This document shows, piece after piece, positions 1 through 64,000 of a stretch of 64,000 nt of DNA (its first letter is position 1; each line of letters opens with the position of its first letter). Both the position numbers and the translations under genes were made by a program. Under the pieces are notes generated by a model, which saw nothing but the letters and a program-made list of their open reading frames with translations, made no database searches and was not told where the DNA came from. The DNA is from Shewanella aestuarii. Its GTDB lineage: Bacteria > Pseudomonadota > Gammaproteobacteria > Enterobacterales > Shewanellaceae. Where the stretch lies: the NCBI RefSeq assembly GCF_011765625.1, contig NZ_CP050314.1, forward strand, positions 1 through 64,000, given 5' to 3'.

Positions 1-1206
1 ATGATCAGCCTGGCCGGCCGCGACATTCTCCATGCCTGGGGGAAATTCGTCTTCACCGGCATCGGTCTGGGTCTGCTGATCGGCGTCACCCTAGTCATGG
101 CTGGGGTGTACCGAGGCATGGTGGACGACGGCAAGGCGTTGCTCGACAACAGTGGCGCTGACCTTTGGGTGGTGCAAAAGGATACTCTGGGTCCTTATGC
201 GGAGTCGTCCAGCCTCAACGATGACGTGTATCGCGCCATTCTCGCCATGCCGGGAGTCTCACAGGCAGCGAACGCGACCTACCTGACCATGCAGGTACGC
301 AAGGGCGAGAGTGATGTACGCACCATGGTGGTCGGCATCGCGCCCGGTGCGTTGGGGGCTACACCCGGATGGCCTCCTTATCTCGTCGCTGGACGCCAGA
401 TCACGCGCGGTCACTACGAGGCTGTGGCCGACATCGCCACCGGCTTCAAACTGGGAGATCGTCTTGCCATTCGCCGCAATCATTACACCGTCGTGGGGCT
501 GACACGGCGCATGGTGTCGTCCAGCGGCGACCCGATGGTATTCATTCCGCTCAAAGATGCCCAGGAGGCCCAGTTCCTCAAGGACAACGATGCCATCTGG
601 CAAAGCCGGCGTCGCACCGAAGCCAACCCGGTCTTCAATCGACCCGGTGATCCAGGTTTGCTGGATGCCGTGATTGCTTCACAGAGCAGCAACGCGTTCG
701 TCAATGCCGTGCTGGTCACTCTGAAACCTGGTCATGCGCCGGACGAGGTTGCCGAATCCATCCAGCGCTGGAAGCGTTTCACGGTCTACACCCGGGCACA
801 GATGGAAGACATCCTCGTCGGCAAGCTGATCGCCACCTCAGCCAAGCAGATCGGCATGTTCCTTGTGATTCTGGCCATCGTTAGCGCGGCCATCGTTGCC
901 TTCATCATCTATTCGCTGACGATGGACAAAATCCGTGAGATCGCGGTGTTGAAGCTCATCGGCACACGCAACCGAACCATCGCCGCGATGATCATGCAGC
1001 AGGCGCTCGCCCTGGGCGTGATTGGCTTCGTGGTCGGCAAGATCACAGCCACCTTTTCAGCACCGGCTTTTCCAAAATATGTCCTGCTCACGCCAATGGA
1101 TTCTGTCGCCGGTTTTTTTGCCGTGCTCGTGATCTGCGTTCTAGCTAGCCTCGTCGCCATTCGCATGGCACTCAAGGTCGACCCGGCCGAAGCCATTGGA
1201 GGTTGA
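1..1206 (+). CDS. MacB/FtsX-type ABC transporter permease
   Basis: Inner-membrane permease of an ABC transporter. The 401-aa protein has one membrane segment near residues 17-38, a large periplasmic-type domain (about 40-280), and three hydrophobic segments near 285-310, 335-355 and 370-390, the FtsX/MacB arrangement (one TM, periplasmic core, three TMs). The ATPase gene follows directly, so the two should form one transporter; the substrate cannot be read from sequence. The ATG is at base 1, so an upstream start outside the window is not excluded. The gene is GC-rich, unlike everything after about 2.4 kb. Confidence 0.8.
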   Translation: MISLAGRDILHAWGKFVFTGIGLGLLIGVTLVMAGVYRGMVDDGKALLDNSGADLWVVQKDTLGPYAESSSLNDDVYRAILAMPGVSQAANATYLTMQVRKGESDVRTMVVGIAPGALGATPGWPPYLVAGRQITRGHYEAVADIATGFKLGDRLAIRRNHYTVVGLTRRMVSSSGDPMVFIPLKDAQEAQFLKDNDAIWQSRRRTEANPVFNRPGDPGLLDAVIASQSSNAFVNAVLVTLKPGHAPDEVAESIQRWKRFTVYTRAQMEDILVGKLIATSAKQIGMFLVILAIVSAAIVAFIIYSLTMDKIREIAVLKLIGTRNRTIAAMIMQQALALGVIGFVVGKITATFSAPAFPKYVLLTPMDSVAGFFAVLVICVLASLVAIRMALKVDPAEAIGG

Positions 1207-1207
1207 G

Positions 1208-1918
1208 ATGAGTGGCAAAGGGATACACATCGAAAGTTTAAGCAAGCGGTATGGCGATGGTGACACCGCTGTCTTTGCCTTGAGAGACGTGAATATGCAT
1301 GTTGCGCCTGGTGAAGTGGTGGGACTGATCGGCCCTTCCGGGTCCGGCAAGAGCACGCTGCTCAAGTGTCTGGGTGCGGTGATCGAACCGACCGCCGGTC
1401 GCATGACGCTGGGCGATGAAGTGATCTACGCCGATGGCTGGAAAGTCCGCGACCTGCGCGCCTTACGGCGTGACAAGATCGGTTTCGTTTTCCAGGCGCC
1501 GTACCTGATTCCGTTTCTCGATGTCACCGACAACGTGGCGCTGCTGCCGATGCTTGCAGGCGTCGCGAATGGAGAGTCGCGCGCGAAGGCACTGGAATTG
1601 CTCACAGCGCTTGATGTGCAACACCGAGCTCGCGCAATGCCCTCGCAACTCTCCGGTGGCGAGCAGCAACGGGTCGCCATCGCGCGCGGACTGGTCAATC
1701 GTCCGCCGGTGATCCTGGCCGATGAACCCACTGCGCCGCTGGATTCCGAGCGCGCCATGGCTGTAATCCGCATCCTCAACGACATGGCCCGGAAGTTCGA
1801 GACCGCCATCATCGTCGTCACCCATGACGAAAAGATCATCCCCACATTCAAGCGCATCTACCACATCCGCGACGGCGTGACCCATGAGGAAGCTGGCGAA
1901 GGGCGGGAGTTCGAATGA
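1208..1918 (+). CDS. ABC transporter ATP-binding protein (LolD/MacB type)
   Basis: Cytoplasmic ATPase partner of the upstream permease. The 236-aa protein has Walker A GPSGSGKST (residues 42-50), a Q-loop in FQAPY, signature LSGGEQQR (near 148), Walker B VILADEPT (near 170) and an H-loop histidine in VTHDE. The D-loop reads APLDSE. The ATG at 1208 has a GGAGG-like site overlapping the end of the permease gene; a TTG at 1196 in the same frame lies within the permease gene and is less likely. GC-rich like its neighbour, which suggests one transferred operon with the cytochrome remnant behind it. Confidence 0.88.
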   Translation: MSGKGIHIESLSKRYGDGDTAVFALRDVNMHVAPGEVVGLIGPSGSGKSTLLKCLGAVIEPTAGRMTLGDEVIYADGWKVRDLRALRRDKIGFVFQAPYLIPFLDVTDNVALLPMLAGVANGESRAKALELLTALDVQHRARAMPSQLSGGEQQRVAIARGLVNRPPVILADEPTAPLDSERAMAVIRILNDMARKFETAIIVVTHDEKIIPTFKRIYHIRDGVTHEEAGEGREFE

Positions 1919-1946
1919 GAGAACGATTGAATTACAGGAGAATTTC

Positions 1947-2413
1947 ATGACCCACCGCAAACACAGCCACGAATTTGGAACTATCACCCTGACCGTTACG
2001 GCCTGCCTGCTTTATGGGGTTTTCAGTTGCCAGCTTGGGCTGGTGACGCTACCCAGGTTGAGCTACTGGCGCTACGCAAGATCATGCAGGAACTCGGGCG
2101 CAACATGCAGGCTATTACCGGTGCGATTTCGCAGGAGGAATGGGTTCAGGTCGTTCAGCTCGCCCCAAAAGTTGCTGCACACCCCGAGCCACCGCTTACT
2201 GAAAAAATGCGCACCCTTGCTTACCTCGGCGCTGATGCGACCAAGTTCAGAAACTTTGACGCGCAGACTCACGAGGCGGCGCTGGCCATGAAGCTGGCTG
2301 CTGCGAGCAGCGACGGCAAGGCGGTGATCCAATCATTCGCCCACGTGCAGGAAAGCTGCTTGGGCTGCCACCAAGCTTTCCGTAAACCTTTCGTGGAGCA
2401 TTCATCTAATTAA
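1947..2413 (+). pseudogene. frameshifted cytochrome c'-like gene
   Basis: The ATG at 1947 (SD AGGAG) opens a signal peptide with a hydrophobic core (LTVTACLLYGVF). The mature-like protein is in another frame from about 2027 (AWAGDATQVELLALRKIM) and ends with the haem motif CLGCH near the C-terminus, as in cytochrome c' (small four-helix haem protein, C-terminal CxxCH). The two halves join if the frame changes near 2015-2027, so the gene is broken unless this is a sequencing error. The last codons abut the metallopeptidase remnant at the composition junction, so the native C-terminus may also be altered. Confidence 0.65.
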
Positions 2414-2579
2414 AGCGCCTAAAGAGTGTATTGATTACGTGATTCTGCACGAGCTTTGTCATATCGCTGAGCACAACCACAGTGAGAAATTCTGGCGCTT
2501 ATTAACAAGCGTGATGCCTAATTGGAAAGCAGTAAAAGCCCGTTTAGATGGAATGGCGGAGCTGTATTTGAATGAGTAA
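2403..2579 (+). pseudogene. YgjP/DUF45 metallopeptidase C-terminal fragment
   Basis: This frame has no start codon and encodes the tail of a YgjP-like zinc metallopeptidase: HELCH followed by HNHSEKFW, the HExxH...H metal site of the SprT/YgjP (DUF45/WLM) group, ending at TAA 2577-2579. About the first two thirds of a normal protein are missing. The upstream sequence is GC-rich cytochrome DNA, so the gene was cut at roughly 2400. Relatives often sit beside type I restriction genes, which fits the hsd operon about 2 kb away. Confidence 0.7.
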
Positions 2580-2589
2580 GGATTGTTGA

Positions 2590-2763
2590 ATGACATGCCC
2601 AACTTGTGAAAAGCATATTGGCTGGGATTGGCTCGAAGATGAGTGCATCGAGCCAAACGAAGCCTTTGACTGCCCACACTGTGATGAAACCTTGCGCTAT
2701 GAAGTGGATGAAGGTACTTACCTTGGTGCTCAGCATGTAACGATTGAAGTTGTGGATGATTAG
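2590..2763 (+). CDS. 57-aa zinc-ribbon protein (copy 1)
   Basis: Small protein with two CPxC knuckles: CPTC at the N-terminus and CPHC about 25 residues later, a four-cysteine zinc ribbon. It ends in EVVDD. It is about 80% identical by eye to the protein encoded on the opposite strand at 3398-3571, and both contain the segment HIGWDWLEDECIEPNE. The ATG is 11 bases after the stop of the metallopeptidase fragment, suggesting former co-translation. Function unknown; nucleic-acid or protein binding is only a guess from the ribbon. Confidence 0.65.
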   Translation: MTCPTCEKHIGWDWLEDECIEPNEAFDCPHCDETLRYEVDEGTYLGAQHVTIEVVDD

Positions 2764-2908
2764 GTAAATTATTTATATCCGAGTGCCTATTCATTTAAGG
2801 TGAATAAGTATTTTCATTGTTCCATGAAGGTTTCGATGCATCGAATCTTTACTCTAACCAATAAATGTCCAAATACGTGTTAACAGCAATTAAATCTGAA
2901 CATTAAGA

Positions 2909-3376
2909 TCACTTACGATCCATCACCATTAACTCTATTAATTCGTTCAGTAGCAGGTACTTCATGTTGTAGCTGACGCAGTTTTGAAATCGATATTTGA
3001 TATTGGCCATTACTGGGGAGTTTTTGCCGTGAAATTGGTTGTAAACCCTATTCCCTGAGCCATTGTAAATTTCTTCAAAACTACCATCTGGGTTAATTTT
3101 GATGACGATGGCATGATCTGGGCAACTTCGAAAGGCTACACTTTTCGATTGGGTCGCTTTTATTTCTACACGGATACCGCTAGCACTTACGGCATCAAAT
3201 CCTTTATTTGAGGCATTCTCTAGGGTTAAACCATAAGCATCGGCTACCAAGCACTCACCTATGCTGCCGACCATATGTCCATCAGGAGTGAAGTGACGGC
3301 CAGGGAACATTGACTCTAACTGGTCAACTGTTTTGTATAAATCCTTAATAAGCCGTTGAAATTTTGTATGATTCAA
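2909..3376 (-). CDS. PD-(D/E)XK-like (DUF6998-type) protein
   Basis: 155-aa protein of unknown role. The central part GFDAVSASGIRVEIKAT has the D...(E)xK pattern of PD-(D/E)XK nuclease folds, preceded by a conserved glutamate in SIGECLVADAYGL. That resembles small restriction-endonuclease-like proteins found near restriction systems. It lies between two inverted copies of a zinc-ribbon gene. The nuclease assignment rests on motif reading only; an inactive or regulatory member is possible. Confidence 0.55.
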   Translation of the reverse strand: MNHTKFQRLIKDLYKTVDQLESMFPGRHFTPDGHMVGSIGECLVADAYGLTLENASNKGFDAVSASGIRVEIKATQSKSVAFRSCPDHAIVIKINPDGSFEEIYNGSGNRVYNQFHGKNSPVMANIKYRFQNCVSYNMKYLLLNELIELMVMDRK

Positions 3377-3397
3377 AATTTACTCCTGTTAAAAATT

Positions 3398-3571
3398 TTA
3401 ATCATCTACCACTTCAATGGTTTTATGCTGAGCGCCGAAGTAAGTGCCCTCATCGATGGTGTAACGCAGCATTACGCCACAATTTGGGCATTCAAATTTC
3501 TCATTAGGCTCAATACATTCATCTTCTAGCCAATCCCAGCCAATATGTTTCTCGCAATCAGGGCATTGCAT
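3398..3571 (-). CDS. 57-aa zinc-ribbon protein (copy 2)
   Basis: Paralogue of the gene at 2590-2763 in the opposite orientation. It has knuckles CPDC and CPNC, the same central segment and the same VVDD ending. The ATG is at 3571-3569, behind a GAGGG ribosome site. It sits between the small recombinase gene and the PD-(D/E)XK-like gene, all on the minus strand. The inverted pair may mark ends of a rearrangement. Confidence 0.65.
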   Translation of the reverse strand: MQCPDCEKHIGWDWLEDECIEPNEKFECPNCGVMLRYTIDEGTYFGAQHKTIEVVDD

Positions 3572-3581
3572 TTGGGTACCC

Positions 3582-4178
3582 TCATGTTTCGCAGTTTTCA
3601 GATATTGTCAGAGCATCTTCTATTTCAACACCAAGATACTCAATAGTGCTTTCGAGCTTAGCATGACCAAGAAGTAGTTGAATAGCGCGTAAGTTCTTGG
3701 TTTTGGCATAGATCAAAGAAGCTTTGGTTCGGCGCAGTGAATGCGTGCCATATTGGCTTTTATCTAGGCCGATATCCGTTACCCAGCGGTTTACCATTGT
3801 TGTGTAGTAGTGATATGAAATAGGTTTTCCGATGCGTCGTGGGCTTGGAAATAAGTAATCAGTGGGTTGTAATTTGTTATGAAATATCCACTGTGACAAG
3901 GTTTGCTGAGTTTTAGCGGTAATTTCAAATTGAACCTCTCGATGTGTTTTCTGCTGTTTCACCATCACCCGAGATAAAACGATACCCGCTCTGCTAACAT
4001 CTTGGACCTTAAGTTTAAGCAAATCACATGAGCGTAATTTACAATCAATGGCCAGATTAAATAATGCCAGTTCTTGTAAGCGGTGTTCCAGCTCCAAGCG
4101 AATTCTAATACGCCAAATATCTTCTAGCTTAAATGCCTTCTTTTGCCCTATACGCTTACCTTTGTTCCAAGCCGTCAT
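3582..4178 (-). CDS. small tyrosine recombinase / phage-type integrase
   Basis: 198-aa catalytic-domain-only tyrosine recombinase, about the size of FimB/FimE rather than a full integrase. Visible active-site residues: Arg in LRSCDLL, HSLRRT (HxxR), LLGH (second His) and the nucleophile Tyr in IEYLG. No separate core-binding domain is present. It could invert or integrate DNA, and the inverted zinc-ribbon genes and adjacent hsd operon are candidate substrates. It is divergent from hsdM, with about 110 bp between them. It is probably not the main integrase of the element. Confidence 0.8.
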   Translation of the reverse strand: MTAWNKGKRIGQKKAFKLEDIWRIRIRLELEHRLQELALFNLAIDCKLRSCDLLKLKVQDVSRAGIVLSRVMVKQQKTHREVQFEITAKTQQTLSQWIFHNKLQPTDYLFPSPRRIGKPISYHYYTTMVNRWVTDIGLDKSQYGTHSLRRTKASLIYAKTKNLRAIQLLLGHAKLESTIEYLGVEIEDALTISENCET

Positions 4179-4289
4179 AAGATGTTCCTTTATGCATGAT
4201 AATCAACATAAAAGTAAGGCATAAATCAAAGACATTTCAAAATGTGGTGATATGATGTTTGCACTTCTTTTATATAAGAAAATCAAATA

Positions 4290-5993
4290 ATGAAACAAAC
4301 AGAACAACAATTTTTGAAAGAGCTTGAAGCCAAGCTTTGGAATGCGGCTGACAAACTTCGCTCTACACTCGATGCAGCTCAATACAAACACGCCGTTCTT
4401 GGTCTTATCTTCGTTAAATACGTCTCAGATGCCTTCAAAATTCGCCAAGATGAAATCAAAACAGCGCTGGCTGAACCTGATAATGAATACTACCTAGACC
4501 CAGCAGATTTTAGCGAAGAAGAATTACAAGAAGAGATTCAGGCTGAGCTTGAACAACGTGACTTTTACACCGAGAAGAACGTATTCTGGTTACCGATTGA
4601 GTCGCGGTGGCAATTCTTGCAAGACAATGGCCCATTGGTGATTGGTGGTGCAGAATTAAATATCGATGGTAAAACCAAGAAGATAACCTCGGTTGGTCAT
4701 TTAATTGATAATGCTCTTGAAGGGATTGAGCGTGATAATCCAAAGCTAAAAGGTGTGCTCAACAAGTCTTACTCTTCATTGAAAATTGACCAAGCAAAGC
4801 TGAATGAGCTTATCAACCTGATTGCCACCATTCCATTTGTACATGACGACTTAAACAGTAAAGACATTCTTGGGCACGTATACGAATACATGTTAGGCCA
4901 GTTTGCGCTAGCAGAAGGTAAAAAAGGCGGCCAATTCTACACACCAGCCTCAATCGTAACGTTAATCGTTGAGATGATTGAACCCTTTGAGGGTCGTGTG
5001 TATGATCCAGCTATGGGCTCAGGCGGCTTCTTCGTGCAATCCGAGAAATTCATTGAGCGTCACGCCCATGAAAAACAAGTTGATGCGCTGACTCAAAAAC
5101 ACAAAATCTCGATCTATGGTCAAGAGTACAACCACACCACATGGCAATTAGCGGCCATGAACATGGCTATTCGTGGCCTTGATTACGATTTTGGTAAAGA
5201 GCCTGCCAGTACCTATACCAATGTACAGCACCCTGATTTACGGGCCGACTTCATCATGGCTAACCCACCATTCAACATGAAAGAGTGGAACACAGGTGTT
5301 GATGATAATGACCCACGCTTTAAATACGGTCAGCCGCCATCAGGTAATGCTAACTTTGCGTGGATGCAGCATATGCTTCATCACCTCGCGCCAGAAGGCT
5401 CACTGGCGCTGCTATTAGCTAATGGCTCAATGAGTTCAACAACCAATAACGAAGGGACTATCCGTCAGGCATTAATCGAGAATGACCTCATTGAGTGTAT
5501 GGTGGCTTTACCTGGGCAGTTATTTACCAATACCCAAATCCCAGCTTGTATTTGGTTTTTAACCAAAAATAAGAACCCACGCGTTGATAAAGCCGGTCGT
5601 AAATTGCGTGGCCGCAAAGGTGAAGTGCTGTTTATTGATGCGCGGAACCTTGGTTTCATGAAAGACCGCGTACTGCGAGACTTCAGCTTTGATGACATTC
5701 AAAAAGTGGCCGACTTATTCCATGCTTGGAAAACCGGTGAAACCGTTAATGGTGTCACTTATGAAGACCAAGCGGGTTTTTGTAAATCAGCCACATTAGC
5801 CGAAATCACCAAGCATGATTTTGTGCTCACTCCAGGTCGATATGTCGGGGCTGCAGATGAAATTGATGACGGTGTGCCATTTGTTGAAAAGATGGAAATG
5901 CTAACCACCAAGCTAAGTGAGCAGTTTACAGAGTCGGCCAAGTTAGAAGCAGAGATCAAAAAGAACCTAGCGGGGTTAGGTTATGAGCTTTAA
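4290..5993 (+). CDS. hsdM: type I restriction-modification DNA methyltransferase subunit
   Basis: N6-adenine methyltransferase subunit of a type I system. 567 aa with an N-terminal HsdM helical domain (LWNAADKLRS...), SAM-binding motif I DPAMGSGGFF (near residue 240) and catalytic motif IV NPPF (near 325). The C-terminal tail AKLEAEIKKNL likely contacts HsdS. It is the first gene of a five-gene operon, and the stop overlaps the start of hsdS by 11 bases. Confidence 0.93.
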   Translation: MKQTEQQFLKELEAKLWNAADKLRSTLDAAQYKHAVLGLIFVKYVSDAFKIRQDEIKTALAEPDNEYYLDPADFSEEELQEEIQAELEQRDFYTEKNVFWLPIESRWQFLQDNGPLVIGGAELNIDGKTKKITSVGHLIDNALEGIERDNPKLKGVLNKSYSSLKIDQAKLNELINLIATIPFVHDDLNSKDILGHVYEYMLGQFALAEGKKGGQFYTPASIVTLIVEMIEPFEGRVYDPAMGSGGFFVQSEKFIERHAHEKQVDALTQKHKISIYGQEYNHTTWQLAAMNMAIRGLDYDFGKEPASTYTNVQHPDLRADFIMANPPFNMKEWNTGVDDNDPRFKYGQPPSGNANFAWMQHMLHHLAPEGSLALLLANGSMSSTTNNEGTIRQALIENDLIECMVALPGQLFTNTQIPACIWFLTKNKNPRVDKAGRKLRGRKGEVLFIDARNLGFMKDRVLRDFSFDDIQKVADLFHAWKTGETVNGVTYEDQAGFCKSATLAEITKHDFVLTPGRYVGAADEIDDGVPFVEKMEMLTTKLSEQFTESAKLEAEIKKNLAGLGYEL

Positions 5994-7353
5994 TGAAATA
6001 TTTGGCTCTGTACCAGATGGTTGGATGAGCGTTACGCTCGGTCAACTGGTAAAAGAGTTTGGTGGTGGTATTCAGACTGGCCCTTTCGGTAGTCAGCTTC
6101 ACGCAGCTGATTATGTTGAAGATGGAATTCCGTCAATCATGCCCAAAAATATTAGAATTGATGGTGTTGATGCCAGCGACATAGCACGTGTGAGTCCTGA
6201 AGATATTGAACGTTTGTCAAAATACAAAGTGCAAACAGGGGATATTGTTTATAGCCGCAGAGGTGACGTTGAAAAGTGTTCTTTGATTACTGAACAAGAG
6301 AATGGTTGGTTATGTGGTACAGGCTGTTTAAGGGTGCGTATTCATTCTGAAAAAATAAGTCCTGAGTTTCTACATGCATACCTTTGTCATCCTTCTGTTA
6401 GAGAGTGGATTGTAAGGCATGCTGTCGGGGCAACAATGCCTAATCTAAATACTTCAATATTATGCGCTTTACCTGTTTTAGTTCCGACATTAGGAACCAT
6501 AAAAACTATTACTAATAATTGGACTGCACTTTCAAATAAATTAGTGGTAAATATAAAAATCAACCAAACACTAGAACAAATGGCCCAAGCCATCTTCAAG
6601 TCATGGTTTGTCGATTTCGATCCCGTTAAAGCCAAGATGAATGGTGAACAACCTGAGGGTATGGATGCCGCCACTGCCTCGCTTTTTCCAGAAAAGCTAG
6701 TTGAGTCTGAGTTAGGTTTGATTCCTGAGGGTTGGCCTATAGATCAAGTCGGCAACCATATTGATTTGACGAAGGGTATTTCATACAAAAGTACTGAGCT
6801 TCAAGAATCTACTACTGCACTTGTTACCTTGAAGTCTTTCAAGCGTGGCGGCGGCTACAGAATGGATGGCCTCAAGGAATACATAGGTAAATACAAACCT
6901 AAGCAAGTAATTGAGGCTGGTGATTTAGTTATGTCTTTGACGGATGTTACGCAAGCAGCAGAGATAATAGGTAAACCTGCACTAGTTATTGATGCGCCGC
7001 AATATGACACGTTGGTTGCATCTCTTGATGTAGCGATACTACGTCCCAAAGCAACAGATGCTAAGCAATACTTTTATGGGCTAATGAGCACATATCGTTT
7101 CCACCGCTATGCAGAGAGCTTTGCTACAGGTACAACGGTATTACATTTATCTTCAAAAGGAATCACAACGTTTGAGTTTGCCCGTCCAAGTGCCGAATTG
7201 GTTAAGAAGTACCATGAATTTGCTGAACCAATTTTCACCAAGATAGAAGCTAATATTTTGGAATCTCAAGAGCTAGCCAATTTACGTGACACACTACTTC
7301 CTAAATTGCTTTCGGGCGAAATCGAGTTAGGCCAAGTCGCAGAGGATGCATAA
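5983..7353 (+). CDS. hsdS: type I restriction-modification specificity subunit
   Basis: 456-aa target-recognition subunit with two recognition domains (about 1-180 and 240-420). Each is followed by a helical conserved region: the central one contains LEQMAQAIFKSWFVDFDPV and the terminal one RDTLLPKLLSGEIEL. The two-half organisation predicts a bipartite DNA target. The last base of its stop codon is the first base of the Fic ATG. The first recognition domain is locally more AT-rich, consistent with domain swapping among hsdS genes. Confidence 0.92.
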   Translation: MSFNEIFGSVPDGWMSVTLGQLVKEFGGGIQTGPFGSQLHAADYVEDGIPSIMPKNIRIDGVDASDIARVSPEDIERLSKYKVQTGDIVYSRRGDVEKCSLITEQENGWLCGTGCLRVRIHSEKISPEFLHAYLCHPSVREWIVRHAVGATMPNLNTSILCALPVLVPTLGTIKTITNNWTALSNKLVVNIKINQTLEQMAQAIFKSWFVDFDPVKAKMNGEQPEGMDAATASLFPEKLVESELGLIPEGWPIDQVGNHIDLTKGISYKSTELQESTTALVTLKSFKRGGGYRMDGLKEYIGKYKPKQVIEAGDLVMSLTDVTQAAEIIGKPALVIDAPQYDTLVASLDVAILRPKATDAKQYFYGLMSTYRFHRYAESFATGTTVLHLSSKGITTFEFARPSAELVKKYHEFAEPIFTKIEANILESQELANLRDTLLPKLLSGEIELGQVAEDA

Positions 7354-8363
7354 TGACACCTCCTTTTACCCTGAATAATCGCATATTAACATTGGTAGCT
7401 TCGATCAGTGAGATACTCGGCAAGCTATCTTTAAAACAGCCTCAGGCGATCGACTTGCGTTTGCGTAGAATTAATCAAGTTCGAACTATTCACGGTACAT
7501 TAGCGATTGAAGGTAATGAACTGAGTGAGGCGCAAATTACCGCAATTCTCAGTGGTAAAAGGGTCATTGCCCCCGTTAAAGAAGTCCAGGAAGCGAAAAA
7601 TGCGATCGCTGTTTATGATCGCTTGATGAATTGGCATTCAGCCAAAGAAGCTGATCTTCTTGAGGCGCATAAATGTCTGATGCTAGGCATGATTGACTCT
7701 GCGGGTTGTTATCGAGATAGCGGCGTTGGTGTAATGAAAGAGGGGCAAGTGATTCACATGGCTCCGCCAGCGAATCGTGTGCCAACGTTAATGCTCGCCC
7801 TGTTTGAGTGGCTGGCAAAAAGTGACGATCATCCGTTAATCAAAAGCTGTGTTTTTCATTATGAATTTGAATTTATTCATCCATTTTCAGACGGTAATGG
7901 ACGAATCGGGCGTTTGTGGCAAACCCTCATACTGAGTCAGTGGCAGCCCTTATTTGCTTATCTTCCAGTTGAGAATCTGGTGCATCAGCACCAAGCTAAT
8001 TACTACAATGCTATAAACCTCAGCACGCAGCAAAGTGATAGCGCACCATTTATTGAGTTTATGCTAAGTATGATCCAACAAGCATTATTAGAGCTTGAAG
8101 GATCGAGCACCCCCCAAGTAAGCCAACAAGTTAGCCCCCAAGTTAAGCTGCTTATTTCGGTATTACACCAAGCAATGAGTCGAGATGAACTCCAACAAGC
8201 CTGCAAACTTAAAGATAGAAAATCTTTCAGTGAGCGTTACCTTAAGCCAGCTTTAGATGCCAGCTTAATTGAAATGACCATAGCCGACAAACCTCGTAGT
8301 CGCTCGCAGCGTTACCGATTGACTCAAGCTGGTTTAACTTTACAGGATGAATTAAAGGATTAA
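7353..8363 (+). CDS. Fic-family protein inside the hsd operon
   Basis: 336-aa Fic protein. The catalytic motif HPFSDGNGRIGR (near residue 170) matches HPFxxGNGRxxR, the AMP-transferase active site. An N-terminal inhibitory motif TLAIEGNE matches (S/T)xxxE(G/N), predicting an auto-inhibited class II Fic enzyme. The C-terminus looks like a winged-helix domain. It sits between hsdS and hsdR, probably co-translated. Related Fic genes are common in type I operons; whether it modifies the Hsd proteins or acts when restriction is disturbed is unknown. Confidence 0.88.
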   Translation: MTPPFTLNNRILTLVASISEILGKLSLKQPQAIDLRLRRINQVRTIHGTLAIEGNELSEAQITAILSGKRVIAPVKEVQEAKNAIAVYDRLMNWHSAKEADLLEAHKCLMLGMIDSAGCYRDSGVGVMKEGQVIHMAPPANRVPTLMLALFEWLAKSDDHPLIKSCVFHYEFEFIHPFSDGNGRIGRLWQTLILSQWQPLFAYLPVENLVHQHQANYYNAINLSTQQSDSAPFIEFMLSMIQQALLELEGSSTPQVSQQVSPQVKLLISVLHQAMSRDELQQACKLKDRKSFSERYLKPALDASLIEMTIADKPRSRSQRYRLTQAGLTLQDELKD

Positions 8364-8366
8364 GCC

Positions 8367-9515
8367 ATGTTCAAGATTGATCCACAGTCGAATAGGATCT
8401 CACGCATTGAAACCAAAAGGTTCAGTGAGTTAGGTTTTCGCGAGCGAGACCATTTGCAAGAATGGTTAGCGAATCAACCTGATGCACTCGGTGAGGAATT
8501 GTTAATTATTCAAAAGGAATTTGATGGCTTTGATGACACTCGCGAACGCCTAGATCTGCTAGCCATCGATAAAGAGGGAAATCTTGTTGTCATTGAAAAT
8601 AAACTTGATGACACCGGGCGTGATGTCATTTGGCAAGCATTAAAGTATGCGTCTTATTGTTCCAATTTAACCAAATCTCAAATTATCGAAATATACCAAA
8701 GTTATTTAGACCGTTATTGTAATGGTGGTGATGCTAGGACATTTTTATGTGAATTTTTCGAAGTGCCAGATCTCAGTGAAATGGTTTTTAATTCAGGTAC
8801 GAATCAACGATTAATGTTAGTAGCGGCTAATTTTCGTAAAGAAGTGACAAGTACTGCACTTTGGCTACTAAATCATGGTATTCAAATCCAATGCTTCAAA
8901 GTAACGCCCTATGCGATGAATGTTGACCTTTTTTTAAACGTAGAGCAGATCATACCGACACCAGAAGCAAAAGAATTAATGATTGGTATGAGTGCCAAAG
9001 AAGCTGAAGAGAAGAGCACTGTCGTTGAACTCAAATCGAGACATAAAATTCGCACGGCTTTTTGGGGGCAAACCCTAGAGGCCATGAGAAATAGTCGTTG
9101 TGACTTATTTAATAATATTAACCCCAGTAAAGATCATTGGCTTTCCGCTGGTTCTGGGGTTCGCTCTTGTCCCTATACCCTTATATTCGGCGTCAAAGAG
9201 GTAAGAGTGCAGATTGAAATGACTCGTGCCGACACCGAAGAAAATAAGTTTTTATTTGATTCTCTTCATGGCCAAAAAGATAAAATTGAACAAAGTTTTG
9301 GCGCCGAACTTCAATGGTTCCGTCTAGATAGCAAAAAGGCGTCAAGAGTTCAATATAGAAAAGAGTTCGAGGGGCACAACAAGGATAACTGGCCAGAGAT
9401 GATTGCATGGCTTGTGGAAAATGTGACTAAGTTAGAGCTAGCCTTTAAGCAGCCGTTAATTGAGATTAATACTAAGCTAAAGACCTTAAATTTAGCGAGT
9501 GAGGAAGAGGTATGA
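8367..9515 (+). CDS. DUF4268-type PD-(D/E)XK protein
   Basis: 382 aa. The N-terminal third has a NucS/DUF91-like nuclease pattern: Glu in LGEELLI, Asp in RLDLLAID, then VVIENKL (ExK) and a Gln in IWQALKYA. The C-terminal half resembles DUF4268. It lies 3 bases after the Fic stop and overlaps hsdR by 4 bases (ATGA), so it is translationally coupled. Likely an accessory nuclease or defence-associated protein; substrate unknown. Confidence 0.75.
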   Translation: MFKIDPQSNRISRIETKRFSELGFRERDHLQEWLANQPDALGEELLIIQKEFDGFDDTRERLDLLAIDKEGNLVVIENKLDDTGRDVIWQALKYASYCSNLTKSQIIEIYQSYLDRYCNGGDARTFLCEFFEVPDLSEMVFNSGTNQRLMLVAANFRKEVTSTALWLLNHGIQIQCFKVTPYAMNVDLFLNVEQIIPTPEAKELMIGMSAKEAEEKSTVVELKSRHKIRTAFWGQTLEAMRNSRCDLFNNINPSKDHWLSAGSGVRSCPYTLIFGVKEVRVQIEMTRADTEENKFLFDSLHGQKDKIEQSFGAELQWFRLDSKKASRVQYRKEFEGHNKDNWPEMIAWLVENVTKLELAFKQPLIEINTKLKTLNLASEEEV

Positions 9516-12500
9516 TCACGGAAGACCAATTAGAGCAAGAATGTATTAGGTGGTTTACCAATCAAGGTTACCAGTATAAAAACGGATATGACATAGCCCC
9601 AGACGGCCCATCACCAGAGCGTGATGATTACCATCAGGTTGTTTTGAAGCAGCGGTTATTAAATCAATTAGCGGTGATAAACCCTGAGCTTCCCCATGAT
9701 GCCTTACTTGATGTAGTGAATACGGTTTGCTTACCTGATACGCCAATACTGATAAAAAACAACCGCGCTTTTCATAAATATGTCATTGAAGGAGTACCGG
9801 TTGAATATAGCGTGTTTGAAGATGGTGAGACCAAAACTAAGCATTCCCATGCACAGTTAATGGATTTTACCACCACTGATAACAACGAGTTTTTAATCGT
9901 TAATCAATTTACCATCACAGGTACTAAAGGAAGCCGTCGACCTGATGTTATTGTATTTATTAATGGCTTACCAATCGCAGTAATTGAGCTTAAAAATCCA
10001 GCTGATGAACATGCTGATATTTGGAATGCTTACAATCAACTGCAAACCTATAAAGATGAAATAACAGACTTATTTGTTTTTAATGAAGCGTTAATAGTGA
10101 GTGATGGTTGGACTGCGCGTGTTGGCTCACTAACCGCGAATAAAGAACGCTTCTTACCCTGGAAAACTGTTTCGGCTGAAGATGATAAGCCACTTTTGGA
10201 ATACCAACTTGAAACCATGGTGAGAGGCTTTTTCAAGCAAGATTTATTACTTGATTACATCCGTTACTTTGTATTGTTTGAAACGGACAATGACAACATC
10301 ATTAAAAAGATTGCTGGCTACCATCAATTTCATGCTGTACGCGCAGCGGTTGAAGCAACCGTTAGGGCATCGAATACTTCAGGAAACTTCCTAGAAACCA
10401 CCATTCCTTCTCTAGAAAAAATCAAACAAGGCAGCGGTAAAGCCGGTGTGGTTTGGCATACACAAGGCAGTGGCAAGAGTATTTCTATGGTGTGTTATGC
10501 CAGTAAATTGTTACAGCAAGCCAGTATGAATAACCCTACCATTGTGGTTGTGACTGATCGTAATGATTTAGATGGCCAGTTGTTTAACACCTTTGGCATG
10601 GCCCAAGAAACCTTGAAGCAAATTCCACAGCAAGCAGATGATCGTGACTCATTACGGGAACTGTTATTGAACCGCCAATCCGGTGGGATTATTTTTACCA
10701 CCATTCAAAAGTTTGCTTTGTTGGATGACGAAACAGAGCATCCAAAACTATCTGAACGTAGCAATATTGTGGTTGTGTCTGATGAAGCTCATCGAAGCCA
10801 ATATGGCAACAAATCGAAGATGGTTGAGATAAAGGATAAAAATGGCGTGGTAACCGGTCACAAGTTCGTTTACGGCTATTCAAAATACATGCGAGATGCG
10901 TTACCTAATGCGTCCTTTATCGGCTTTACTGGTACGCCTATTGCCATGGATGACAAAGATACCCGTGGCGTGTTTGGTGAGTATGTTTCAATTTATGATA
11001 TTCAAGATGCTGTAGATGATGGTGCAACGGTACCAATTTACTATGAATCGCGATTAGCTAAGCTGGATATTAATCAAGATGAAATTGAACAATTAAACGA
11101 TCAAGTTGAAGATGAAATTGGTGAAGAGGAAGAAACTGCCGATCGTGAAAAAGTTAAATCTCAGTGGGCGACCTTAGAAAAATTAGTTGGTGCAGCGCCG
11201 AGAATTGAGCAAGTGGCTAAAGATCTGGTTGAACATTTTACAACTCGCACTGAAACCTTCCCAGGTAAAGCCATGATTGTGGCGATGAGCCGTGAGATCT
11301 GCGTCGACTTATACAATGCGATTATCGCGATTAAACCAGAATGGCATCACCCAGATACCGATAAAGGGGTGATTAAAATTGTGATGACCGGTTCAGCTTC
11401 TGATAAAGAAAAGATGCAGCCGCATATTCATGATAAGAAAACCAAGAAGCTATTTGAAAAGCGTTACAAAGATACTGACGATGAGCTTCAGCTTGTTATC
11501 GTTCGAGATATGTGGCTGACAGGGTTCGATGCACCTTGTTGTCATACCATGTATATTGATAAGCCCATGAAGGGGCATAACTTGATGCAGGCCATTGCCC
11601 GTGTAAACCGTGTTTTTAAAGACAAACCTGGTGGGTTAGTTGTTGACTATATTGGTATTGCCAATGAGCTTAAAAATGCCCTAAAAACCTATACTAACAG
11701 TCAGGGTAAAGGCCAGCCAACTATTGATACCGCAGAAGCATTTGCAGTGTTAATGGAAAAAATTGATATTATCCGTGGCATGTTTGCAACACCTGTTGAT
11801 GGTAATGTATTCAATTACCGTCCCGATTTTGAAACTCATGCAATTAGATTACTCCCTGGCGCTGTAAATCACCTTTCTGGACTGGTTACACCGCAAACTA
11901 ATGGCAAAGAGCAGCGAGATGGTAAACGTCGCTTTCTGGACGTTATGGCTGCCTTAACGAAAGCCTATTCACTTTGTAATACCATGGATGAAACCCAAGA
12001 ATACAAGAATGAAATCGCTTTTTACTCTGCAATCAAAGCAGCCTTTATTAAACATTCAACCGTTGATAAAAAACGCGCTGATGAACAACGTAATACGGCA
12101 TTAAAGCTTATCCTTGATAATGCGGTTATTGCTGATGGTGTTGACGATATATTTAGCATGGTGGGTTTAGATAAACCCAATATAGGCCTACTTTCAGAAG
12201 AGTTCTTAGAAGATGTAAAGAACCTGAAAGAGAAAAACCTTGCTGTGGAGTTGCTGGAAAAGTTGCTTCGCGATGAGGTTAAATCTCGGATGAAAAACGA
12301 TGTGGTCCAAGAGAAAAAATACTCTGAACGCATTATGTCAACGCTGCAAAAATACCATAACCGCAGTATCGAAACGGCCCAGGTCATTGAAGAACTGATT
12401 CAATGGGCGAAAGAGATGCAAGAAGATGCAGAGATGCTTGATAGGCTCAATCTTTCAGTTGATGAAATTGCCTTTTACCGAGCATTAATCGAGAACGAAG

Positions 12501-12739
12501 AATCTGTTCGTCAACTTGGTGATGATAACTTGCGCAGCCTTGCTATTGAGTTAACTCAGCAATTGCGAAAGTCAGCCACAGTTGATTGGCAAAAACGCGA
12601 TAGTGTGCGAGCGAGGATGCGCAACCTTGTACGCCGATTACTACGTAGATGGAAATATCCACCTGATGCAGCAGAAGCGGCGATTAAGCTTGTTTTGGAA
12701 CAAGCTGAAGTGTTGGCTGATGGTTGGTATGCCGTATAG
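9512..12739 (+). CDS. hsdR: type I restriction endonuclease / translocase subunit
   Basis: 1,075-aa motor and nuclease subunit. The N-terminal nuclease domain has RRPDVIVFINGLPIAVIELK (PD...ExK). The SF2 motor has Walker A HTQGSGKS (near residue 315), DEAH in VSDEAHRSQ (near 425) and motif III-like FTGTP. The helical C-terminal region is for docking to the methylase core. Full length, no frame disruption. It closes the operon, which as written should encode a functional restriction system. Confidence 0.93.
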   Translation: MITEDQLEQECIRWFTNQGYQYKNGYDIAPDGPSPERDDYHQVVLKQRLLNQLAVINPELPHDALLDVVNTVCLPDTPILIKNNRAFHKYVIEGVPVEYSVFEDGETKTKHSHAQLMDFTTTDNNEFLIVNQFTITGTKGSRRPDVIVFINGLPIAVIELKNPADEHADIWNAYNQLQTYKDEITDLFVFNEALIVSDGWTARVGSLTANKERFLPWKTVSAEDDKPLLEYQLETMVRGFFKQDLLLDYIRYFVLFETDNDNIIKKIAGYHQFHAVRAAVEATVRASNTSGNFLETTIPSLEKIKQGSGKAGVVWHTQGSGKSISMVCYASKLLQQASMNNPTIVVVTDRNDLDGQLFNTFGMAQETLKQIPQQADDRDSLRELLLNRQSGGIIFTTIQKFALLDDETEHPKLSERSNIVVVSDEAHRSQYGNKSKMVEIKDKNGVVTGHKFVYGYSKYMRDALPNASFIGFTGTPIAMDDKDTRGVFGEYVSIYDIQDAVDDGATVPIYYESRLAKLDINQDEIEQLNDQVEDEIGEEEETADREKVKSQWATLEKLVGAAPRIEQVAKDLVEHFTTRTETFPGKAMIVAMSREICVDLYNAIIAIKPEWHHPDTDKGVIKIVMTGSASDKEKMQPHIHDKKTKKLFEKRYKDTDDELQLVIVRDMWLTGFDAPCCHTMYIDKPMKGHNLMQAIARVNRVFKDKPGGLVVDYIGIANELKNALKTYTNSQGKGQPTIDTAEAFAVLMEKIDIIRGMFATPVDGNVFNYRPDFETHAIRLLPGAVNHLSGLVTPQTNGKEQRDGKRRFLDVMAALTKAYSLCNTMDETQEYKNEIAFYSAIKAAFIKHSTVDKKRADEQRNTALKLILDNAVIADGVDDIFSMVGLDKPNIGLLSEEFLEDVKNLKEKNLAVELLEKLLRDEVKSRMKNDVVQEKKYSERIMSTLQKYHNRSIETAQVIEELIQWAKEMQEDAEMLDRLNLSVDEIAFYRALIENEESVRQLGDDNLRSLAIELTQQLRKSATVDWQKRDSVRARMRNLVRRLLRRWKYPPDAAEAAIKLVLEQAEVLADGWYAV

Positions 12740-13224
12740 ATTAAGTAATGACAAAGTGTGAAAGCTTTGTCTTTGCATATTTAATCACTACCAATTCAAG
12801 AGGGTTAGCTTTTAAATCGTTTTTACTCTGTAAATTAATGGTCTTGATGGTAATTAGATTTAATACTCTAAGTGTTTTCTGTCCAGAGACGTGCTAGCAC
12901 GATCACCGCTAGCACGTTTATGCCCCATTCCTTCTTAGACCTTGTATCTACTTCAAATTGCAGGCTTCCGTTTAAGGTTACTTTACCTAATGGCGGACAT
13001 CAGTAATCTATTGGGTTCCTTTTCTCTGTGGCTTTTTAAGCGGATAACTTTTTTCAATGGTGCCGCGTACTTTGAACGTTAACATAGAGGCTCAGGGCGC
13101 TATTTTACCCCCTTAAAATAGGCAAAATGAGGGTTTTTAAGATCTTGATTTTTAGTGTTTTTATTTTGTTGATGTGATGTGGCTTTGATGGTAGTGTTGC
13201 GTCCAGTTCATCATAGGAGTCAAC
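12740..13224. other. intergenic region between hsdR and qnr-like gene
   Basis: 485 bp with no convincing gene. It holds an inverted repeat (12889-12917), a weak hairpin with arms CTATTTTA/TAAAATAG (13100-13121) and, just before 13225, an AGGAG ribosome site for the qnr-like gene. No LexA-type box is seen here, unlike in front of many qnrB genes. Confidence 0.6.
12889..12917. repeat. 10-bp perfect inverted repeat
   Basis: Arms ACGTGCTAGC / GCTAGCACGT separated by 9 bases; the left side also contains the palindrome GTGCTAGCAC. Located about 150 bp after hsdR. No T-run follows, so it may be a protein-binding or recombination site rather than an intrinsic terminator. Confidence 0.55.
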
Positions 13225-13881
13225 ATGGAAACCTACCGTCACACATATCGACACCACAGTTTTTCACATCAAGATCTAAGTGATATTACTTTCACTGCTT
13301 GCACCTTTATCCGATGCGATTTTCGACGTGCTAACTTGCGTGATGCGACATTTATTAACTGCAAGTTCATTGAACAGGGTGATATCGAAGGTTGCCATTT
13401 TGATGTCGCAGACCTTCGCGATGCAAGTTTCCAACAATGCCAGCTTGCGATGGCAAACTTTAGTAACGCCAATTGCTACGGTATTGAGTTACGTGAGTGT
13501 GATTTAAAAGGGGCCAACTTTTCCCGAGCAAACTTTGCCAATCAAGTGAGTAATCGTATGTACTTTTGCTCAGCCTTTATTACTGGATGTAACCTGTCTT
13601 ATGCCAATATGGAGCGGGTCTGTTTAGAAAAATGTGAGCTGTTTGAAAATCGCTGGATAGGGACTCACCTCGCGGGCGCATCACTGAAAGAGTCAGACTT
13701 AAGTCGAGGTGTTTTTTCTGAAGATGTCTGGGGACAGTTTAGCCTACAGGGTGCTAATTTATGTCACGCCGAACTCGACGGTTTAGATCCTCGAAAAGTC
13801 GATACATCAGGTATCAAAATTGCCAGCTGGCAACAAGAACAGCTTCTCGAAGCGTTGGGTATTGTTGTTTTTCCTGACTAG
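13225..13881 (+). CDS. qnr: Qnr pentapeptide-repeat protein, QnrS-like
   Basis: 218 aa built of pentapeptide repeats (A(D/N)Lxx pattern, e.g. FRRAN LRDAT; LKGAN FSRAN). From memory of QnrS, long stretches match almost residue for residue (length, CSAFI.GCNLSYANMERVCLE, DPRKVDTSGIKIA), with scattered differences such as the last residues FPD instead of YPD. Qnr proteins form a DNA-mimicking helix that protects gyrase and topoisomerase IV from quinolones. It stands alone between the hsd operon and the clamp gene, with no transposase. The exact allele needs a database comparison. Confidence 0.9.
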   Translation: METYRHTYRHHSFSHQDLSDITFTACTFIRCDFRRANLRDATFINCKFIEQGDIEGCHFDVADLRDASFQQCQLAMANFSNANCYGIELRECDLKGANFSRANFANQVSNRMYFCSAFITGCNLSYANMERVCLEKCELFENRWIGTHLAGASLKESDLSRGVFSEDVWGQFSLQGANLCHAELDGLDPRKVDTSGIKIASWQQEQLLEALGIVVFPD

Positions 13882-14277
13882 ATGCTTACGAATACCTGCT
13901 GATAAACTATACACAACATTAATACATTTTCTAATTCAAATCACCAGAGCTAGATCAATACTTCTAGCTCATTCTTGTCCAAAAGTGTGTTTGAAAATGA
14001 TCAAACTTTATAATAATACGACATACTCCCTCAGATAAATTATCAAACATATTGAGTTGTTACCGTTCATGACAACTATAATTTTTTATCAAACTTTAAT
14101 ATGGTCGCACACTAACCAGAAAGTGAGAGGTTTAATGCCTCTCATCTCGCTGCATTAGTTAAAGTTGCGGTCCCGTTTTTGCCTGCTTTTCATCACCAAA
14201 ACGCTGACTAACGAATTACAAATTACTACTTATTTACTATTAAGTTACTCTCCTTTATGTGATTTTAAAACAAGCAG
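13882..14277. other. non-coding region after qnr-like gene
   Basis: About 400 bp without a credible gene. It contains a hairpin with arms GAGCTAGA/TCTAGCTC (13947-13970) and a second with TGAGAGG/CCTCTCA (about 14122-14143). Both lack strong T-runs but could end qnr transcription. No attachment-site repeat could be matched elsewhere in the window. Confidence 0.5.
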
Positions 14278-14305
14278 CGAGTCGAGTTAAACAGCACTCG
14301 GCTCG
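14278..14305 (-). terminator. likely intrinsic terminator of the clamp gene
   Basis: Arms CGAGTCGAG (14278-14286) and CTCGGCTCG (14297-14305) pair with one mismatch. Read on the minus strand the hairpin lies just after the stop of the clamp gene and is followed by a T-containing tract, consistent with a weak intrinsic terminator. Confidence 0.55.
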
Positions 14306-14312
14306 TTAAAAA

Positions 14313-15416
14313 TTAAATTCTTGTAGGCATTACTAGCGTGATTAAATTTTGATTGTCAGAGATAATTTTTATTGCACCGACAAGGTTCAGTCTCATTGTC
14401 ACGTTCTCACCGCTTTGTTGAGTAATAGCATCAAGCAGATACTTACTATTAACGCCTACGATGACTTCTTCTGTTAATGAGCTATCGACAAGATCAATTT
14501 CGTCAGTAAAGTCATCACCATTCGCTGATTTGACTTGCATTTCACACTGCCCGTTAGTCTTAAAGCACATCCGAATGGTGGGATTTTTTTCAAGTTGAGC
14601 GACTGCATGAAGTCTCCTTGCTAAATCTGTCATTTCAGCAAGATTCACAGTAATTGATTTCGAGTTATCATTAGGAATGATGCGGTCTACATTGGGATAT
14701 ACACCTTCTCCCAGTGTCGTCATAATTGAGTAGTTTGGGACTTCAATACACGCATGGTTGCTGGAAAATGTAATAACACATTGATCATTGCCATTGAGTT
14801 TTAGTGCTAATACACTTTGAAATACGCTGGTGGGCATTAGGTATGAACCCGCACCTTCAGAAACAGGGAATTGCTCATGCGTCATGCTTAGGCGGTGTCC
14901 ATCAGTTGCGCAAATTCTAACTGGCATGTTTTCAGAAATTTGCCAATTCATGTTGCAAAGATAGGCTCTGACATCAGCGTTAGCAACGCAATAAGAGGCT
15001 TGACTAACAATGTTTGCGAGTTGTGCTATGGTGGTTTCGATACGACATTTAGGCGCATCAAAGGTTTCCATATTTGGATAATCGCTTGCGCTAAACGTCT
15101 GCAATTTTAAGCGGCTGCGGCCACTGGTCACAAATAAATCATTATCTTTGATGGCAAACTTTGCGTTTTCGCCTGCAAGTGCGGTGGTAACAATTAATAG
15201 ACGCTTGCTACTGACGCAATAACGCGCATCTTCTTGCACTTCTGCATTCAGCGTAAATGTACTGTACTGATTGCCATTACAGGCACTAAACATCACCTTT
15301 CCTTCCACCGAATTAGCTTCAATTCTTACTTGCTCATAGATGGGGTTTACTTTGCCATTGGCAAAATTGCAAATCGCGCTAATACGGGTTTTCTGATCTA
15401 AAGAAATAGTGAACAT
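14313..15416 (-). CDS. dnaN: DNA polymerase III beta sliding clamp paralogue
   Basis: 367 aa, the length of DnaN. Family hallmarks are visible: GRSRLKLQTFSASDYPN (end of domain I), ATDGHRLSM (domain II), and a C-terminus VMPTRI corresponding to VMPMRL of E. coli. The clamp encircles DNA and tethers polymerase and other factors. Sequence is divergent from chromosomal clamps, so this is an element-borne extra copy. It sits downstream of the recE/recT-type cluster on the same strand but has its own start region. A likely role is element replication or repair, or competition with the host clamp (inference). Confidence 0.82.
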   Translation of the reverse strand: MFTISLDQKTRISAICNFANGKVNPIYEQVRIEANSVEGKVMFSACNGNQYSTFTLNAEVQEDARYCVSSKRLLIVTTALAGENAKFAIKDNDLFVTSGRSRLKLQTFSASDYPNMETFDAPKCRIETTIAQLANIVSQASYCVANADVRAYLCNMNWQISENMPVRICATDGHRLSMTHEQFPVSEGAGSYLMPTSVFQSVLALKLNGNDQCVITFSSNHACIEVPNYSIMTTLGEGVYPNVDRIIPNDNSKSITVNLAEMTDLARRLHAVAQLEKNPTIRMCFKTNGQCEMQVKSANGDDFTDEIDLVDSSLTEEVIVGVNSKYLLDAITQQSGENVTMRLNLVGAIKIISDNQNLITLVMPTRI

Positions 15417-15526
15417 ATTAAGTACCTGTCTGTATCTGATTTATCTTTATTAAACCATTGATAACCAACTCGGCAACTGCTCAAATAGTTATAACTTTTA
15501 ATAAATTGCTTAACAGGTTAGATGAC

Positions 15527-15901
15527 ATGCCCAATGTGTTACTTGATGAATCAACAGTAGAAGTTGTAACGATGAAAGTTGATGGTCGAAAATTGTCGAT
15601 GGCGCAATTACAACGGCTGGAGTATTTAGAACCGATAACTTGGGGCGATGACTGGCTAGATGGAAATGTTACATTGATATGCAAATTGCCAGCTCATTTA
15701 CTTAACTCATTATTGAAACAAATGGACTCAAGCAAAAGTTATTCAATCCATTGTGTGTGTGGCTTAATCATTCACCACGACAAGCAGCTTTATTTGAGTT
15801 ATTTGCCTCATGACTTGACCGATATTTCACATCGCTATCAGTCGTCTACACAGTTGTTAATCAATAGTCGCAGACCAATGCTTCCTTCGGGACTGAGATA
15901 G
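15527..15901 (+). CDS. hypothetical protein, interrupted by an amber codon
   Basis: No recognised family. The frame from ATG 15527 (open back to a TTG at 15458) gives 124 aa ending at TAG 15899-15901. The same frame then stays open for another 44 codons to TAA at 16034-16036, with a Gln/Glu-rich helical tail (AALVEQQQDIDML). That suggests an originally longer protein cut by a nonsense mutation, or readthrough. It is divergent from the clamp gene, whose promoter should lie between about 15420 and 15500; this argues for the ATG over the TTG start. Confidence 0.45.
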   Translation: MPNVLLDESTVEVVTMKVDGRKLSMAQLQRLEYLEPITWGDDWLDGNVTLICKLPAHLLNSLLKQMDSSKSYSIHCVCGLIIHHDKQLYLSYLPHDLTDISHRYQSSTQLLINSRRPMLPSGLR

Positions 15902-16123
15902 AGCAGATCATCAGTTAAACCTGAAAAATCAAGAGAAATAGACTCGATTGTAATTCAAAATGAGATTGACAATATCAGGGCTGCATTAGTAGAACAGCAA
16001 CAAGATATTGATATGCTGAGATTTATCTTTCTTTAAAAGGTCTACTTTAAATTAGTGATATAGCTGCATTGAGGAATGTTACTTAGAATAATAGCCTCTA
16101 GTGATCTAGGGCTATCCCACATT

Positions 16124-17065
16124 TCAACGATTGATAGGGACAATATAACGCATGTCCGATATAGCTTTAGTTCGTTCAGACCGTTCAACGTAAACCGCTT
16201 GTTTTACTTTATTGTTCTCAGCGATATCCAGCAAAAATAGCGCATGTTGATTATGTTCTATATCTAATTTCATTTTGCCAATTAAACAATGAACATCATT
16301 TTTAAATGAATAGAGGTTATATTGCGGATCTCTAGGGCTATTTCTCTCAACAATGAGGTTGGCCACTCGCCACCCGGGAAAATGAAAAGTCAAAATCTGA
16401 TTATCAAAATGAGCAAATACGCCCTTAGAATTGGCTGTCATAGTCTGACATTCAAAATGACTCAATTCGATTGTGGTATCAGCTCTTTGTAACAATGATT
16501 CAACTGAATATGCTGCGGTTGGCTTTGGCAGAGAGTTGTAGTGTGTTGATAACAAGATTAATTTTTGAGTATCAGGCTCATAAATCGCGGTGCATATAAG
16601 TGGCACAAAACAAATCATGCGGGTGAGCTGCTCAAACAAATTCCAAATATCAGCATTAACAACAGGTTTTTTATAGCGCATATCGACAATAGATAGCTGC
16701 TGAAAAGATGCGCTAATGGATAGTGGGATAGCATTGTGGCTTATCTTCATCATGCTCATGTTGGTTTTTAATGCGTGATTATCGAACCGAAATTGATCAA
16801 CTTTAAATGGCTGAGGGTCTAAGGAAAATTCTTCAACAATCTCATAGCCTTTGTCTTCGTATTGGGCAATTTGGCGCTCCAGAATCAAATTCACATGATA
16901 GCGTGAGTGCCATAGTTTCTTATTGAAAAAATGGCTAGTGCGTCCTTTGATTTGGTTAGAACGCTGAATAGAAAAATCCTGTCTGCCGTCATGATCAATG
17001 TATAACCTGATAATTGAACCTTTACGGTTCTGAAGAACAACAATTTTTTCGATAAATGACATCAT
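16124..17065 (-). CDS. hypothetical protein in recET cluster
   Basis: About 313 aa, no family recognised. Mixed alpha/beta composition, without signal peptide or membrane segment, so probably cytoplasmic. Begins 3 bases after the stop of the upstream gene at ATG 17065 (a TTG at 17068 and a second ATG at 17062 are alternatives), so it is translationally coupled. Its place after recE and recT on one strand suggests a DNA-metabolism role, but no motif shows it. Confidence 0.65.
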   Translation of the reverse strand: MMSFIEKIVVLQNRKGSIIRLYIDHDGRQDFSIQRSNQIKGRTSHFFNKKLWHSRYHVNLILERQIAQYEDKGYEIVEEFSLDPQPFKVDQFRFDNHALKTNMSMMKISHNAIPLSISASFQQLSIVDMRYKKPVVNADIWNLFEQLTRMICFVPLICTAIYEPDTQKLILLSTHYNSLPKPTAAYSVESLLQRADTTIELSHFECQTMTANSKGVFAHFDNQILTFHFPGWRVANLIVERNSPRDPQYNLYSFKNDVHCLIGKMKLDIEHNQHALFLLDIAENNKVKQAVYVERSERTKAISDMRYIVPINR

Positions 17066-17068
17066 CAA

Positions 17069-17983
17069 TTAAAATCCCATACCAAAATCATCGCCATCCC
17101 ATGTACCGTCTTTGTGTATTGGTGCAAAGACTGAGTGATCTATATTTTTACGTTCAGTTTTTTCAGATGCGTGACTAAATGGCACAACAACCGCACCTTG
17201 CGCCTTTTTGAAAATAGCATCAATTACACTGGGCTGATTCACGCAATTTCGGTAACGATTTTTGATGTAAGCTACTTTTCTTAGCTCTTGTGCTTTAGTG
17301 TACTGGCGATCATGCAAGTCAAGTAAAGTAGCGATATATGCATGGTTTTCAACAGAGTGCATAGCTGAAATATTTTTTAAAGAACGGCGTAGGCATGACA
17401 TCAAATGGCATTGTTCTTTTTTAACTTGAGAGATGTATGGGTTTACGCCATTTAAGCGCTGGTTGCAATTTGCATATAGCGCCTGCTGAGCTTCTTCAGC
17501 TGTCATTTGATTTAAGAACGATTGGCCATCTTCCAAATCGATGATGCAATAGAGTCCGTCTAATTCAGTTTTATCACCACTGACTTTGTGATGAATCGTT
17601 TGAGTGGCGTTATCAATGCGCAGTTCATCAGAAGCATATACAGGGTTAACCGTGATAGCGGTGATAGCGGTATGCTCAATGAGAAGACGCTTCATGCCCT
17701 CAAGAGTTAAGTCTATTTCAAATTCAAAAGCACTTTTACGCTCAACATATCTTGCTTGTAGTGCCATATCTAATTCGGTAACGAGAACGTCAGCTAATAG
17801 GTATGGCGTAAGCGCTTCTCCAAGAGTCGTGGGGTGAACATCGTTCAAAGAGTAAAATTCACTACCAAACTCAAAGCGGGTATTGATTGTGTTAGATACT
17901 AATTTGTTTAATTCAACAACTTGACGGTCACTCAATGAAAGAAAGTCTTTTAAGTTGTTAATTGTGCTTGATAATTTGTTCAT
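17069..17983 (-). CDS. hypothetical protein in recET cluster
   Basis: 304 aa, not recognised. Largely helical and soluble, with a Cys-containing central part (EQCHLMSCLRRSL) and a short acidic C-terminus ending WDGDDFGMGF. Acidic/aromatic tails of this kind resemble protein-docking tips such as that of SSB, and the DUF3150 protein at 54100 also ends in DDFGFGF, so a shared docking partner is conceivable (inference). Co-directional with recE and recT. Confidence 0.65.
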   Translation of the reverse strand: MNKLSSTINNLKDFLSLSDRQVVELNKLVSNTINTRFEFGSEFYSLNDVHPTTLGEALTPYLLADVLVTELDMALQARYVERKSAFEFEIDLTLEGMKRLLIEHTAITAITVNPVYASDELRIDNATQTIHHKVSGDKTELDGLYCIIDLEDGQSFLNQMTAEEAQQALYANCNQRLNGVNPYISQVKKEQCHLMSCLRRSLKNISAMHSVENHAYIATLLDLHDRQYTKAQELRKVAYIKNRYRNCVNQPSVIDAIFKKAQGAVVVPFSHASEKTERKNIDHSVFAPIHKDGTWDGDDFGMGF

Positions 17984-18028
17984 TTAAATTGTCCTCTATT
18001 ACCTTTGCTTAATGATAATTCAGGTAAG

Positions 18029-18723
18029 TTAAGCCGCATCTGTATAGGTTAATGAGTGAGTTAACGCAGGGTTAGCGTACAGGCGTTGACGCCAATCTTT
18101 AGCAGCTCTTCGGTACAATGCGACTTTGCGCATTTCATTACACCAAACAGAGTTCCAGGGCGTGTTACCCATAGAATTTTCAATTTGATTTATTGCAATC
18201 GCATCCATTTCTTCGATAGAAAGCGTGGCATTTAAGATATCGCCATTTGCTAGAACGCTCCGACAATATCCCCACAACATTGGCCTCTCTGGTTAGATGA
18301 CAAGGTAGTAATGATGTGTTCGACCTCTTTATTGGGGCCGAAAGACTTAAACTGATCATGTTCAAAAACAAGATTGGCAGAAGCCGACTTGATAATGTTG
18401 AATTGAGTTGCAAGTGCAATTTCACCACGGTAGCCAATGTGCAATCTCATTACAGGATTGCCATAAATATCGACTTCACCCGCAATAAACGCTAACTTTT
18501 TTTGCGGGTCGATTGAGATACCTAAAGTCACAATCGATTCTAAGGTATTGTATACCGAGTAATCTTGCGCGTTAGATAGGTCAAAACCTGTAGTTCTTGA
18601 CTGCCAAATGAGTTGGTTCAGGTGTTTTATTTCATTGTTCAAATCAACAAACCCCGTATTTTTACGGTTTAATTCCTCAAATGTTTGCTGGAATAATTGT
18701 GAAAATGGAATAGTCATATTCAT
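18029..18723 (-). pseudogene. recT: RecT-family annealing protein with a -1 frameshift
   Basis: Single-strand annealing protein. The N-terminal part (from ATG 18721-18723) contains LGISIDPQKKLAFI and the RecT signature HIGYRGEIALA, then stops at TAG 18250-18252. The C-terminal part continues in the -1 frame: LANGDILNATLSIEEMDAIA ... PWNSVWCNEMRKVALYRRAAK, equivalent to the RecT end (PW..H..EM..K..IRR). Joined at about 18250-18256 the protein is about 230 aa, normal for the family. One missing base explains it; a real inactivating mutation or sequencing error cannot be separated. No classical slippery heptamer is present. Confidence 0.75.
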
Positions 18724-18788
18724 TACCTTTTTAATTGATATTTTCTACTGTAAGCCAAGGACTAAAACGGGCAACTAAGGCCAACTCC

Positions 18789-19970
18789 TTACACATCTAG
18801 TACCCAAGTTGAGCGTGAACGGTCAAAGCCATACCAATCTTCGGTATCAAAACACTCTTGTAGCTCAGCTAAGAGTTCGTGCATTTCAGCATCAGCCTCG
18901 TCACGCTTGCGTTCTGCAAGCTCAAAGGTTTCGCAGTTGTCAGCGTCCTTATACTCTGTTGCCACAAAGACAAAGTGCTTTACAGGAATCCCTACCAAAT
19001 TGGCAACGTAGCAGTAAAAAACCTGCTGAATGTCATACCGTAAATCTCGCAATTGATAACCGAATTTAGTTGGATTAGTTGAGGCAGTTGTCTTGAGGTC
19101 TACGGCTATCGCATCTTGACGTAGCCAATCAAAACGCACTTTGAGCATTAGCCCTGTAGTGGGGCATTTAGCGATAATAGAAATTTCTGCAAAACCATCT
19201 GAAAAGAGCCAGTTTGCTTTAGGATGTGCGCGTGTAGATTTTTGAACTCGATGAGCATCGTCCCAAACAATATGGTCGATAACATGCTTTTTGATTAATT
19301 CTTCAAGTAATAGCATGTTAGGGTTCAGAGTTTGCACATCTTGTAAGATAAATTCAAAGTCACGCTTGATGTTTAGATTGTGTAACTTTGCATACTCAAT
19401 AATGTCATTTTCATTGCTGAATATAGCATTGGGGTACAGTGTAGTTAAAAATTGCTCAATAGCGTTTTCTCTTAATTTTTCATAAATGGGCAAGGTATTG
19501 TCGTGCGTCCAAAGGCGTTCGATTAATGCTGCTTTAGCGCCCGAAATAGGTAGATTGTATTTAGCTAATGCTGCTTTTAACTCTGGTATGGTTTCAATCA
19601 AGTTAGGCATAGCAAAATCCTCGGGTTGAGGATTACGCATAAATTGACCGTGAAAATTATGTTCCTCTAGTACCAACATATGACCATAAGTACCCGCATC
19701 AAAAGTATATTCCTGCGCTTTAGTACGTAAACGGCAAACATCAGATAAGTATTGTCGAAAATAGTGATGACGACCTTTCGCAAGGGTTTTGATTTTTGTC
19801 GAGCTTTCAGCCGCTAATGAGTGATAAACCTCATTTGGCAAATTTAGGTAAATCCCTTCAATCAAATTACCTGCGCTATCCATAAAGTTTGGTGTCCCGT
19901 TAGGGGCATAAGCCTCTTGGATTGTATCAATCCAGTGAGTATTCGATTGTTTTAGACTGATAGCCGTCAT
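18789..19970 (-). CDS. recE: RecE-type (exodeoxyribonuclease VIII) PD-(D/E)XK exonuclease
   Basis: 393 aa from ATG 19970, chosen because AAGGG precedes it; the open frame extends further to 20057. It has the RecE nuclease entry (YHSLAAESSTKIKTLAKG), a SAP-like DNA-binding helix pair (ELKAALAKYNLPISGAKAALIERL) near the middle, and the catalytic strand AIAVDLKTT (D-x-K). A RecE exonuclease resects double-strand ends so that the RecT-type protein encoded next can anneal strands. The SAP-like insertion is unusual for RecE. Confidence 0.8.
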   Translation of the reverse strand: MTAISLKQSNTHWIDTIQEAYAPNGTPNFMDSAGNLIEGIYLNLPNEVYHSLAAESSTKIKTLAKGRHHYFRQYLSDVCRLRTKAQEYTFDAGTYGHMLVLEEHNFHGQFMRNPQPEDFAMPNLIETIPELKAALAKYNLPISGAKAALIERLWTHDNTLPIYEKLRENAIEQFLTTLYPNAIFSNENDIIEYAKLHNLNIKRDFEFILQDVQTLNPNMLLLEELIKKHVIDHIVWDDAHRVQKSTRAHPKANWLFSDGFAEISIIAKCPTTGLMLKVRFDWLRQDAIAVDLKTTASTNPTKFGYQLRDLRYDIQQVFYCYVANLVGIPVKHFVFVATEYKDADNCETFELAERKRDEADAEMHELLAELQECFDTEDWYGFDRSRSTWVLDV

Positions 19971-20165
19971 AGTTGAACCCTTGCTATTTAAATTGATGTA
20001 TTCATTGTCGCTCAACGTCCAAATCACGCAACCGAAAATCAAATTCATAAAATACATGCACTTAACATGCAGTTGCGGGATTTTAGAAGGGTGGTTTAAT
20101 AGGAAAAGTAGCCAATGTAGATGTGTGAAGTAGAGCTGTGTTTTTTAAGGTGTTGAAATAAGGCA

Positions 20166-20176
20166 CGCTAATTTAA
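20166..20176. promoter_or_regulatory. CGCTAATTTAA site (1 of 4)
   Basis: An 11-base motif identical to sites at 39176-39186, 39204-39214 and 46439-46449, all in non-coding DNA upstream of genes. Here it lies between the divergent recE and iscB transcripts. Confidence 0.4.
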
Positions 20177-20197
20177 CAATCGTTGTTTATTTGTTGG

Positions 20198-20203
20198 TAT
20201 AAA
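20198..20203 (+). promoter_or_regulatory. candidate extended -10 for omega-RNA/iscB
   Basis: TATAAA preceded by TGG (extended -10 form TGnTATAAT). It predicts a transcript start near 20210, about 22 bases before the first conserved stem of the omega-RNA scaffold, which is the right distance for an IscB guide. No good -35 is seen. Confidence 0.45.
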
Positions 20204-20209
20204 TTGGTG

Positions 20210-20502
20210 CAATAAGAAAACAGGGTGGTTTGTCAATTACGCCGCCCCTAAAGGAGCGGGCTTGTAAAAGCCAAGTTGACCAGATCACTCACTGAGGATT
20301 ATATGTGAGTTAAACGATATTTTGGATATAGACACCCTCGGATGCCACCTCAGTCCGTTGCTCTGTCGAGGCACTGTAAACAGCCCTAAAGCGTTATGGG
20401 CAGTCAACCTCATCTAAAGCCTTTATATCTGATCGAGAGGAAGTCGGATTCTATATGTGCCTCAAGCATATAGATACGCATAACTCGAAGGAGAAACACG
20501 CT
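20210..20502 (+). ncRNA. omega-RNA (HEARO RNA) of IscB
   Basis: Structured non-coding region directly upstream of iscB. Visible stems: GTCAA (20232-20236) with TTGAC (20276-20280), enclosing two hairpins, CCGCCCC/GGAGCGG (20242-20259) and GGCTT/AAGCC (20259-20272). Further on is the GGCACTGTAAACAGCC hairpin typical of HEARO (about 20370-20385). IscB uses this RNA as scaffold, with a guide of about 16-22 bases at its 5' end, here expected within about 20210-20231. The 3' part runs up to the iscB ribosome site. Confidence 0.75.
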
Positions 20503-21741
20503 ATGTTCGTGTTTGTACTGAACAAAAATGGTAAGCCATTAATGCCATGTAAACCACAAAAAGCGAGGGTTTTACTCAGGCGTGGTGATGCAAAGGTTAT
20601 CAAAAGAACACCCTTTACCATCAAACTTGTTGGTGGTAGTTCAGGCTACAAGCAACCCCTTGTTGCTGGCATGGACACTGGTAGCAAAGCTATCGGGTGT
20701 GCCGTTATTGGTCTTGGTCAAGTAATTTATCAAAGCCAAGTTGCATTGAGACAAGACGTATCCAAGAAGATGGAACAGCGAGCTATGTATCGTCGTAATC
20801 GGCGTGGACGTAAATGTCGCTATCGCCCTGCTCGTTGGTCTAATAGAGCTTCAATGCGAACCACGGGGCGTCTAGCGCCTAGCTTAAAATCAAAGTTAGA
20901 TTCACATTTACGTGAGCGTAATTTTGTAGAATCAATCTTACCAATCAGCGAGTGGAAGGTGGAAACGGCAAGTTTTGATATTCATAAAATCACAAAACCT
21001 GACGTTTCTGGTGCGGGGTATCAGAATGGCGTACAGAAAGGCTTTTATAATGTAAAAGCCTATGTGCTACATCGAGATGGGTACAAGTGTCAATCTGGGC
21101 GCAAAGGTAAACATAGCAACAAATTGCATGTTCACCACATTCAGTTTCGTTCTAACGGTGGCACTGATACACCAACAAACTTAACCACGTTATGTGAAAC
21201 TTGTCATGCTGATTTACATGCCAATAAATTCGAATTAAAAGCGAAAAAATCCCGCACTAAACATGCCACGGAGATTGGAATAATTAAGTCTAGATTAAAG
21301 GAAGAGTGGCAATTCGCGGAAACCTTTGGCTACGAAACGAAATATAAGCGTGAGCAGGTCTTGAGGCTTCAGAAAGAGCATTATTACGATGCTGTTGCAA
21401 TCTGCTTGGAAGACGGAGAGTTAGTTGAGCCAGCATCAAGCGTCTACTTTAAACGCCATGTTGCTAAAGGCGATTATCAACAGACCAAAGGTGCAAGATC
21501 TGAAAAGCGCATACCCGTAGGCAAACTGTTTGGTCTTAAAAAACATGACTTTATCTCAACACCGCAAGGTAGTGGGTTTGTAAAAGGTAAGCGAAGCACA
21601 GGGTATTTTGCGCTTGAGACAATCACTGGCGAGAAAGTTCATGCTAGTGCTAACGTTAAAAAGAACACTATTCGAGTCACAGCTCGAACAACAACATTAA
21701 CTCAAAAAATGGAGAGTGCAAGCAATTCCTCTTCCCACTAA
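20503..21741 (+). CDS. iscB: IscB RNA-guided nuclease
   Basis: 412 aa from ATG 20503 (SD AAGGAG). Domains: PLMP domain (KPLMPCKPQKARVLLRRGDA), RuvC-I GMDTGSKAIG with Asp near 58, Arg-rich bridge helix (RRNRRGRKCRYRPAR), RuvC-II Glu in VETASFDI, HNH nuclease HVHHIQFRSNGGTD...LCETCH, and RuvC-III HYYDAVAI. All catalytic residues appear present, so it should cut DNA with its omega-RNA. The first HNH zinc knuckle is degenerate (CQSGRK instead of CxxC). No tnpA is nearby; this is a solo copy inserted in the leader of the next gene. Confidence 0.92.
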   Translation: MFVFVLNKNGKPLMPCKPQKARVLLRRGDAKVIKRTPFTIKLVGGSSGYKQPLVAGMDTGSKAIGCAVIGLGQVIYQSQVALRQDVSKKMEQRAMYRRNRRGRKCRYRPARWSNRASMRTTGRLAPSLKSKLDSHLRERNFVESILPISEWKVETASFDIHKITKPDVSGAGYQNGVQKGFYNVKAYVLHRDGYKCQSGRKGKHSNKLHVHHIQFRSNGGTDTPTNLTTLCETCHADLHANKFELKAKKSRTKHATEIGIIKSRLKEEWQFAETFGYETKYKREQVLRLQKEHYYDAVAICLEDGELVEPASSVYFKRHVAKGDYQQTKGARSEKRIPVGKLFGLKKHDFISTPQGSGFVKGKRSTGYFALETITGEKVHASANVKKNTIRVTARTTTLTQKMESASNSSSH

Positions 21742-21765
21742 AGTAGGAGGTATCCTTGCCTAAAT

Positions 21766-23160
21766 ATGATGAAAATCCAACTCAGCATGTTGTTAATTGT
21801 ATTAGTCAGTGGTTATGCCGTGGCGGTTAATGAACCGTCAGTGTTCAACTTCAACAATGAGTCTGTAACAGTACAAATGTCAGAGCATGAATCGATGGCT
21901 AAGGCCGTTAATCGAGCAAAAGAGATCATGATGATTAATGCTGTGGCCAAAACACCAAAGTTTGTCAGTTTAAATACTTCTTATAACAGCGAAACAGACA
22001 AGATTATTGAAACAGGCATGATTGCCCAAGGTGCAAATATTTCGATTAACAACGTAAAGCATTCTCTTCGTTCAGTTGGTAATGATGTATTTATTGATGC
22101 AACGGGCGATGTCACCGTTGATGCCACCGCAATGCTGAAAAAGCTCAAAGGAGAACGTCAGATTAAGTTGATGGCCTCACAAATAGATGTGTTGAAGAAA
22201 GAGCGTGAATCAATCCAAGGCGTGTTGATGAAAGTTAAAAGAGGAGAGGCGATTTCAGAGCGGGATTCAGCGGTAATATCCCAATACCAAACCGCTATGC
22301 TGCAATCCTTTAATGTGATTAATGCGAGTTATATCAGAGCAGAATTTAAAGAAAGTCAGAGTGTTAAAGAAAAAGTGATGAATCTGTACGAGTATTTTGT
22401 ATTTCCATTCTTGAAAAACCCAAGAATTGAAACGTTACTGACTGATATCAGTGCTTTAGATCATGACGTTGTGAAAGCAGATGTACAGATACGTATAGAT
22501 CGCTCAGTTAATGAGAACCGACACTGGTTTATTCCGACATTGGAGAATGGATTTGAGCTGGAAGACTGTAGTTTTTTCTTTAGTGGTTGTCTTTATTTAC
22601 TTGACTCGAAAGGTGAGCAGATAACACCGCAAAAGTTCTACCACGATGGTAAACCAAAAGGCCGATGGCAGGTACATGATGTATTAAGTCCAAGATGGTG
22701 TGGTCGTTCGATATATGAGTTTCTACCACTTTCAACAACGGGTTCATTCCTTGACGGTGCTGATGGTGTTAAGCAGGCAGAATGTGGGGTGTCATACACT
22801 TGGAGCACATCTGCATCGTCAAAGATGTTACCGCTAATTGACGAGTATTATAGAAATATCTCGAAAGAACAACAGCAGTGGCCAGATACAAGCGAGCATA
22901 CAGCAGCATTAAAAGAGCTATCTAATCGAGCATTTTGGTTAAAAGTCGAGGTGGGAAGGGAAACTTTTCATCTCAATATAACGAACCCAGCCATGGAATA
23001 TTTTACGTTTTCAATTTATCAACCACGTAGCTGGTTTGATCGTGACATCGAAATAAAAACCAGCATTCGGGAGGAAATATATAACGTTGAGGAAAGTAGT
23101 TGGTCTGATATGGCAGGCAATTTTTTGCGGTACCAAAACCGCGCAGTAATTTTTTATTAA
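21766..23160 (+). CDS. exported protein, unknown
   Basis: 464 aa with a signal peptide (MKIQLSMLLIVLVSGYAVA) and a segment MAKAVNRAKEIMMINAV...ATGDVTVD that resembles the fold pattern of FlgT/LPP20 N-terminal domains. A helical stretch (about 130-190) and a Cys-containing C-terminal half follow. Likely periplasmic. Its ribosome site GGAGG (21746-21750) is 15 bases from the ATG, probably because iscB inserted immediately upstream. Forms a cluster with the LPP20-like lipoprotein that follows. Confidence 0.6.
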   Translation: MMKIQLSMLLIVLVSGYAVAVNEPSVFNFNNESVTVQMSEHESMAKAVNRAKEIMMINAVAKTPKFVSLNTSYNSETDKIIETGMIAQGANISINNVKHSLRSVGNDVFIDATGDVTVDATAMLKKLKGERQIKLMASQIDVLKKERESIQGVLMKVKRGEAISERDSAVISQYQTAMLQSFNVINASYIRAEFKESQSVKEKVMNLYEYFVFPFLKNPRIETLLTDISALDHDVVKADVQIRIDRSVNENRHWFIPTLENGFELEDCSFFFSGCLYLLDSKGEQITPQKFYHDGKPKGRWQVHDVLSPRWCGRSIYEFLPLSTTGSFLDGADGVKQAECGVSYTWSTSASSKMLPLIDEYYRNISKEQQQWPDTSEHTAALKELSNRAFWLKVEVGRETFHLNITNPAMEYFTFSIYQPRSWFDRDIEIKTSIREEIYNVEESSWSDMAGNFLRYQNRAVIFY

Positions 23161-23172
23161 TAGGGAATCATT

Positions 23173-23928
23173 ATGAAAAAAATATTAAGTATTGTGAGTT
23201 TTGCGAGTGTAGTGGTATTGGCTGGTTGTGCAAGTGAGCCAGATCCAGTGGAACGTTTTAATGAGCAACAGGCAAAAGCCAATGAATTGGCTGTGGAGCA
23301 GGCAAAAGAGCAATTATCAAACGTACCAAAATGGTATTTGTCACCACCTAAAAACGATAACTTTGGCATAGTCGGTGTTGGTGCAGCATCGTCTAAAGAC
23401 ATGCATCATGCGGTAAAGAAATCAAAGTTGCAGGCTGAATTTGAATTAGCGAAAAACTATAAACAAGAGCTATCAGGTTCAGAGCGCATTTATGAGCGTG
23501 AAGGTGCGTCAGGTGAATTGGTGCAAACCAGTCAATTCTTGATCGATAAGTTGGTCGATTCAGTGCCAGTTGTCGGCTATGAGATGTTAGATCAGCAAGT
23601 AAAAGTCAATGTCGATGGTTCATTTCAAGTCTATACACTGTTGAAACTGCCATATGATGAGTTCAATAAAGTGTTACAACGTACCAAAGCGGAGTCTCAA
23701 GATGCAAAAGAGCTTGCAGCATTTGATGATCTAGAGCGTCGATTAGAAGCGAAGCGACTACGAAAAGACAAAGAGTTAGAACGTGATCATGAGCGTAAAC
23801 TAGAACTTATGGACGCTCAAAATGGTGTGATTGGTGCTGAATCTGTAGCGGAGCCGGTCGTAAATACACAAGCAAATGCTCAACCAAGTAATGCGCTTAG
23901 TCAGATAGTGAAATCGGTAACTAACTAG
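23173..23928 (+). CDS. LPP20-family lipoprotein
   Basis: 251 aa. The signal peptide ends in lipobox LAGC, so it is lipid-anchored. The core PKWYLSPPKNDNFGIVGVGAASSKDM...A...KSKLQAEFELAK matches LPP20-type lipoproteins. A charged, probably coiled-coil region (ERRLEAKRLRKDKELERDHERK) occupies about residues 190-220. It lies 12 bases after the preceding exported protein gene, with which it likely works at the envelope. Confidence 0.75.
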   Translation: MKKILSIVSFASVVVLAGCASEPDPVERFNEQQAKANELAVEQAKEQLSNVPKWYLSPPKNDNFGIVGVGAASSKDMHHAVKKSKLQAEFELAKNYKQELSGSERIYEREGASGELVQTSQFLIDKLVDSVPVVGYEMLDQQVKVNVDGSFQVYTLLKLPYDEFNKVLQRTKAESQDAKELAAFDDLERRLEAKRLRKDKELERDHERKLELMDAQNGVIGAESVAEPVVNTQANAQPSNALSQIVKSVTN

Positions 23929-23937
23929 GAGTAGGTG

Positions 23938-24399
23938 ATGTTATTTAGAAACCATCTTGTTGTTACTGCAGCTGTTACAGTTTCAACAATTGGTTATATC
24001 GACATAGCATTACCATTATGGCTGGTGGTAGTGAGCATCGTTTTTGGCTCACTACTGCCTGATGTAGACCATCCGAGTTCAACGATAGGCAAGCGGGTAT
24101 TATTTATCTCTATTCCTTTATCTGCAATTTTTGGACATAGACAAATAACTCACTCTATTTGGCCCATTTTATGTGTCGCTTGGTTAGTTAATTTTAACAA
24201 CAGTACGTCAAGCGCAATTGTGTTGTGTTTATCGATTGGTTATCTGTCACATTTACTCGGTGATTTTTTTACAGACAGTGGTATTCCTTTTTTCTGGCCA
24301 TTGTCTTTTAGGTTCAAAAGTCCTTTGCCAGTAGCCACGGGTGGACCTTTTGAGTATTTAATAGCTTATGGGTTATTTATTAGCAGTTTATTGGTTTAA
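23938..24399 (+). CDS. YdjM/DUF457-type membrane-bound hydrolase
   Basis: 153 aa with several hydrophobic segments and conserved metal-ligand-like residues: LLPDVDHPSS, GHRQITHS and LSHLLGDFFTDSG. This is the DUF457 (YdjM-like inner-membrane metal-dependent hydrolase) pattern. GTG 23935 and ATG 23938 are alternative starts. Substrate unknown. Confidence 0.72.
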   Translation: MLFRNHLVVTAAVTVSTIGYIDIALPLWLVVVSIVFGSLLPDVDHPSSTIGKRVLFISIPLSAIFGHRQITHSIWPILCVAWLVNFNNSTSSAIVLCLSIGYLSHLLGDFFTDSGIPFFWPLSFRFKSPLPVATGGPFEYLIAYGLFISSLLV

Positions 24400-24407
24400 G
24401 GATTTAT

Positions 24408-24908
24408 ATGATTGATCATGAAGATTTTTTACAAGATGTTATCGATGCGCGGGATAATCAATTAGCTATCCCGGCTACAGTGCGTAGCGAAGTCATCACC
24501 AGCGTCACCACCAAAGAGTTAGCAAAATTACTAATGGATTTTTCATTTTCAGGTGGTTCAATTGACCTCGATGCTGCCTCAAATATTTTCACTTGTGACA
24601 TTGGCTATGCTAACGCCATTTTCTTTGCAAACGCTAAATGGAATGCCGAAACACCTTCAGAATACTTTGGCATCATTGCGACCGTACCGAGTCAATTTAA
24701 TAAAGATTTTATAGCGCTTTTTAATCAAAACACCTTAATTGGCAGACTCTACAATGCAGATGATACCAACTCATCAATTTATCGATTAGATGTCCATTTG
24801 GCCGGAGGCGTAACCTGCAAAAATATATTCTATGTCGTTAAAACGTTTATCGATTCATACAACAAATTATTTTTCGAGGTGACCAATAATGGCCGAGTTG
24901 ATTCGTAA
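24408..24908 (+). CDS. hypothetical protein
   Basis: 166 aa, no family recognised. Soluble, acidic N-terminus, no signal peptide. It starts 8 bases after the YdjM-type gene and overlaps the next gene by 20 bases, so these are one operon. Confidence 0.6.
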   Translation: MIDHEDFLQDVIDARDNQLAIPATVRSEVITSVTTKELAKLLMDFSFSGGSIDLDAASNIFTCDIGYANAIFFANAKWNAETPSEYFGIIATVPSQFNKDFIALFNQNTLIGRLYNADDTNSSIYRLDVHLAGGVTCKNIFYVVKTFIDSYNKLFFEVTNNGRVDS

Positions 24909-25374
24909 AAAGTGGTTGTTAGGCGTATCCGTTTTGATTGGGTTATTGATGGCGGGCGGTGGATTGTACGTTAACGATATTATTCAAACAGATCTTAAGC
25001 GAGAGCGACAACTTTCGCTAATCGGGCAATGGGTAAGTGTTGACGGTTTTTGTGATGGCAAAGTTGGCGAGATTAATGGACTCGATATTACTCAAGACTT
25101 CTTGTTAGTTGAAAATGGCCATCGGCAGAAAATCAAGAATATGGATGTTGTATCAGTAAATGACATGGTTGGATATTGCCAAGGCTATGGTCAATTTGAG
25201 TTTAATTTTAAGGTTTTGATGAACACGACAGAATTAGTTGAGTATTTTTACGTGAAAACCCTTGATGGAACCGAATTATTACGCAATTCACAAGGAGATT
25301 ATTATTTTCGATTTACACCTCAGTTTAAGCAAAGATATGAAAGCGTCAGAAGTGAAACACATGTTGAAGCGTAG
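24889..25374 (+). CDS. hypothetical single-TM protein
   Basis: 161 aa. An N-terminal membrane anchor (WLLGVSVLIGLLMAGGGLYV) is followed by a probable periplasmic beta-rich domain (IGQWVSVDGFCDGKVGEINGL). Start ATG 24889 behind GAGG inside the previous gene. Function not recognised. Confidence 0.6.
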   Translation: MAELIRKKWLLGVSVLIGLLMAGGGLYVNDIIQTDLKRERQLSLIGQWVSVDGFCDGKVGEINGLDITQDFLLVENGHRQKIKNMDVVSVNDMVGYCQGYGQFEFNFKVLMNTTELVEYFYVKTLDGTELLRNSQGDYYFRFTPQFKQRYESVRSETHVEA

Positions 25375-25441
25375 AGCTGGCAAGTAGTAGCGCGTTTTTA
25401 AAGTTAGGCGATGATAGTGTTTTTTCAAGGAGATGATTCAA

Positions 25442-25909
25442 ATGACATTACTTTACGACAATCAAATGCCGCGAGGGGAGTTGAGTTGTTCACACAACGT
25501 TCTCTGCTCATATCCAGAATTTGATGGAGAGCGATATACAAGGCTACCTATCAATTCATTATTGATTTTAAAAAAACGTGGCCACACTATCCAAAAAAAA
25601 TTGGCTGATATTGAATTAACAAGACGTGAGTTTGTTGATAAAGCCGAGTTACCTTATGAAATTGAAATTTCACATCATGCTGTAGATAGATTGAGTACCA
25701 GGCATATGCACAAATACCTCAACGAGAATGAGGGACAAGGAATAGTGTGCTGGTTGAAAGAAAAAGTCATCATGTGCTTGACAGAATGCGGGACCTACAA
25801 AACATTATCCGCGATGGATAACTGCTGTGTTGCTTTTGAAGGCATGCAATTTATGTTTAAGAGTCATGCTAAGTTAAATGGCCGACTCGTTTTAGTGACC
25901 GTGAATTAG
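25442..25909 (+). CDS. hypothetical protein
   Basis: 155 aa. ATG 25442 is preferred over the in-frame ATG 25433 because AAGGAG lies 9 bases before it. Contains IEISHHAVDRLSTRHM, a His-rich segment, and several cysteines; no family recognised. The stop is 9 bases before the thermonuclease start. Confidence 0.55.
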   Translation: MTLLYDNQMPRGELSCSHNVLCSYPEFDGERYTRLPINSLLILKKRGHTIQKKLADIELTRREFVDKAELPYEIEISHHAVDRLSTRHMHKYLNENEGQGIVCWLKEKVIMCLTECGTYKTLSAMDNCCVAFEGMQFMFKSHAKLNGRLVLVTVN

Positions 25910-25918
25910 GTGATAAAT

Positions 25919-26320
25919 ATGGAAGTTAGAACCTTAATTGGCGTACTTTTTATCTTATTAAGTACCAGTTTAAATGCTCAAACTCGCGATATTCCAAGAG
26001 TTCATAATGTTTATGACGGAGATACGTTTCGTGGGTATACAAGCCCAAACCGTCACGAGCCAATTCGAATAAAAGGGGTAGATACGCCGGAGATAAAAGG
26101 CGCATGTGATAGTGAAATTAAAGCTGCTTATCGTGCAAGAGATTATTTAAAAAAGCGTTTGTCTAATGCTAAGTCTATTCAATTATTAAATCCTGGGCGC
26201 GACAAATATAATCGCGTATTAGCCGTTGTGTTAGTTGATGGTCAAGATATAGCGCAAGACATTATTCAAAATGGCTATGGGAGGAAATGGAGAGGAAAAC
26301 GAGAAAGTTGGTGTGAGTAG
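25919..26320 (+). CDS. thermonuclease (SNase-family)
   Basis: 133 aa with a signal peptide (LIGVLFILLSTSLNA). SNase motifs follow: VYDGDTFRG (metal-binding Asp), IRIKGVDTPEIKG (catalytic Arg) and GRDKYNRVLAVV. Predicted secreted or periplasmic Ca-dependent nuclease, common on conjugative elements. ATG 25919 (SD AGGTGA) is preferred to the GTG at 25910. Confidence 0.85.
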   Translation: MEVRTLIGVLFILLSTSLNAQTRDIPRVHNVYDGDTFRGYTSPNRHEPIRIKGVDTPEIKGACDSEIKAAYRARDYLKKRLSNAKSIQLLNPGRDKYNRVLAVVLVDGQDIAQDIIQNGYGRKWRGKRESWCE

Positions 26321-26444
26321 GACTAATTTAATTTGTAAGCTTGGCTATGGTGTGACACGATTTGAGTTTAAAAATCATCTTGGCCAAACGATGACATACC
26401 AGTCGTATAAATATAATTACTCCATTTGGTTACCGGCTTCATAA
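26313..26444 (+). CDS. possible 43-aa small protein
   Basis: GTG 26313 lies inside the end of the thermonuclease gene (overlap 8 bases). The frame runs 43 codons, rich in aromatic residues (YQSYKYNYSIW). Its 3' end overlaps the convergent UmuD-like gene. Supported only by tight overlap; it may be nothing. Confidence 0.25.
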   Translation: MSRTNLICKLGYGVTRFEFKNHLGQTMTYQSYKYNYSIWLPAS

Positions 26445-26821
26445 TAACTTAAATCCGGGCTCTTTCCGTGACAACGGATTGAGCTCGACACCACACCTAT
26501 GATCATAAGTTCTTCATGATCATGTTTTAAAGTGGTAAGGCGTTGCTGGTGTGCATCCAGAATGCTGCAAACCCATTGTCCATCAACTTCAGCAACAACA
26601 ACATCATTGTGGCGCGGCTTTAGTGCTCTGTTGATTATTAATAAATCGTCTTTGTATATACCAATAGAATTTAGATCATCAGTGTCAACCATCCCAATGA
26701 GCGTAGAGCTAGGGTTGTCTATTAATAAATCATCTAAACTGAGCGCGTTTTGCATGTACTCTTTAGCAGGTGACTCGAAACCATTGATCCCGCAAGAAAT
26801 TGTTTTATTGAATATTTGCAT
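26417..26821 (-). CDS. UmuD-like protein lacking catalytic Ser/Lys
   Basis: 134 aa from ATG 26821, close to UmuD length. Aligns by eye with UmuD: CG (the UmuD cleavage pair), ESPAKEYMQNALSLDDLLIDNPSST, IYKDDLLIINRAL, VVAEVDGQWV. At the UmuD serine (GDSM) it reads DDLN, and at the catalytic lysine (VKKL) it reads VCSI, so self-cleavage activity should be lost. No umuC follows. It lies behind a LexA box and a strong promoter, so it is DNA-damage inducible. It may act as a permanently uncleaved UmuD analogue on host Pol V or the clamp (inference). Confidence 0.75.
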   Translation of the reverse strand: MQIFNKTISCGINGFESPAKEYMQNALSLDDLLIDNPSSTLIGMVDTDDLNSIGIYKDDLLIINRALKPRHNDVVVAEVDGQWVCSILDAHQQRLTTLKHDHEELMIIGVVSSSIRCHGKSPDLSYYEAGNQME

Positions 26822-26832
26822 ATTTAGTACAA

Positions 26833-26878
26833 CTGTATGGGTATACAGTATTTTAGGGCGGGTGCGGAAGAATGTCAA
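26833..26878 (-). promoter_or_regulatory. LexA-controlled promoter of the UmuD-like gene
   Basis: On the minus strand: -35 TTGACA (26878-26873), 17-base spacer, -10 TAAAAT (26855-26850), immediately followed by the SOS box CTGTATACCCATACAG (26848-26833), which fits CTGT-N8-ACAG exactly. The box covers the transcription start region. Confidence 0.85.
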
Positions 26879-26947
26879 AATACTAAAATGACAACATTTG
26901 ATTGGTGCAATGTAAAAGCCTCACAGGGTTATGAGGCTTGTATCTGT

Positions 26948-27595
26948 TTAGGCTATTGTGTGACGATGTATAGATTTTAACGAGTTAATTAACGCCTCAG
27001 GCGTCAGTTGAGGCATGTTATTGATATATTGGCTTATCGCTAAATGACTTAACATTAGCGCATCATAAGCTGAGATGGGTACACCTTTCATGGGTTTATT
27101 GGCTTCAAATATCGATACAAAAACGTTCATCGTATTGTCACGTTGATTTTGCTGCCATTTGATATTAAAACCTTTATTTTTTTGCACTCCATGAGCCTTA
27201 CCTTCAAAACCTTCACGAATCCCTAGTAGTACGGCGATAACAGGTAATAATTCCGTTTTTGTTATTTGAACTGAAGTTTTATCTTGCCAATTAAATTTGC
27301 GTTCACCTATAGAGTTGGCTCCTTCGAGCATCACGGTATGCCAACCGCCTTGTGTAATCGACGGTTTAAGTTCAATAGCGGCCTTCGTGCCATGACATTT
27401 TAGATTGAAGTATGGGTCGAATTGACCAGAGTAGCGCGGTTCTTGATTATTATGTTGTTGATTATTGCTAGGCAGGTGAGCAACATTATTCTGATAAAGT
27501 TGCTCTTGTGCTTGATAGCCGCTCATCGGTTGAGGTTCAGGATGGTCATTAGGATGTACAGGATTTTGATAATATTGATTTTGAAACATAGACAC
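26948..27595 (-). CDS. hypothetical protein with Q/N-rich tail
   Basis: 215 aa. Residues 1-60 are Gln/Asn/Pro-rich and disordered. The rest is a compact alpha/beta domain (AAIELKPSITQGGWHTVMLEGA ... FNWQDKTSVQITKTELLPVIAVLLG) that reminds me of Whirly/PUR-type single-strand-binding folds, a weak impression only. Monocistronic, opposite in direction to the following genes. Confidence 0.6.
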   Translation of the reverse strand: MSMFQNQYYQNPVHPNDHPEPQPMSGYQAQEQLYQNNVAHLPSNNQQHNNQEPRYSGQFDPYFNLKCHGTKAAIELKPSITQGGWHTVMLEGANSIGERKFNWQDKTSVQITKTELLPVIAVLLGIREGFEGKAHGVQKNKGFNIKWQQNQRDNTMNVFVSIFEANKPMKGVPISAYDALMLSHLAISQYINNMPQLTPEALINSLKSIHRHTIA

Positions 27596-27974
27596 CTCGA
27601 TTTTTCTTTATGAATTAATCAATTTTTGCATGAGATGTAAATTCGGCAACTGAGTGCGTGTTAAGGGCTCAAGTAAAGATCAATTGGATTGGTGTTAATC
27701 ATGTTTGTTTTGCATTTTTAATCATTATGGATAGTGTTAGCATGTAAATTCTTGTATGGTTGTAGCGCAGTTTGTTGTAGTTTCAATATTTTCTCGCCGA
27801 TAATCCTCTAACTTTTTATATTCAACACGACACTCATCCGACCAGTAGGGTGGGTAAGGTGTGAGAGAATGAATATACGTGGTTTTTGTCACTTTTTCAG
27901 AAATCTGTTGATTATTACTTTATGGGTTAATTTCTACGGAAATATTTATAAAGTTATAGGATTAGGGTGTTTCT
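27596..27974. other. intergenic region with possible 51-aa ORF
   Basis: Contains the start regions of the flanking genes. A minus-strand frame from GTG 27892 to TAA 27737 would encode 51 aa (containing TPYPPYWSDECR and YKKLEDYRREN), which looks protein-like but has no ribosome site. No other structure was noticed. Confidence 0.35.
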
Positions 27975-28337
27975 ATGGGTTTAACTAGCTTATCTTCACA
28001 CAGATTGAAAGAGGCTACTTTTTTAAAAAGTATTTCTTTGCCGTTGAGTTCTGCGGCTTATAAAGGCTTCTCTTTATTTTGTGAAGAACCAAAAACCATA
28101 CATCAGGTACAGCAAATATACGTTATGCCTTCTGATTGGCAAGAAAATGAAGCTGGAAGTCGAGTTGAACCATTAGCTCACATACATTATTTTGTAGGCG
28201 CTCAACGAGTAGTTGTGAAATCATTTGAACCATCAAAATTCGATATTAGTTTAAGTGTAGAAGAGTTTAAACACCTGTTTAGAGAGCAGTTAGTATCTTC
28301 GTCTCAATTCGAAACGCCTTTAGCGTTACATCATTAA
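27975..28337 (+). CDS. hypothetical protein
   Basis: 120 aa, not recognised. Soluble, beta-rich; no signal peptide. Followed within 20 bases by a clear terminator, so it is transcribed alone. A weak SD (TTAGGG) precedes the ATG. Confidence 0.55.
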   Translation: MGLTSLSSHRLKEATFLKSISLPLSSAAYKGFSLFCEEPKTIHQVQQIYVMPSDWQENEAGSRVEPLAHIHYFVGAQRVVVKSFEPSKFDISLSVEEFKHLFREQLVSSSQFETPLALHH

Positions 28338-28351
28338 AACATATCTAAGCT

Positions 28352-28376
28352 AAAAGCGGCAAATGCCGCTTTTTTT
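28352..28376 (+). terminator. intrinsic terminator
   Basis: AAAGCGGCA/TGCCGCTTT stem with a 2-base loop, followed by a run of Ts ending at 28376: a canonical rho-independent terminator. Confidence 0.9.
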
Positions 28377-28428
28377 GTGTCTAAAAATTGTAATTCTTAG
28401 CTAAAGAGTATTTAAGCGATTCTTACAT

Positions 28429-29142
28429 ATGGGGTATTATAAACTTTCATTCAGAGACAGGGATACTACTTTGCCAGCTATTATATCTAAACTTCTTAGC
28501 AGTGTTCTGCGAAAAACAACTGAATTAGAATCGATTGGTTATGAGTTAATATCTGAGGGGGAATTTATTTCTCCTATGAATGAAGATTTAGGCTCTTTGA
28601 ATGAGGGAAATGCTATCCCTGATGCTGTGTATCAAATTTTAGAGCACACCTTGAAAGCTGAGGGTTGTTTAATTGTTTATATAAGTAATGAATGCGTTGC
28701 CAACTTTGATTATAAACTGGTTCCAATTCCGGATGGTTTTCTTCCAACGACTGTTTCAGCTCAAATAACAAGTGCTGTAGTTAAAACAGACTATCGAAAT
28801 TTTGGTATAGCGACTGATGCTTATAGATATCTCACGAGACATAGATGTGTGGTGAGCGATATGTCTCAAACAGAATACGGCGCACAACTTTGGCATACAA
28901 AAATTAGTGAGCATAACGATCTCACTGTCGCTGTTATTGATTCTTTTGGCGAACCGTCTGCCGCTTATAGAACTGATCAAATAGGGCAAATTATTCCTTA
29001 CCGTTACCAAGGAGTCATTTGCCCTACTACCGTATGGGGATGGGAAGAACCAGATCCACGTTATCAGTCTGCAGTTTTAGACTTTGAACCATCACTCTCG
29101 AATAGTTGTTCTAATATAGTTTTAGTCGCAAAAGAAGTTTAG
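28429..29142 (+). CDS. hypothetical protein, possibly GNAT-like
   Basis: 237 aa. The segment FGIATDAYRYLTRHRCVVSDMSQTEYGAQLWHTKI resembles the acetyltransferase-type pattern seen in some phage proteins (iSD..qT.ga..lW). That is the only hint of function. No ribosome site is evident at ATG 28429. Confidence 0.5.
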   Translation: MGYYKLSFRDRDTTLPAIISKLLSSVLRKTTELESIGYELISEGEFISPMNEDLGSLNEGNAIPDAVYQILEHTLKAEGCLIVYISNECVANFDYKLVPIPDGFLPTTVSAQITSAVVKTDYRNFGIATDAYRYLTRHRCVVSDMSQTEYGAQLWHTKISEHNDLTVAVIDSFGEPSAAYRTDQIGQIIPYRYQGVICPTTVWGWEEPDPRYQSAVLDFEPSLSNSCSNIVLVAKEV

Positions 29143-29302
29143 ATTAACTAAAAGCAAGAATGTTGGTCAAAAAACAACCTAGTCAAGCCCATTTATGAAA
29201 TCCGCTATTTTAGCGTGACGAAATCGAACACCTTATTTTAACCGTAAAATTTCCAGCTCTATAAAATAACGAATGGGAAATCGTATTTTATGGAGAATTA
29301 GG

Positions 29303-32300
29303 ATGAACAGGTTACTAACGTTTTGCTGCTTGATGTTGTTAATGTTAAGCGGTGGTAGTTTAGCTAGCACTAATACTTTATTGCCTGACATTAAGGCGTT
29401 AGCGTTAGATAAATTAGTGTTAGATAGAACGGGCCAACCTATAACTGTCTTTGAAACACCGCCTATTATGAACTCAAAGGGTGAAGTTGCTAAAGGCATG
29501 ACAGAAATCATCCTAAGTCTTGACTCGACGGCAAAAAATTCACTTATTGTTCAAGGTAAAACCTTATCGCCAGGAGGAACGTTAAATGTTGTAATTGATT
29601 TAACTGCTACCAATGGCGTCATAAAAATTCCCGCATATCCAGCTAAATCAGGTATTAGTGGTTTAGATGAATATAAAATCGATATTCCGAAAGTTACAGC
29701 GCAATTATGTTCAGATGAATATACATACGATCAGGCCAATAACGTTTGCCTCAAGGTTGAGACGACCAATTTAATCTATACATGTCCAAATCAAAGCTGG
29801 AAAGCTACCGGTGATTTGAGAAACTGTACGCAAGAAACAACCATTGCAAAAGAAAACTGTCCGACTGGATATGTTTCAAATGGCAATGGCACTTGTACTA
29901 AGACAGAATATCAAGCCACATTACCTAAGTGTGAATCTGGTTATTCATATTCAACAACGAATAAACGCTGCGAAAAAACATTAACAGAATCAGCTTATAA
30001 AACGTGTAGCGATCCAACTTATAGCTATAACTCAGCAACAAATGATTGTCGTAAAACAATAACGCAATCAGTAAATTACGATTGTCCAACTGGATATAAC
30101 TACAATAGTACATTAAAGAAGTGTGAAAGAACCTTAACTGCAACTGCAAGTAAGGTATGTTCGACCGGCTATACCTATTCAGCAACAAATAATCGATGTG
30201 AAAAGCCAACATCAATTGACGCTACACCAGTATGTACCAGCGGTTACACGTATAACGGTACGACCAAGCGTTGTGAACAGACGTTAACCGAATCTGCTAA
30301 TAAAGTTTGTTCGGCAGGTTTTACATATTCTGCAGGAAACAATCGTTGTGAAAAGACCACGACAGCGAATGCATCAATAGTTTGCCCAAGCACTTATTCA
30401 TACAACAGTACGACCAAGCGTTGTGAGAAAACACTCACAGAATCAGCTAATAAAGTATGTTCAACTGGATATACGTTCTCATCAACTAATAATCGTTGTG
30501 AAAAGACTACAACGGTAAATGCAACACCAGTATGTACCAGCGGCTACACGTATAACGGCACCACCAAGCGTTGTGAACAGACATTAACCGAATCAGCTAA
30601 TAAAGTTTGTTCGGCTGGTTTTACATATTCCGCAGGAAATAACCGTTGTGAAAAGACTACGACAGCGAATGCATCAATAGTTTGCCCAAGCACTTATTCA
30701 TACAACAGTACGACTAAGCGTTGTGAGAAAACATTAACAGAATCAGCTAATAAAGTATGTTCTGCTGGTTTTACCTACTCATCAGCTAACAATCGTTGTG
30801 AAAAGACCACAACGGCTAATGCAACTCCTGTTTGTTCGAGTGGTTATTCGTATAACTCAACAGCAAAGCGTTGTGAAAAAACGTTAACAGAATCAGCTAA
30901 TAAAGTTTGTTCGGCTGGTTTTACTTACTCATCAGCTAATAATCGTTGTGAAAAGACCACAACAACGAATGCATCAATAGTTTGCCCAAGCACTTATTCT
31001 TATAACAGCACAACCAAACTTTGTGAGAAGCTTGATACTTTATCAGCGGGCAAAGTATGTGCGATTGGGTATACATATTCAGCGACCAATGATCGTTGTG
31101 AAAAAACCACTACGACTAATGCAACTCCAGTTTGTTCGAGTGGATATACATATAACTCAACGGCAAGCCGTTGTGAGAAAACGTTAACTGAAACAGCTAA
31201 TAAAGTATGTTCTGCTGGTTTTACTTACTCATCAACTAATAATCGTTGTGAAAAAATTACTAACACCACGCCAAGCAAAACCTGTCCATCGGGATATACA
31301 TTTTCGGCAACCAATAATCGCTGTGAAAAAACAGAAACCGTTGCCGCAAATCCAACTTGTCAGGCGGGATATTCTTATTCAACAACAAATAAGCGCTGCG
31401 AAAAAACAGAAACGGTCAGTGCTTCAAAGGTGTGTGGTGCTGGATATGCTTATGTAAGTGCAAATGACCGTTGTGAAAAGACTACCACTATTACTGCTAA
31501 CATTGTGTGTGCCACTGGATACACTTATTCATCGACCAATAAGCGCTGTGAAAAAACAGAAACGGTCAGTGCTTCAAAGGTGTGTGCTTCTGGATATACC
31601 TACTCATCAGCTAATAATCGCTGTGAAAAAACAACAACTATAGCAGCAACTAAAGTGTGTGCTTCTGGATATACCTACTCATCAGCCAATAATCGCTGTG
31701 AAAAAACAACAACTGTAGCTGCATCTAAGGTGTGTGCCACTGGATATACTTATTCTTCAGCTAATAATCGCTGTGAAAAAACGACAACTGTAGCTGCATC
31801 TAAAGTATGTGCCACTGGATATACATTTAAAAATGATCGTTGTGAGAAGACTACAACGGTTGATGCGAGTAAGGTGTGTGCCTCTGGATATACTTACAAT
31901 GCTACGTACAGTCGATGCGAAAAAACCATCACAGTATCAGCAAGTAAGGTGTGCGCGTCAGGATATTCTTACTCTGAAACAAATGACCGCTGTGAGAAGG
32001 CTACAACAGTTGTAGCAACTAAGTCATGTCCTACAGGATATTCAGATATCTCAGGGCAATGTACAAAAGTAACCTCTGTAGCCCGCCCTTCGGTTTGTCC
32101 ATCAGGTTATACTTATTTTAATTCCACAACTTGTCAAAAAACATCTTGGGTCTTTGATGCTGATTACGATCCTGGCTATGGCATCATGGTTTTCAATCCG
32201 GAGGATAATTATTATTGGATTGCAGAACCCAATGGCGGTAGCAGATATACCAGTGCAATATATTGTTTTAGCACACCAGCACAGACAAGTTCTACCTCAA

Positions 32301-35300
32301 CGGGTAACTGTAGAGCCCTTGGGTATTATGATTTAGACATTGAAATGACGTACAATAGCAAAACACAGAATGGTTTTGTTAAGAAAACGGACCTAAAAAG
32401 CAAGGTAGATGGTTCATGTGCATCAGGTTACACACTAAACACATCAACAAATCAATGTGATAAAACAGAAGTAACATCATATCTTTATAGCTGTAGCGCT
32501 GGATTTACTTTAAGTGGTACGGTGTGTAATAAATTCGAAACCCAAGCGTTTTCTTATCAATGTAACACTGGTTATACGTTATCAGGTTCAACGTGTTCAA
32601 AGCTAGAAACGGCTAACTTTTCATACAGCTGTAGTACGGGTTATACGCTAAGTGGAAGCTCTTGTTCCAAGCTAGAAACTCAGGCGTTTACCTATTCATG
32701 TAGTGCGGGTTATACGCTAAGTGGAAGCTCTTGTTCTAAGCTAGAAACTCAGGCGTTTACATACTCATGTGGTACAGGATATACGCTAAGTGGCAGCTCA
32801 TGTTCTAAGCTAGAAACTCAGGCGTTTTCGTACTCATGTGGTACAGGATATACGCTAAGTGGAAGCTCATGTTCTAAGCTAGAAACTCAGGCGTTTTCAT
32901 ACTCATGTGGTACAGGATATACGCTAAGTGGAAGCTCATGTTCAAGACTATTGACGCAACCTAATACCTATTCATGTAGTGCGGGTTATACATTAAGCGG
33001 CAGCTCATGTTCTAAGCTAGAAACTCAGGCGTTTACATATTCATGTGGTACGGGTTATACATTAAGCGGAAGTACCTGTTCTAAATTACTCACTCAAGCT
33101 AACACATATAGCTGTGATTCAGGTTATACCTTATCAGGGTCATCGTGTTCGAGATTAGTGACCCAATCATATTCAAATGTATGTAGCGCAGGGTATACGT
33201 TAAGTGGTTCAACTTGTACTAAATTAGAAACCCAAGCGTTTTCTTATCAATGTAACACTGGTTATACGCTATCCGGTTCAACGTGTTCTAAATTGGTCAC
33301 ACAATCAAATACGTGGAGCTGTAGCGCAGGCTTTACGTTAAGTGGGTCAACTTGTTCAAAGTTTGAAACGGATTCATACACGTATGGATGTCCACCAACA
33401 TACACTACAAATGGTTCGACATGTTCTAAATTACTTACTGAGCCAAATACTTATAGCTGTAGCGCAGGGTATACGTTAAGTGGTTCAACTTGTACAAAAT
33501 TTGAAACTCAGGCGTTTTCTTATCAATGTAACACTGGTTATACGCTATCCGGTTCAACGTGTTCTAAATTGGTCACACAATCAAATACGTGGAGCTGTAG
33601 CACTGGTTTTACGTTAAGTGGTTCAACTTGTACAAAGTTTGAAACTCAGGCGTTTGTTTACCAATGCGGAGATGCAAGTTACACGTTATCGGGTTCGACG
33701 TGTTCTAAATTACTGACTGAGCCAAATACTTATAGTTGTAGCGCAGGGTATACGTTGAGTGGCTCAACTTGTACAAAATTTGAAACTCAGGCGTTTTCTT
33801 ATCAATGTAACACTGGTTATACGTTATCCGGTTCAACGTGTTCTAAATTAGTTACTCAAGCAAATACGTGGAGCTGTAGCACAGGTTTTACGTTAAGTGG
33901 TTCAACTTGTACAAAGTTTGAAACTCAGGCGTTTGTTTACCAATGCGGAGATGCAAGTTACACGTTATCGGGTTCGACGTGTTCTAAATTACTGACTGAG
34001 CCAAATACTTATAGCTGTAGCGCAGGGTATACGTTAAGTGGTTCAACTTGTACAAAATTTGAAACTCAGGCGTTTTCTTATCAATGTGGAGATGCTAGCT
34101 ATACGTTGTCGGGCTCAATGTGTTCTAAGCTAATATTCGTTTCAAATACATGGAGTTGTCCGGCAAACACTAATTTATCGGGTGATAAGTGTTTGGGTAC
34201 AGATATCAAAGCATTTACCTATAGCTGTCCTGCTAACTATACAAATCATAACAATGGATCATGTAGTCTTTATCAATCACAGGGTTATACATTGTCATGT
34301 CCTGATAGCACTTATACCCCAAATCAAAGTACGGAAATTTGTGAGAAGGTACTAAAGGCCGCACATATTTATAAGTGTAACGATCCAAAATATACACTTA
34401 ATGGAAGTAGCTGTTCATTGTTATTAACGGCCACTGAAGAATGGATTTGTGGAGATTTAACATATAACAAGATCTCTGAAACTCAGTGTCGTCGTTTAAC
34501 CGATGCAGATCTAACAGGTAAATGTCCTGCAAACTATGTTAGAAATGACAATATTTGTACGTTGACATCAAAAGTGCCGCAACTTGAAAGCTGTAGCGAA
34601 ACCTATAAACGCAACGGTGCCGAGTGTGAGCGAGATGTATTCAAGGCGGCTAGTTGTGCAGATGGTTTATTAACGCCATCCTCATGTATTTGCCCTACGG
34701 GTACTACGCTGAACGAAAATACCTACATGTGTGAAGGGGTAGAAAAATCAGCGGTCATTAAAAGTTGTCCTAGTAGTTACGATTTGGTCAATGGTCAATG
34801 TGAATATCAGCATCAAGTCGGTGTTGTGTATGACTATTGCGCTACAGGCATGACATCAAGTGGGTCAAACTGCTTATTGAGTGTGTCAATTCCTGCCACA
34901 CAATCGTGTAACTCACCTTATGCCAACATTTCAGGTAAATGCCAGTACACAGATACACTACCAGCCGGTGTTGGCGGTGGAGACGTAGAGGCGAAATCAT
35001 TTGAAGGTAAATTCATATCTGAAACATCAGCTGCAACATTGGAAAATCTAGCTTTCGATGCGGTAGTAAGTGATGTCAATGAAATAGCTGTCGATGTCGC
35101 TGGTGGTTGTCGATTAGTAACAACTGAAATGCTTGCAAAAGGTCCGATAAAAAAAGGGGATGTACCTTGTGCGCTAATTTGGAAGGATTTACCCGATGGT
35201 CTTAGTGGTAAAGACAATAAGATAACGGGTATTTTTAACGCTGCAGGTCAGCAAAAAATTGGTTATCAATTAAAGTCATTTAACGGATCTTCTGGAACAC

Positions 35301-38300
35301 CATTTATCGTGTCAGAAGGTGAAATTGTTGTCGAAGTTTCAATGCCTGAAAAGCCTGAGATTACAGATATTACAACACGTATGATGAACAAAGTTGTTCG
35401 CGGATTTGACGTTTATAACTATGACGCAGCGAGCAAAATTAATTTAACGACTGTGCTTGTGGACCCCAAAGTTTATGAGCAGGTTGTCGAGATTGAAGGG
35501 CTTGGATCATGTACCGTTCCGGCTAATGCGTCATCTTGTAATATCTACAGTGACCAATCATTTGAGCGTGACGAAAATAATCTGCAATTTACTTCATCGT
35601 TCAAGGTTTGGGGTAATAGTAAAATTGGAGGATGGGATAAGGCAGATTTAACGCCTAAAAACTGGAACATTAAACATGATTTTAGGGGGCCCAAAATTGC
35701 CTTTACAGAATTTAATGACAAAAAAGCGAACCCGCCTATTGTCAATGAAGAACTAGGTTTCCCAGTTATCGTCAACGGTGGTGAAGGTGCTATTGGTATT
35801 GTTAACTTCCGTGATGAGGTTGCGCTTGAAGATCGCTGGTGGAGACCAACAAAAGTAGACTTGGAGTTCATATCAGACGATGGCAAAAAAAGCGTCAACA
35901 TGATTAATGTGAATGGAATGGATGTGTTATTTGATGTACCACAAAGCAAAGATGGAGCGATAACATTATCTAACTATAAAGTTTTAGAGCATGTTGATGC
36001 GAATGGTTATCCATTCATGATGACGACGTTAACACCTGGAGTCTATAACGTAAAAGTAACGGCGAAAGATGCCTTTAACAATACGTCTGTGACAAATATT
36101 CAGCAGATTAAAGTCGATACACCAGCGCCACAAATTAAGGTGTTCAACAAAAAAGCCATGCTTAGCGGTAACAATACGCCGTCTGTTGTCATGATTGATG
36201 ATTTAATGGTTGTAGCTCATAACGGTTTTGAAGGTGATACCAAAATTACCAGCGTCAAAATTGATGGTCGAGAAGCGAGATCTATTAATAACGATGAACA
36301 TTTCAAATTGTTAACCGGTGATGGGTTTGATTTAATTGCAAGTCAACCCTATGAATTGGTCGTTGAAGCGCAAGATTCAGATGGTGTTACAACGCAATCA
36401 ACCATTCATTTTAATTACTTGCAAATGGAATTTAATTTCCAACGTAAACCACAAACTGTTATTCAATTAGTTGAAGATGTTGGCCTAGTTGTCAGCCGAA
36501 CCAAAGGGCTACGTTGTGATATTTACGGAACGAAAGCGGCGGCTGCGCTAGCTGCGAATGATATGAATCATGCGTGTTATATCGAGTGGTCGCAGTTACC
36601 GCAAGGCATGAGTGCTGAAAGTAATAGTTTTCAAGCTACGGCCAAAGGTGGTGTAAGCGATTTGGGTATGAATACGGCAGAATTTACAGCCTATATCGTA
36701 AACAAAGAAGGTAAGGCCAGTGTAGTAAGTAAAGATGCCGTAACATTTGAATCCATTGCGCCAAGTCCAATTACATTAACACTAGATGACCGTCTCAAAT
36801 TAGCAGATGGTATTTATAGTATTTCTGTACTTGATAGACAAATTGGAAGGTATCAAGGTACGTCATCTCGCGCTAATGTTGATATTGATTTATCGACTGA
36901 CGCTGGAGATAGCAAGCAATATAAGCATAATCAATTGCCTTTTGGTGAAACTCAGAACTTCTCTGCTTATGCGGATAAATTGGGTGAAGCGAACTTATGG
37001 GATCGAGTGCCATATACTTTGAAAGGCTCTTATAGACTTGCGCCTGAGAAGTCCACAACGATTAATTTTGACCTTGTTGTTACACCGCATCCTTATATGC
37101 AAGTGTTAATGGAATTGGACGATACTCGTTATGCGTCTACTGAAAAGATTAATGCGACTATCAGTTTAGGTGTTAAGAATAATCTGACAAATACGTTTGA
37201 TTACAACATCGAGACAATGGGAACCGCTTGGGATGTGTATTTGGCCTTTAAAAATGGCACTGACTATGAACCAATTTCAGAAGCAATTCAGATAGGAAGT
37301 GACGGTAAAGGCGTACTTCAAATAGACGCTGACATTATCTTTAATAGAAATGAAGCTGTATATGCGGTAGCTGAAGCGCGTTCGCCATTCCCTGAAATTG
37401 AGATTGTTCGCGTATCTATCCCACGCAGCATTTCAGTTGTGAAGGGAACAGCCGTTGATGGTGAAATTGTTTCTAGGGTAGTCCACTCACGTATACCTGC
37501 TGCATTCGATTTACGATTTGACACTCAATCGTTCCAAGACTTTATGGTTATGGGTGAAATAAAATGGCAGCGTGACATCGGTGGTGTTTGGACCGATATG
37601 ACAGAGTTAACCGGTCGTCAATATGTATCTGTTAAATCTGTAGAGCCTGAAACCATTGATGTGCGAGCGGTTATCACTAACAAGGTTACGGGTGCCATAA
37701 CAGAAACAGAAAAGCTTAGACTCATATCATTTGATACGCCAAAGTTGCGAGTCGATGGTGTAACTCAAGCGATTGCTGGACAGTCAATTGAACTCACTGC
37801 AGTAGATATCAGTGGTGGTGATCAATCTGGCGGGTTAATTGTTGAATGGTCTACTGACGGTGAAATATGGGAAAAAGGAGATGAAACGTACATTGTCAAC
37901 GTTGAAGAGTCGAGTTTACGTATTCATGCCAGAATGAAATATGCGAACACGGCAGATGACATTAATCAGGGGCAGTGGTCAACGGCGGTTAAGTACATTT
38001 CGGTCACTAAGCCTAAACCGATGACCATGAGCGTAGTTAGACCAAGTATGGCTGAAGTTAATACTGAAATATCGTTGAAAATGATGGTATCTAATCCATT
38101 TGAATCTACAGGTATTGCGCTATTAACTGAATGGTTATTACCTGATGGCAGCATTATAAATGATGAAAAGGAAATCACTTATACGCTTCAAGAAAGTGAT
38201 TTAGACGATGCTAACAGAGTCACTTTTATTGCAAAGGCTTGGTTGGACGGTTTTAAAGACGTCACACTAGGAGAGGCTAATGCGGTGATGAATACATTTA

Positions 38301-39106
38301 GTTATAGCTTCCCTAAAGAAAGCGAGCTCAGTCTTACGGTAAATAACAACGTGAAGTTTGTGCCATCTAGCGGATTTGCGAATGTGAATATGCCATACAT
38401 TAATGCACCAGGCGTTGTATTTGCATATGACTGGACATTTGATGAGGCAGCGATTCAAAAAGTATCGGCCAATGGTAAAGGGCTTAATTTCAATGTTATT
38501 AAACCGGGCATACATGAAATCATGGTGACGGTATCAGATAACAGAGGAAATTTTGCACACATAACCGATTACGTAGAAGCGGTTGAACCAAATGAGCTGG
38601 AGTTTGTATTGAATGATGTTTATTCAAACAAATATATGCGAGCGCCACTGACTGTATCGATTTATCCAAACGTTAAAGTGGGTCACCCATATGACTTTGT
38701 GAAGGAATACAGTTGGACCATAAATGGTGTGAAAGGTGATGTTTCAGGCCGCGCAGTGGGCGCGTTTAACGATTTGCCAGAGGGTCATTATGACATCATC
38801 TTGGATGTGAAGACTAATTACGGGCAAGTTGGCCAAGAGACGTTCTCTTTTGATGTCGTGGCGAACAAAAATCCAGTGTGTGCACCAACATCTCGTAATC
38901 AATACGGCACTCATATTGTCGATGCGAATTGTAAAGATGAAGATGGACGCATTTTATTCTACAAGTGGATCGTAAACGGAATGGTATTTAGTCCATATGG
39001 TGCTCAAGTCAGATTTACAGAGCATGATTATCCGAACGGCGCTTCAATTGTTATCGAAGCAAACGATGATGCAGGTGGAATAGGTGTTGGTCACATCAGT
39101 TTCTAA
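29303..39106 (+). CDS. giant secreted cysteine-repeat protein
   Basis: 3,267 aa from ATG 29303 (SD GGAG at 29292; an in-frame ATG at 29273 is less likely). Signal peptide MNRLLTFCCLMLLMLSGGSLA. About residues 135-950 hold some 33 repeats of 25 aa (C-x-x-G-Y-x-Y-x8-C-E-K). About 1040-1880 hold some 35 repeats of 23 aa (C-x-x-G-Y-T-L-S-G-S-x-C). The last 1,390 residues are almost Cys-free and look like stacked beta-sandwich/Ig-like or PKD modules, with a twice-used motif C...C-x3-W-x2-LP-x-G. TraN-type mating proteins also have C..GY....C units. Located just before tra genes with its own terminator. Likely a surface adhesin or mating-contact protein (inference). Confidence 0.8.
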   Translation: MNRLLTFCCLMLLMLSGGSLASTNTLLPDIKALALDKLVLDRTGQPITVFETPPIMNSKGEVAKGMTEIILSLDSTAKNSLIVQGKTLSPGGTLNVVIDLTATNGVIKIPAYPAKSGISGLDEYKIDIPKVTAQLCSDEYTYDQANNVCLKVETTNLIYTCPNQSWKATGDLRNCTQETTIAKENCPTGYVSNGNGTCTKTEYQATLPKCESGYSYSTTNKRCEKTLTESAYKTCSDPTYSYNSATNDCRKTITQSVNYDCPTGYNYNSTLKKCERTLTATASKVCSTGYTYSATNNRCEKPTSIDATPVCTSGYTYNGTTKRCEQTLTESANKVCSAGFTYSAGNNRCEKTTTANASIVCPSTYSYNSTTKRCEKTLTESANKVCSTGYTFSSTNNRCEKTTTVNATPVCTSGYTYNGTTKRCEQTLTESANKVCSAGFTYSAGNNRCEKTTTANASIVCPSTYSYNSTTKRCEKTLTESANKVCSAGFTYSSANNRCEKTTTANATPVCSSGYSYNSTAKRCEKTLTESANKVCSAGFTYSSANNRCEKTTTTNASIVCPSTYSYNSTTKLCEKLDTLSAGKVCAIGYTYSATNDRCEKTTTTNATPVCSSGYTYNSTASRCEKTLTETANKVCSAGFTYSSTNNRCEKITNTTPSKTCPSGYTFSATNNRCEKTETVAANPTCQAGYSYSTTNKRCEKTETVSASKVCGAGYAYVSANDRCEKTTTITANIVCATGYTYSSTNKRCEKTETVSASKVCASGYTYSSANNRCEKTTTIAATKVCASGYTYSSANNRCEKTTTVAASKVCATGYTYSSANNRCEKTTTVAASKVCATGYTFKNDRCEKTTTVDASKVCASGYTYNATYSRCEKTITVSASKVCASGYSYSETNDRCEKATTVVATKSCPTGYSDISGQCTKVTSVARPSVCPSGYTYFNSTTCQKTSWVFDADYDPGYGIMVFNPEDNYYWIAEPNGGSRYTSAIYCFSTPAQTSSTSTGNCRALGYYDLDIEMTYNSKTQNGFVKKTDLKSKVDGSCASGYTLNTSTNQCDKTEVTSYLYSCSAGFTLSGTVCNKFETQAFSYQCNTGYTLSGSTCSKLETANFSYSCSTGYTLSGSSCSKLETQAFTYSCSAGYTLSGSSCSKLETQAFTYSCGTGYTLSGSSCSKLETQAFSYSCGTGYTLSGSSCSKLETQAFSYSCGTGYTLSGSSCSRLLTQPNTYSCSAGYTLSGSSCSKLETQAFTYSCGTGYTLSGSTCSKLLTQANTYSCDSGYTLSGSSCSRLVTQSYSNVCSAGYTLSGSTCTKLETQAFSYQCNTGYTLSGSTCSKLVTQSNTWSCSAGFTLSGSTCSKFETDSYTYGCPPTYTTNGSTCSKLLTEPNTYSCSAGYTLSGSTCTKFETQAFSYQCNTGYTLSGSTCSKLVTQSNTWSCSTGFTLSGSTCTKFETQAFVYQCGDASYTLSGSTCSKLLTEPNTYSCSAGYTLSGSTCTKFETQAFSYQCNTGYTLSGSTCSKLVTQANTWSCSTGFTLSGSTCTKFETQAFVYQCGDASYTLSGSTCSKLLTEPNTYSCSAGYTLSGSTCTKFETQAFSYQCGDASYTLSGSMCSKLIFVSNTWSCPANTNLSGDKCLGTDIKAFTYSCPANYTNHNNGSCSLYQSQGYTLSCPDSTYTPNQSTEICEKVLKAAHIYKCNDPKYTLNGSSCSLLLTATEEWICGDLTYNKISETQCRRLTDADLTGKCPANYVRNDNICTLTSKVPQLESCSETYKRNGAECERDVFKAASCADGLLTPSSCICPTGTTLNENTYMCEGVEKSAVIKSCPSSYDLVNGQCEYQHQVGVVYDYCATGMTSSGSNCLLSVSIPATQSCNSPYANISGKCQYTDTLPAGVGGGDVEAKSFEGKFISETSAATLENLAFDAVVSDVNEIAVDVAGGCRLVTTEMLAKGPIKKGDVPCALIWKDLPDGLSGKDNKITGIFNAAGQQKIGYQLKSFNGSSGTPFIVSEGEIVVEVSMPEKPEITDITTRMMNKVVRGFDVYNYDAASKINLTTVLVDPKVYEQVVEIEGLGSCTVPANASSCNIYSDQSFERDENNLQFTSSFKVWGNSKIGGWDKADLTPKNWNIKHDFRGPKIAFTEFNDKKANPPIVNEELGFPVIVNGGEGAIGIVNFRDEVALEDRWWRPTKVDLEFISDDGKKSVNMINVNGMDVLFDVPQSKDGAITLSNYKVLEHVDANGYPFMMTTLTPGVYNVKVTAKDAFNNTSVTNIQQIKVDTPAPQIKVFNKKAMLSGNNTPSVVMIDDLMVVAHNGFEGDTKITSVKIDGREARSINNDEHFKLLTGDGFDLIASQPYELVVEAQDSDGVTTQSTIHFNYLQMEFNFQRKPQTVIQLVEDVGLVVSRTKGLRCDIYGTKAAAALAANDMNHACYIEWSQLPQGMSAESNSFQATAKGGVSDLGMNTAEFTAYIVNKEGKASVVSKDAVTFESIAPSPITLTLDDRLKLADGIYSISVLDRQIGRYQGTSSRANVDIDLSTDAGDSKQYKHNQLPFGETQNFSAYADKLGEANLWDRVPYTLKGSYRLAPEKSTTINFDLVVTPHPYMQVLMELDDTRYASTEKINATISLGVKNNLTNTFDYNIETMGTAWDVYLAFKNGTDYEPISEAIQIGSDGKGVLQIDADIIFNRNEAVYAVAEARSPFPEIEIVRVSIPRSISVVKGTAVDGEIVSRVVHSRIPAAFDLRFDTQSFQDFMVMGEIKWQRDIGGVWTDMTELTGRQYVSVKSVEPETIDVRAVITNKVTGAITETEKLRLISFDTPKLRVDGVTQAIAGQSIELTAVDISGGDQSGGLIVEWSTDGEIWEKGDETYIVNVEESSLRIHARMKYANTADDINQGQWSTAVKYISVTKPKPMTMSVVRPSMAEVNTEISLKMMVSNPFESTGIALLTEWLLPDGSIINDEKEITYTLQESDLDDANRVTFIAKAWLDGFKDVTLGEANAVMNTFSYSFPKESELSLTVNNNVKFVPSSGFANVNMPYINAPGVVFAYDWTFDEAAIQKVSANGKGLNFNVIKPGIHEIMVTVSDNRGNFAHITDYVEAVEPNELEFVLNDVYSNKYMRAPLTVSIYPNVKVGHPYDFVKEYSWTINGVKGDVSGRAVGAFNDLPEGHYDIILDVKTNYGQVGQETFSFDVVANKNPVCAPTSRNQYGTHIVDANCKDEDGRILFYKWIVNGMVFSPYGAQVRFTEHDYPNGASIVIEANDDAGGIGVGHISF
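29708..32144 (+). repeat. 75-bp coding tandem repeats (type A)
   Basis: About 33 degenerate copies encoding 25-aa units of the form CxxGYTYSSxNNRCEKTTT. Units 8-10 and 12-14 are nearly identical, showing a recent 100-aa block duplication, and units often alternate in pairs (50-aa higher-order period). Confidence 0.85.
32417..34945 (+). repeat. 69-bp coding tandem repeats (type B)
   Basis: About 35 copies encoding 23-aa units of the form CxxGYTLSGSxCSKLETQAF. A block with CGDASYTLSG occurs three times at regular spacing, a higher-order duplication. Separated from type A by a non-repetitive stretch of about 90 residues. Confidence 0.85.
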
Positions 39107-39124
39107 AACTGTTAACTAGAACTT

Positions 39125-39160
39125 AAAAGGCTGAATTAGTGATTAATTCAGCCTTTTTTT
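39125..39160 (+). terminator. intrinsic terminator of the giant gene
   Basis: AAAGGCTGAAT ... ATTCAGCCTTT stem, followed by TTTTTTT. It separates the giant gene from the tra genes that follow. Confidence 0.88.
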
Positions 39161-39175
39161 ATGGAAAAACAATCG

Positions 39176-39214
39176 CGCTAATTTAAGGTGTCCAAAATCG
39201 CAACGCTAATTTAA
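39176..39214. promoter_or_regulatory. two CGCTAATTTAA sites (2 and 3 of 4)
   Basis: Copies at 39176-39186 and 39204-39214, 28 bases apart, upstream of the S26 peptidase gene. The second is inside CCAAAATCGCAACGCTAATT, close to the sequence in front of the helicase gene at 46425. Possible activator sites for tra and helicase promoters. Confidence 0.45.
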
Positions 39215-39272
39215 TTAATTCACATTAAATCTATTTAAAATTCCAACATTGGATTTTTATTTGGGGTGTGAA

Positions 39273-39746
39273 ATGAGGAATGTCATTGTCAGTTTTACAT
39301 TGATTGCTGCTTTGGTGTTGAGTTTTAACGTCATGTTCACCTTTGCTGTTCCTACCCAAGAATATTCCTGTCTCAACGCGAGTTATTTTTTAGTCGATAA
39401 AACAGACAAAAGCGTTAGTCGAGAGCGATTAATCGCATTCAAGTTGCCTGCGCAAACGCCTTATTTTAACCAAGGCACACGTTGGATAAAAAAATTGGTA
39501 GGTATGCCCGGTGACACAATAAAAGTGACAAAAAGCTCAGTGTTTGTGAATGACATCGAATACAAAAATGACATGAATACGTTGTTAATGAAATTAAATA
39601 TGGATGCGGCCAGTGTCGAGCGAGAAATGGTACTCGATGATGATGAATATTTCGTTGTTGGAGAAACATACTTGTCATATGACTCAAGGTTTTGGGGTGT
39701 CATTAGTCAAAAGGATGTAATAGGTAATGCTTATGCGATTTTGTAA
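39273..39746 (+). CDS. TraF/TrhF-type S26 signal peptidase
   Basis: 157 aa from ATG 39273. An N-terminal membrane anchor is followed by S26 peptidase elements: a Lys-containing WIKKLVGMPGD and DSRFWG near the end, with the Ser presumably in CLNASYFLVD. Conjugative S26 peptidases mature pilin or related proteins in the inner membrane. It overlaps the traW start by about 14 bases. In SXT-like elements trhF lies at this same position before traW. Confidence 0.78.
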   Translation: MRNVIVSFTLIAALVLSFNVMFTFAVPTQEYSCLNASYFLVDKTDKSVSRERLIAFKLPAQTPYFNQGTRWIKKLVGMPGDTIKVTKSSVFVNDIEYKNDMNTLLMKLNMDAASVEREMVLDDDEYFVVGETYLSYDSRFWGVISQKDVIGNAYAIL

Positions 39747-40890
39747 GTTGGCTTGTGCTTTTTCATTGTTGATCTGCAATATTGGATTCGCCAATACGGT
39801 CGATACGGGCATTTCCACGGAGGAAGCAGTAGCGAAGGCTAAGTTGAATGGATGGTTTGAAGGATTAGACCTTTCTGGACAGCAAAAAGCGACATCTAAA
39901 GATGTTGAAACTTTCTTAAACAATGCTCAATCCCAAGTTGCGGCTATTACAAACGAAGCACTTGAACTGACAGATCAAGAAATTAAACCAAGTTCACCTG
40001 TCATGATGTTCGTGAGTTTATCGATGCCAAGAGCCGCTTTAAAAGATGCGTTAAAAAATGCCGCATCAACTAACACAACGGTTTATATCAATGGAATGTT
40101 CGAGGGTGATAAGAAAATACTCGATACCATGATGCGTTTGGAAGTCATCGCAAAAGATTTGCCCATAAAACCGAATGTTAAATTTGGTCCAACTTGGTTT
40201 ACTCAATATAACATTCAGCGAGTACCTGCCTTGGTGTTTGATGATAATCAAATACAAGTTCAGATGAAGGGGATGACTCAATTAGATTTTTTCAATGAGA
40301 AGTTAAAAACCATCACGAAAAGCACTGATTTTGGTGAATACGGTGCGACATATCCAGTAGAAGAAGTTTCATTGATAGAGCAAATTCGCCAGTTAATGTC
40401 AGGTATAGACTGGGAATCAAAACAAAAAACCGCAGTAGCCCGCTTTTGGAAGAAACGCACAAACACTCTGCTCGATACGACACTAGAAGATCACACATAT
40501 TACATAGATCCGACGGTTCACGTTCAAAAAGACATCGTAAATAAAGCGGGAGTGGTACTTGCTAAGCAAGGCACAACCATTAATCCATTGTTGGCGACTT
40601 CTGCATATTTAGGTTTGTACATTATTAATCCGTTAGATCCACGACAAATTAAATGGCTCGATACACACCAAGACAAATTTGATTATCGTGATCAAATTAT
40701 CGTGACACAGATTGATGCGTCACGGGGGTGGGAGCATTTAAGTGAGCTAAGAAAGCGTTATAAGCGTGAGATTTTTCTACTAGAAAAAGAATTGGTTACT
40801 AAGTTTGCATTAAAGGCTGTGCCATCAAAAGTAAGCGTTGAAAAAGGTTTTCTACGCATTGATGAAAAAGGGATGAGGTCAGTTCAATGA
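39733..40890 (+). CDS. traW: TraW/TrbC fusion, conjugative type IV secretion
   Basis: 385 aa. A signal peptide (LACAFSLLICNIGFA) precedes a TrbC-like thioredoxin-fold domain (VMMFVSLSMPRAALKDALKNA ... RVPALVFDD, about 90-200) and a TraW-like C-terminal part (PTVHVQKDIVNKAGVVLAKQGTTINPL). Periplasmic pilus-assembly protein. ATG 39733 is preferred (AGG 8 bases upstream) over ATG 39727. The stop overlaps the next start as ATGA. Confidence 0.85.
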   Translation: MRFCKLACAFSLLICNIGFANTVDTGISTEEAVAKAKLNGWFEGLDLSGQQKATSKDVETFLNNAQSQVAAITNEALELTDQEIKPSSPVMMFVSLSMPRAALKDALKNAASTNTTVYINGMFEGDKKILDTMMRLEVIAKDLPIKPNVKFGPTWFTQYNIQRVPALVFDDNQIQVQMKGMTQLDFFNEKLKTITKSTDFGEYGATYPVEEVSLIEQIRQLMSGIDWESKQKTAVARFWKKRTNTLLDTTLEDHTYYIDPTVHVQKDIVNKAGVVLAKQGTTINPLLATSAYLGLYIINPLDPRQIKWLDTHQDKFDYRDQIIVTQIDASRGWEHLSELRKRYKREIFLLEKELVTKFALKAVPSKVSVEKGFLRIDEKGMRSVQ

Positions 40891-41042
40891 AATTAATTAC
40901 TCTCGCGTTGGGCGTTGTTTTAGGCATTTATTTGGCATACAACTATCCCGATATCGCCGCCAATATTTTTGCCAACTTCATACTTTTTGCAGAATGGTTA
41001 GGTAATGCAGTAAGCCAAATGATGAGCGGAGTCATACAGTGA
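40887..41042 (+). CDS. 51-aa membrane protein between traW and traU
   Basis: One hydrophobic N-terminal segment (LITLALGVVLGIYLAYNY) and an amphipathic tail. ATG 40887 overlaps the traW stop and its TGA overlaps the traU GTG, so all three are translationally coupled. Not recognised, but its placement argues that it is a real conjugation gene. Confidence 0.7.
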   Translation: MKLITLALGVVLGIYLAYNYPDIAANIFANFILFAEWLGNAVSQMMSGVIQ

Positions 41043-42066
41043 AGATTTTGCAAACTCTGTTATTGGTGGTGATGTTATCTATTTGCAGTAGTGCGAATGC
41101 AGCCAGCGCGAACGCAATTTGCAAAGACGCACAAATTTGGACAAAAATTTTAGACCAGATTTGTTGGAGCTGTTTTACTGAGGGATTATCCCTGATGGGA
41201 TAGGCAAGAAACCTGATGGCGCTTCAAATAATAATCCTGTTTGTGCCTGCACTGATAATTTGGGTGTACCGTATGTCGGTACAAAGCTATCCTATTTTGC
41301 ACCTTTACGTTTAATCGAAACGACTCGATTACCCTACTGCTCGCCATCGTTGGGCGGTGTTACATTGCAAGATGACTTTACGGGATTGGGCTTTAAACAA
41401 GACGATAGGGGGTTTTGGCACTCTCACTATTTTGCTTTTCCGCTTATGGAAATGCTTGAAATTTTATATATCGACTGTCATCAAGATGGCTATGTTGATT
41501 TAGATTTGATGTATCTCTCTGAAGTTGATCCAACATGGTCTAATGATATTCTCGCACTTTTACTCTCACCTGAAGCGATATTATTTGCGACACCATTAGC
41601 AGTCCCTTGGTGTGCAACAGATTGTGCCCTTGTCTCAGCTGATAAGGCGCCTGAAAGTACATTTGGTTGTGCCGGTTGTGATGGGAATTTATATCCCTTT
41701 ACAGGGCGGGTTATAGGTCAAATTGATACGGTAGCGCAAACCAGTTTAATTGCTCAGCGTATGGTGAGTTCACTTCATCGAAAAGGGTTATCCAAAAAAA
41801 CGATGGGTACAGAAGCGGTATGTAAAGCTTCCTATGCGCCTTTTACTCCTCGTTCTCAGTACAAATTCAGCATGATTTACCCAAAAGCAGAGGCCGATGA
41901 AACTCAAAATGATGTTTCTGGTTGTTGTCACCCGATGGGGCAAAGTACAAATCTATGGTGTTTGCCTGTTGGTGGTCGAATGCGGCCAGGTAAAGAAGAT
42001 GCCGTATATATGCTGTGGCAATTTAAAGAATGTTGCATGAATTTACTGGGCGGCACAGGTAGCTAA
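41039..42066 (+). pseudogene. traU: TraU with a one-base frameshift near its start
   Basis: TraU is a periplasmic conjugation protein of about 330 aa. GTG 41039 opens a signal peptide and the TraU entry ICWSCF, then the frame stops at TAG 41201-41203. From GGG 41182 the -1 frame continues as IIPDGIGKKPDGASNNNPVCAC ... TTRLPYCSPSLGG to TAG at 42064-42066, with the Cys-rich TraU body. Adding one G in the run at 41181-41184 gives a continuous 342-aa protein, so a homopolymer sequencing error is as likely as a real mutation. Confidence 0.8.
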
Positions 42067-42069
42067 TTG

Positions 42070-45000
42070 ATGATTAGAGATAATTTTTGGCGAATTGTTA
42101 TTACCTATATCACATCATTTTGTATGGTGGCTGGTGGGTTACATTGGGCGTTCTTCTTTACTATTTTGGGATCTGTGACAGCATTTGATGTTTATGCTGT
42201 TGATGAAATCAAACAGCGTTTAGAGACAACACATCAATTAGATGAAGCCAAAAATGTCGATGGTACAGATTTGTATAATAAAATTCTGGACCGCAATGAT
42301 CAGTTATCGAGTAATCCGCATTTAGAACAAGAATTGTTAAATAAAGATTATGGAGTAGGCCGAACCTTAGATTTTGGCCAATACCCTGATGTCGATTTTG
42401 CTGAGGAATATAAAGCTTATTTAGATGATGGATTAGGTGTCAAGGAACAAGGTAAAGCACCCGCTATGACTGACGGTAATATTGATGTTCAATATTATGA
42501 AAAGTCGAGTGTTAAGTTAGAGCGTGACGAAGATGGCAATATAGTCACAACACTTATCCCAGTTGATGAACGAGGTGAGTTAAAAACCTCAATTGATGCA
42601 AAAGAGGCGTTTAGTTCTCAAGTAGATCGAGATGATGCGGAGTTTAACGCACCAAGTAACTACGGTGATGAAGACGCTTACCTTGATGATATGAAAAAAC
42701 AGTATTTAAATGCCAGTGATGCAAAGACCATGGAGTCTGAAGCTTACCGTTCAATCATCAAGGCCAATAACGATAATCCAGCCCCAAGAGTAAAAAGTGA
42801 TGCTTACTTTTTAAAACCCGGCAACGATTCATTAACGGATGCAAGGGATGGACAAGGTATTTGGGCTCAAACTTGTAGAGATGAAACCATAACAGAGACC
42901 GAAAAAGTTCAAGTACCTGTTTGGGAACCCAAAGTATGCCAAAAACCCAATCATCAAAACTTAGGATTTTGTGAGATAACGAGAGTCCTTGAAGAAAGTC
43001 CTGATAATCCAAATGAATATATAGAGAAGTACACTCAAAATCCTGCTGGATGTGCAGATAAATTAGGTTGGGAACCATCTTGTCCACTTGATAATTTGAT
43101 TGCTAATAATAACGCATTTATCAATCCAATTGATGTATATGTGAGTAATGAACAACCGTTTTTTGGAAACAAATTGCGTGGTTCACCTATGGTCATGAGC
43201 GCGTTTGACTTATCAATGAGTGCGGCAATGGCGGCTAGCTCAGGCACGATAAATGGCTTGGATTATTATATAAGAGTGGGAAATTATTTTTCAGGTGAAC
43301 GTGTCGATCCTGATCAACTGTTAAAATTCACTCATGTACGCGGAGATGTCACTTTTAGTAATGGAATGTTAGAAACCATTATGAATATTGAGCATGTTAT
43401 TGATAATCAATATTTAGTATCATATAAGTACGATACACCAATTGGTGTATGTGATACGCAAAACATAGATTTCCTTTCCTCCTCATATCCCAACCCAAGA
43501 CGCCCTAAGTATATTAATTCGGCTAATGATCCTTATCTCTTAGAGCAATGCTTTGTTAATATTGATGGGGGTACTAAGGATTTTTCTTGTACCTACAAAT
43601 CTGCTGCATGTAGCGCTAACCCAAAACCACCTTATGAATGTCCAGTTTATGTACCAGAAGCTGAGGTAGATGATTTTTGTACATTTGATGAGTGGGAGGT
43701 TATTGACCAAGGCACATATAATTATTCTCAAAATATCATTAAGAACATGCCCAAAATGTTTGCCGGTGATCCAAATCCAGAAGCCGTTTATGGTGGTGAT
43801 GAAAATGGTGAAGGCGGATATCACGTAGCAACTTGGAAAATAAATGCAAAAGGTTATAGCTGTGATCCGCTAAAAAGTGGTGAGTATTGTGTGATGCTCT
43901 TAAACAAAGAAACCGAAGAGTTTGAAGAACACTGTTATAACTACGAGGAATTTAAGCAACTAGAAGGAAGTTGTGCTGTTTACGAAAATAATGAGAAGTG
44001 TGAACAAACAGACAGAAGTTGTGCTGAAGGTTGGTTTAATTCACAAACTAACACTTGCTATATGTACACTGACGAATATCGTTGTGACGTCTCTACTCCT
44101 TACGAAAAAACCACTACCAAAACCAAAAATGTGTGTGCCGGTATGCTGCCGTGTGTTGGCGACGACTGCGACTACGGTGGAGAAGAAAGCAGTGATGACT
44201 TTGAAAATGCGGTATTGATGGCCTCAATTTCACAAACAGTGGCCGATGACTCCAACTGTGTAAATACTGATCCGAATACCTGTGAAATATTCCCTGGAGA
44301 GCCAAAATATTGTAGTTGGGAAGTGTCGGGCCTTGGGAACAATTGCTGTGATGCCCCAAGTGGGATTAACTACATTGAGCTAGCCATGATGGGCTATAAA
44401 ATGATGCAAACAGAAACGTTTAAGTCGGTATCATCAACACTTTCAGGTGGATTCACAGACAAAGTTGGCGGCATGTATTCAGACTTTTCCGCTATGTTAG
44501 TTGATGGTTGGAATACCGGTTCAAAGGTTGTGGTGGATTTTGCCAGTTCAGTGATGGGTGATCCAGAGTTTATGAGTGGTGTAGCAGAAACCGTCTCGAC
44601 AGGTGGTGCGAGTGTGACTGAAGCGATTAACGGAGTCATGCATACCATCCAACAACAAATTTACTCAACGCTGAATAATCTTTTACCTGAAGCCTTAGCC
44701 GATATGCTGTTTCAAGAGGTGACAGCCGAATCAGCGGAAAGGCTAGGAGCGCAGATAGGGGATACAGTTTTAAGTGATGGTATGAGCCAAATGTTGAGCG
44801 TAATAAGCTTTATAGGATGGGTCTACACCATCTATAACGTGGTGAAAATTTTAGCGAACCTATTAACTCAGTGCGATGAAGAAGAGCAAGATATGGGTGT
44901 TAAAATCGCACAGAAACAATGTTTTAAAGTCGGCAAAAGTTATTGTGCTGAAGATATTTTAGGCATTTGCTATTTAAAACGACAAGATTGGTGTTGCTAC

Positions 45001-45402
45001 TCGTCTATGTTGGCAAGGATTATAGGTGATCAAGGCTCCAAACAGTTAGGTAAAGATATGAATAGCTGTCCGGGCTTTACGATAGATGAGTTTTCAAGAG
45101 TCGATTTTGATAGGCTCGATTTATCTGAATGGCTGGCTACCATGTATGAAGCTGACATCATATCAACCACAGGATATGACATTGAGCGTTTGACAGGAAC
45201 AGGGCGAACAATGGGCAACAATACTTGTGATAGCGGGGATGCGGATTGTGAGGAAATGACTCGAATTAACGCAGAAGATAGAGCGGTAGATATGTTTAGC
45301 GGTGATATGAGCGACACAGCTAACCAGCTGAAAGATAATTTCGATCCTGAGCAAATCGATTGTTCGATTTACCCAAGACCGCTAATTTGTGAAATGAATT
45401 AG
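42070..45402 (+). CDS. traN: TraN mating-pair stabilisation protein
   Basis: 1,110 aa from ATG 42070. N-terminal hydrophobic segment, then a long acidic helical region (about 40-230) and a Cys-rich body with many C-pairs (CAEGWFNSQTNTCYMY, CVNTDPNTCEIFPGEPKYCSWE, CCDAPSGINYIELAMMGYKMMQ, CCYSSMLARIIGDQG) typical of TraN C-termini. Outer-membrane adhesin that stabilises mating pairs. A hydrophobic stretch MLSVISFIGWVYTIYNVVKI lies near residue 910. Convergent with the following lipoprotein gene, overlapping by 4 bases. Confidence 0.88.
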   Translation: MIRDNFWRIVITYITSFCMVAGGLHWAFFFTILGSVTAFDVYAVDEIKQRLETTHQLDEAKNVDGTDLYNKILDRNDQLSSNPHLEQELLNKDYGVGRTLDFGQYPDVDFAEEYKAYLDDGLGVKEQGKAPAMTDGNIDVQYYEKSSVKLERDEDGNIVTTLIPVDERGELKTSIDAKEAFSSQVDRDDAEFNAPSNYGDEDAYLDDMKKQYLNASDAKTMESEAYRSIIKANNDNPAPRVKSDAYFLKPGNDSLTDARDGQGIWAQTCRDETITETEKVQVPVWEPKVCQKPNHQNLGFCEITRVLEESPDNPNEYIEKYTQNPAGCADKLGWEPSCPLDNLIANNNAFINPIDVYVSNEQPFFGNKLRGSPMVMSAFDLSMSAAMAASSGTINGLDYYIRVGNYFSGERVDPDQLLKFTHVRGDVTFSNGMLETIMNIEHVIDNQYLVSYKYDTPIGVCDTQNIDFLSSSYPNPRRPKYINSANDPYLLEQCFVNIDGGTKDFSCTYKSAACSANPKPPYECPVYVPEAEVDDFCTFDEWEVIDQGTYNYSQNIIKNMPKMFAGDPNPEAVYGGDENGEGGYHVATWKINAKGYSCDPLKSGEYCVMLLNKETEEFEEHCYNYEEFKQLEGSCAVYENNEKCEQTDRSCAEGWFNSQTNTCYMYTDEYRCDVSTPYEKTTTKTKNVCAGMLPCVGDDCDYGGEESSDDFENAVLMASISQTVADDSNCVNTDPNTCEIFPGEPKYCSWEVSGLGNNCCDAPSGINYIELAMMGYKMMQTETFKSVSSTLSGGFTDKVGGMYSDFSAMLVDGWNTGSKVVVDFASSVMGDPEFMSGVAETVSTGGASVTEAINGVMHTIQQQIYSTLNNLLPEALADMLFQEVTAESAERLGAQIGDTVLSDGMSQMLSVISFIGWVYTIYNVVKILANLLTQCDEEEQDMGVKIAQKQCFKVGKSYCAEDILGICYLKRQDWCCYSSMLARIIGDQGSKQLGKDMNSCPGFTIDEFSRVDFDRLDLSEWLATMYEADIISTTGYDIERLTGTGRTMGNNTCDSGDADCEEMTRINAEDRAVDMFSGDMSDTANQLKDNFDPEQIDCSIYPRPLICEMN

Positions 45403-46247
45403 TTAAAGTAAGAATTAACTTTTGGACTGATTTTTTTTAAGTCGTTAAAAGTAATTGATGTTTTATCTTCAGAATTTTTTGGTTTTATAAAAAGGTGAGC
45501 TTTACCTTGGTGAATTACAAATGGAATATCACTTTTAAATCCTTTAGGGTAAAAAGCAAAGTATTCCTTAGAAGAGTATAAGTTGAAAAATTGACCAGTA
45601 GACATTTCAGTTAAACCAATAACAGCGAATAAACCGATTTCTTTATCTGGAGTTGTGGAACTGAATTTTAATAGATTCTTTTCTTTATACCCAGCAAAAA
45701 CACAATTGGGGTTAGCTTCTTTCGAGCCGATTGCAAAGTTATACTGGACACATGCTGTACCATTGAAATAAAAGTATTTGTAAGAGTCTTTGACTAAGAT
45801 TTTATCAAATTTTAAGTCAAAGTGTTTAAGGATCGTGTCCTTTATATCTGAATCAATTTTAGCGAACGCCTTTTCAATTTCTTCTTTAGATTTATCTTTT
45901 ACAGGAACATAAACTAAACCAAAACTTTTATTCAAAGGCGCATTACCTTGGTTTGTGCCGAGCATACTTAAGAAAGCGCCGCCAAAACCACCGCCGCCAA
46001 AGCCAATAACGCCATCAGCCAAATAATCCATAGCGCCAGGGGATGTATCAGCATCGACAGGACGATTCGCATCACGCAGGCCGTTATGAAATCCCAAGCT
46101 TCCGTCGATAACATTCATGGCAAAAGAATAATCATTGTCATAAACAAAATCTTTGTCGCTTTGAGGGGTGTATGGGTCGGTAGCCGCACAGCCAGCGAGT
46201 AGGCTAGTGGCAAATAAAGTTGTTGCTAGGGTTTTAAAGTTTTTCAT
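45399..46247 (-). CDS. hypothetical lipoprotein
   Basis: 282 aa. Signal peptide with lipobox LAGC, then a Gly-rich stretch (GVIGFGGGGFGGAF) and a beta-rich domain with two cysteines. No family recognised. Opposite strand to the tra genes; could act in entry exclusion or mating contact, but nothing in the sequence proves it. Confidence 0.7.
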   Translation of the reverse strand: MKNFKTLATTLFATSLLAGCAATDPYTPQSDKDFVYDNDYSFAMNVIDGSLGFHNGLRDANRPVDADTSPGAMDYLADGVIGFGGGGFGGAFLSMLGTNQGNAPLNKSFGLVYVPVKDKSKEEIEKAFAKIDSDIKDTILKHFDLKFDKILVKDSYKYFYFNGTACVQYNFAIGSKEANPNCVFAGYKEKNLLKFSSTTPDKEIGLFAVIGLTEMSTGQFFNLYSSKEYFAFYPKGFKSDIPFVIHQGKAHLFIKPKNSEDKTSITFNDLKKISPKVNSYFN

Positions 46248-46438
46248 TATATTTTTCTCGTTATTAATTAATCTATCGACATAATACCTACGTTAACAAA
46301 TCATGCAACTGAGCTTAACAGCCTAAAAACAAACCAATTTATCAATGATAAGTCTCGTTGTAATAGATCAACATTGATTTTCACACTTTACCTTAACTGA
46401 TATGCCAATAAATAAATTAAGAAGGCCAAAATCGACAC

Positions 46439-46449
46439 GCTAATTTAAT
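46439..46449. promoter_or_regulatory. CGCTAATTTAA site (4 of 4)
   Basis: Lies 74 bases before the helicase ATG, in the context CCAAAATCGACACGCTAATT, almost the same extended sequence as at 39190-39214. Confidence 0.45.
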
Positions 46450-46512
46450 TTTTGTATTCAGGCTTGTGATAATTTGTCGGCATTCGTGCATTAAATGAAA
46501 AAGTAAATGTAA

Positions 46513-48405
46513 ATGGCATTAAACGAAGAGCAAACAGCCGTAGCCAACAGTGTTGATAGTCACAATCTTGTTATCGCTTTGCCCGGAAGTGGTAAAACGC
46601 ACACCATGATTAGTTTTATCGCCAACTTAGTAAAAAAACCGCAGGCTAAAATTCTTGGCCTAACTTTTACCAATGCAGCCGCCGTTGAAATGAAAGCGCG
46701 AGTGGGTAAATCAATCAAAGGCGAAGACCGCAAACGAATTTTTATCAGCACCTTTCACTCAATTATCATTCAAATGGTAAAGAAGCACCCTGAATTAGCC
46801 GGAAGGGAAAGACTAATTGGCCCTGCTGAAAATCGATACAACTACTTTATTTTTAAGAGTATGTGTAGCTCATATAACACCAATTGCGAACCAAGGGATG
46901 AATCCGTAAAACCTTTCACGGAAAAAGAACAAAAAGGGCTATACGCCATGACGCTTAACATCGTCAAAAATCGATTGTTAAGTCTCAACGCAGAATATTG
47001 TGCAGAATCAAAGCGCTTTAAAAGTGTTATGGGATTCGATTATTTCGATTTTTACTGCGATAAAATGCAAGAGTTAAATGTGTGGCCGTTAGATTTAATG
47101 TGCAATGTGGTAACCAAAATGCTGATTGCCGGAAAAATAGAGCCAATTAATTGTACAGCGCTTGTAGTGGATGAGTTTCAAGATACAGACGACACACAAT
47201 ACCAGTGGATTAAAGCTCATGGAAAAAATGGCACACTGATAACGGTGGTGGGTGATGATGACCAAGCTATCTACAGTTGGCGAAACTCATTAGGTATGGA
47301 AGGTGTAGAAAGGTTTAAAAAAGACTTTAATCCAAATTATTACACGTTAAGCATGTGTTATCGCTGCCCGCCTGAAATCTTACTGTCAGCAGAGCAGGTC
47401 GTCATACAAAATAGCAATAGAGTCCCGAAATCGATGAACACACTTGATACATCGGGAGATATCTATCTTCTCGCTACAACTGACGAAATGAATGAATTAT
47501 CTTACATGCTTTCAGGTATGCGTAAACATCACTTGGAATCGAGAGCGATATTAACGCGTACCAATCAGCAGTTAGATGAAATAGAAGCTTTTTTAAAAAT
47601 CGAGAACATACCTTACAAACGGCTTAATGGCACACCGATATGGCAAAACGAGAATTTATTATTTTGGGTACATTTGCTCTATACCGTGGTTGAGGCAAGA
47701 GACAGTAAATACTTAAAGTCAATCTTAGTTGAGTTGCATGAAGATCAACACGTTATATTAGATATTATTGCCAAATCAAAAGGCGTTGGGTTTACGCATA
47801 TCGATGATGATGAAATGAGTTGGAGTGATGTAACGGTTGCCCTTCACGAACAATGTCGATTAAGCGGCAATAAGGGTGGGGAAAGAAATGATATAGAGGT
47901 AGAAAAGCTATTAAATATTTTGCATGACGAATTTCAACCAATAGTCAGTAAGCCAAAAGCAGAATTTTTTGATACGTTTAAAAAAATTGTGTTGGGCATG
48001 AAGCATCAACTAATACTGCGTATAACTGGCATAATAGAATTGTCTGAAATGCGCCAAATTAAAGAGCTAGATGATGATGTTGTGATCCTTACCACATTCC
48101 ATGGTGCCAAAGGGTTAGAATGGGATGTGGTGTGGATCGCAGGCGCTAATGAAGATAAGTTGCCATTAATCAACAAAAAAATCGATCCAAGCACCATTAA
48201 TTATGAAGAAGAGAGACGCTTGCTATATGTTGCTATGACGCGAGCGAAATTATCTTTGTATATATCTTGGTACTCGATAGCCGAACCTTCAAATTTTCTG
48301 CTTGAAGCATTCCCTGAGCAAATGGCTGAAGTGATTGAAACATCGAGAAAAAATGAGGAAGCAAAACAAGAGCAAGAAGAAGTTGATCTTGATGGTGCGG
48401 CCTAA
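46513..48405 (+). CDS. UvrD/Rep-family SF1 helicase
   Basis: 630 aa. Motif I LPGSGKTHTM (near 25), Ia LTFTNAAAVEMKAR, II VVDEFQDTDD (near 220), III VVGDDDQAIYSWR, IV-V FHGAKGLEWDVVWI (near 540) and VI EERRLLYVAMTRAK. A 3'-5' translocase with a shortened C-terminus ending in acidic/Gln-rich sequence. Probably serves replication or recombination of the element. Confidence 0.9.
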   Translation: MALNEEQTAVANSVDSHNLVIALPGSGKTHTMISFIANLVKKPQAKILGLTFTNAAAVEMKARVGKSIKGEDRKRIFISTFHSIIIQMVKKHPELAGRERLIGPAENRYNYFIFKSMCSSYNTNCEPRDESVKPFTEKEQKGLYAMTLNIVKNRLLSLNAEYCAESKRFKSVMGFDYFDFYCDKMQELNVWPLDLMCNVVTKMLIAGKIEPINCTALVVDEFQDTDDTQYQWIKAHGKNGTLITVVGDDDQAIYSWRNSLGMEGVERFKKDFNPNYYTLSMCYRCPPEILLSAEQVVIQNSNRVPKSMNTLDTSGDIYLLATTDEMNELSYMLSGMRKHHLESRAILTRTNQQLDEIEAFLKIENIPYKRLNGTPIWQNENLLFWVHLLYTVVEARDSKYLKSILVELHEDQHVILDIIAKSKGVGFTHIDDDEMSWSDVTVALHEQCRLSGNKGGERNDIEVEKLLNILHDEFQPIVSKPKAEFFDTFKKIVLGMKHQLILRITGIIELSEMRQIKELDDDVVILTTFHGAKGLEWDVVWIAGANEDKLPLINKKIDPSTINYEEERRLLYVAMTRAKLSLYISWYSIAEPSNFLLEAFPEQMAEVIETSRKNEEAKQEQEEVDLDGAA

Positions 48406-48910
48406 ACGAATCAGTATCAATGTTTCAGTTATTGAGCAAATTAAATTCACTGTTGCGCTTGATTACTGAAACAATCTACGTTAAATTTATTAACAGACTT
48501 GAAAAGGTCCACTGACAAATTACTTGCTTACTCCGAACGACTAGCAACGTTCAAAGAGATTAACAATCTCAATAGAAACACATTACATAGCTAAACTATC
48601 AGTCTAGCACTCAGCAAATTACGCAAACATATACCAAAGTTACTTCAATTTAGATACGAGGTTACTAAGGTATGTTTTTTCGTGCCTGTCATTTACAGTA
48701 TTCCACCAATCGTTTTCCCTGATTTTAATCATGATCCTATTTTTATAGGCCATTATTAATTTCATAAAGCGCATGCTAGCTAATCATGTCAATCACCTAG
48801 CGGCTATTTTTCTTGCGAGAATTTTAGTGACAATTGTTTAATCAACTTCCGTGAAGTGCGATGGCAATTTGCTTTAAACAAACTTTGTTTGTAATCAACC
48901 AATTAACTTA
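48406..48910. other. intergenic region with degenerate long-repeat copy
   Basis: No gene. A large hairpin (arms TGTTTCAGT/ACTGAAACA, about 48419-48472) lies just after the helicase and could end its transcript. From about 48700 to 48803 the sequence (TTCCACCAATCGTTTT ... GCGCATGCTAGCTAA) is a diverged copy of the long repeat at 49764 and 59322. It leads into the first RNA leader. Confidence 0.55.
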
Positions 48911-48976
48911 CCCCATAGGGAATACAATCGCCCTTTGGGATCATTGTATTCTCTAAAAGCTTTGCTGAGGATACAC
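48911..48976 (+). promoter_or_regulatory. switch-type RNA leader 1
   Basis: Hairpin CCCCATAGGG/CCCTTTGGG. Loop GAATACAAT (48920-48928) is perfectly complementary to ATTGTATTC (48943-48951). That segment can instead pair with GAGGATACA (48967-48975), hiding the ribosome site next to ATG 48977. Confidence 0.75.
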
Positions 48977-49276
48977 ATGAACATTCAACTTTTTATCAAA
49001 TTAGTAGACGCTGCAATAACACTCTGTTGGGCATCAATTAGAAAAGATTTTCCAAATTATGATTCAACATCATTGGAGGCTCTTTTTGTTGAAGTAGTTT
49101 TATTAATGGATCAGTTAACTACTGAGTTTAACAATCACTTTGAAAAACCAAATATTAAGTTTTTTGATGTTATCAATTACAACTTTTATCAGGTTATCAA
49201 TATTTGTGCTTGTAACATGCTTCATATAATCACGCTTAAACAATCCGTTCTTAAAAATTTGCAGTCAGTAAACTAA
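48977..49276 (+). CDS. hypothetical protein, first gene of leader regulon
   Basis: 99 aa, start set by the leader (GAGG 8 bases before ATG). Helical, soluble, Cys-containing end (NICACNML); not recognised. First of the 17 genes with the shared leader design. Confidence 0.6.
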   Translation: MNIQLFIKLVDAAITLCWASIRKDFPNYDSTSLEALFVEVVLLMDQLTTEFNNHFEKPNIKFFDVINYNFYQVINICACNMLHIITLKQSVLKNLQSVN

Positions 49277-49292
49277 ACAACCAATTACCCAA

Positions 49293-49360
49293 CCCCACTA
49301 GGGAACATACATCCCTAGCGGATCTGTGTTCTCTTAAATTTATGTCTTGGAGGACACACC
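49293..49360 (+). promoter_or_regulatory. switch-type RNA leader 2
   Basis: Hairpin CCCACTAGGG/CCCTAGCGG. Loop GAACATA (49303-49309) pairs with TGTGTTC (49325-49331). TGTGTTCTCT (49325-49334) alternatively pairs over 10 bases with GGAGGACACA (49349-49358), covering the full ribosome site. Confidence 0.78.
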
Positions 49361-49453
49361 ATGGAAATCATCATCGTTGCAGCATTAATCGTTCCAGCAT
49401 TAATTATTAACAAAATGATTGTTCAACCACTTATGTGGATTGCATATCGTTAA
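49361..49453 (+). CDS. 30-aa hydrophobic microprotein A
   Basis: Begins MEIIIVAALIVPALIIN and is almost entirely hydrophobic, so a membrane peptide. Has its own leader with GGAGG. A 31-aa paralogue follows at 49593. Size and composition resemble small membrane toxins or regulators; no antisense RNA could be assigned. Confidence 0.6.
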   Translation: MEIIIVAALIVPALIINKMIVQPLMWIAYR

Positions 49454-49501
49454 TTAATTTTTACTTGCCTCACTTAGTTGAACCTTCGGGTTCACCTAAT
49501 T

Positions 49502-49551
49502 GCTGGCTCTCCTATTCGTTTTTACTCATGAAAGCGCATAGGTGAGCCAGC
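49502..49551 (+). other. long hairpin between microprotein genes
   Basis: GCTGGCTC-T-CCTAT (49502-49515) pairs with ATAGG-T-GAGCCAGC (49538-49551), a 13-bp stem with one mismatch. A smaller hairpin, GAACC/GGTTC, precedes it near 49480-49492. It could terminate transcription or control microprotein B. Confidence 0.6.
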
Positions 49552-49592
49552 AGGCTTAGACATTTTTAATTAATTATCTAAGGGTGAAAAAA

Positions 49593-49688
49593 ATGGAAAT
49601 TATTATTATTGCAGCGCTAATCGTTCCAGCATTAATCATTAACCAAATAATTGTTAGACCGTTATTAAACATCGGTTATAACTACTAA
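49593..49688 (+). CDS. 31-aa hydrophobic microprotein B
   Basis: MEIIIIAALIVPALIIN start, about 70% identical to microprotein A. It lacks the switch-type leader: only AAGGGTG precedes the ATG, after the long hairpin. Tandem duplication with diverged control regions. Confidence 0.58.
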   Translation: MEIIIIAALIVPALIINQIIVRPLLNIGYNY

Positions 49689-49763
49689 TTTCGCTGTCAC
49701 AGCGATACAAGCGAAAGCTTGACGGTAAGAGTTTGTTATCGTGAGTGGTCGGTTGGCCACTCG

Positions 49764-50040
49764 ATAAACCTAAATCGATTTAAATTGAGTCGCTTTAGGT
49801 TTATTCAGTTCCACCAATCGTTTTTTTATTCACTTGTCCACTGTACCTTTTTTGGTACTCGTTCATTTGTTTAATAAAACGCATGTCAGCTAAACATGGG
49901 AAACATTAGCGGTTGCACTATTCACGAATATGCAATGACCGGTATAACGTAATTCAAAGCGAATAATGTTATATGAGAGCGATTAAGCTACTTAATCTAC
50001 CCAATTGGGAGACTACTTTCCCCTTTGGGATCAATGTCTT
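49764..50040 (+). repeat. long direct repeat, copy 1
   Basis: 277 bases, about 97% identical to 59322-59599. Starts with a hairpin ATAAACCTAAA/TTTAGGTTTAT. It contains further small stems (GTACC/GGTAC, GCTAA/TTAGC, TTGCA/TGCAA) and runs into the hairpin of a switch-type leader. A more diverged copy is near 48700. Non-coding and conserved, so probably a promoter or structured RNA module placed ahead of gene groups. Confidence 0.8.
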
Positions 50041-50078
50041 TCTTTTGGGTTTAATTACTTTTTGGAAGGACAAATATT
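50000..50078 (+). promoter_or_regulatory. switch-type RNA leader 3 (ssb)
   Basis: Hairpin CCCAATTGGG/CCCTTTGGG. Loop GAGAC (50009-50013) pairs with GTCTT (50036-50040). TGTCTTTC (50035-50042) can pair over 8 bases with GAAGGACA (50065-50072), which includes the GGAAGG ribosome site of ssb. Confidence 0.72.
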
Positions 50079-50642
50079 ATGAACAATCACAATCACACTC
50101 AAAACCAATCTACTCGTCAAAACACAATTCGTTTTACTGGCAATGTTTCTCAAGTTAAACCACTTCAAAATGGCGGCGCTTCGATTTCATTGGCATACAA
50201 CGAAGGAAAAATGGTTAACAACGAATGGCAACAAAGCGACACTCTTTATATGTCGTGTATTGTTCCAGCAAAGTTAAACTTTATTCCGAATATTGGCGAT
50301 AAGATGACGATTGAAGGTTTTCTTGGCTCTGACAATTATCAACCGCAAGGTGGAAAAAAACGTTATGGCGTGAAAATTATTATCAATCAGATCTTAGAAT
50401 ATTCTGAGAAGCAGCAAGCTCCGCAGCAAAACGGTTATCAAAATCGTCCAGCTCCGCAGCAAAATTCTTATCAGCAAGCTCCGCAGCAAAACGGTTACCA
50501 AAATCGTCCAGCTCCGCAGCAAAATTCTTATCAGCAAGCTCCGCAGCAAAACGGTTACCAAAACCGTCCAGCTCCGCAGCAAAATAATCAGGCACCACAA
50601 AACAACTTCCAGCAAGGAAATGGTTTTCGCCAAAATTATTAA
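50079..50642 (+). CDS. ssb: SSB-like single-stranded DNA-binding protein
   Basis: 187 aa. N-terminal OB-fold-like domain (TIRFTGNVSQVKPLQNGGASISLAY ... GDKMTIEGFLGSDNYQPQGGKKRYGVKIIINQI, about 15-105), then a Gln/Asn/Pro tail made of three 20-aa repeats. It ends in FRQNY and lacks the acidic DDDIPF-type tip of bacterial SSBs, so it should not recruit host SSB partners in the usual way. Has its own switch-type leader. Confidence 0.78.
   Translation: MNNHNHTQNQSTRQNTIRFTGNVSQVKPLQNGGASISLAYNEGKMVNNEWQQSDTLYMSCIVPAKLNFIPNIGDKMTIEGFLGSDNYQPQGGKKRYGVKIIINQILEYSEKQQAPQQNGYQNRPAPQQNSYQQAPQQNGYQNRPAPQQNSYQQAPQQNGYQNRPAPQQNNQAPQNNFQQGNGFRQNY
50412..50591 (+). repeat. 60-bp tandem repeat in ssb tail
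   Basis: Three nearly identical copies encoding QQAPQQNGYQNRPAPQQNSY; only single-base differences, so a recent expansion. Confidence 0.88.
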
Positions 50643-50651
50643 TTAATTTCA

Positions 50652-50710
50652 CCCCACAGGGATTTCTATCCCTGCAGGGTAGCGTTCCTGTCTAAATTTT
50701 AAGGAATGCT
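50652..50710 (+). promoter_or_regulatory. switch-type RNA leader 4
   Basis: Hairpin CCCCACAGGG/CCCTGCAGGG. TAGCGTTCC (50680-50688) pairs with GGAATGCTA (50703-50711), a 9-bp stem reaching into the ATG; the loop GGATTTCTA only partly matches (7 of 9 pairs). Confidence 0.68.
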
Positions 50711-51085
50711 ATGAACAAAATTAAACAACTATTACTGAATTCTAACACACAGGAGGGATTTAACATTGGTCTATTTTTACTCTTAATTGCTTTGCAAAAT
50801 GAGCTAAATGGATTGATTTTATTCATAATCTTGCTTTTCTTCGTTATCGTTATGATTTCTCACTTTGGTGCGATAATTTTAGCTTTTGATGAAAAGAAAA
50901 CGAGTTTGTTAAAGTTTGGATTGATAACATACAAAACACTATTGCTCGACTTGTCTTTAGCTATTTTTAGCTTGATCTTGTCTTACAAATCATTTCTTCT
51001 TCTTTCATTTGGAGTCGGAATTGCAATTTGTTACTTGGCGATTATCTGGTCAGTTTTTGAACTTGAACAGAATTGTGACTTTTGA
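50711..51085 (+). CDS. hypothetical membrane protein
   Basis: 124 aa with about four hydrophobic segments (e.g. IGLFLLLIALQNELNGLILF, IILLFFVIVMISHFGAIIL). Not recognised. Start fixed by leader 4. Confidence 0.62.
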   Translation: MNKIKQLLLNSNTQEGFNIGLFLLLIALQNELNGLILFIILLFFVIVMISHFGAIILAFDEKKTSLLKFGLITYKTLLLDLSLAIFSLILSYKSFLLLSFGVGIAICYLAIIWSVFELEQNCDF

Positions 51086-51129
51086 TTGTTTATTAACCTA
51101 ATGTTATAATCAAATCATGGAATAATGAT

Positions 51130-51276
51130 ATGAGCCCACATATGTTCACTGAATCAGTAAATTATTGGATGCCACTTGTAGCGGTAAGCTTTGCGTTTGT
51201 GGTGTGTTTTGGAATGATTACGATATTCATTTTGAAGCAAAAACAAGAAGAACGAAAAGTTACCGAAACAAAATAG
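51130..51276 (+). CDS. 48-aa single-TM protein
   Basis: ATG 51130. The peptide has one membrane span (WMPLVAVSFAFVVCFGMITIFI) and a charged tail (LKQKQEERKVTETK). No switch-type leader and only a poor ribosome site; plausible but unproven. Confidence 0.45.
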   Translation: MSPHMFTESVNYWMPLVAVSFAFVVCFGMITIFILKQKQEERKVTETK

Positions 51277-51293
51277 CAACCGACCAAACCTAA

Positions 51294-51349
51294 CCCTTGA
51301 GGGACACTCCCTCTATGGGATTGTGTTCCTCTAAATTTGGAGAAACACA
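51294..51349 (+). promoter_or_regulatory. switch-type RNA leader 5
   Basis: Hairpin CCCTTGAGGG/CCCTCTATGGG (imperfect). Loop GGGACAC (51301-51307) pairs with GTGTTCC (51323-51329). TTGTGTT (51321-51327) pairs with AACACAA (51344-51350), extended by CTC/GAG over the ribosome site. Confidence 0.74.
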
Positions 51350-51415
51350 ATGAAAAACCTATCAATTAAAGCGCATTTAAACGACCTTGCATTTATTGGA
51401 GGCTGTTATGAATAA
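51350..51415 (+). CDS. 21-aa leader peptide overlapping next gene
   Basis: ATG 51350 opens MKNLSIKAHLNDLAFIGGCYE, stopping at TAA 51413-51415 inside the next gene, whose GGAGG and ATG lie within this frame. Arrangement of a translational-coupling peptide. It is the direct target of leader 5. Confidence 0.55.
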   Translation: MKNLSIKAHLNDLAFIGGCYE

Positions 51416-51587
51416 TCGCAAACAACAATCTTCTAAAGCTGCTTACTTACGTAGACGCAAACAGAAGATAATGAAAAAACTTAAACAACTCCACGACTCA
51501 AAACGGTCACAATCGAAAGTAGGTTCTACTTCTCGATTGCTTTGTCGTACTCAGTCTGAGATGAGTCAGTTGATGGATCTTGTTTAA
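51408..51587 (+). CDS. 59-aa basic protein
   Basis: Very basic (AAYLRRRKQKIMKKLKQLHDSKR), likely nucleic-acid binding. ATG 51408 overlaps the upstream 21-aa peptide by 8 bases, with GGAGG at the right spacing. Not recognised. Confidence 0.6.
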   Translation: MNNRKQQSSKAAYLRRRKQKIMKKLKQLHDSKRSQSKVGSTSRLLCRTQSEMSQLMDLV

Positions 51588-51614
51588 TTTTTAAAAGCTA
51601 ATTTTATTTACTTA

Positions 51615-51676
51615 CCCAAGCGGGACACTAACCCCGCATGGGATTGGTGTATCTCGCAGTCCTGGAGGACACACCA
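51615..51676 (+). promoter_or_regulatory. switch-type RNA leader 6
   Basis: Hairpin CCCAAGCGGG/CCCGCATGGG. Loop ACACTAA (51625-51631) and start-flank ACACCAA (51671-51677) both pair with TTGGTGT (51644-51650): loop with one G-U, start flank perfectly. Confidence 0.8.
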
Positions 51677-52315
51677 ATGCGTAAATCAACAGCAAAAAAA
51701 GTTAGCCAACCATTTTGGTTTAACTCTCAAACCATTCATCATAAATTAGATAAAGACATCATTTCCGCCATGAAAAATGGTAATGAAAAGTGTTCTCTTC
51801 TCATGATGATGGACCCGCACTATGAACCGAAGAAACAGATCTACCATATAGAATGGAAAAATGATGATGTGGAGATGCTTTTAGAAGGCATGTTCATTCG
51901 CAGTTTAGAAATTCTACGCAATGCCGATCCAAGTAATGAACTCTTTAAAGATGAAGTTGTTTGGCAAAGCACCCCTCAGTTCGCTGAGATAGCAAGACAT
52001 CTTGGTTATGACGCTAGCGTTATACGCCATGAAGTTAAGCTAATTATGAAACGATATGGCAAGTCCAGTGAAATGGACTCACTGCTTGAGTTCCATCATT
52101 GGGTAGATCTATTTGCTCAAATGTTCAAAGAGCAAGTTAATGCAAAAGTAGCCACCAATTGCAGCTTTAAATTTCTCATATCACTTTGTGAAGGGAATTA
52201 TGAGCTGAAGGTGTTATTGCAACAAATAGGCGAACTTTTAGATGATCTTCACTTAGAAGGTTATTCTCGCGCAGCTTTACTTGAGTCTTTAACTGAAACT
52301 ATCAATTCTTATTAA
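51677..52315 (+). CDS. hypothetical protein upstream of cobS
   Basis: 212 aa from ATG 51677 (a GTG-type start upstream would lie inside the leader). Helical and soluble; contains SLLMMMDPHYEPKKQIYHIEW and a region reminiscent of a helix-turn-helix (FAEIARHLGYDASVIRHEVKLIMK). Possible DNA-binding role, low certainty. Confidence 0.6.
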   Translation: MRKSTAKKVSQPFWFNSQTIHHKLDKDIISAMKNGNEKCSLLMMMDPHYEPKKQIYHIEWKNDDVEMLLEGMFIRSLEILRNADPSNELFKDEVVWQSTPQFAEIARHLGYDASVIRHEVKLIMKRYGKSSEMDSLLEFHHWVDLFAQMFKEQVNAKVATNCSFKFLISLCEGNYELKVLLQQIGELLDDLHLEGYSRAALLESLTETINSY

Positions 52316-52317
52316 AA

Positions 52318-52390
52318 CCCTATGGGCACAATTATCCCATAGGGGGCTGATTGTGCCTTCAAAATACTAAACGTCTTTGGAGGACGCATT
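52318..52390 (+). promoter_or_regulatory. switch-type RNA leader 7 (cobS)
   Basis: Perfect hairpin CCCTATGGG/CCCATAGGG. Loop GGCACAAT (52325-52332) is perfectly complementary to ATTGTGCC (52350-52357). TGTGCC can instead pair with GG(A)CGCA (52382-52388) just before ATG. Almost identical to leader 16. Confidence 0.8.
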
Positions 52391-53440
52391 ATGTCAGTAC
52401 AACAAATCAATACAGCAGTAACTACTACAACAACTTCAATCGATTACTCAGAAATGGAAAAAGTGGCAGCAAGTGTGCTTTTCCCTGAAATCTTTGAAGG
52501 TTCGAACGTCATGCTTCAACGTCGTAAACATCGTCATCCAGACTGCATTGAGAGCAATCCAATGTATGTACCGGATGAAGAGAATACTAAAATTGCTTTG
52601 GTATGGTTAATGGCGAAGGATCAAATGCTTGCTTTAGGCTTACAGGGACACACCGGCACTGGTAAAACAGAGTTAGTGATGTACCTTGCAGATAGACTCA
52701 ATCTACCTTTATATATTGTGAAAACTCATGCCCGCATGAATCCACAAGATTTAGAGGGAAGTTATGTTCTTGATAACGAAAGCGGTCAAACCGTTACCCG
52801 AAAAGAATATGGTCCAGCTGCAAAAGCGTATATAAATGGCGGCATTTTATTGCTTGATGAGATGGATAAAGCGTCTGAAGAACTGACATCAGCGATGCAT
52901 TTGCTGGTGGAAGGGAAACCATGGCCTTTAGAAATGTTTAAAGAAACATTGTTTAGAAATAAGCACTGTTTCTGTGTAGGTACTGCTAATACATATGGGT
53001 CTGGTCATGATGAGCGTTATATCTCATCTAACCAATTAGATCAGGCGTTTCTTTCACGATTTATGTGGATAGAAACAGCCTATCCAACCACAATCGTTGA
53101 AGCAAAAATACTCGAAAGAGTTGGCGGTAAATTACCTGTTAATGTCAGAAATGATGCAATCAGGCTAGCAAATGCGTTTCGAGATGCGGCGCTAGGCGTT
53201 AATCGTGATGGAGATGTTGAAGATCCAATTCAATGCATATTCTCTACACGGGTATTAGTTGCTTGGATTTATTATATACAAGCGTTTGGTAAGTTTCGCA
53301 CGCTAAAGCAATCTCTTGAAGCTGTGTTCTTACGTTCAGTAAGTCCAGAGGATAAAGAAATTGCACATCATATTGTTAATAAAATTTACGGAGATGACAT
53401 TAACTTGTCATTAGGCGAAATTTTATCAAAAAAGTCTTAA
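52391..53440 (+). CDS. cobS: CobS-like MoxR-type AAA+ ATPase
   Basis: 349 aa. AAA+ core with Walker A GHTGTGKTEL (near 92) and Walker B GGILLLDEMD (near 155), sensor GTANTYGSG and arginine-finger-like SRFMW. MoxR/CobS ATPases pair with VWA proteins as remodelling chaperones; the DUF3150 and VWA genes follow here as in SXT-like elements. Ends KKS at TAA 53438, directly after the heptamer A AAA AAG, which could direct -1 frameshifting into the next frame. Confidence 0.88.
   Translation: MSVQQINTAVTTTTTSIDYSEMEKVAASVLFPEIFEGSNVMLQRRKHRHPDCIESNPMYVPDEENTKIALVWLMAKDQMLALGLQGHTGTGKTELVMYLADRLNLPLYIVKTHARMNPQDLEGSYVLDNESGQTVTRKEYGPAAKAYINGGILLLDEMDKASEELTSAMHLLVEGKPWPLEMFKETLFRNKHCFCVGTANTYGSGHDERYISSNQLDQAFLSRFMWIETAYPTTIVEAKILERVGGKLPVNVRNDAIRLANAFRDAALGVNRDGDVEDPIQCIFSTRVLVAWIYYIQAFGKFRTLKQSLEAVFLRSVSPEDKEIAHHIVNKIYGDDINLSLGEILSKKS
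53428..53434 (+). other. A AAA AAG slippery heptamer at cobS end
   Basis: In cobS frame the sequence reads tcA AAA AAG TCT TAA. A -1 slip gives AAA AAA GTC TTA ACA CCT and continues without a stop into the frame of 53485-54015. The same heptamer is used by dnaX. A missing A in the run would give the same appearance. Confidence 0.5.
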
Positions 53441-53484
53441 CACCTTCAGCATCGGTAGACTTAAGCAATATTCCGCAAGGAACC

Positions 53485-54015
53485 TTGTTTGAAGCAATCA
53501 CAAACAACGGCAAAGAATGGGAAAGTGGCCAGAAATGGTATGCACGCTCATTATGCCAAAAGTTTGTTGTTGAAGGGGTACTCGAAGATGAGTCATTTAA
53601 AGTAACCAAAAAACTAAGCAGCAATGCTCAGGTCAACATGTATGGGGATAACTCTTACAGACATTTATGGATTACTGAAGATGATAATGGCAATACGATA
53701 TTAGCAAGCGCTCATTACCGATCAAATTTACCGGTAAATGATGTGGATGAAAACCAATCGTTTTTAGCTTACTCAATACCAAACCAAGACCGATATTGGG
53801 CTGTAATTGAAGAGCAAGTCAGTGATAAAGATTTAGTCGTTTTATTTAAAAACGCGCAAACCAATGGAAATTGGGTTGCATATCAATATCACGGATATCC
53901 TGTTTCAAGTCCAGCCGGCAAAACAAAGCGCAGTAATTTGGTCTATAGCAAAGTCAATAAAGGCTACAGTGCTATCGGTTCAACACTACGCGGCGATTTA
54001 ACCTCGTTATATTAA
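53485..54015 (+). CDS. hypothetical protein, possible cobS extension
   Basis: 176 aa from TTG 53485 (AAGG upstream), but the frame is open back into cobS, giving VLTPSASVDLSNIPQGTLFEA. Beta-rich soluble domain, not recognised. It is the only gene between two leader-bearing genes without its own leader, so it is made either by frameshift fusion to CobS or by coupling. Confidence 0.6.
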   Translation: MFEAITNNGKEWESGQKWYARSLCQKFVVEGVLEDESFKVTKKLSSNAQVNMYGDNSYRHLWITEDDNGNTILASAHYRSNLPVNDVDENQSFLAYSIPNQDRYWAVIEEQVSDKDLVVLFKNAQTNGNWVAYQYHGYPVSSPAGKTKRSNLVYSKVNKGYSAIGSTLRGDLTSLY

Positions 54016-54030
54016 ACATAAATAAACCAA

Positions 54031-54099
54031 CCCATAAGGGCGTACAAACTTCCTTTTGGGGTTAGTGCGCTCTTTTTTTTTGTTCTTGGAGGACAAATT
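54031..54099 (+). promoter_or_regulatory. switch-type RNA leader 8 (DUF3150)
   Basis: Hairpin CCCATAAGG/CCTTTTGGG. GGGCGTAC (54038-54045) pairs with GTGCGCTC (54065-54072), and this stem is followed by nine Ts, so here it could act as an intrinsic terminator. The ribosome site is held by a local hairpin TTTGTTC/GGACAAA (54079-54097). Confidence 0.7.
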
Positions 54100-55524
54100 A
54101 TGAACGCACTAACTAAAACTAACTCAACAACTATCAATTCAGCTGATTTATGCTCACGCCTTGAACAACTTGAACAGGGTGTTTGTGTGGTAAATATCGT
54201 ATCTAGCGGAGCTTGCGGAGAGAAATGTTTACCAAAAGTCAAAGTTGAGCTTGATGGTCAACTGCAAGATTCAGATAGCATTAAAGGCTCAAAAATTCGC
54301 TGGTTCCCAAAAGAGCCATTGAATTTCGTTAATAAGAGTAAGCAACAAATCGCAAGAGTATTGAACGCTTATGGTGTTCGATGGGGAGATATGACAATCG
54401 TGCCATTGGCTCGTTTAGACGATCTTCAGTCAGAAATCGAGGCTATTCAAATTGAATGGCAACGTAATCTGGATGATATGTTGTTGAACTACGACTCACT
54501 TATTTACGACTGGATAATGCAAAACCAGGATGTAGCAGACATCATGCGCCGCTACACAATGGATAAAAATGAATTTGGTGGCAGATTCAAATTGAAGATG
54601 TTACCGCCAGTTGCTTTCAAACCTTTGATTGATGAAGGTGATGAAGAAGCGGGTGAAGAGCTTGCTAACTCAATGCTTGATAATCTTTATGAAGAAGTCG
54701 CAAAGATGGCCGGTGATGTATATGACCGCTCATTTTTCATTAAAGATGCTAATGGCCACAAAATTCCTCGCACTAAGGCAAATAGACGTATCAAAGATGC
54801 GTTTAAGACCTTAATCGGGAAATTAAATGGCTTATCGTTTCTAGATAGTAATATCGAAAAAGTGATAGCAGAAACAAATCGTGTACTTGATTCCATGCCA
54901 AAAGAGGGATGGATTGAGAATAATGATTTGGCTGCATTAGCGCGTTGGACTTTAGTGTTATCAAGCGTGGATAGCCTCAAGGCTCATATAGACGACAATG
55001 TTGTTGAATATGAGGAAGAGGTTATTGTTGATGACTTTGGTGTATTGGGTGAAGTAATTAGTAATAATTTAGATGAAGATCTAAATCCTAATCAACCAAC
55101 TCAAGTCGCTCAGTTATCAGATGAAATATCAGATACCGGCTTTGACAATGAATTTGACGAACAACAGTCTGAAGATAATTCAGTTGTTGATGTTGAAGAA
55201 GTTGACGCTGAAATATCAGATACCAGCTTTGACAATGAATTTGACGAACAACAGTCTGAAGATAATTCAGTTGTTGATGTTGAAGAAGTTGACGCTGAAA
55301 TATCAGATACCGGCTTTGACAATGAATTTGACGACCAACAGCCTGAAGATAATTCAGTTGTTGATGTTGAAGAAGTTGAAGAAGAAGTCGAAGTATCAGA
55401 AGTAGAAGAGCCGAGCGCATGCATGGTTGACGACACTGACTTTATCGATTTTGACCAAACTGAACATTATTCAGAGGTCGAAGATGAAGTTGTCGAAGAT
55501 GATGATTTTGGCTTTGGATTCTAA
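54100..55524 (+). CDS. DUF3150-type protein with acidic repeats
   Basis: 474 aa. The N-terminal 310 residues match the DUF3150 proteins that accompany cobS and VWA genes on SXT-like elements (CGEKCLPKVKVELDGQLQ...IRWFPKEPLNF). The C-terminal 150 residues are strongly acidic with three 29-aa repeats and end in DDDFGFGF. Likely partner of the CobS ATPase; biochemical role unknown. Confidence 0.75.
   Translation: MNALTKTNSTTINSADLCSRLEQLEQGVCVVNIVSSGACGEKCLPKVKVELDGQLQDSDSIKGSKIRWFPKEPLNFVNKSKQQIARVLNAYGVRWGDMTIVPLARLDDLQSEIEAIQIEWQRNLDDMLLNYDSLIYDWIMQNQDVADIMRRYTMDKNEFGGRFKLKMLPPVAFKPLIDEGDEEAGEELANSMLDNLYEEVAKMAGDVYDRSFFIKDANGHKIPRTKANRRIKDAFKTLIGKLNGLSFLDSNIEKVIAETNRVLDSMPKEGWIENNDLAALARWTLVLSSVDSLKAHIDDNVVEYEEEVIVDDFGVLGEVISNNLDEDLNPNQPTQVAQLSDEISDTGFDNEFDEQQSEDNSVVDVEEVDAEISDTSFDNEFDEQQSEDNSVVDVEEVDAEISDTGFDNEFDDQQPEDNSVVDVEEVEEEVEVSEVEEPSACMVDDTDFIDFDQTEHYSEVEDEVVEDDDFGFGF
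55123..55383 (+). repeat. 87-bp tandem repeat in DUF3150 gene
   Basis: Three copies encoding units that begin EISDT(G/S)FDNEFD and contain EDNSVVDVEEV. The copies differ at only a few bases, so recent expansion. Confidence 0.88.
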
Positions 55525-55592
55525 CCCCATAGGGCGTACACACTCCCTATGGGAACTGTGTGCGCCTTCAATTACGTTCTTGGAGGACGCAC
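55525..55592 (+). promoter_or_regulatory. switch-type RNA leader 9 (VWA)
   Basis: Perfect hairpin CCCATAGGG/CCCTATGGG. Loop GGCGTACACA (55533-55542) pairs over 10 bases (one G-U) with TGTGTGCGCC (55557-55566). TGTGCG..CC can pair with GGACGCACA (55585-55593), which includes the A of ATG. Confidence 0.82.
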
Positions 55593-57581
55593 ATGGCTAC
55601 ACAACAACAATTACTTAGAAAGTTTAAAAATATATCTAGAGTATTAACTCGTTGCGCTAACATGAAAATCACTTTTAGTGGCAATACGGCTTGGCATGAC
55701 GATGGCGCTATAAATCTACCTTTGGGAGATTTTAGTGACGATGATTTTGTCACGATGAGTATTGGCTATTGTGACCATGAATTAGGTCATGAAAACTACA
55801 CAAAAGGCGAATTTTATGAAAGAGCATTTAAGGAGTCTTCTTTTTTAAAGGGCTTGCTAAATTCCTTAGATGACGCACATCAAGAAGCACGTTTGATGGA
55901 TGACTTTAAGGGATGTAAAAACTCTTTACGTAAATTAGTCGTTTTATGTAAAGACAAAGGTATATTTGTAAAACCAAGCATCGAGCACAGCGAAGCACTC
56001 ATTTTGAAAGCATGGGTGTTATACGGTGCGAGATTATCCAATGATCAACCACTTGATGAGTATTACCGAATTGCTGATGCACTGTTGCAGCAAAAGTTTG
56101 GTAATGATTTTTATCAAGCAATACACAAAATATTTAATCCAACTGTGATGCGAAGTATTAATAACACTGAAAAGTGTTATGACACCGCAAAGCAGATATA
56201 CGATTTATTTATGGCGTGGGTTGATGAACAAGAAAGTGATGACGATTCTGACGATGCCGATGGCTCTGAAGATAGCGATGATACTCAAAGCGACTCAAAT
56301 GATGCCGATGGCTCTGAAGATAGCGATGATACTCAAAGCGACTCAAATGATGCCGATGGCTCTGAAGATAGCGATGATACTCAAAGCGACTCAGACGATG
56401 CCGATGGCTCTGAAGATAGCGATGATACTCAAAGCGACTCAAATGATGCCGATGGCTCTGAAGATAGCGATGATACTCAAAGCGACTCAAATGATGCCGA
56501 TGGCTCTGAAGATAGCGATGATACTCAAAGCAACTCAGACGATGCCGATGGCTCTGAAGATAGCGATGATACTCAAAGCGACTCAAATGATGCTGATGGC
56601 TCAGAAGATAGCGATGACTCAACAACCAATGACACAACACCCTCTGATAGTAATGAGCAATCAAAAGGTGCTAGCGATTCGTCAATGCAACCAGTTGGTA
56701 AAAAATCAGAAATTCTTGATTCACTAGATGATGACAGTTTTGATTTTCATGCTCAATTACGCGAACAAATTGCTGAAATGGCAAAAGACTATAACGAGTC
56801 TTTTATCGAGCCTTTGAAGGCAATCGGTCGTAATCCTGTATCAATCGATGAATACGGTTTTTGCAACGTAGGTGACACACACAGATTAGTTTCAAGTTTG
56901 AAAAATCCGCTCAAGCGAATTTTTCATGATGAAAATTACTGTAAAAAGTCGCTCGATAAAAAAGGGGCTACGATCAGTTCGAGTCGATTATCAACTGTGG
57001 TTACAGGCAATAAACGCATATTTGAAAGAGAGTCAATTGGACGCTCACCGAATGCGGCTATTAGCCTGCTAGTTGATAAATCAGGTTCTATGTGCAACTC
57101 AGATATGCGTATGGCTAACAGCGTTAGCTATGCAATGAGTTTAGCGCTTGACGGTATCAAAGGTGTAAAAAATATGGTGGGTTATTATCCATCGTATGAA
57201 GTTGATGAGGATGGAAGGTATATCAATAATCCAAACTTAGAAATTGTTAAAACTTTCGATAAAAAACCTAAATCAGCTGATTTTAATATCTCTGGTTCAG
57301 GTGGCACACCCACAGCTGCGGCCGTAATGACTGCGACATCTTATCTCGTTAATCGGAGTGAACCTAGAAAATTACTTTTTGTAATTACCGATGGTGAACC
57401 CGATAACATCGAAGAATTAAGAATAGCAATACAAGAGGCAAACGCTGTTGGTGTAAAAGTTTTTGGGATAGGCATTTGTCACCAAGTACATGGGTTTGAA
57501 GATGCAGATTTTGAGGTAATTCAAACTGAGCATGACTTAGTAGAAGCACTCACCAAAGGCTTAAAACACGCTTTTAAATAA
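55593..57581 (+). CDS. CobT-like VWA-domain protein
   Basis: 662 aa from ATG 55593. N-terminal metallopeptidase-like region (GYCDHELGHENYTKGEFYER, LDDAHQEARLMDDF), a long Asp/Ser-rich linker of 16-aa repeats (about 220-345), and a C-terminal VWA domain with MIDAS VDKSGSM, a Thr in GGTPTAAA and VITDGEPDN. Works with MoxR-type ATPases such as CobS; the chelatase CobT has the same acidic linker-VWA plan. Client unknown. Confidence 0.83.
   Translation: MATQQQLLRKFKNISRVLTRCANMKITFSGNTAWHDDGAINLPLGDFSDDDFVTMSIGYCDHELGHENYTKGEFYERAFKESSFLKGLLNSLDDAHQEARLMDDFKGCKNSLRKLVVLCKDKGIFVKPSIEHSEALILKAWVLYGARLSNDQPLDEYYRIADALLQQKFGNDFYQAIHKIFNPTVMRSINNTEKCYDTAKQIYDLFMAWVDEQESDDDSDDADGSEDSDDTQSDSNDADGSEDSDDTQSDSNDADGSEDSDDTQSDSDDADGSEDSDDTQSDSNDADGSEDSDDTQSDSNDADGSEDSDDTQSNSDDADGSEDSDDTQSDSNDADGSEDSDDSTTNDTTPSDSNEQSKGASDSSMQPVGKKSEILDSLDDDSFDFHAQLREQIAEMAKDYNESFIEPLKAIGRNPVSIDEYGFCNVGDTHRLVSSLKNPLKRIFHDENYCKKSLDKKGATISSSRLSTVVTGNKRIFERESIGRSPNAAISLLVDKSGSMCNSDMRMANSVSYAMSLALDGIKGVKNMVGYYPSYEVDEDGRYINNPNLEIVKTFDKKPKSADFNISGSGGTPTAAAVMTATSYLVNRSEPRKLLFVITDGEPDNIEELRIAIQEANAVGVKVFGIGICHQVHGFEDADFEVIQTEHDLVEALTKGLKHAFK
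56253..56620 (+). repeat. 48-bp tandem repeat in VWA gene
   Basis: Seven full copies and one partial copy of a unit encoding DADGSEDSDDTQSDSN. Near-identical at DNA level. It forms the acidic linker between the N-terminal and VWA domains. Confidence 0.9.
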
Positions 57582-57596
57582 GCAAAAATTACTTAA

Positions 57597-57657
57597 CCCA
57601 AGGGGTACACAAATCCCTTGGGGATTAGTGTGCTCCAAACGTCCTGGAGGGCACACT
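57597..57657 (+). promoter_or_regulatory. switch-type RNA leader 10
   Basis: Perfect hairpin CCCAAGGG/CCCTTGGG. Loop region 57602-57614 pairs with ATTAGTGTGCTCC (57624-57636) with one mismatch and two G-U. TAGTGTGC (57626-57633) pairs perfectly with GCACACTA (57651-57658), which includes the A of ATG. Confidence 0.82.
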
Positions 57658-57777
57658 ATGAATAATACAATCACAGAAATTAGAGCGAGTGGAATGGTCA
57701 CCGTTTACGAAATTCGTAACGGTATCAAGGTACTTATTGGGGCTTCATGGAAATGGGGACCTCTTCTAACACGGTAA
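57658..57777 (+). CDS. 39-aa small protein
   Basis: Starts MNNTITEIRASGMVTVYEIR, ends WKWGPLLTR. Not recognised. Strongly supported as a real gene by its complete leader and GGAGG spacing. Confidence 0.6.
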   Translation: MNNTITEIRASGMVTVYEIRNGIKVLIGASWKWGPLLTR

Positions 57778-57785
57778 AACAAATC

Positions 57786-57810
57786 AGGTGCTTCATTGAG
57801 GCACCTTTTA
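57786..57810 (+). terminator. possible weak terminator
   Basis: AGGTGC/GCACCT stem with a 9-base loop, followed by TTTTA, after the 39-aa gene. Confidence 0.5.
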
Positions 57811-57816
57811 CCCACG

Positions 57817-57873
57817 ACTCGCGGAAACCACCAAAGTTTCTTTTAGCGAGGGGATTTTGGGGTTTTCGTGAGT
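57817..57873 (+). promoter_or_regulatory. hairpin leader of primase-like gene
   Basis: ACTCGCGGAAACC (57817-57829) pairs with GGTTTTCGTGAGT (57861-57873), 13 bp with two G-U, ending 16 bases before the ATG with AGGAG between. A design different from the CCC...GGG leaders. Confidence 0.6.
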
Positions 57874-57889
57874 TATTAGGAGAAAAATT

Positions 57890-58993
57890 ATGTATCAATC
57901 CACTCAATCTAAGATGAAAAAAGTCAAAACCTTGGTTAGTCAGCGTGGCGGTTGGCGAAATGTTTTCGATCACTTCAGTGGTTTAAAACTCGCTATTGAC
58001 CGTTATCCAGCCCAAACACCTTGTCCAAAATCAGGTCAAGGTAACACTGTGTTTCGTCTCGTCTCTGGATGGGAAGAAACAGGGCAGGCGTTTCATAATC
58101 AAGAAGGTCGCTTAACTGACGGATTGAATGTCATTGCATTTTATTTGAATTGCTCTCTTAAAGAAGCAGCAGATGAAGTATTACGCATTACTGGTGGAGA
58201 CATCAGTACAATCAAGAAACATGAAGTGGCCAAACAAATGAACCAAGAGAAAGTTTTATCATCAAGTTATTGCAGTAATGAAGAAAAAAGCAAGCGATTA
58301 GCAGCTTTGCAAAAAGTATTTGCAGGCGCTATGCCAGCAGATCAATCGCCAATCGCTATGAACTACCTACGCAGTCGAGGTTTAACATTGACCGAAGCAG
58401 AAGTTCAGCGTTTTTCTGACACACTGGGGTTTCATCCGGGACTCAGTTATTACTGTACTGAAGATAAAAAATTCAAAGGTAAATTTCCTGCATTACTTGG
58501 CATATTTAAAGATAAAGATGGCAACAACCTGACTATTCACCGCATATACCTCAAGCCTGATGGCAGTGGTAAGGCTGAAGTTAGCAATCCCAAGAAGATG
58601 ATGAGTCCACCTGATTATGTCGGTGGTGGCGCATTTCGTTTGGGGGAGCCGATAACCTTAGCTGGTGGCGGTAAATATTTAGGAGTAACAGAAGGTATTG
58701 AGACTGCGCTTGCGCTTTTCAATGCCAATCAGTTACCTTGCTGGTCGTTGTACTCTGACACTGTACTAGCTTTGTTTGAGCCAGCATCAGATATAACACA
58801 CGTTGTTATATGGGCTGACAAAGAACCAAGTCAGGCAGGTCTTAATTCTGCCCAAAAGTTGCAGGAAAAACTGAGAAATAAAGGGGTTGTGTGTCAGATA
58901 GCATACCCTGATTTTCTCAACACAGAAAAAGAGGATTGGTTGGATGTTTTTGTAAACTGTCCGACAAATATCCGAGGCTATATTGCCCGGTGA
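57890..58993 (+). CDS. Toprim-domain primase-like protein
   Basis: 367 aa. The N-terminal half resembles the zinc/DUF7146-type primase region (GGWRNVFDHFSG ... CPKSGQGNTVFRL). The C-terminal half has Toprim elements YLGVTEGIETALALF (catalytic Glu) and VVIWADKE (Asp pair replaced by DKE). Matches the accessory primases of plasmids and phages. Probably makes primers for element replication. Confidence 0.75.
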   Translation: MYQSTQSKMKKVKTLVSQRGGWRNVFDHFSGLKLAIDRYPAQTPCPKSGQGNTVFRLVSGWEETGQAFHNQEGRLTDGLNVIAFYLNCSLKEAADEVLRITGGDISTIKKHEVAKQMNQEKVLSSSYCSNEEKSKRLAALQKVFAGAMPADQSPIAMNYLRSRGLTLTEAEVQRFSDTLGFHPGLSYYCTEDKKFKGKFPALLGIFKDKDGNNLTIHRIYLKPDGSGKAEVSNPKKMMSPPDYVGGGAFRLGEPITLAGGGKYLGVTEGIETALALFNANQLPCWSLYSDTVLALFEPASDITHVVIWADKEPSQAGLNSAQKLQEKLRNKGVVCQIAYPDFLNTEKEDWLDVFVNCPTNIRGYIAR

Positions 58994-59029
58994 ATACTCC
59001 GTTACCGGCCCTTAATGGGTCGGTAACTG

Positions 59030-59077
59030 GGTTGTTCATCTCTAAACGCATCATGGTGCGTTTAGGGATGAACAACC
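59030..59077 (+). other. 21-bp near-perfect hairpin
   Basis: 59030-59050 pairs with 59057-59077 over 21 bases with a single G-U and a 6-base loop TCATGG. Another stem, GTTACCG/CGGTAAC (59001-59025), precedes it. Only a modest T content follows, so more than a simple terminator may be involved. Confidence 0.75.
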
Positions 59078-59108
59078 TTATTAACTTTTAATTTAATGGA
59101 GTATCACT

Positions 59109-59288
59109 ATGCAAGTACAAGGTATTTATGATGTAGATTCTCGCATTCTCACTGTAGGGATGGACAAAGCTTTTCGTGTAAGTGAAACATTGGATACATT
59201 AGATGTGGAAGCACGATTGCAAAAACTAACTGAGTGGGCACGAGCTAATTCTTACATCGGAAAAGACAGTATCATAGCTGAAATTTGA
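59109..59288 (+). CDS. 59-aa hypothetical protein
   Basis: Starts MQVQGIYDVDSRILTVGMDK, acidic, soluble. Preceded by TGGAG. Followed by a 12-bp hairpin TTGCAGAGGTTA/TAACCTCTGCAA (59296-59322). Not recognised. Confidence 0.55.
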   Translation: MQVQGIYDVDSRILTVGMDKAFRVSETLDTLDVEARLQKLTEWARANSYIGKDSIIAEI

Positions 59289-59321
59289 CTGTGGATTGCA
59301 GAGGTTAGATTAACCTCTGCA

Positions 59322-59599
59322 ATAAACCTAAATCGATTTAAATTGAGTCGCTTTAGGTTTATTCAGTTCCACCAATCGTTTTTTTTATTCACTTGTCCAC
59401 TGTACCTTTTTTGGTACTCGTTCATTTGTTTAATAAAACGCATGTCAGCTAAACATGGGAAACATTAGCGGTTGCACTATTCACGAATATGCAATGACCG
59501 GTATAACGATATTCAAAGCGAATAATGTTATATGAGAGCGATTAAGCTACTTAACCTACCCAACTGGGAGACTAATTATCCCATTGGGATCAATGTCTT
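59322..59599 (+). repeat. long direct repeat, copy 2
   Basis: 278 bases, about 97% identical to 49764-50040, including the internal stems and the entry into a switch-type leader. Differences: one T in a run, GATATTC for GTAATTC, and bases inside the leader where pairing partners also differ. It introduces the ferredoxin gene group. Confidence 0.8.
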
Positions 59600-59623
59600 C
59601 CTATACTTGTCTGGAGGACATCT
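59559..59623 (+). promoter_or_regulatory. switch-type RNA leader 11 (ferredoxin)
   Basis: Hairpin CCCAACTGGG/CCCATTGGG. Loop GGGAGAC (59566-59572) pairs with GTCTTCC (59595-59601). ATGTCTTCC (59593-59601) pairs over 9 bases with GGAGGACAT (59613-59621), hiding the whole ribosome site. Confidence 0.82.
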
Positions 59624-59839
59624 ATGAATAAATTACACATCAATCAACACATTGAACTCAAAACGCTCACCAATCTGATTAAATTCGATTGCAAAAGCGG
59701 TTTTTGTGGCCAATGTAAATCAAAACTTATAAGCGGCAAAGTAAAACTCATTCAACAACCTATAGCAATTTTGGAAAAGGATGAGATTTTAGCTTGTTGC
59801 TGTGTTTCGGTATCACCCATTGTCATACAACAAATTTAA
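59624..59839 (+). CDS. YfaE-like [2Fe-2S] ferredoxin
   Basis: 71 aa. Ferredoxin cluster ligands CKSGFCGQC (C-x4-C-x2-C) and a fourth Cys in ILACCCVS, the same plan and length as E. coli YfaE (CRSGYCGSC ... ILPCCC), which reduces the cofactor of class Ia ribonucleotide reductase. No reductase gene is in the window, so it may support the host enzyme to raise dNTP supply during transfer (inference). Confidence 0.78.
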   Translation: MNKLHINQHIELKTLTNLIKFDCKSGFCGQCKSKLISGKVKLIQQPIAILEKDEILACCCVSVSPIVIQQI

Positions 59840-59848
59840 GGGATCATT

Positions 59849-60238
59849 ATGCAAAGCATTGTAATAGATAACTTAGTTTTGGTGGCGCTGGTTAAAGCAA
59901 TCGGGAACATTCTCACTGCTGCGGTACCATCTATCACGACCTATATCATCGGAAAAAAGTTGATAGCAAGGGAGAGATTGAAGCGAAAATTGAATGTGGC
60001 TCTAATGGATATTCAATATTTGCTAATGGTCGAAGCCTTACATTGTCGTGAACACATGGAGTACCAAGGGAAGAGTAACAAACGAACAATACGTAACCTT
60101 GTTAACCAAGAAACAAAGTTCATTTGGTCGGGCAAAAACACATTATCTCAAATAGATAAAGCCATGGAAAATGACTTAAACAATATCGTTAAAGATAATA
60201 CCCCCGTAAGACCTTCTCGATACTACTCAAAATACTAA
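59849..60238 (+). CDS. hypothetical protein with N-terminal TM
   Basis: 129 aa. Hydrophobic N-terminus (LVLVALVKAIGNILTAAVPSI), then a basic helical region (KKLIARERLKRKL). It begins 9 bases after the ferredoxin stop without its own switch leader, so co-translated. Not recognised. Confidence 0.55.
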   Translation: MQSIVIDNLVLVALVKAIGNILTAAVPSITTYIIGKKLIARERLKRKLNVALMDIQYLLMVEALHCREHMEYQGKSNKRTIRNLVNQETKFIWSGKNTLSQIDKAMENDLNNIVKDNTPVRPSRYYSKY

Positions 60239-60254
60239 TTTTTAATCAATTTTA

Positions 60255-60314
60255 CCCATAAGGGCACTTACCCCTTACGGGATTTGTGTCCTTTAAATTT
60301 TGGAGAGACACAAC
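60255..60314 (+). promoter_or_regulatory. switch-type RNA leader 12
   Basis: Hairpin CCCATAAGG/CCTTACGGG. Loop GGGCAC pairs with GTGTCC (one G-U). TTGTGTC pairs perfectly with GACACAA next to ATG 60315. Nearly the same as leader 13. Confidence 0.74.
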
Positions 60315-60680
60315 ATGACTACACTAATTGAACTCAAACCACTTAAAGAACAAAGCTTAGATGCTCAGTTGATGCAATTGACTGGTGATGGATTTGGTTA
60401 TTCTTCTTTTCATAATGAAGGAGATACAACTAAATTAACCCCTTCAGGGATTCTTGTTCATAAAAAAAGCGGTATGCGTTTTAAGGTGCCTTTACCCATT
60501 TTTACGCTTGCAGAGTATAACCAACAGGCTCAAAAGGATGTTTGGGATACAGAGCGAACAGATTGGAAAGATTGGCCAAAGATACGACATCAATTCATAG
60601 GAAAGCGTACTTTTCTCGGTAACGAGAATGGGGCGACAGTTCTGTTTATTGAAGATCAACATTTTGTTATAGAAAACTAA
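60315..60680 (+). CDS. hypothetical protein
   Basis: 121 aa from ATG 60315. Soluble, Trp-rich patch (DVWDTERTDWKDWPK). Not recognised. Confidence 0.6.
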   Translation: MTTLIELKPLKEQSLDAQLMQLTGDGFGYSSFHNEGDTTKLTPSGILVHKKSGMRFKVPLPIFTLAEYNQQAQKDVWDTERTDWKDWPKIRHQFIGKRTFLGNENGATVLFIEDQHFVIEN

Positions 60681-60739
60681 CCCATAAGGGCACTTAACCC
60701 TTACGGGATTTGTGTCCTTTAATTTTGGAGAGACACACT
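60681..60739 (+). promoter_or_regulatory. switch-type RNA leader 13
   Basis: Almost identical to leader 12 (CCCATAAGG hairpin, GGGCAC loop, TGTGTC/GACACA closing the ribosome site before ATG 60740). Confidence 0.74.
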
Positions 60740-61288
60740 ATGTTAAACGCAACAGAAATCATCAAAAAAATGACTGAAATTTCAAACAGCTTTGATATGC
60801 CAAAAGCATATAAAGAAGATTTGAATATCGATTTTTCACTCATCAAGCAAGCTGAAACTCAATCAAACTCAACTGAATATGTCTGGATATTACGGGAAAA
60901 CGGAACCTGCCTAATACCCTTGTATTGTGGCGCTAATCCGGTCCACGTATCCGCTTGGGAAAGTAGTGACTACCACTATTTTCATATCGCGGGTGCAAAT
61001 GTAAATCAGATAAATTTTAAGTTCGCCTTATCTTTGGCAAATGAGTTTCCATTTAATCCAACAAAGGTGACTTCTATGTCGCAATTGATGGCTGATATGG
61101 ATCGCTTATTGTCGGGTTCAATTGTCCAATCGTCAGCATTTGAAGTAGTTCATTTAACCACTTCACTCAGTTCTTGGAGTGATTGGCAAAAATGGTTTGC
61201 ATCAACTAAAAACACGATGATGGCAGAATTTATGATAAAGGCAATTAAGCAACACAAGTTGCTGATTGACATCAAGCTAGCTGCTTAA
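60740..61288 (+). CDS. hypothetical protein
   Basis: 182 aa. Soluble; contains HYFHIAGANVNQINF and DWQKWFASTKN. Not recognised. Start fixed by the leader. Confidence 0.6.
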   Translation: MLNATEIIKKMTEISNSFDMPKAYKEDLNIDFSLIKQAETQSNSTEYVWILRENGTCLIPLYCGANPVHVSAWESSDYHYFHIAGANVNQINFKFALSLANEFPFNPTKVTSMSQLMADMDRLLSGSIVQSSAFEVVHLTTSLSSWSDWQKWFASTKNTMMAEFMIKAIKQHKLLIDIKLAA

Positions 61289-61289
61289 A

Positions 61290-61354
61290 CCCCATAAGGG
61301 CGTAACTTCCCTATGGGGATGATTGCGCCTGCAATTTCGTCTTGGAGGACAATC
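61290..61354 (+). promoter_or_regulatory. switch-type RNA leader 14
   Basis: Hairpin CCCCATAAGGG/CCCTATGGGG. Loop GGCGTAA pairs with TTGCGCC. ATGATTG pairs with CAATCAT, which contains AT of the start codon at 61355. Confidence 0.78.
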
Positions 61355-61579
61355 ATGAACACTCAACAACAATCGATTTATAACAACGCTATTGCGGTGT
61401 ATTTAACGTTAACTGAAGGTGCTCAACAGTCACTAATGGAAGTCTATGAAACTATAGAGGATTACGTGGTTGAAGGCGGTACGCTTGAAATTCAAGCGGT
61501 TGTCAATGTTGAGTACCAACATCTATCTTGGCGCCAAATTCAAGATGGTATTCAGCATTTAGTTAATTCACAAATTTGA
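61355..61579 (+). CDS. 74-aa hypothetical protein
   Basis: Acidic, helical (AQQSLMEVYETIEDYVVEGG); not recognised. A GGAGG site 7 bases before the ATG is enclosed by the leader stem. Confidence 0.58.
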   Translation: MNTQQQSIYNNAIAVYLTLTEGAQQSLMEVYETIEDYVVEGGTLEIQAVVNVEYQHLSWRQIQDGIQHLVNSQI

Positions 61580-61619
61580 AAAAGGCGTTAGTTAACCAAT
61601 AAACAAACGCTAAACCTAT

Positions 61620-61696
61620 CCTGACGGGATCACATACCCGCTAGGGAGGTTGTGATCCACAACATTTAATTTATTAATAATTTGGAGTAACAACTT
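61620..61696 (+). promoter_or_regulatory. switch-type RNA leader 15
   Basis: Hairpin CCTGACGGG/CCCGCTAGG. Loop GGATCACA is perfectly complementary over 8 bases to TGTGATCC. The overlapping GTTGT pairs with ACAAC just before ATG 61697. The hairpin arms differ from other leaders yet still pair. Confidence 0.78.
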
Positions 61697-62089
61697 ATGG
61701 GCTTTTTCTCATTTAAAACATGCGATAGCAAAGAATCGATTGCAAACATTCATAGCAATCACCCCAATGCAGGTAGAACCGTCTATTTGCTTCAACCTAA
61801 TGGTGAGCGTCCCATTCAAGAGACCGCTTATCAGGGATATGGCGATTTCGGTCATGTCGATGCGTATGCATGGCTAGCTAAGTTTAACGCGACAGATGTG
61901 GAGCATTTGGATTTAGTTAAGGATGCTGAAACGCTGCGACATATTGGGATAGCGATGACATTTGAAGAACCAGAAAAAATCAAATATCCGCTGAAATTTT
62001 CATTTAATGAGAAAGCGGTATATGAATTACTGGCTGCATCAGAAGATTGTGAATATCAAGGCTATTTCTACCATGGAATAGCAATTTAA
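61697..62089 (+). CDS. hypothetical protein
   Basis: 130 aa. MGFFSFKTCDSKESIANIHS start, aromatic residues (YQGYGDFGHVDAYAWLAKFN). Not recognised; similar accessory proteins are common on large plasmids. Confidence 0.6.
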   Translation: MGFFSFKTCDSKESIANIHSNHPNAGRTVYLLQPNGERPIQETAYQGYGDFGHVDAYAWLAKFNATDVEHLDLVKDAETLRHIGIAMTFEEPEKIKYPLKFSFNEKAVYELLAASEDCEYQGYFYHGIAI

Positions 62090-62102
62090 TTTAATTAACA
62101 CA

Positions 62103-62175
62103 CCCCTATGGGCGCAATTATCCCATAGGGGCTGATTGTGCCTTCAAAATACTAAACGTCTTTGGAGGACGCATT
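62103..62175 (+). promoter_or_regulatory. switch-type RNA leader 16
   Basis: Near copy of leader 7 (cobS): CCCTATGGG/CCCATAGGG. Here the loop is GGCGCAAT instead of GGCACAAT; it still pairs with ATTGTGCC through a G-U. Confidence 0.8.
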
Positions 62176-62685
62176 ATGTTAACAGCACATCAAGTAAACC
62201 AGCAGAAAAAGTATGACGAATTTCGAGCCAGTATACTAAAAGAGTCACCAACGCCTTGTAATTTAGAGGTAGGTGATTACGTCACATTTACGAATGATTA
62301 TGGCGTATTCTTTAGGCGACCAAGGCAAGTTATTGGTTTTGATTTTGCTGACGATTCCAATCGGTTTATCTATACCGAAGGTGATGCTTACTGGTTTCCT
62401 AGCTCACCGGAACAGCTGCACAAGGTTGAAAAAACACCAACAGGCTGTTTGCTTGTACGTGAATTAACCTTTTTACCAATGTATGAGTTTGAAAATCAAT
62501 TATACGAGCAACAAGGTTGGTGCCGCTTAGTGATTGAGAGCTCATTACATTGTGTTTGGTGTAATGCCGAGAGGTTAGAGTTAGTAACGTACTGCGAAGG
62601 AGATGTCATTTGGGCCACTGCTTTGAATGAAGACATGTATGAATCTGAAATTAAGCGAACCATTGAATTTTTCAATGAATGCTAA
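62176..62685 (+). CDS. hypothetical protein
   Basis: 169 aa. Beta-rich with TFTNDYGVFFRRPRQVIGFD, typical of small plasmid accessory proteins. Not recognised. The next gene starts 12 bases later without its own leader, so the two are probably co-translated. Confidence 0.6.
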   Translation: MLTAHQVNQQKKYDEFRASILKESPTPCNLEVGDYVTFTNDYGVFFRRPRQVIGFDFADDSNRFIYTEGDAYWFPSSPEQLHKVEKTPTGCLLVRELTFLPMYEFENQLYEQQGWCRLVIESSLHCVWCNAERLELVTYCEGDVIWATALNEDMYESEIKRTIEFFNEC

Positions 62686-62697
62686 GGAAGGTGATAT

Positions 62698-63573
62698 ATG
62701 TTTAATTCTAGTGTGGTGTCTTATCCAGATAGGGGGCATTTTGGCAATTCCCAGTATAGAGGTAACACAACCGGAAAAATCATCATTGATTTGATTGATA
62801 ACTTTTTACCTTGCGATGGATTATTTGTAGATCCAGCTGTAGGTGGAGGGACGACCATTGATGTTGTAAATCATTTATGCATTGCAAATCGATTTGCTGG
62901 CTTTGATTTACATAGTGGTTTTAATTTAATTCGTGATGATTTAACCAGTGCTGTTGGACAACAAGCCGATCTCATCTTCTTTCATCCTCCCTATGGTGGC
63001 ATGATACATTACAGCGGGAATATGTGGGGCGAACCGCATAAAGATGATCTCAGTCGCATGAGTGAATATGACTTTGAGCAAGCATTAAAACTTGCCCTAG
63101 TGAATATTTCTGATGCAACAAAAGCTGGTGGTCACTACGCTGTATTAATAGGCAATCAAAGAAAGAAAGGGCGCTATTTGAACTGGTCATCAATGACAGA
63201 GCAATTGGCACCAGATCCTTTGGTTGAAGAGATTATAAAATGCCAACACAACTGTGTTAGTGATAATCGCCAATATGCAAAACCACTCATACGCATTAAT
63301 CATGAAAAGCTGCTTATTTTTAAAAAAGGTCAAAATACTAATGCAATAACAGACCTTGAGGGTATCCTCAACGGTATGAGCGAGACGTTTATGGCCAACA
63401 TTTTGGTCATGTTAAAACGCCTGTTTCAGTGTCGAGACTGGACGCAAAAAGAGTTATTTGACACGTTAGCGCATTTAGCCAAAAGCAGTCCCTATGAACT
63501 GTTTCCGGCAATTGACTATTTATTAAAAACCGAGCATTTCAAAATGATTGATGGCCGATACACTTTGGCCTAA
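62698..63573 (+). CDS. orphan DNA methyltransferase
   Basis: 291 aa. Motif I VDPAVGGGTTIDV (near 48) and motif IV HPPYGG (near 97), in the order of an N4/N6 amino-methyltransferase; His replaces the usual Asn/Asp-Pro-Pro-Tyr. Entry PDRGHFGNSQYRGN is typical of plasmid/phage methylases. SD AAGGAAGG precedes ATG. The C-terminal 100 residues are an unrelated helical domain. Likely protects element DNA from host restriction (inference). Confidence 0.78.
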   Translation: MFNSSVVSYPDRGHFGNSQYRGNTTGKIIIDLIDNFLPCDGLFVDPAVGGGTTIDVVNHLCIANRFAGFDLHSGFNLIRDDLTSAVGQQADLIFFHPPYGGMIHYSGNMWGEPHKDDLSRMSEYDFEQALKLALVNISDATKAGGHYAVLIGNQRKKGRYLNWSSMTEQLAPDPLVEEIIKCQHNCVSDNRQYAKPLIRINHEKLLIFKKGQNTNAITDLEGILNGMSETFMANILVMLKRLFQCRDWTQKELFDTLAHLAKSSPYELFPAIDYLLKTEHFKMIDGRYTLA

Positions 63574-63625
63574 AAATCACAACAAGATAATCAATGTTGA
63601 GTTCACTCAATAATATTATCAACTA

Positions 63626-63680
63626 CCCAATGGGACATTTATCCCATTGGGGTAAGTGTTCCTAAATCGAGGACACACTT
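63626..63680 (+). promoter_or_regulatory. switch-type RNA leader 17
   Basis: Perfect hairpin CCCAATGGG/CCCATTGGG. The loop pairs with GTAAGTGTTCC over 11 bases (three G-U). TAAGTGT pairs perfectly with ACACTTA, which contains the A of ATG 63681. Confidence 0.8.
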
Positions 63681-63944
63681 ATGAAAACACCCCAAGAAAA
63701 CCAAAACCCATATTTATTTATGGCTGGCATTGCCCGTGGATCGTCAATAAGACGCATACACACTCAATGGCGGCCACATAATTCAACAATCAATGTCGCT
63801 ACTTTTGGGATACCAGATAAAAAATGTGTAGTCCATATTGCGCGAGATGGCCGTACCTGTTTATCGCTGGATGTCAGAATACTTGACAGATATTCGATGG
63901 CTACTGCGATCAATCAAGCGCAAGAAATTTTAGCGAAACTGTAA
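63681..63944 (+). CDS. 87-aa hypothetical protein
   Basis: Basic N-terminal part (GSSIRRIHTQWRPHN), beta-rich; not recognised. Last gene of the run, followed by a terminator. Confidence 0.6.
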   Translation: MKTPQENQNPYLFMAGIARGSSIRRIHTQWRPHNSTINVATFGIPDKKCVVHIARDGRTCLSLDVRILDRYSMATAINQAQEILAKL

Positions 63945-63948
63945 CCAT

Positions 63949-63990
63949 AGCCCTTGTAGCCTCCGACTGTCGGAAGCACAAGGGCTTTCT
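63949..63990 (+). terminator. terminator at end of leader-regulon run
   Basis: AGCCCTTGT/ACAAGGGCT outer stem with inner CCGAC/GTCGG, followed by TTCTC. Likely ends the long transcript. Confidence 0.75.
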
Positions 63991-64000
63991 CGTTAGAAAT

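Follow-up and report, generated by a model that had tools for sequence, protein, structure and literature searches.

Leaders and genes of the run

The window analyzed here is a 64,000-nucleotide stretch of Shewanella aestuarii DNA. Over 15 kb of it, on what is likely a conjugative plasmid, 17 genes each open with the same type of short RNA leader. All 17 leaders proposed in the first-pass annotation are present where it placed them, and its worked examples (leaders 1, 6, 9, and 15) are letter-exact. It described each leader as a CCC..GGG hairpin (H1), a segment A right after it, and a typical GGAGG ribosome site whose flank S reaches the ATG, with A complementary to both the hairpin loop (L) and S. 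This complementarity is seen in most leaders, the exceptions being leaders 3 and 4, where L:A is weak, and leader 8, where A:S is. The ribosome site is less uniform than described, as an exact GGAGG occurs in 9 of 17 leaders and the others have GGAGA, GAGGA, GGAAGG, AAGGAA, or GGAGT.

All leaders lie on the + strand, with coordinates running from the 5′ hairpin arm (arm 1) to the ATG, as stated for leader 1. Leader 1 (48912..48979; L GGGAAUACAAU, A AUUGUAUUCUC, S GAGGAUACA) precedes a 99-aa ORF, and leader 2 (49294..49363; L GGGAACAUA, A UGUGUUCUC, S GGAGGACACA) a 30-aa ORF. Leader 3 (50000..50081), before an SSB-like gene, has a clear A:S pairing (GUCUUUCU:GGAAGGAC), and leader 4 (50651..50713; A AGCGUUCCU, S AGGAAUGCU) opens a 124-aa ORF. 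The 21-codon ORF behind leader 5 (51294..51352; L GGGACAC, A GUGUUCC, S GGAGAAACACAAU) overlaps the start of the following gene, and the 212-aa product behind leader 6 (51615..51679; L GGGACACUAA, A UUGGUGUAUC, S GGACACACCAAU) has an HTH match below its cut-off. Leaders 7 (52318..52393; L GGGCACAAUUA, A UGAUUGUGCCU, S GGAGGACGCA), 8 (54031..54102; L AGGGCGUACA, A UAGUGCGCUCU), and 9 (55526..55595; L GGGCGUACACA, A UGUGUGCGCC, S GGAGGACGCACA) precede a MoxR/CobS-like AAA gene, a DUF3150 gene, and a CobT/VWA gene, respectively. Leader 10 (57597..57660; L GGGUACACAA, A UUAGUGUGCUC, S GGGCACACUA) serves a 39-aa ORF and leader 11 (59559..59626; L GGGAGAC, A AUGUCUUCC, S GGAGGACAU) a 71-aa ORF that clusters with ferredoxin-like proteins from sister plasmids. 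Leader 12 (60255..60317; L AGGGCAC, A GUGUCCU, S GAGAGACACAA; 121-aa ORF) has a near copy in leader 13 (60681..60742; 182-aa ORF). Behind these lie leader 14 (61290..61357; L AGGGCGUAA, A UUGCGCCU, S pairing CAAUCAU:AUGAUUG; 74-aa ORF), leader 15 (61619..61699; L GGAUCACA, A UGUGAUCC, S pairing ACAACUU:AGGUUGU; 130-aa ORF), leader 16 (62103..62178; 169-aa ORF), which is a near copy of leader 7, and leader 17 (63626..63683; L GGGACAUUUA, A UAAGUGUUCC, S GGACACACUUA; 87-aa ORF).

Three leaders follow a head segment, also on the + strand. The segments before leaders 3 (49763..50000, repeat copy 2) and 11 (59321..59559, repeat copy 3) are 98% identical, while the one before leader 1 (48697..48910) is a diverged copy sharing with them a core that reads CGCATG..AGCTAA..CATG..TAGCGG in the three-copy alignment. 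BLAST connects this diverged copy to the other two only via plasmid pSx1. The head segment before leader 1 is likely a promoter/operator.

Gene-specific pairing and covariation

Pairing energies of each leader's own partners were compared with those of partners swapped among leaders over 20000 permutations. For the 17 window leaders, L:A averaged −11.8 kcal/mol for own and −7.6 kcal/mol for swapped partners (z −6.9), A:S −14.3 and −10.9 kcal/mol (z −6.0), and the hairpin arms reached z −8.0, with 0/20000 permutations as good in each case; in the control pairings, z was −0.7 for L:S and +1.5 for arm1:S. Because the earlier reader had chosen these leaders partly for their pairing, pSx1 provides a cleaner test: the sole criteria for picking its 12 leaders were a hairpin, a ribosome site, and a start codon with ORF, and both L:A and A:S again gave 0/20000. 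Across 65 leaders the signal rose to z −16.2 for L:A, −12.9 for A:S, and −18.9 for the arms (each 0/20000), with controls at −1.5 and 0.2. Another 77 leaders from outside the training set of our covariance model gave z −15.3 for L:A, whose complementarity is no part of that model, and z −16.2 for A:S, where this value and that of the arms are helped by model-based selection. Among 19 orthologous DUF3577 leaders, L:A gave 3/20000 and A:S 5/20000. Within single plasmids the signal is uneven, with A:S at 1820/20000 in P. spongiae and the arm1:S control at 60/20000 in A. mediterranea.

In the alignment columns, both sides change in 16 of 20 pairs, and the covariation score is 0.402 compared with 0.182 for shuffled and at most 0.157 for slid pairs, in an alignment that had been fitted to the model. 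Mismatches of the G-T kind outnumber A-C in the arms (30:9) and in L:A (60:19, swapped 30:14), an excess that fits pairing in the mRNA strand, and A:S has no such excess (44:41, swapped 45:37). The constant letters are mainly CCC/GGG and the ribosome site; the CCC..GGG arm ends vary least, central arm positions vary freely, and L, A, and S differ from gene to gene. As complementarities between leader segments, the three pairings are shown by these comparisons to exist, to be gene-specific, and to covary. The earlier picture of one covarying leader per gene, in which A:S and L:A compete for a shared A, is borne out (exceptions are leaders 3, 4, and 8), as is the recruitment of the GGG of the 5′ arm into L:A.

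Predicted folds and a putative translational switch

RNAfold predicted H1 together with A:S in 16 of 17 window leaders and an L:A fold, its minimum-energy form, in leader 8. In the set of 65, the A:S form was the minimum-energy form in 58. With arm 1 blocked, 40 of 65 leaders flipped to L:A, compared with 192 of 1300 chimeras, and the other 25 kept A:S; in the window alone, 13 of 17 flipped, compared with 57 of 272 chimeras. Both this default and the flip in most leaders, obtained by blocking the first six bases of arm 1, are folding predictions only. A begins so near the hairpin that, by geometry, H1 and L:A could probably not both be complete.

These folds suggest a switch, which the sequence supports well. 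H1 would leave A free to mask the gene's own ribosome site through A:S (OFF). If arm 1 were barred from pairing, the loop and the arm GGG would take A, and L:A would free the site (ON). We infer that cells use this flip. The least secure step is its trigger, which may be a host-conserved factor, such as the ribosome, an RNA chaperone, or similar, engaging arm 1; we look to the host because no element-encoded protein is common to all element regions compared. A strong trigger would be needed, since mean predicted energies are −29.3 kcal/mol for OFF and −20.8 kcal/mol for ON, a gap of approximately 8.5 kcal/mol. The mean probability of an unpaired ribosome site was 0.22 without a block and reached just 0.45 with arm 1 blocked, in part owing to a small hairpin that can form again locally around the site. 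Taken as a whole, we consider this switch probable, with moderate confidence. It is still the best fit for the leaders, as the first-pass annotation had proposed, judged from sequence.

The same energy gap would also suit a static attenuator or insulator, in which H1 and A:S fix a low level of translation for each gene and stop read-through, with L:A as an intermediate or by-product. A:S dominates the minimum-energy forms, persists from 10 to 50 °C, and no trigger was found. However, a fixed attenuator has no need of L:A, and the gene-specificity of L:A in its own right, in both the 65 and the 77 leaders, speaks against this explanation, which we regard as rather unlikely. We give slightly less weight to an operator for a single RNA-binding protein that locks or opens the leader at H1. 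The constancy of the arm ends and the combination of a common scaffold with private codes would suit a shared effector, but the middle of the arms is free to vary, no protein is common to all 13 element regions (these are partial, with a maximum of 9/13), and, in the plasmid's own genome, ProQ, CsrA, and cold-shock proteins are encoded on the chromosome alone. A host protein acting on H1 would merge with the switch described above.

A ribosome finishing the upstream gene could cover arm 1, the segment whose blocking flips the fold, induce L:A, and so permit translation of the next gene. The upstream stop lies within 12 nt in 16 of 63 leaders and within 40 nt in 29 more. In 18 of 63, including leaders 1 and 11, the nearest stop is more than 40 nt away, and none was found for 2 of 65, including leader 3; such coupling therefore cannot be universal, and as a general explanation it is improbable. 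Far less credible are an RNA thermometer or a transcription attenuator, even though the leaders are structured over their ribosome sites. Of 65 leaders, 59 are predicted to have at least 5 expected A:S pairs at 10 °C and 56 still do at 50 °C, and + strand terminator-like sites overlap only leaders 4, 15, and 16, with none at the other 14. Across the region, both strands hold 22 such sites (G+C-rich stem and T run) where 13.5 are expected. It is equally hard to credit the leaders as functionless inverted or direct repeats whose similarity is maintained by template switching or recombination. Near copies exist (leaders 7/16 and 12/13), as do duplicate head segments (leaders 3 and 11), but the leaders precede a ribosome site and start codon on one strand per run, are kept before the same gene class across families and base compositions, and show the G-T excess in their arms.

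Distribution and genes served

The first-pass annotation considered one plasmid, and the leader family spans much of the Proteobacteria. Seven other plasmid records (Shewanella, Pseudoalteromonas, Alteromonas) have the same leader in their corresponding runs. A covariance model was run on 394 genomes of the order, of which 41 matched, the own genome counted. The model (R2) missed leaders 4 and 15, and in the S. aestuarii genome it gave no further match at E ≤ 0.01 among the 150 of 939 candidates scored. In 5/5 whole plasmid records the matches form one run of ~9–16 kb on a single strand, bar reverse matches on the same hairpins, and an element holds up to ~20 leaders with private codes. Given how many Proteobacteria have it upstream of genes on plasmids and likely mobile elements, the leader is likely a widespread, apparently undescribed on/off switch.

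Judged by family match only, the leaders serve what look like genes for maintenance or establishment rather than for pili, and many of these genes match no family. In the window they include the SSB-like and AAA/DUF3150/VWA genes; elsewhere they include ArdC, PF03230 anti-restriction, RadC, RecT/exonuclease, and DUF3577 genes. The leader lies directly upstream of 20/20 DUF3577 genes fetched (Pasteurellaceae, Gilliamella, Collimonas), and outside the class Gammaproteobacteria it precedes an ArdC gene. A DUF3577 RNA motif upstream of DUF3577 genes was reportedly described by Weinberg et al. 2017, and our leaders share this placement at all 20 loci. Rfam, which may not hold the motif, gave no match to it at 3 loci (E ≤ 10) or at 17 of the 20 loci (gathering score), and our literature search found no paper naming it. 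The 17 leaders likely belong to one new RNA family of cis-acting translational switches.

The private L/A/S codes probably keep neighboring leaders on one transcript from cross-pairing. More tentatively, the leaders may form one translational regulon of conjugative elements, address-coded and spread across the Proteobacteria, in which a host-conserved factor would read the shared hairpin and the private three-part code of each gene would let the establishment program open jointly without mispairing between leaders on one transcript. If so, dozens of poorly known host-survival genes of these elements (anti-restriction, SSB, recombination, and AAA/VWA systems) in Pasteurellaceae, Shewanella, Pseudoalteromonas, Alteromonas, Enterobacter, Collimonas, and others would be under one post-transcriptional switch. 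The leader would serve as a sequence tag for finding such genes and would give radC RNA a context. It would also be an unusual example from nature in which one gene run carries many copies of a single RNA switch, each with its private code, and these copies are open to direct reporter tests.

Relation to known systems

In riboswitch expression platforms (anti-SD/anti-anti-SD), the exclusive pairings of one segment set access to the ribosome site. Unlike riboswitches, the leaders have no conserved sequence resembling a ligand pocket or aptamer core, and no Rfam riboswitch matched at gathering score. In a repZ-type pseudoknot, base pairing between a hairpin loop and a segment further downstream frees the ribosome site; in the leaders, loop:A pairing is real by the own-versus-swapped comparison and release of the site is predicted only. 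For the IncI-alpha repZ switch of ColIb-P9, the available text reports that translation of the plasmid gene needs pairing upstream of its ribosome site, and that a single gene is controlled by a pseudoknot and an antisense RNA (PMC8383071). By comparison with that account, the leaders are many per element and privately coded, and their L:A form competes with the hairpin. Both the leaders and EGeRS1/2 of the pLS20 plasmid family place a common control sequence before several establishment genes or operons (for the leaders, by family match only), including ardC in the available EGeRS description. According to that description, EGeRS is found in Bacillus, EGeRS1 is 420–750 bp long and sequence-conserved among copies, and its authors had no evidence of action as ssDNA or RNA; the gene-specific three-way pairing of the leaders does not figure in it.

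No Rfam 15 family reached gathering score over the window leaders, and, measured against Rfam 15, the first-pass annotation was right to assign the leader itself to no named RNA family. We add that radC RNA (RF01754, listed in PMC2864571), a multi-copy cis-regulatory candidate of Proteobacteria, adjoins such leaders before mobile-element genes in Collimonas (L099), in a further genome (G920), and in an Enterobacter ludwigii plasmid (L104). With membership set at a covariance-model match of at least 40 bits, no radC match appeared in window positions 46000–64000 (E ≤ 5), in the whole window (gathering score), or in the own genome, and of 28 genomes that match the leader model just one has it. 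We considered the leader as part of the radC structure, but 11–54 nt separate the two in 8 of 9 pairs (radC/leader positions 3918/3930 and 6905/6960 in L099; 1643/1664 in L101; 1643/1667 in L102; 1587/1602 in L103; 12123/12159, 8557/8569, and 7646/7662 in L104). Only in the ninth pair, in L099, does a radC match (2284–2430) overlap a leader (at 2403), through its low-confidence 3′ part. With a 149-nt model and another structure, radC RNA is a module distinct from the leader. On the tentative regulon reading, leaders stand alone inside operons and behind head modules, which are radC RNA in Collimonas and Enterobacter and a ~240-nt repeat in Shewanella-type plasmids.

Leader architecture and gene-specific pairing

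All 17 leaders that the first-pass annotation had placed in the window are present, and the observation is confirmed and much widened. Each reads, in order, as arm 1 (CCC-n-GGG), loop L, arm 2 (CCC-n-GGG), segment A, a spacer, the ribosome site with flank S, and the ATG. The window's 17 had been picked with pairing in mind; 48 further leaders from other plasmids were gathered by a script whose sole requirements were a hairpin, a ribosome site, and a start codon with an ORF behind it. Identical copies, minus-strand candidates, one false match in stretch L011 and one in the window are omitted from the resulting 65. RNAfold returned the CCC..GGG hairpin (H1) and A:S in most of these and L:A in a few.

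The first-pass annotation had also claimed that L:A and A:S pairing holds while the bases differ between genes. We compared the duplex energy of own partners with that of partners swapped among leaders, using 20000 permutations. The claim held for the window (n = 17; z -6.9 for L:A, -6.0 for A:S, and -8.0 for the arms; 0/20000 each), with control pairings at z -0.7 (L:S) and 1.5 (arm1:S). For all 65 leaders, z was -16.2 for L:A, -12.9 for A:S, and -18.9 for the arms, with controls at -1.5 and 0.2. Within single plasmids outside the window the signal is uneven: L:A and A:S reached 0/20000 and 0/20000 in pSx1, 0/20000 and 12/20000 in pKC-Na-R1, 331/20000 and 193/20000 in P. donghaensis (5 leaders), 44/20000 and 1820/20000 in P. 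spongiae (7 leaders), and 243/20000 and 1/20000 in A. mediterranea (8 leaders), where the arm1:S control also gave 60/20000.

A hold-out set was drawn from 83 plus-strand matches to the leader model. Two over-long matches were omitted, one of them a leader whose spacer holds a long repeat, the other probably no leader; of the 81 entered, three identical copies and one without arms were dropped. The remaining 77 gave z -15.3 for L:A, -16.2 for A:S, and -18.3 for the arms (controls -1.5 and 1.0), in a selection that favors the arms and A:S, not L:A. Orthologous DUF3577 leaders gave 3/20000 for L:A and 5/20000 for A:S (n = 19 of 20, since those of L082 and L083 are identical).

MAFFT alignments A1, A2, and A3, each of many leaders, came out of register, and no consensus structure emerged from RNAalifold on A1. 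Alignment A4, of seven same-length leaders, yielded model R1 and then R2, with 64 sequences and 20 pairs. The covariation claimed for the leaders is borne out in the alignment fitted to the model, where both sides change in 16 of 20 pairs. The covariation score there was 0.402 versus 0.182 (sd 0.011) when shuffled and at most 0.157 when slid, these controls, like those for pairing, being permutation and slide rather than tree-aware. G-T and A-C mismatches were counted in 58 leaders (L009 and L011 omitted), with a seed in 47 for L:A and 54 for A:S. G-T outnumbered A-C by 30:9 in the arms and by 60:19 in L:A (swapped 30:14); A:S showed no G-T excess, at 44:41 (swapped 45:37).

A candidate fourth segment around the ribosome site (GTC..GGAGGAC) gave a pairing z of 4.6 in 56 of the 65 leaders, the nine without GGAG/GGAA being omitted, and 2.5 in the window. 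Since z was only -1.3 to 1.9 inside individual other plasmids, we keep this segment as an optional part of the plan. Some leaders of L008-L014 and the window carry a mini-hairpin GTC..GGAG..GAC (or GCC..GGC, CTC..GAG) in the spacer before the ribosome site, which would hold that site in its loop.

A predicted translational switch

Sequence comparison and folding predictions support a reading of the leaders as translational switches, in which A:S would hide the ribosome site (OFF) and L:A would free it (ON). Free folding gave the OFF form in 58 of 65 leaders, and mean energies were -29.3 for OFF and -20.8 for ON. When bases 1–6 of arm 1 were blocked, L:A formed without A:S in 40/65 leaders versus 192/1300 chimeras of mismatched leader halves, and in 13/17 window leaders versus 57/272. 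A variant counting local hairpins as A:S pointed in the same direction (22/65 versus 98/1300). The chance of an unpaired ribosome site rose only from 0.22 to 0.45 upon the block, partly because a local hairpin can form around the site. Because H1 is transcribed ahead of A and S, the ON form would need an event that opens H1.

What might open H1 was considered from several sides. An upstream ribosome could do so in some leaders, though not in all, because the nearest upstream stop codon lies at most 12 nt away in 16/63, 13–40 nt away in 29/63, and farther in 18/63 (values for 63 of the 65 leaders). It is these last 18, more than 40 nt away, on which we reject universal ribosome coupling. An RNA thermometer was likewise rejected, as temperature barely alters the predicted pairing, and so was a reading of the leaders as terminators. 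No protein is common to all 13 element regions compared, which are partial. Contig C2, which the window begins, encodes no ProQ, CsrA or cold-shock factor; the genome's own copies are chromosomal. On these two grounds we tentatively favor a host-conserved factor as the trigger.

Rfam placed no family over the window's leaders at gathering or relaxed thresholds, and our search of open-access literature, judged from search listings, found no description of this leader. By Rfam the family is new, and its predicted mechanism is of the known anti-SD switch kind. It may overlap with the DUF3577 motif, which is reportedly named in a 2017 study.

Distribution of the leaders

The covariance-model search proposed in the first-pass annotation was carried out with R2, which recovers 15 of the 17 leaders in their own genome and, among the best 150 of 939 candidates scored, matches nothing else there at E <= 0.01. 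Five complete plasmid records each carry their matches in one run of about 9–16 kb on a single strand, except for opposite-strand matches on the same hairpins. At least 41/394 genomes of the order sample (at least 24/114 genera) match at E <= 0.01, and, at E <= 0.001 and with the own genome counted, at least 23/369 of the class sample and 12/299 of the phylum sample. These are lower bounds, as only the best 12 to 16 candidates per genome were scored under stricter filters, and they include near-threshold single matches that were checked in part. Three of the phylum sample's 12 matching genomes lie outside the class; L073 has a clear leader 5' of a gene with ArdC domains, and the match in L075 is doubtful. 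Among named genomes, a leader match lies directly 5' of a DUF3577 relative in 20/20 loci, 18 in genera that we take from their names to be Pasteurellaceae, one in Gilliamella, and one in Collimonas.

Genes served by the leaders

Leader matches precede 137 ORFs, and five further sites lack an ORF of at least 25 codons. A family scan covered 88 of the 137 proteins, many of which match no family. Among the matches listed are five RadC-like proteins, four with DUF3150, three each with DUF3577 (STY4534 ICE replication), an ArdC N-terminal domain, and CobT/VWA, two each with DUF3560, PF03230 antirestriction, SSB, AAA_5, and Fer2, and one each with RecT, YqaJ, and SNF2. No leader precedes the traU-like, traN-like, UvrD-type helicase, or Toprim/DUF7146 genes in the clusters compared.

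The CobT/VWA gene contains eight near-identical 48-base in-frame repeats (window 56253-56620) that form an aspartate/serine-rich linker, and the SSB-like and DUF3150 genes have in-frame repeats too. Behind leader 5 is a 21-codon ORF (MKNLSIKAHLNDLAFIGGCYE; window 51350-51417) that at its end overlaps the beginning of the following gene. A near-identical peptide follows a leader in the same-genus genome L022, and this arrangement suggests that ORF and following gene may be coupled in translation.

radC RNA and probable head segments

Literature considered alongside the leader includes PMC2864571, which covers radC RNA and STAXI, and PMC11109978, PMC8708921, and PMC8383071. We found four copies of radC RNA (RF01754) in the Collimonas stretch L099 (234-370, 2284-2430, 3771-3918, and 6767-6905), three in genome G920, one of them under the cut-off, and four in the Enterobacter ludwigii stretch L104 (5570-5712, 7504-7646, 8415-8557, and 11974-12123). 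A leader match overlaps the end of radC RNA or lies within 54 nt 3' of it for 3/4, 3/3, and 3/4 copies, respectively, one of those in L104 being weak (E 0.18). radC RNA is a module separate from the leader, because the remaining L104 leader matches have none 5' of them and it was not found in 27/28 genomes with a leader-model match. It probably forms an operon head, and leaders of this type may account for part of the radC RNA context.

The window has three intergenic segments directly 5' of leader 1 (48697-48910), leader 3 (49763-50000), and leader 11 (59321-59559). The second and third are 98% identical; the first is diverged and shares their core. Homologs occur at three places in pSx1/pHD6416, with a short one in pKC-Na-R1. 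The segments do not match radC RNA, and they too are likely heads of operons. The sole riboswitch matches, Glutamine-II at 16.9 bits (cut-off 33) over segments 2 and 3, were judged to be chance.

Plasmid setting

The 231-kb contig C2, whose first 64 kb make up the window, belongs to a 4.47-Mb genome of three contigs. Genes for traU-like and traN-like proteins and a UvrD-type helicase precede the leader run and have counterparts in two annotated plasmids of Shewanella xiamenensis, pSx1 and pHD6416-NDM. A comparison with 72,556 plasmid records gave seven Shewanella plasmids as the only close DNA matches to the run. On both counts we take C2 to be, most likely, a conjugative plasmid from Shewanella or close kin. 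Position in pKC-Na-R1, judged by the relaxase genes, lends no support to the idea that the run exists because it lies in a leading region beside oriT: there the mobI and MOBH relaxase genes lie at 39.8–43.8 kb and the leaders at about 114–126 kb.

Ahead of the traU/traN-like genes, a predicted 3277-aa protein with many cysteine-containing repeats (29273-39106) has relatives in the A. mediterranea, P. spongiae, and S. xiamenensis regions. A 367-aa protein on the minus strand (14313-15416) looks like a plasmid-borne DNA polymerase sliding clamp, and a gene of pKC-Na-R1 bears the annotation polymerase III beta subunit. Farther along C2, at about 73.9–81.6 kb (stretch L005, 10864-18556), tandem copies of ORFs presumably encode an ISCR-like transposase, a tet-type efflux protein, and the repressor of the latter. 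A HEARO RNA (103.4 bits; window 20232-20448) lies directly 5' of ORF 20455-21741, which by appearance we take to encode an IscB-type HNH protein.
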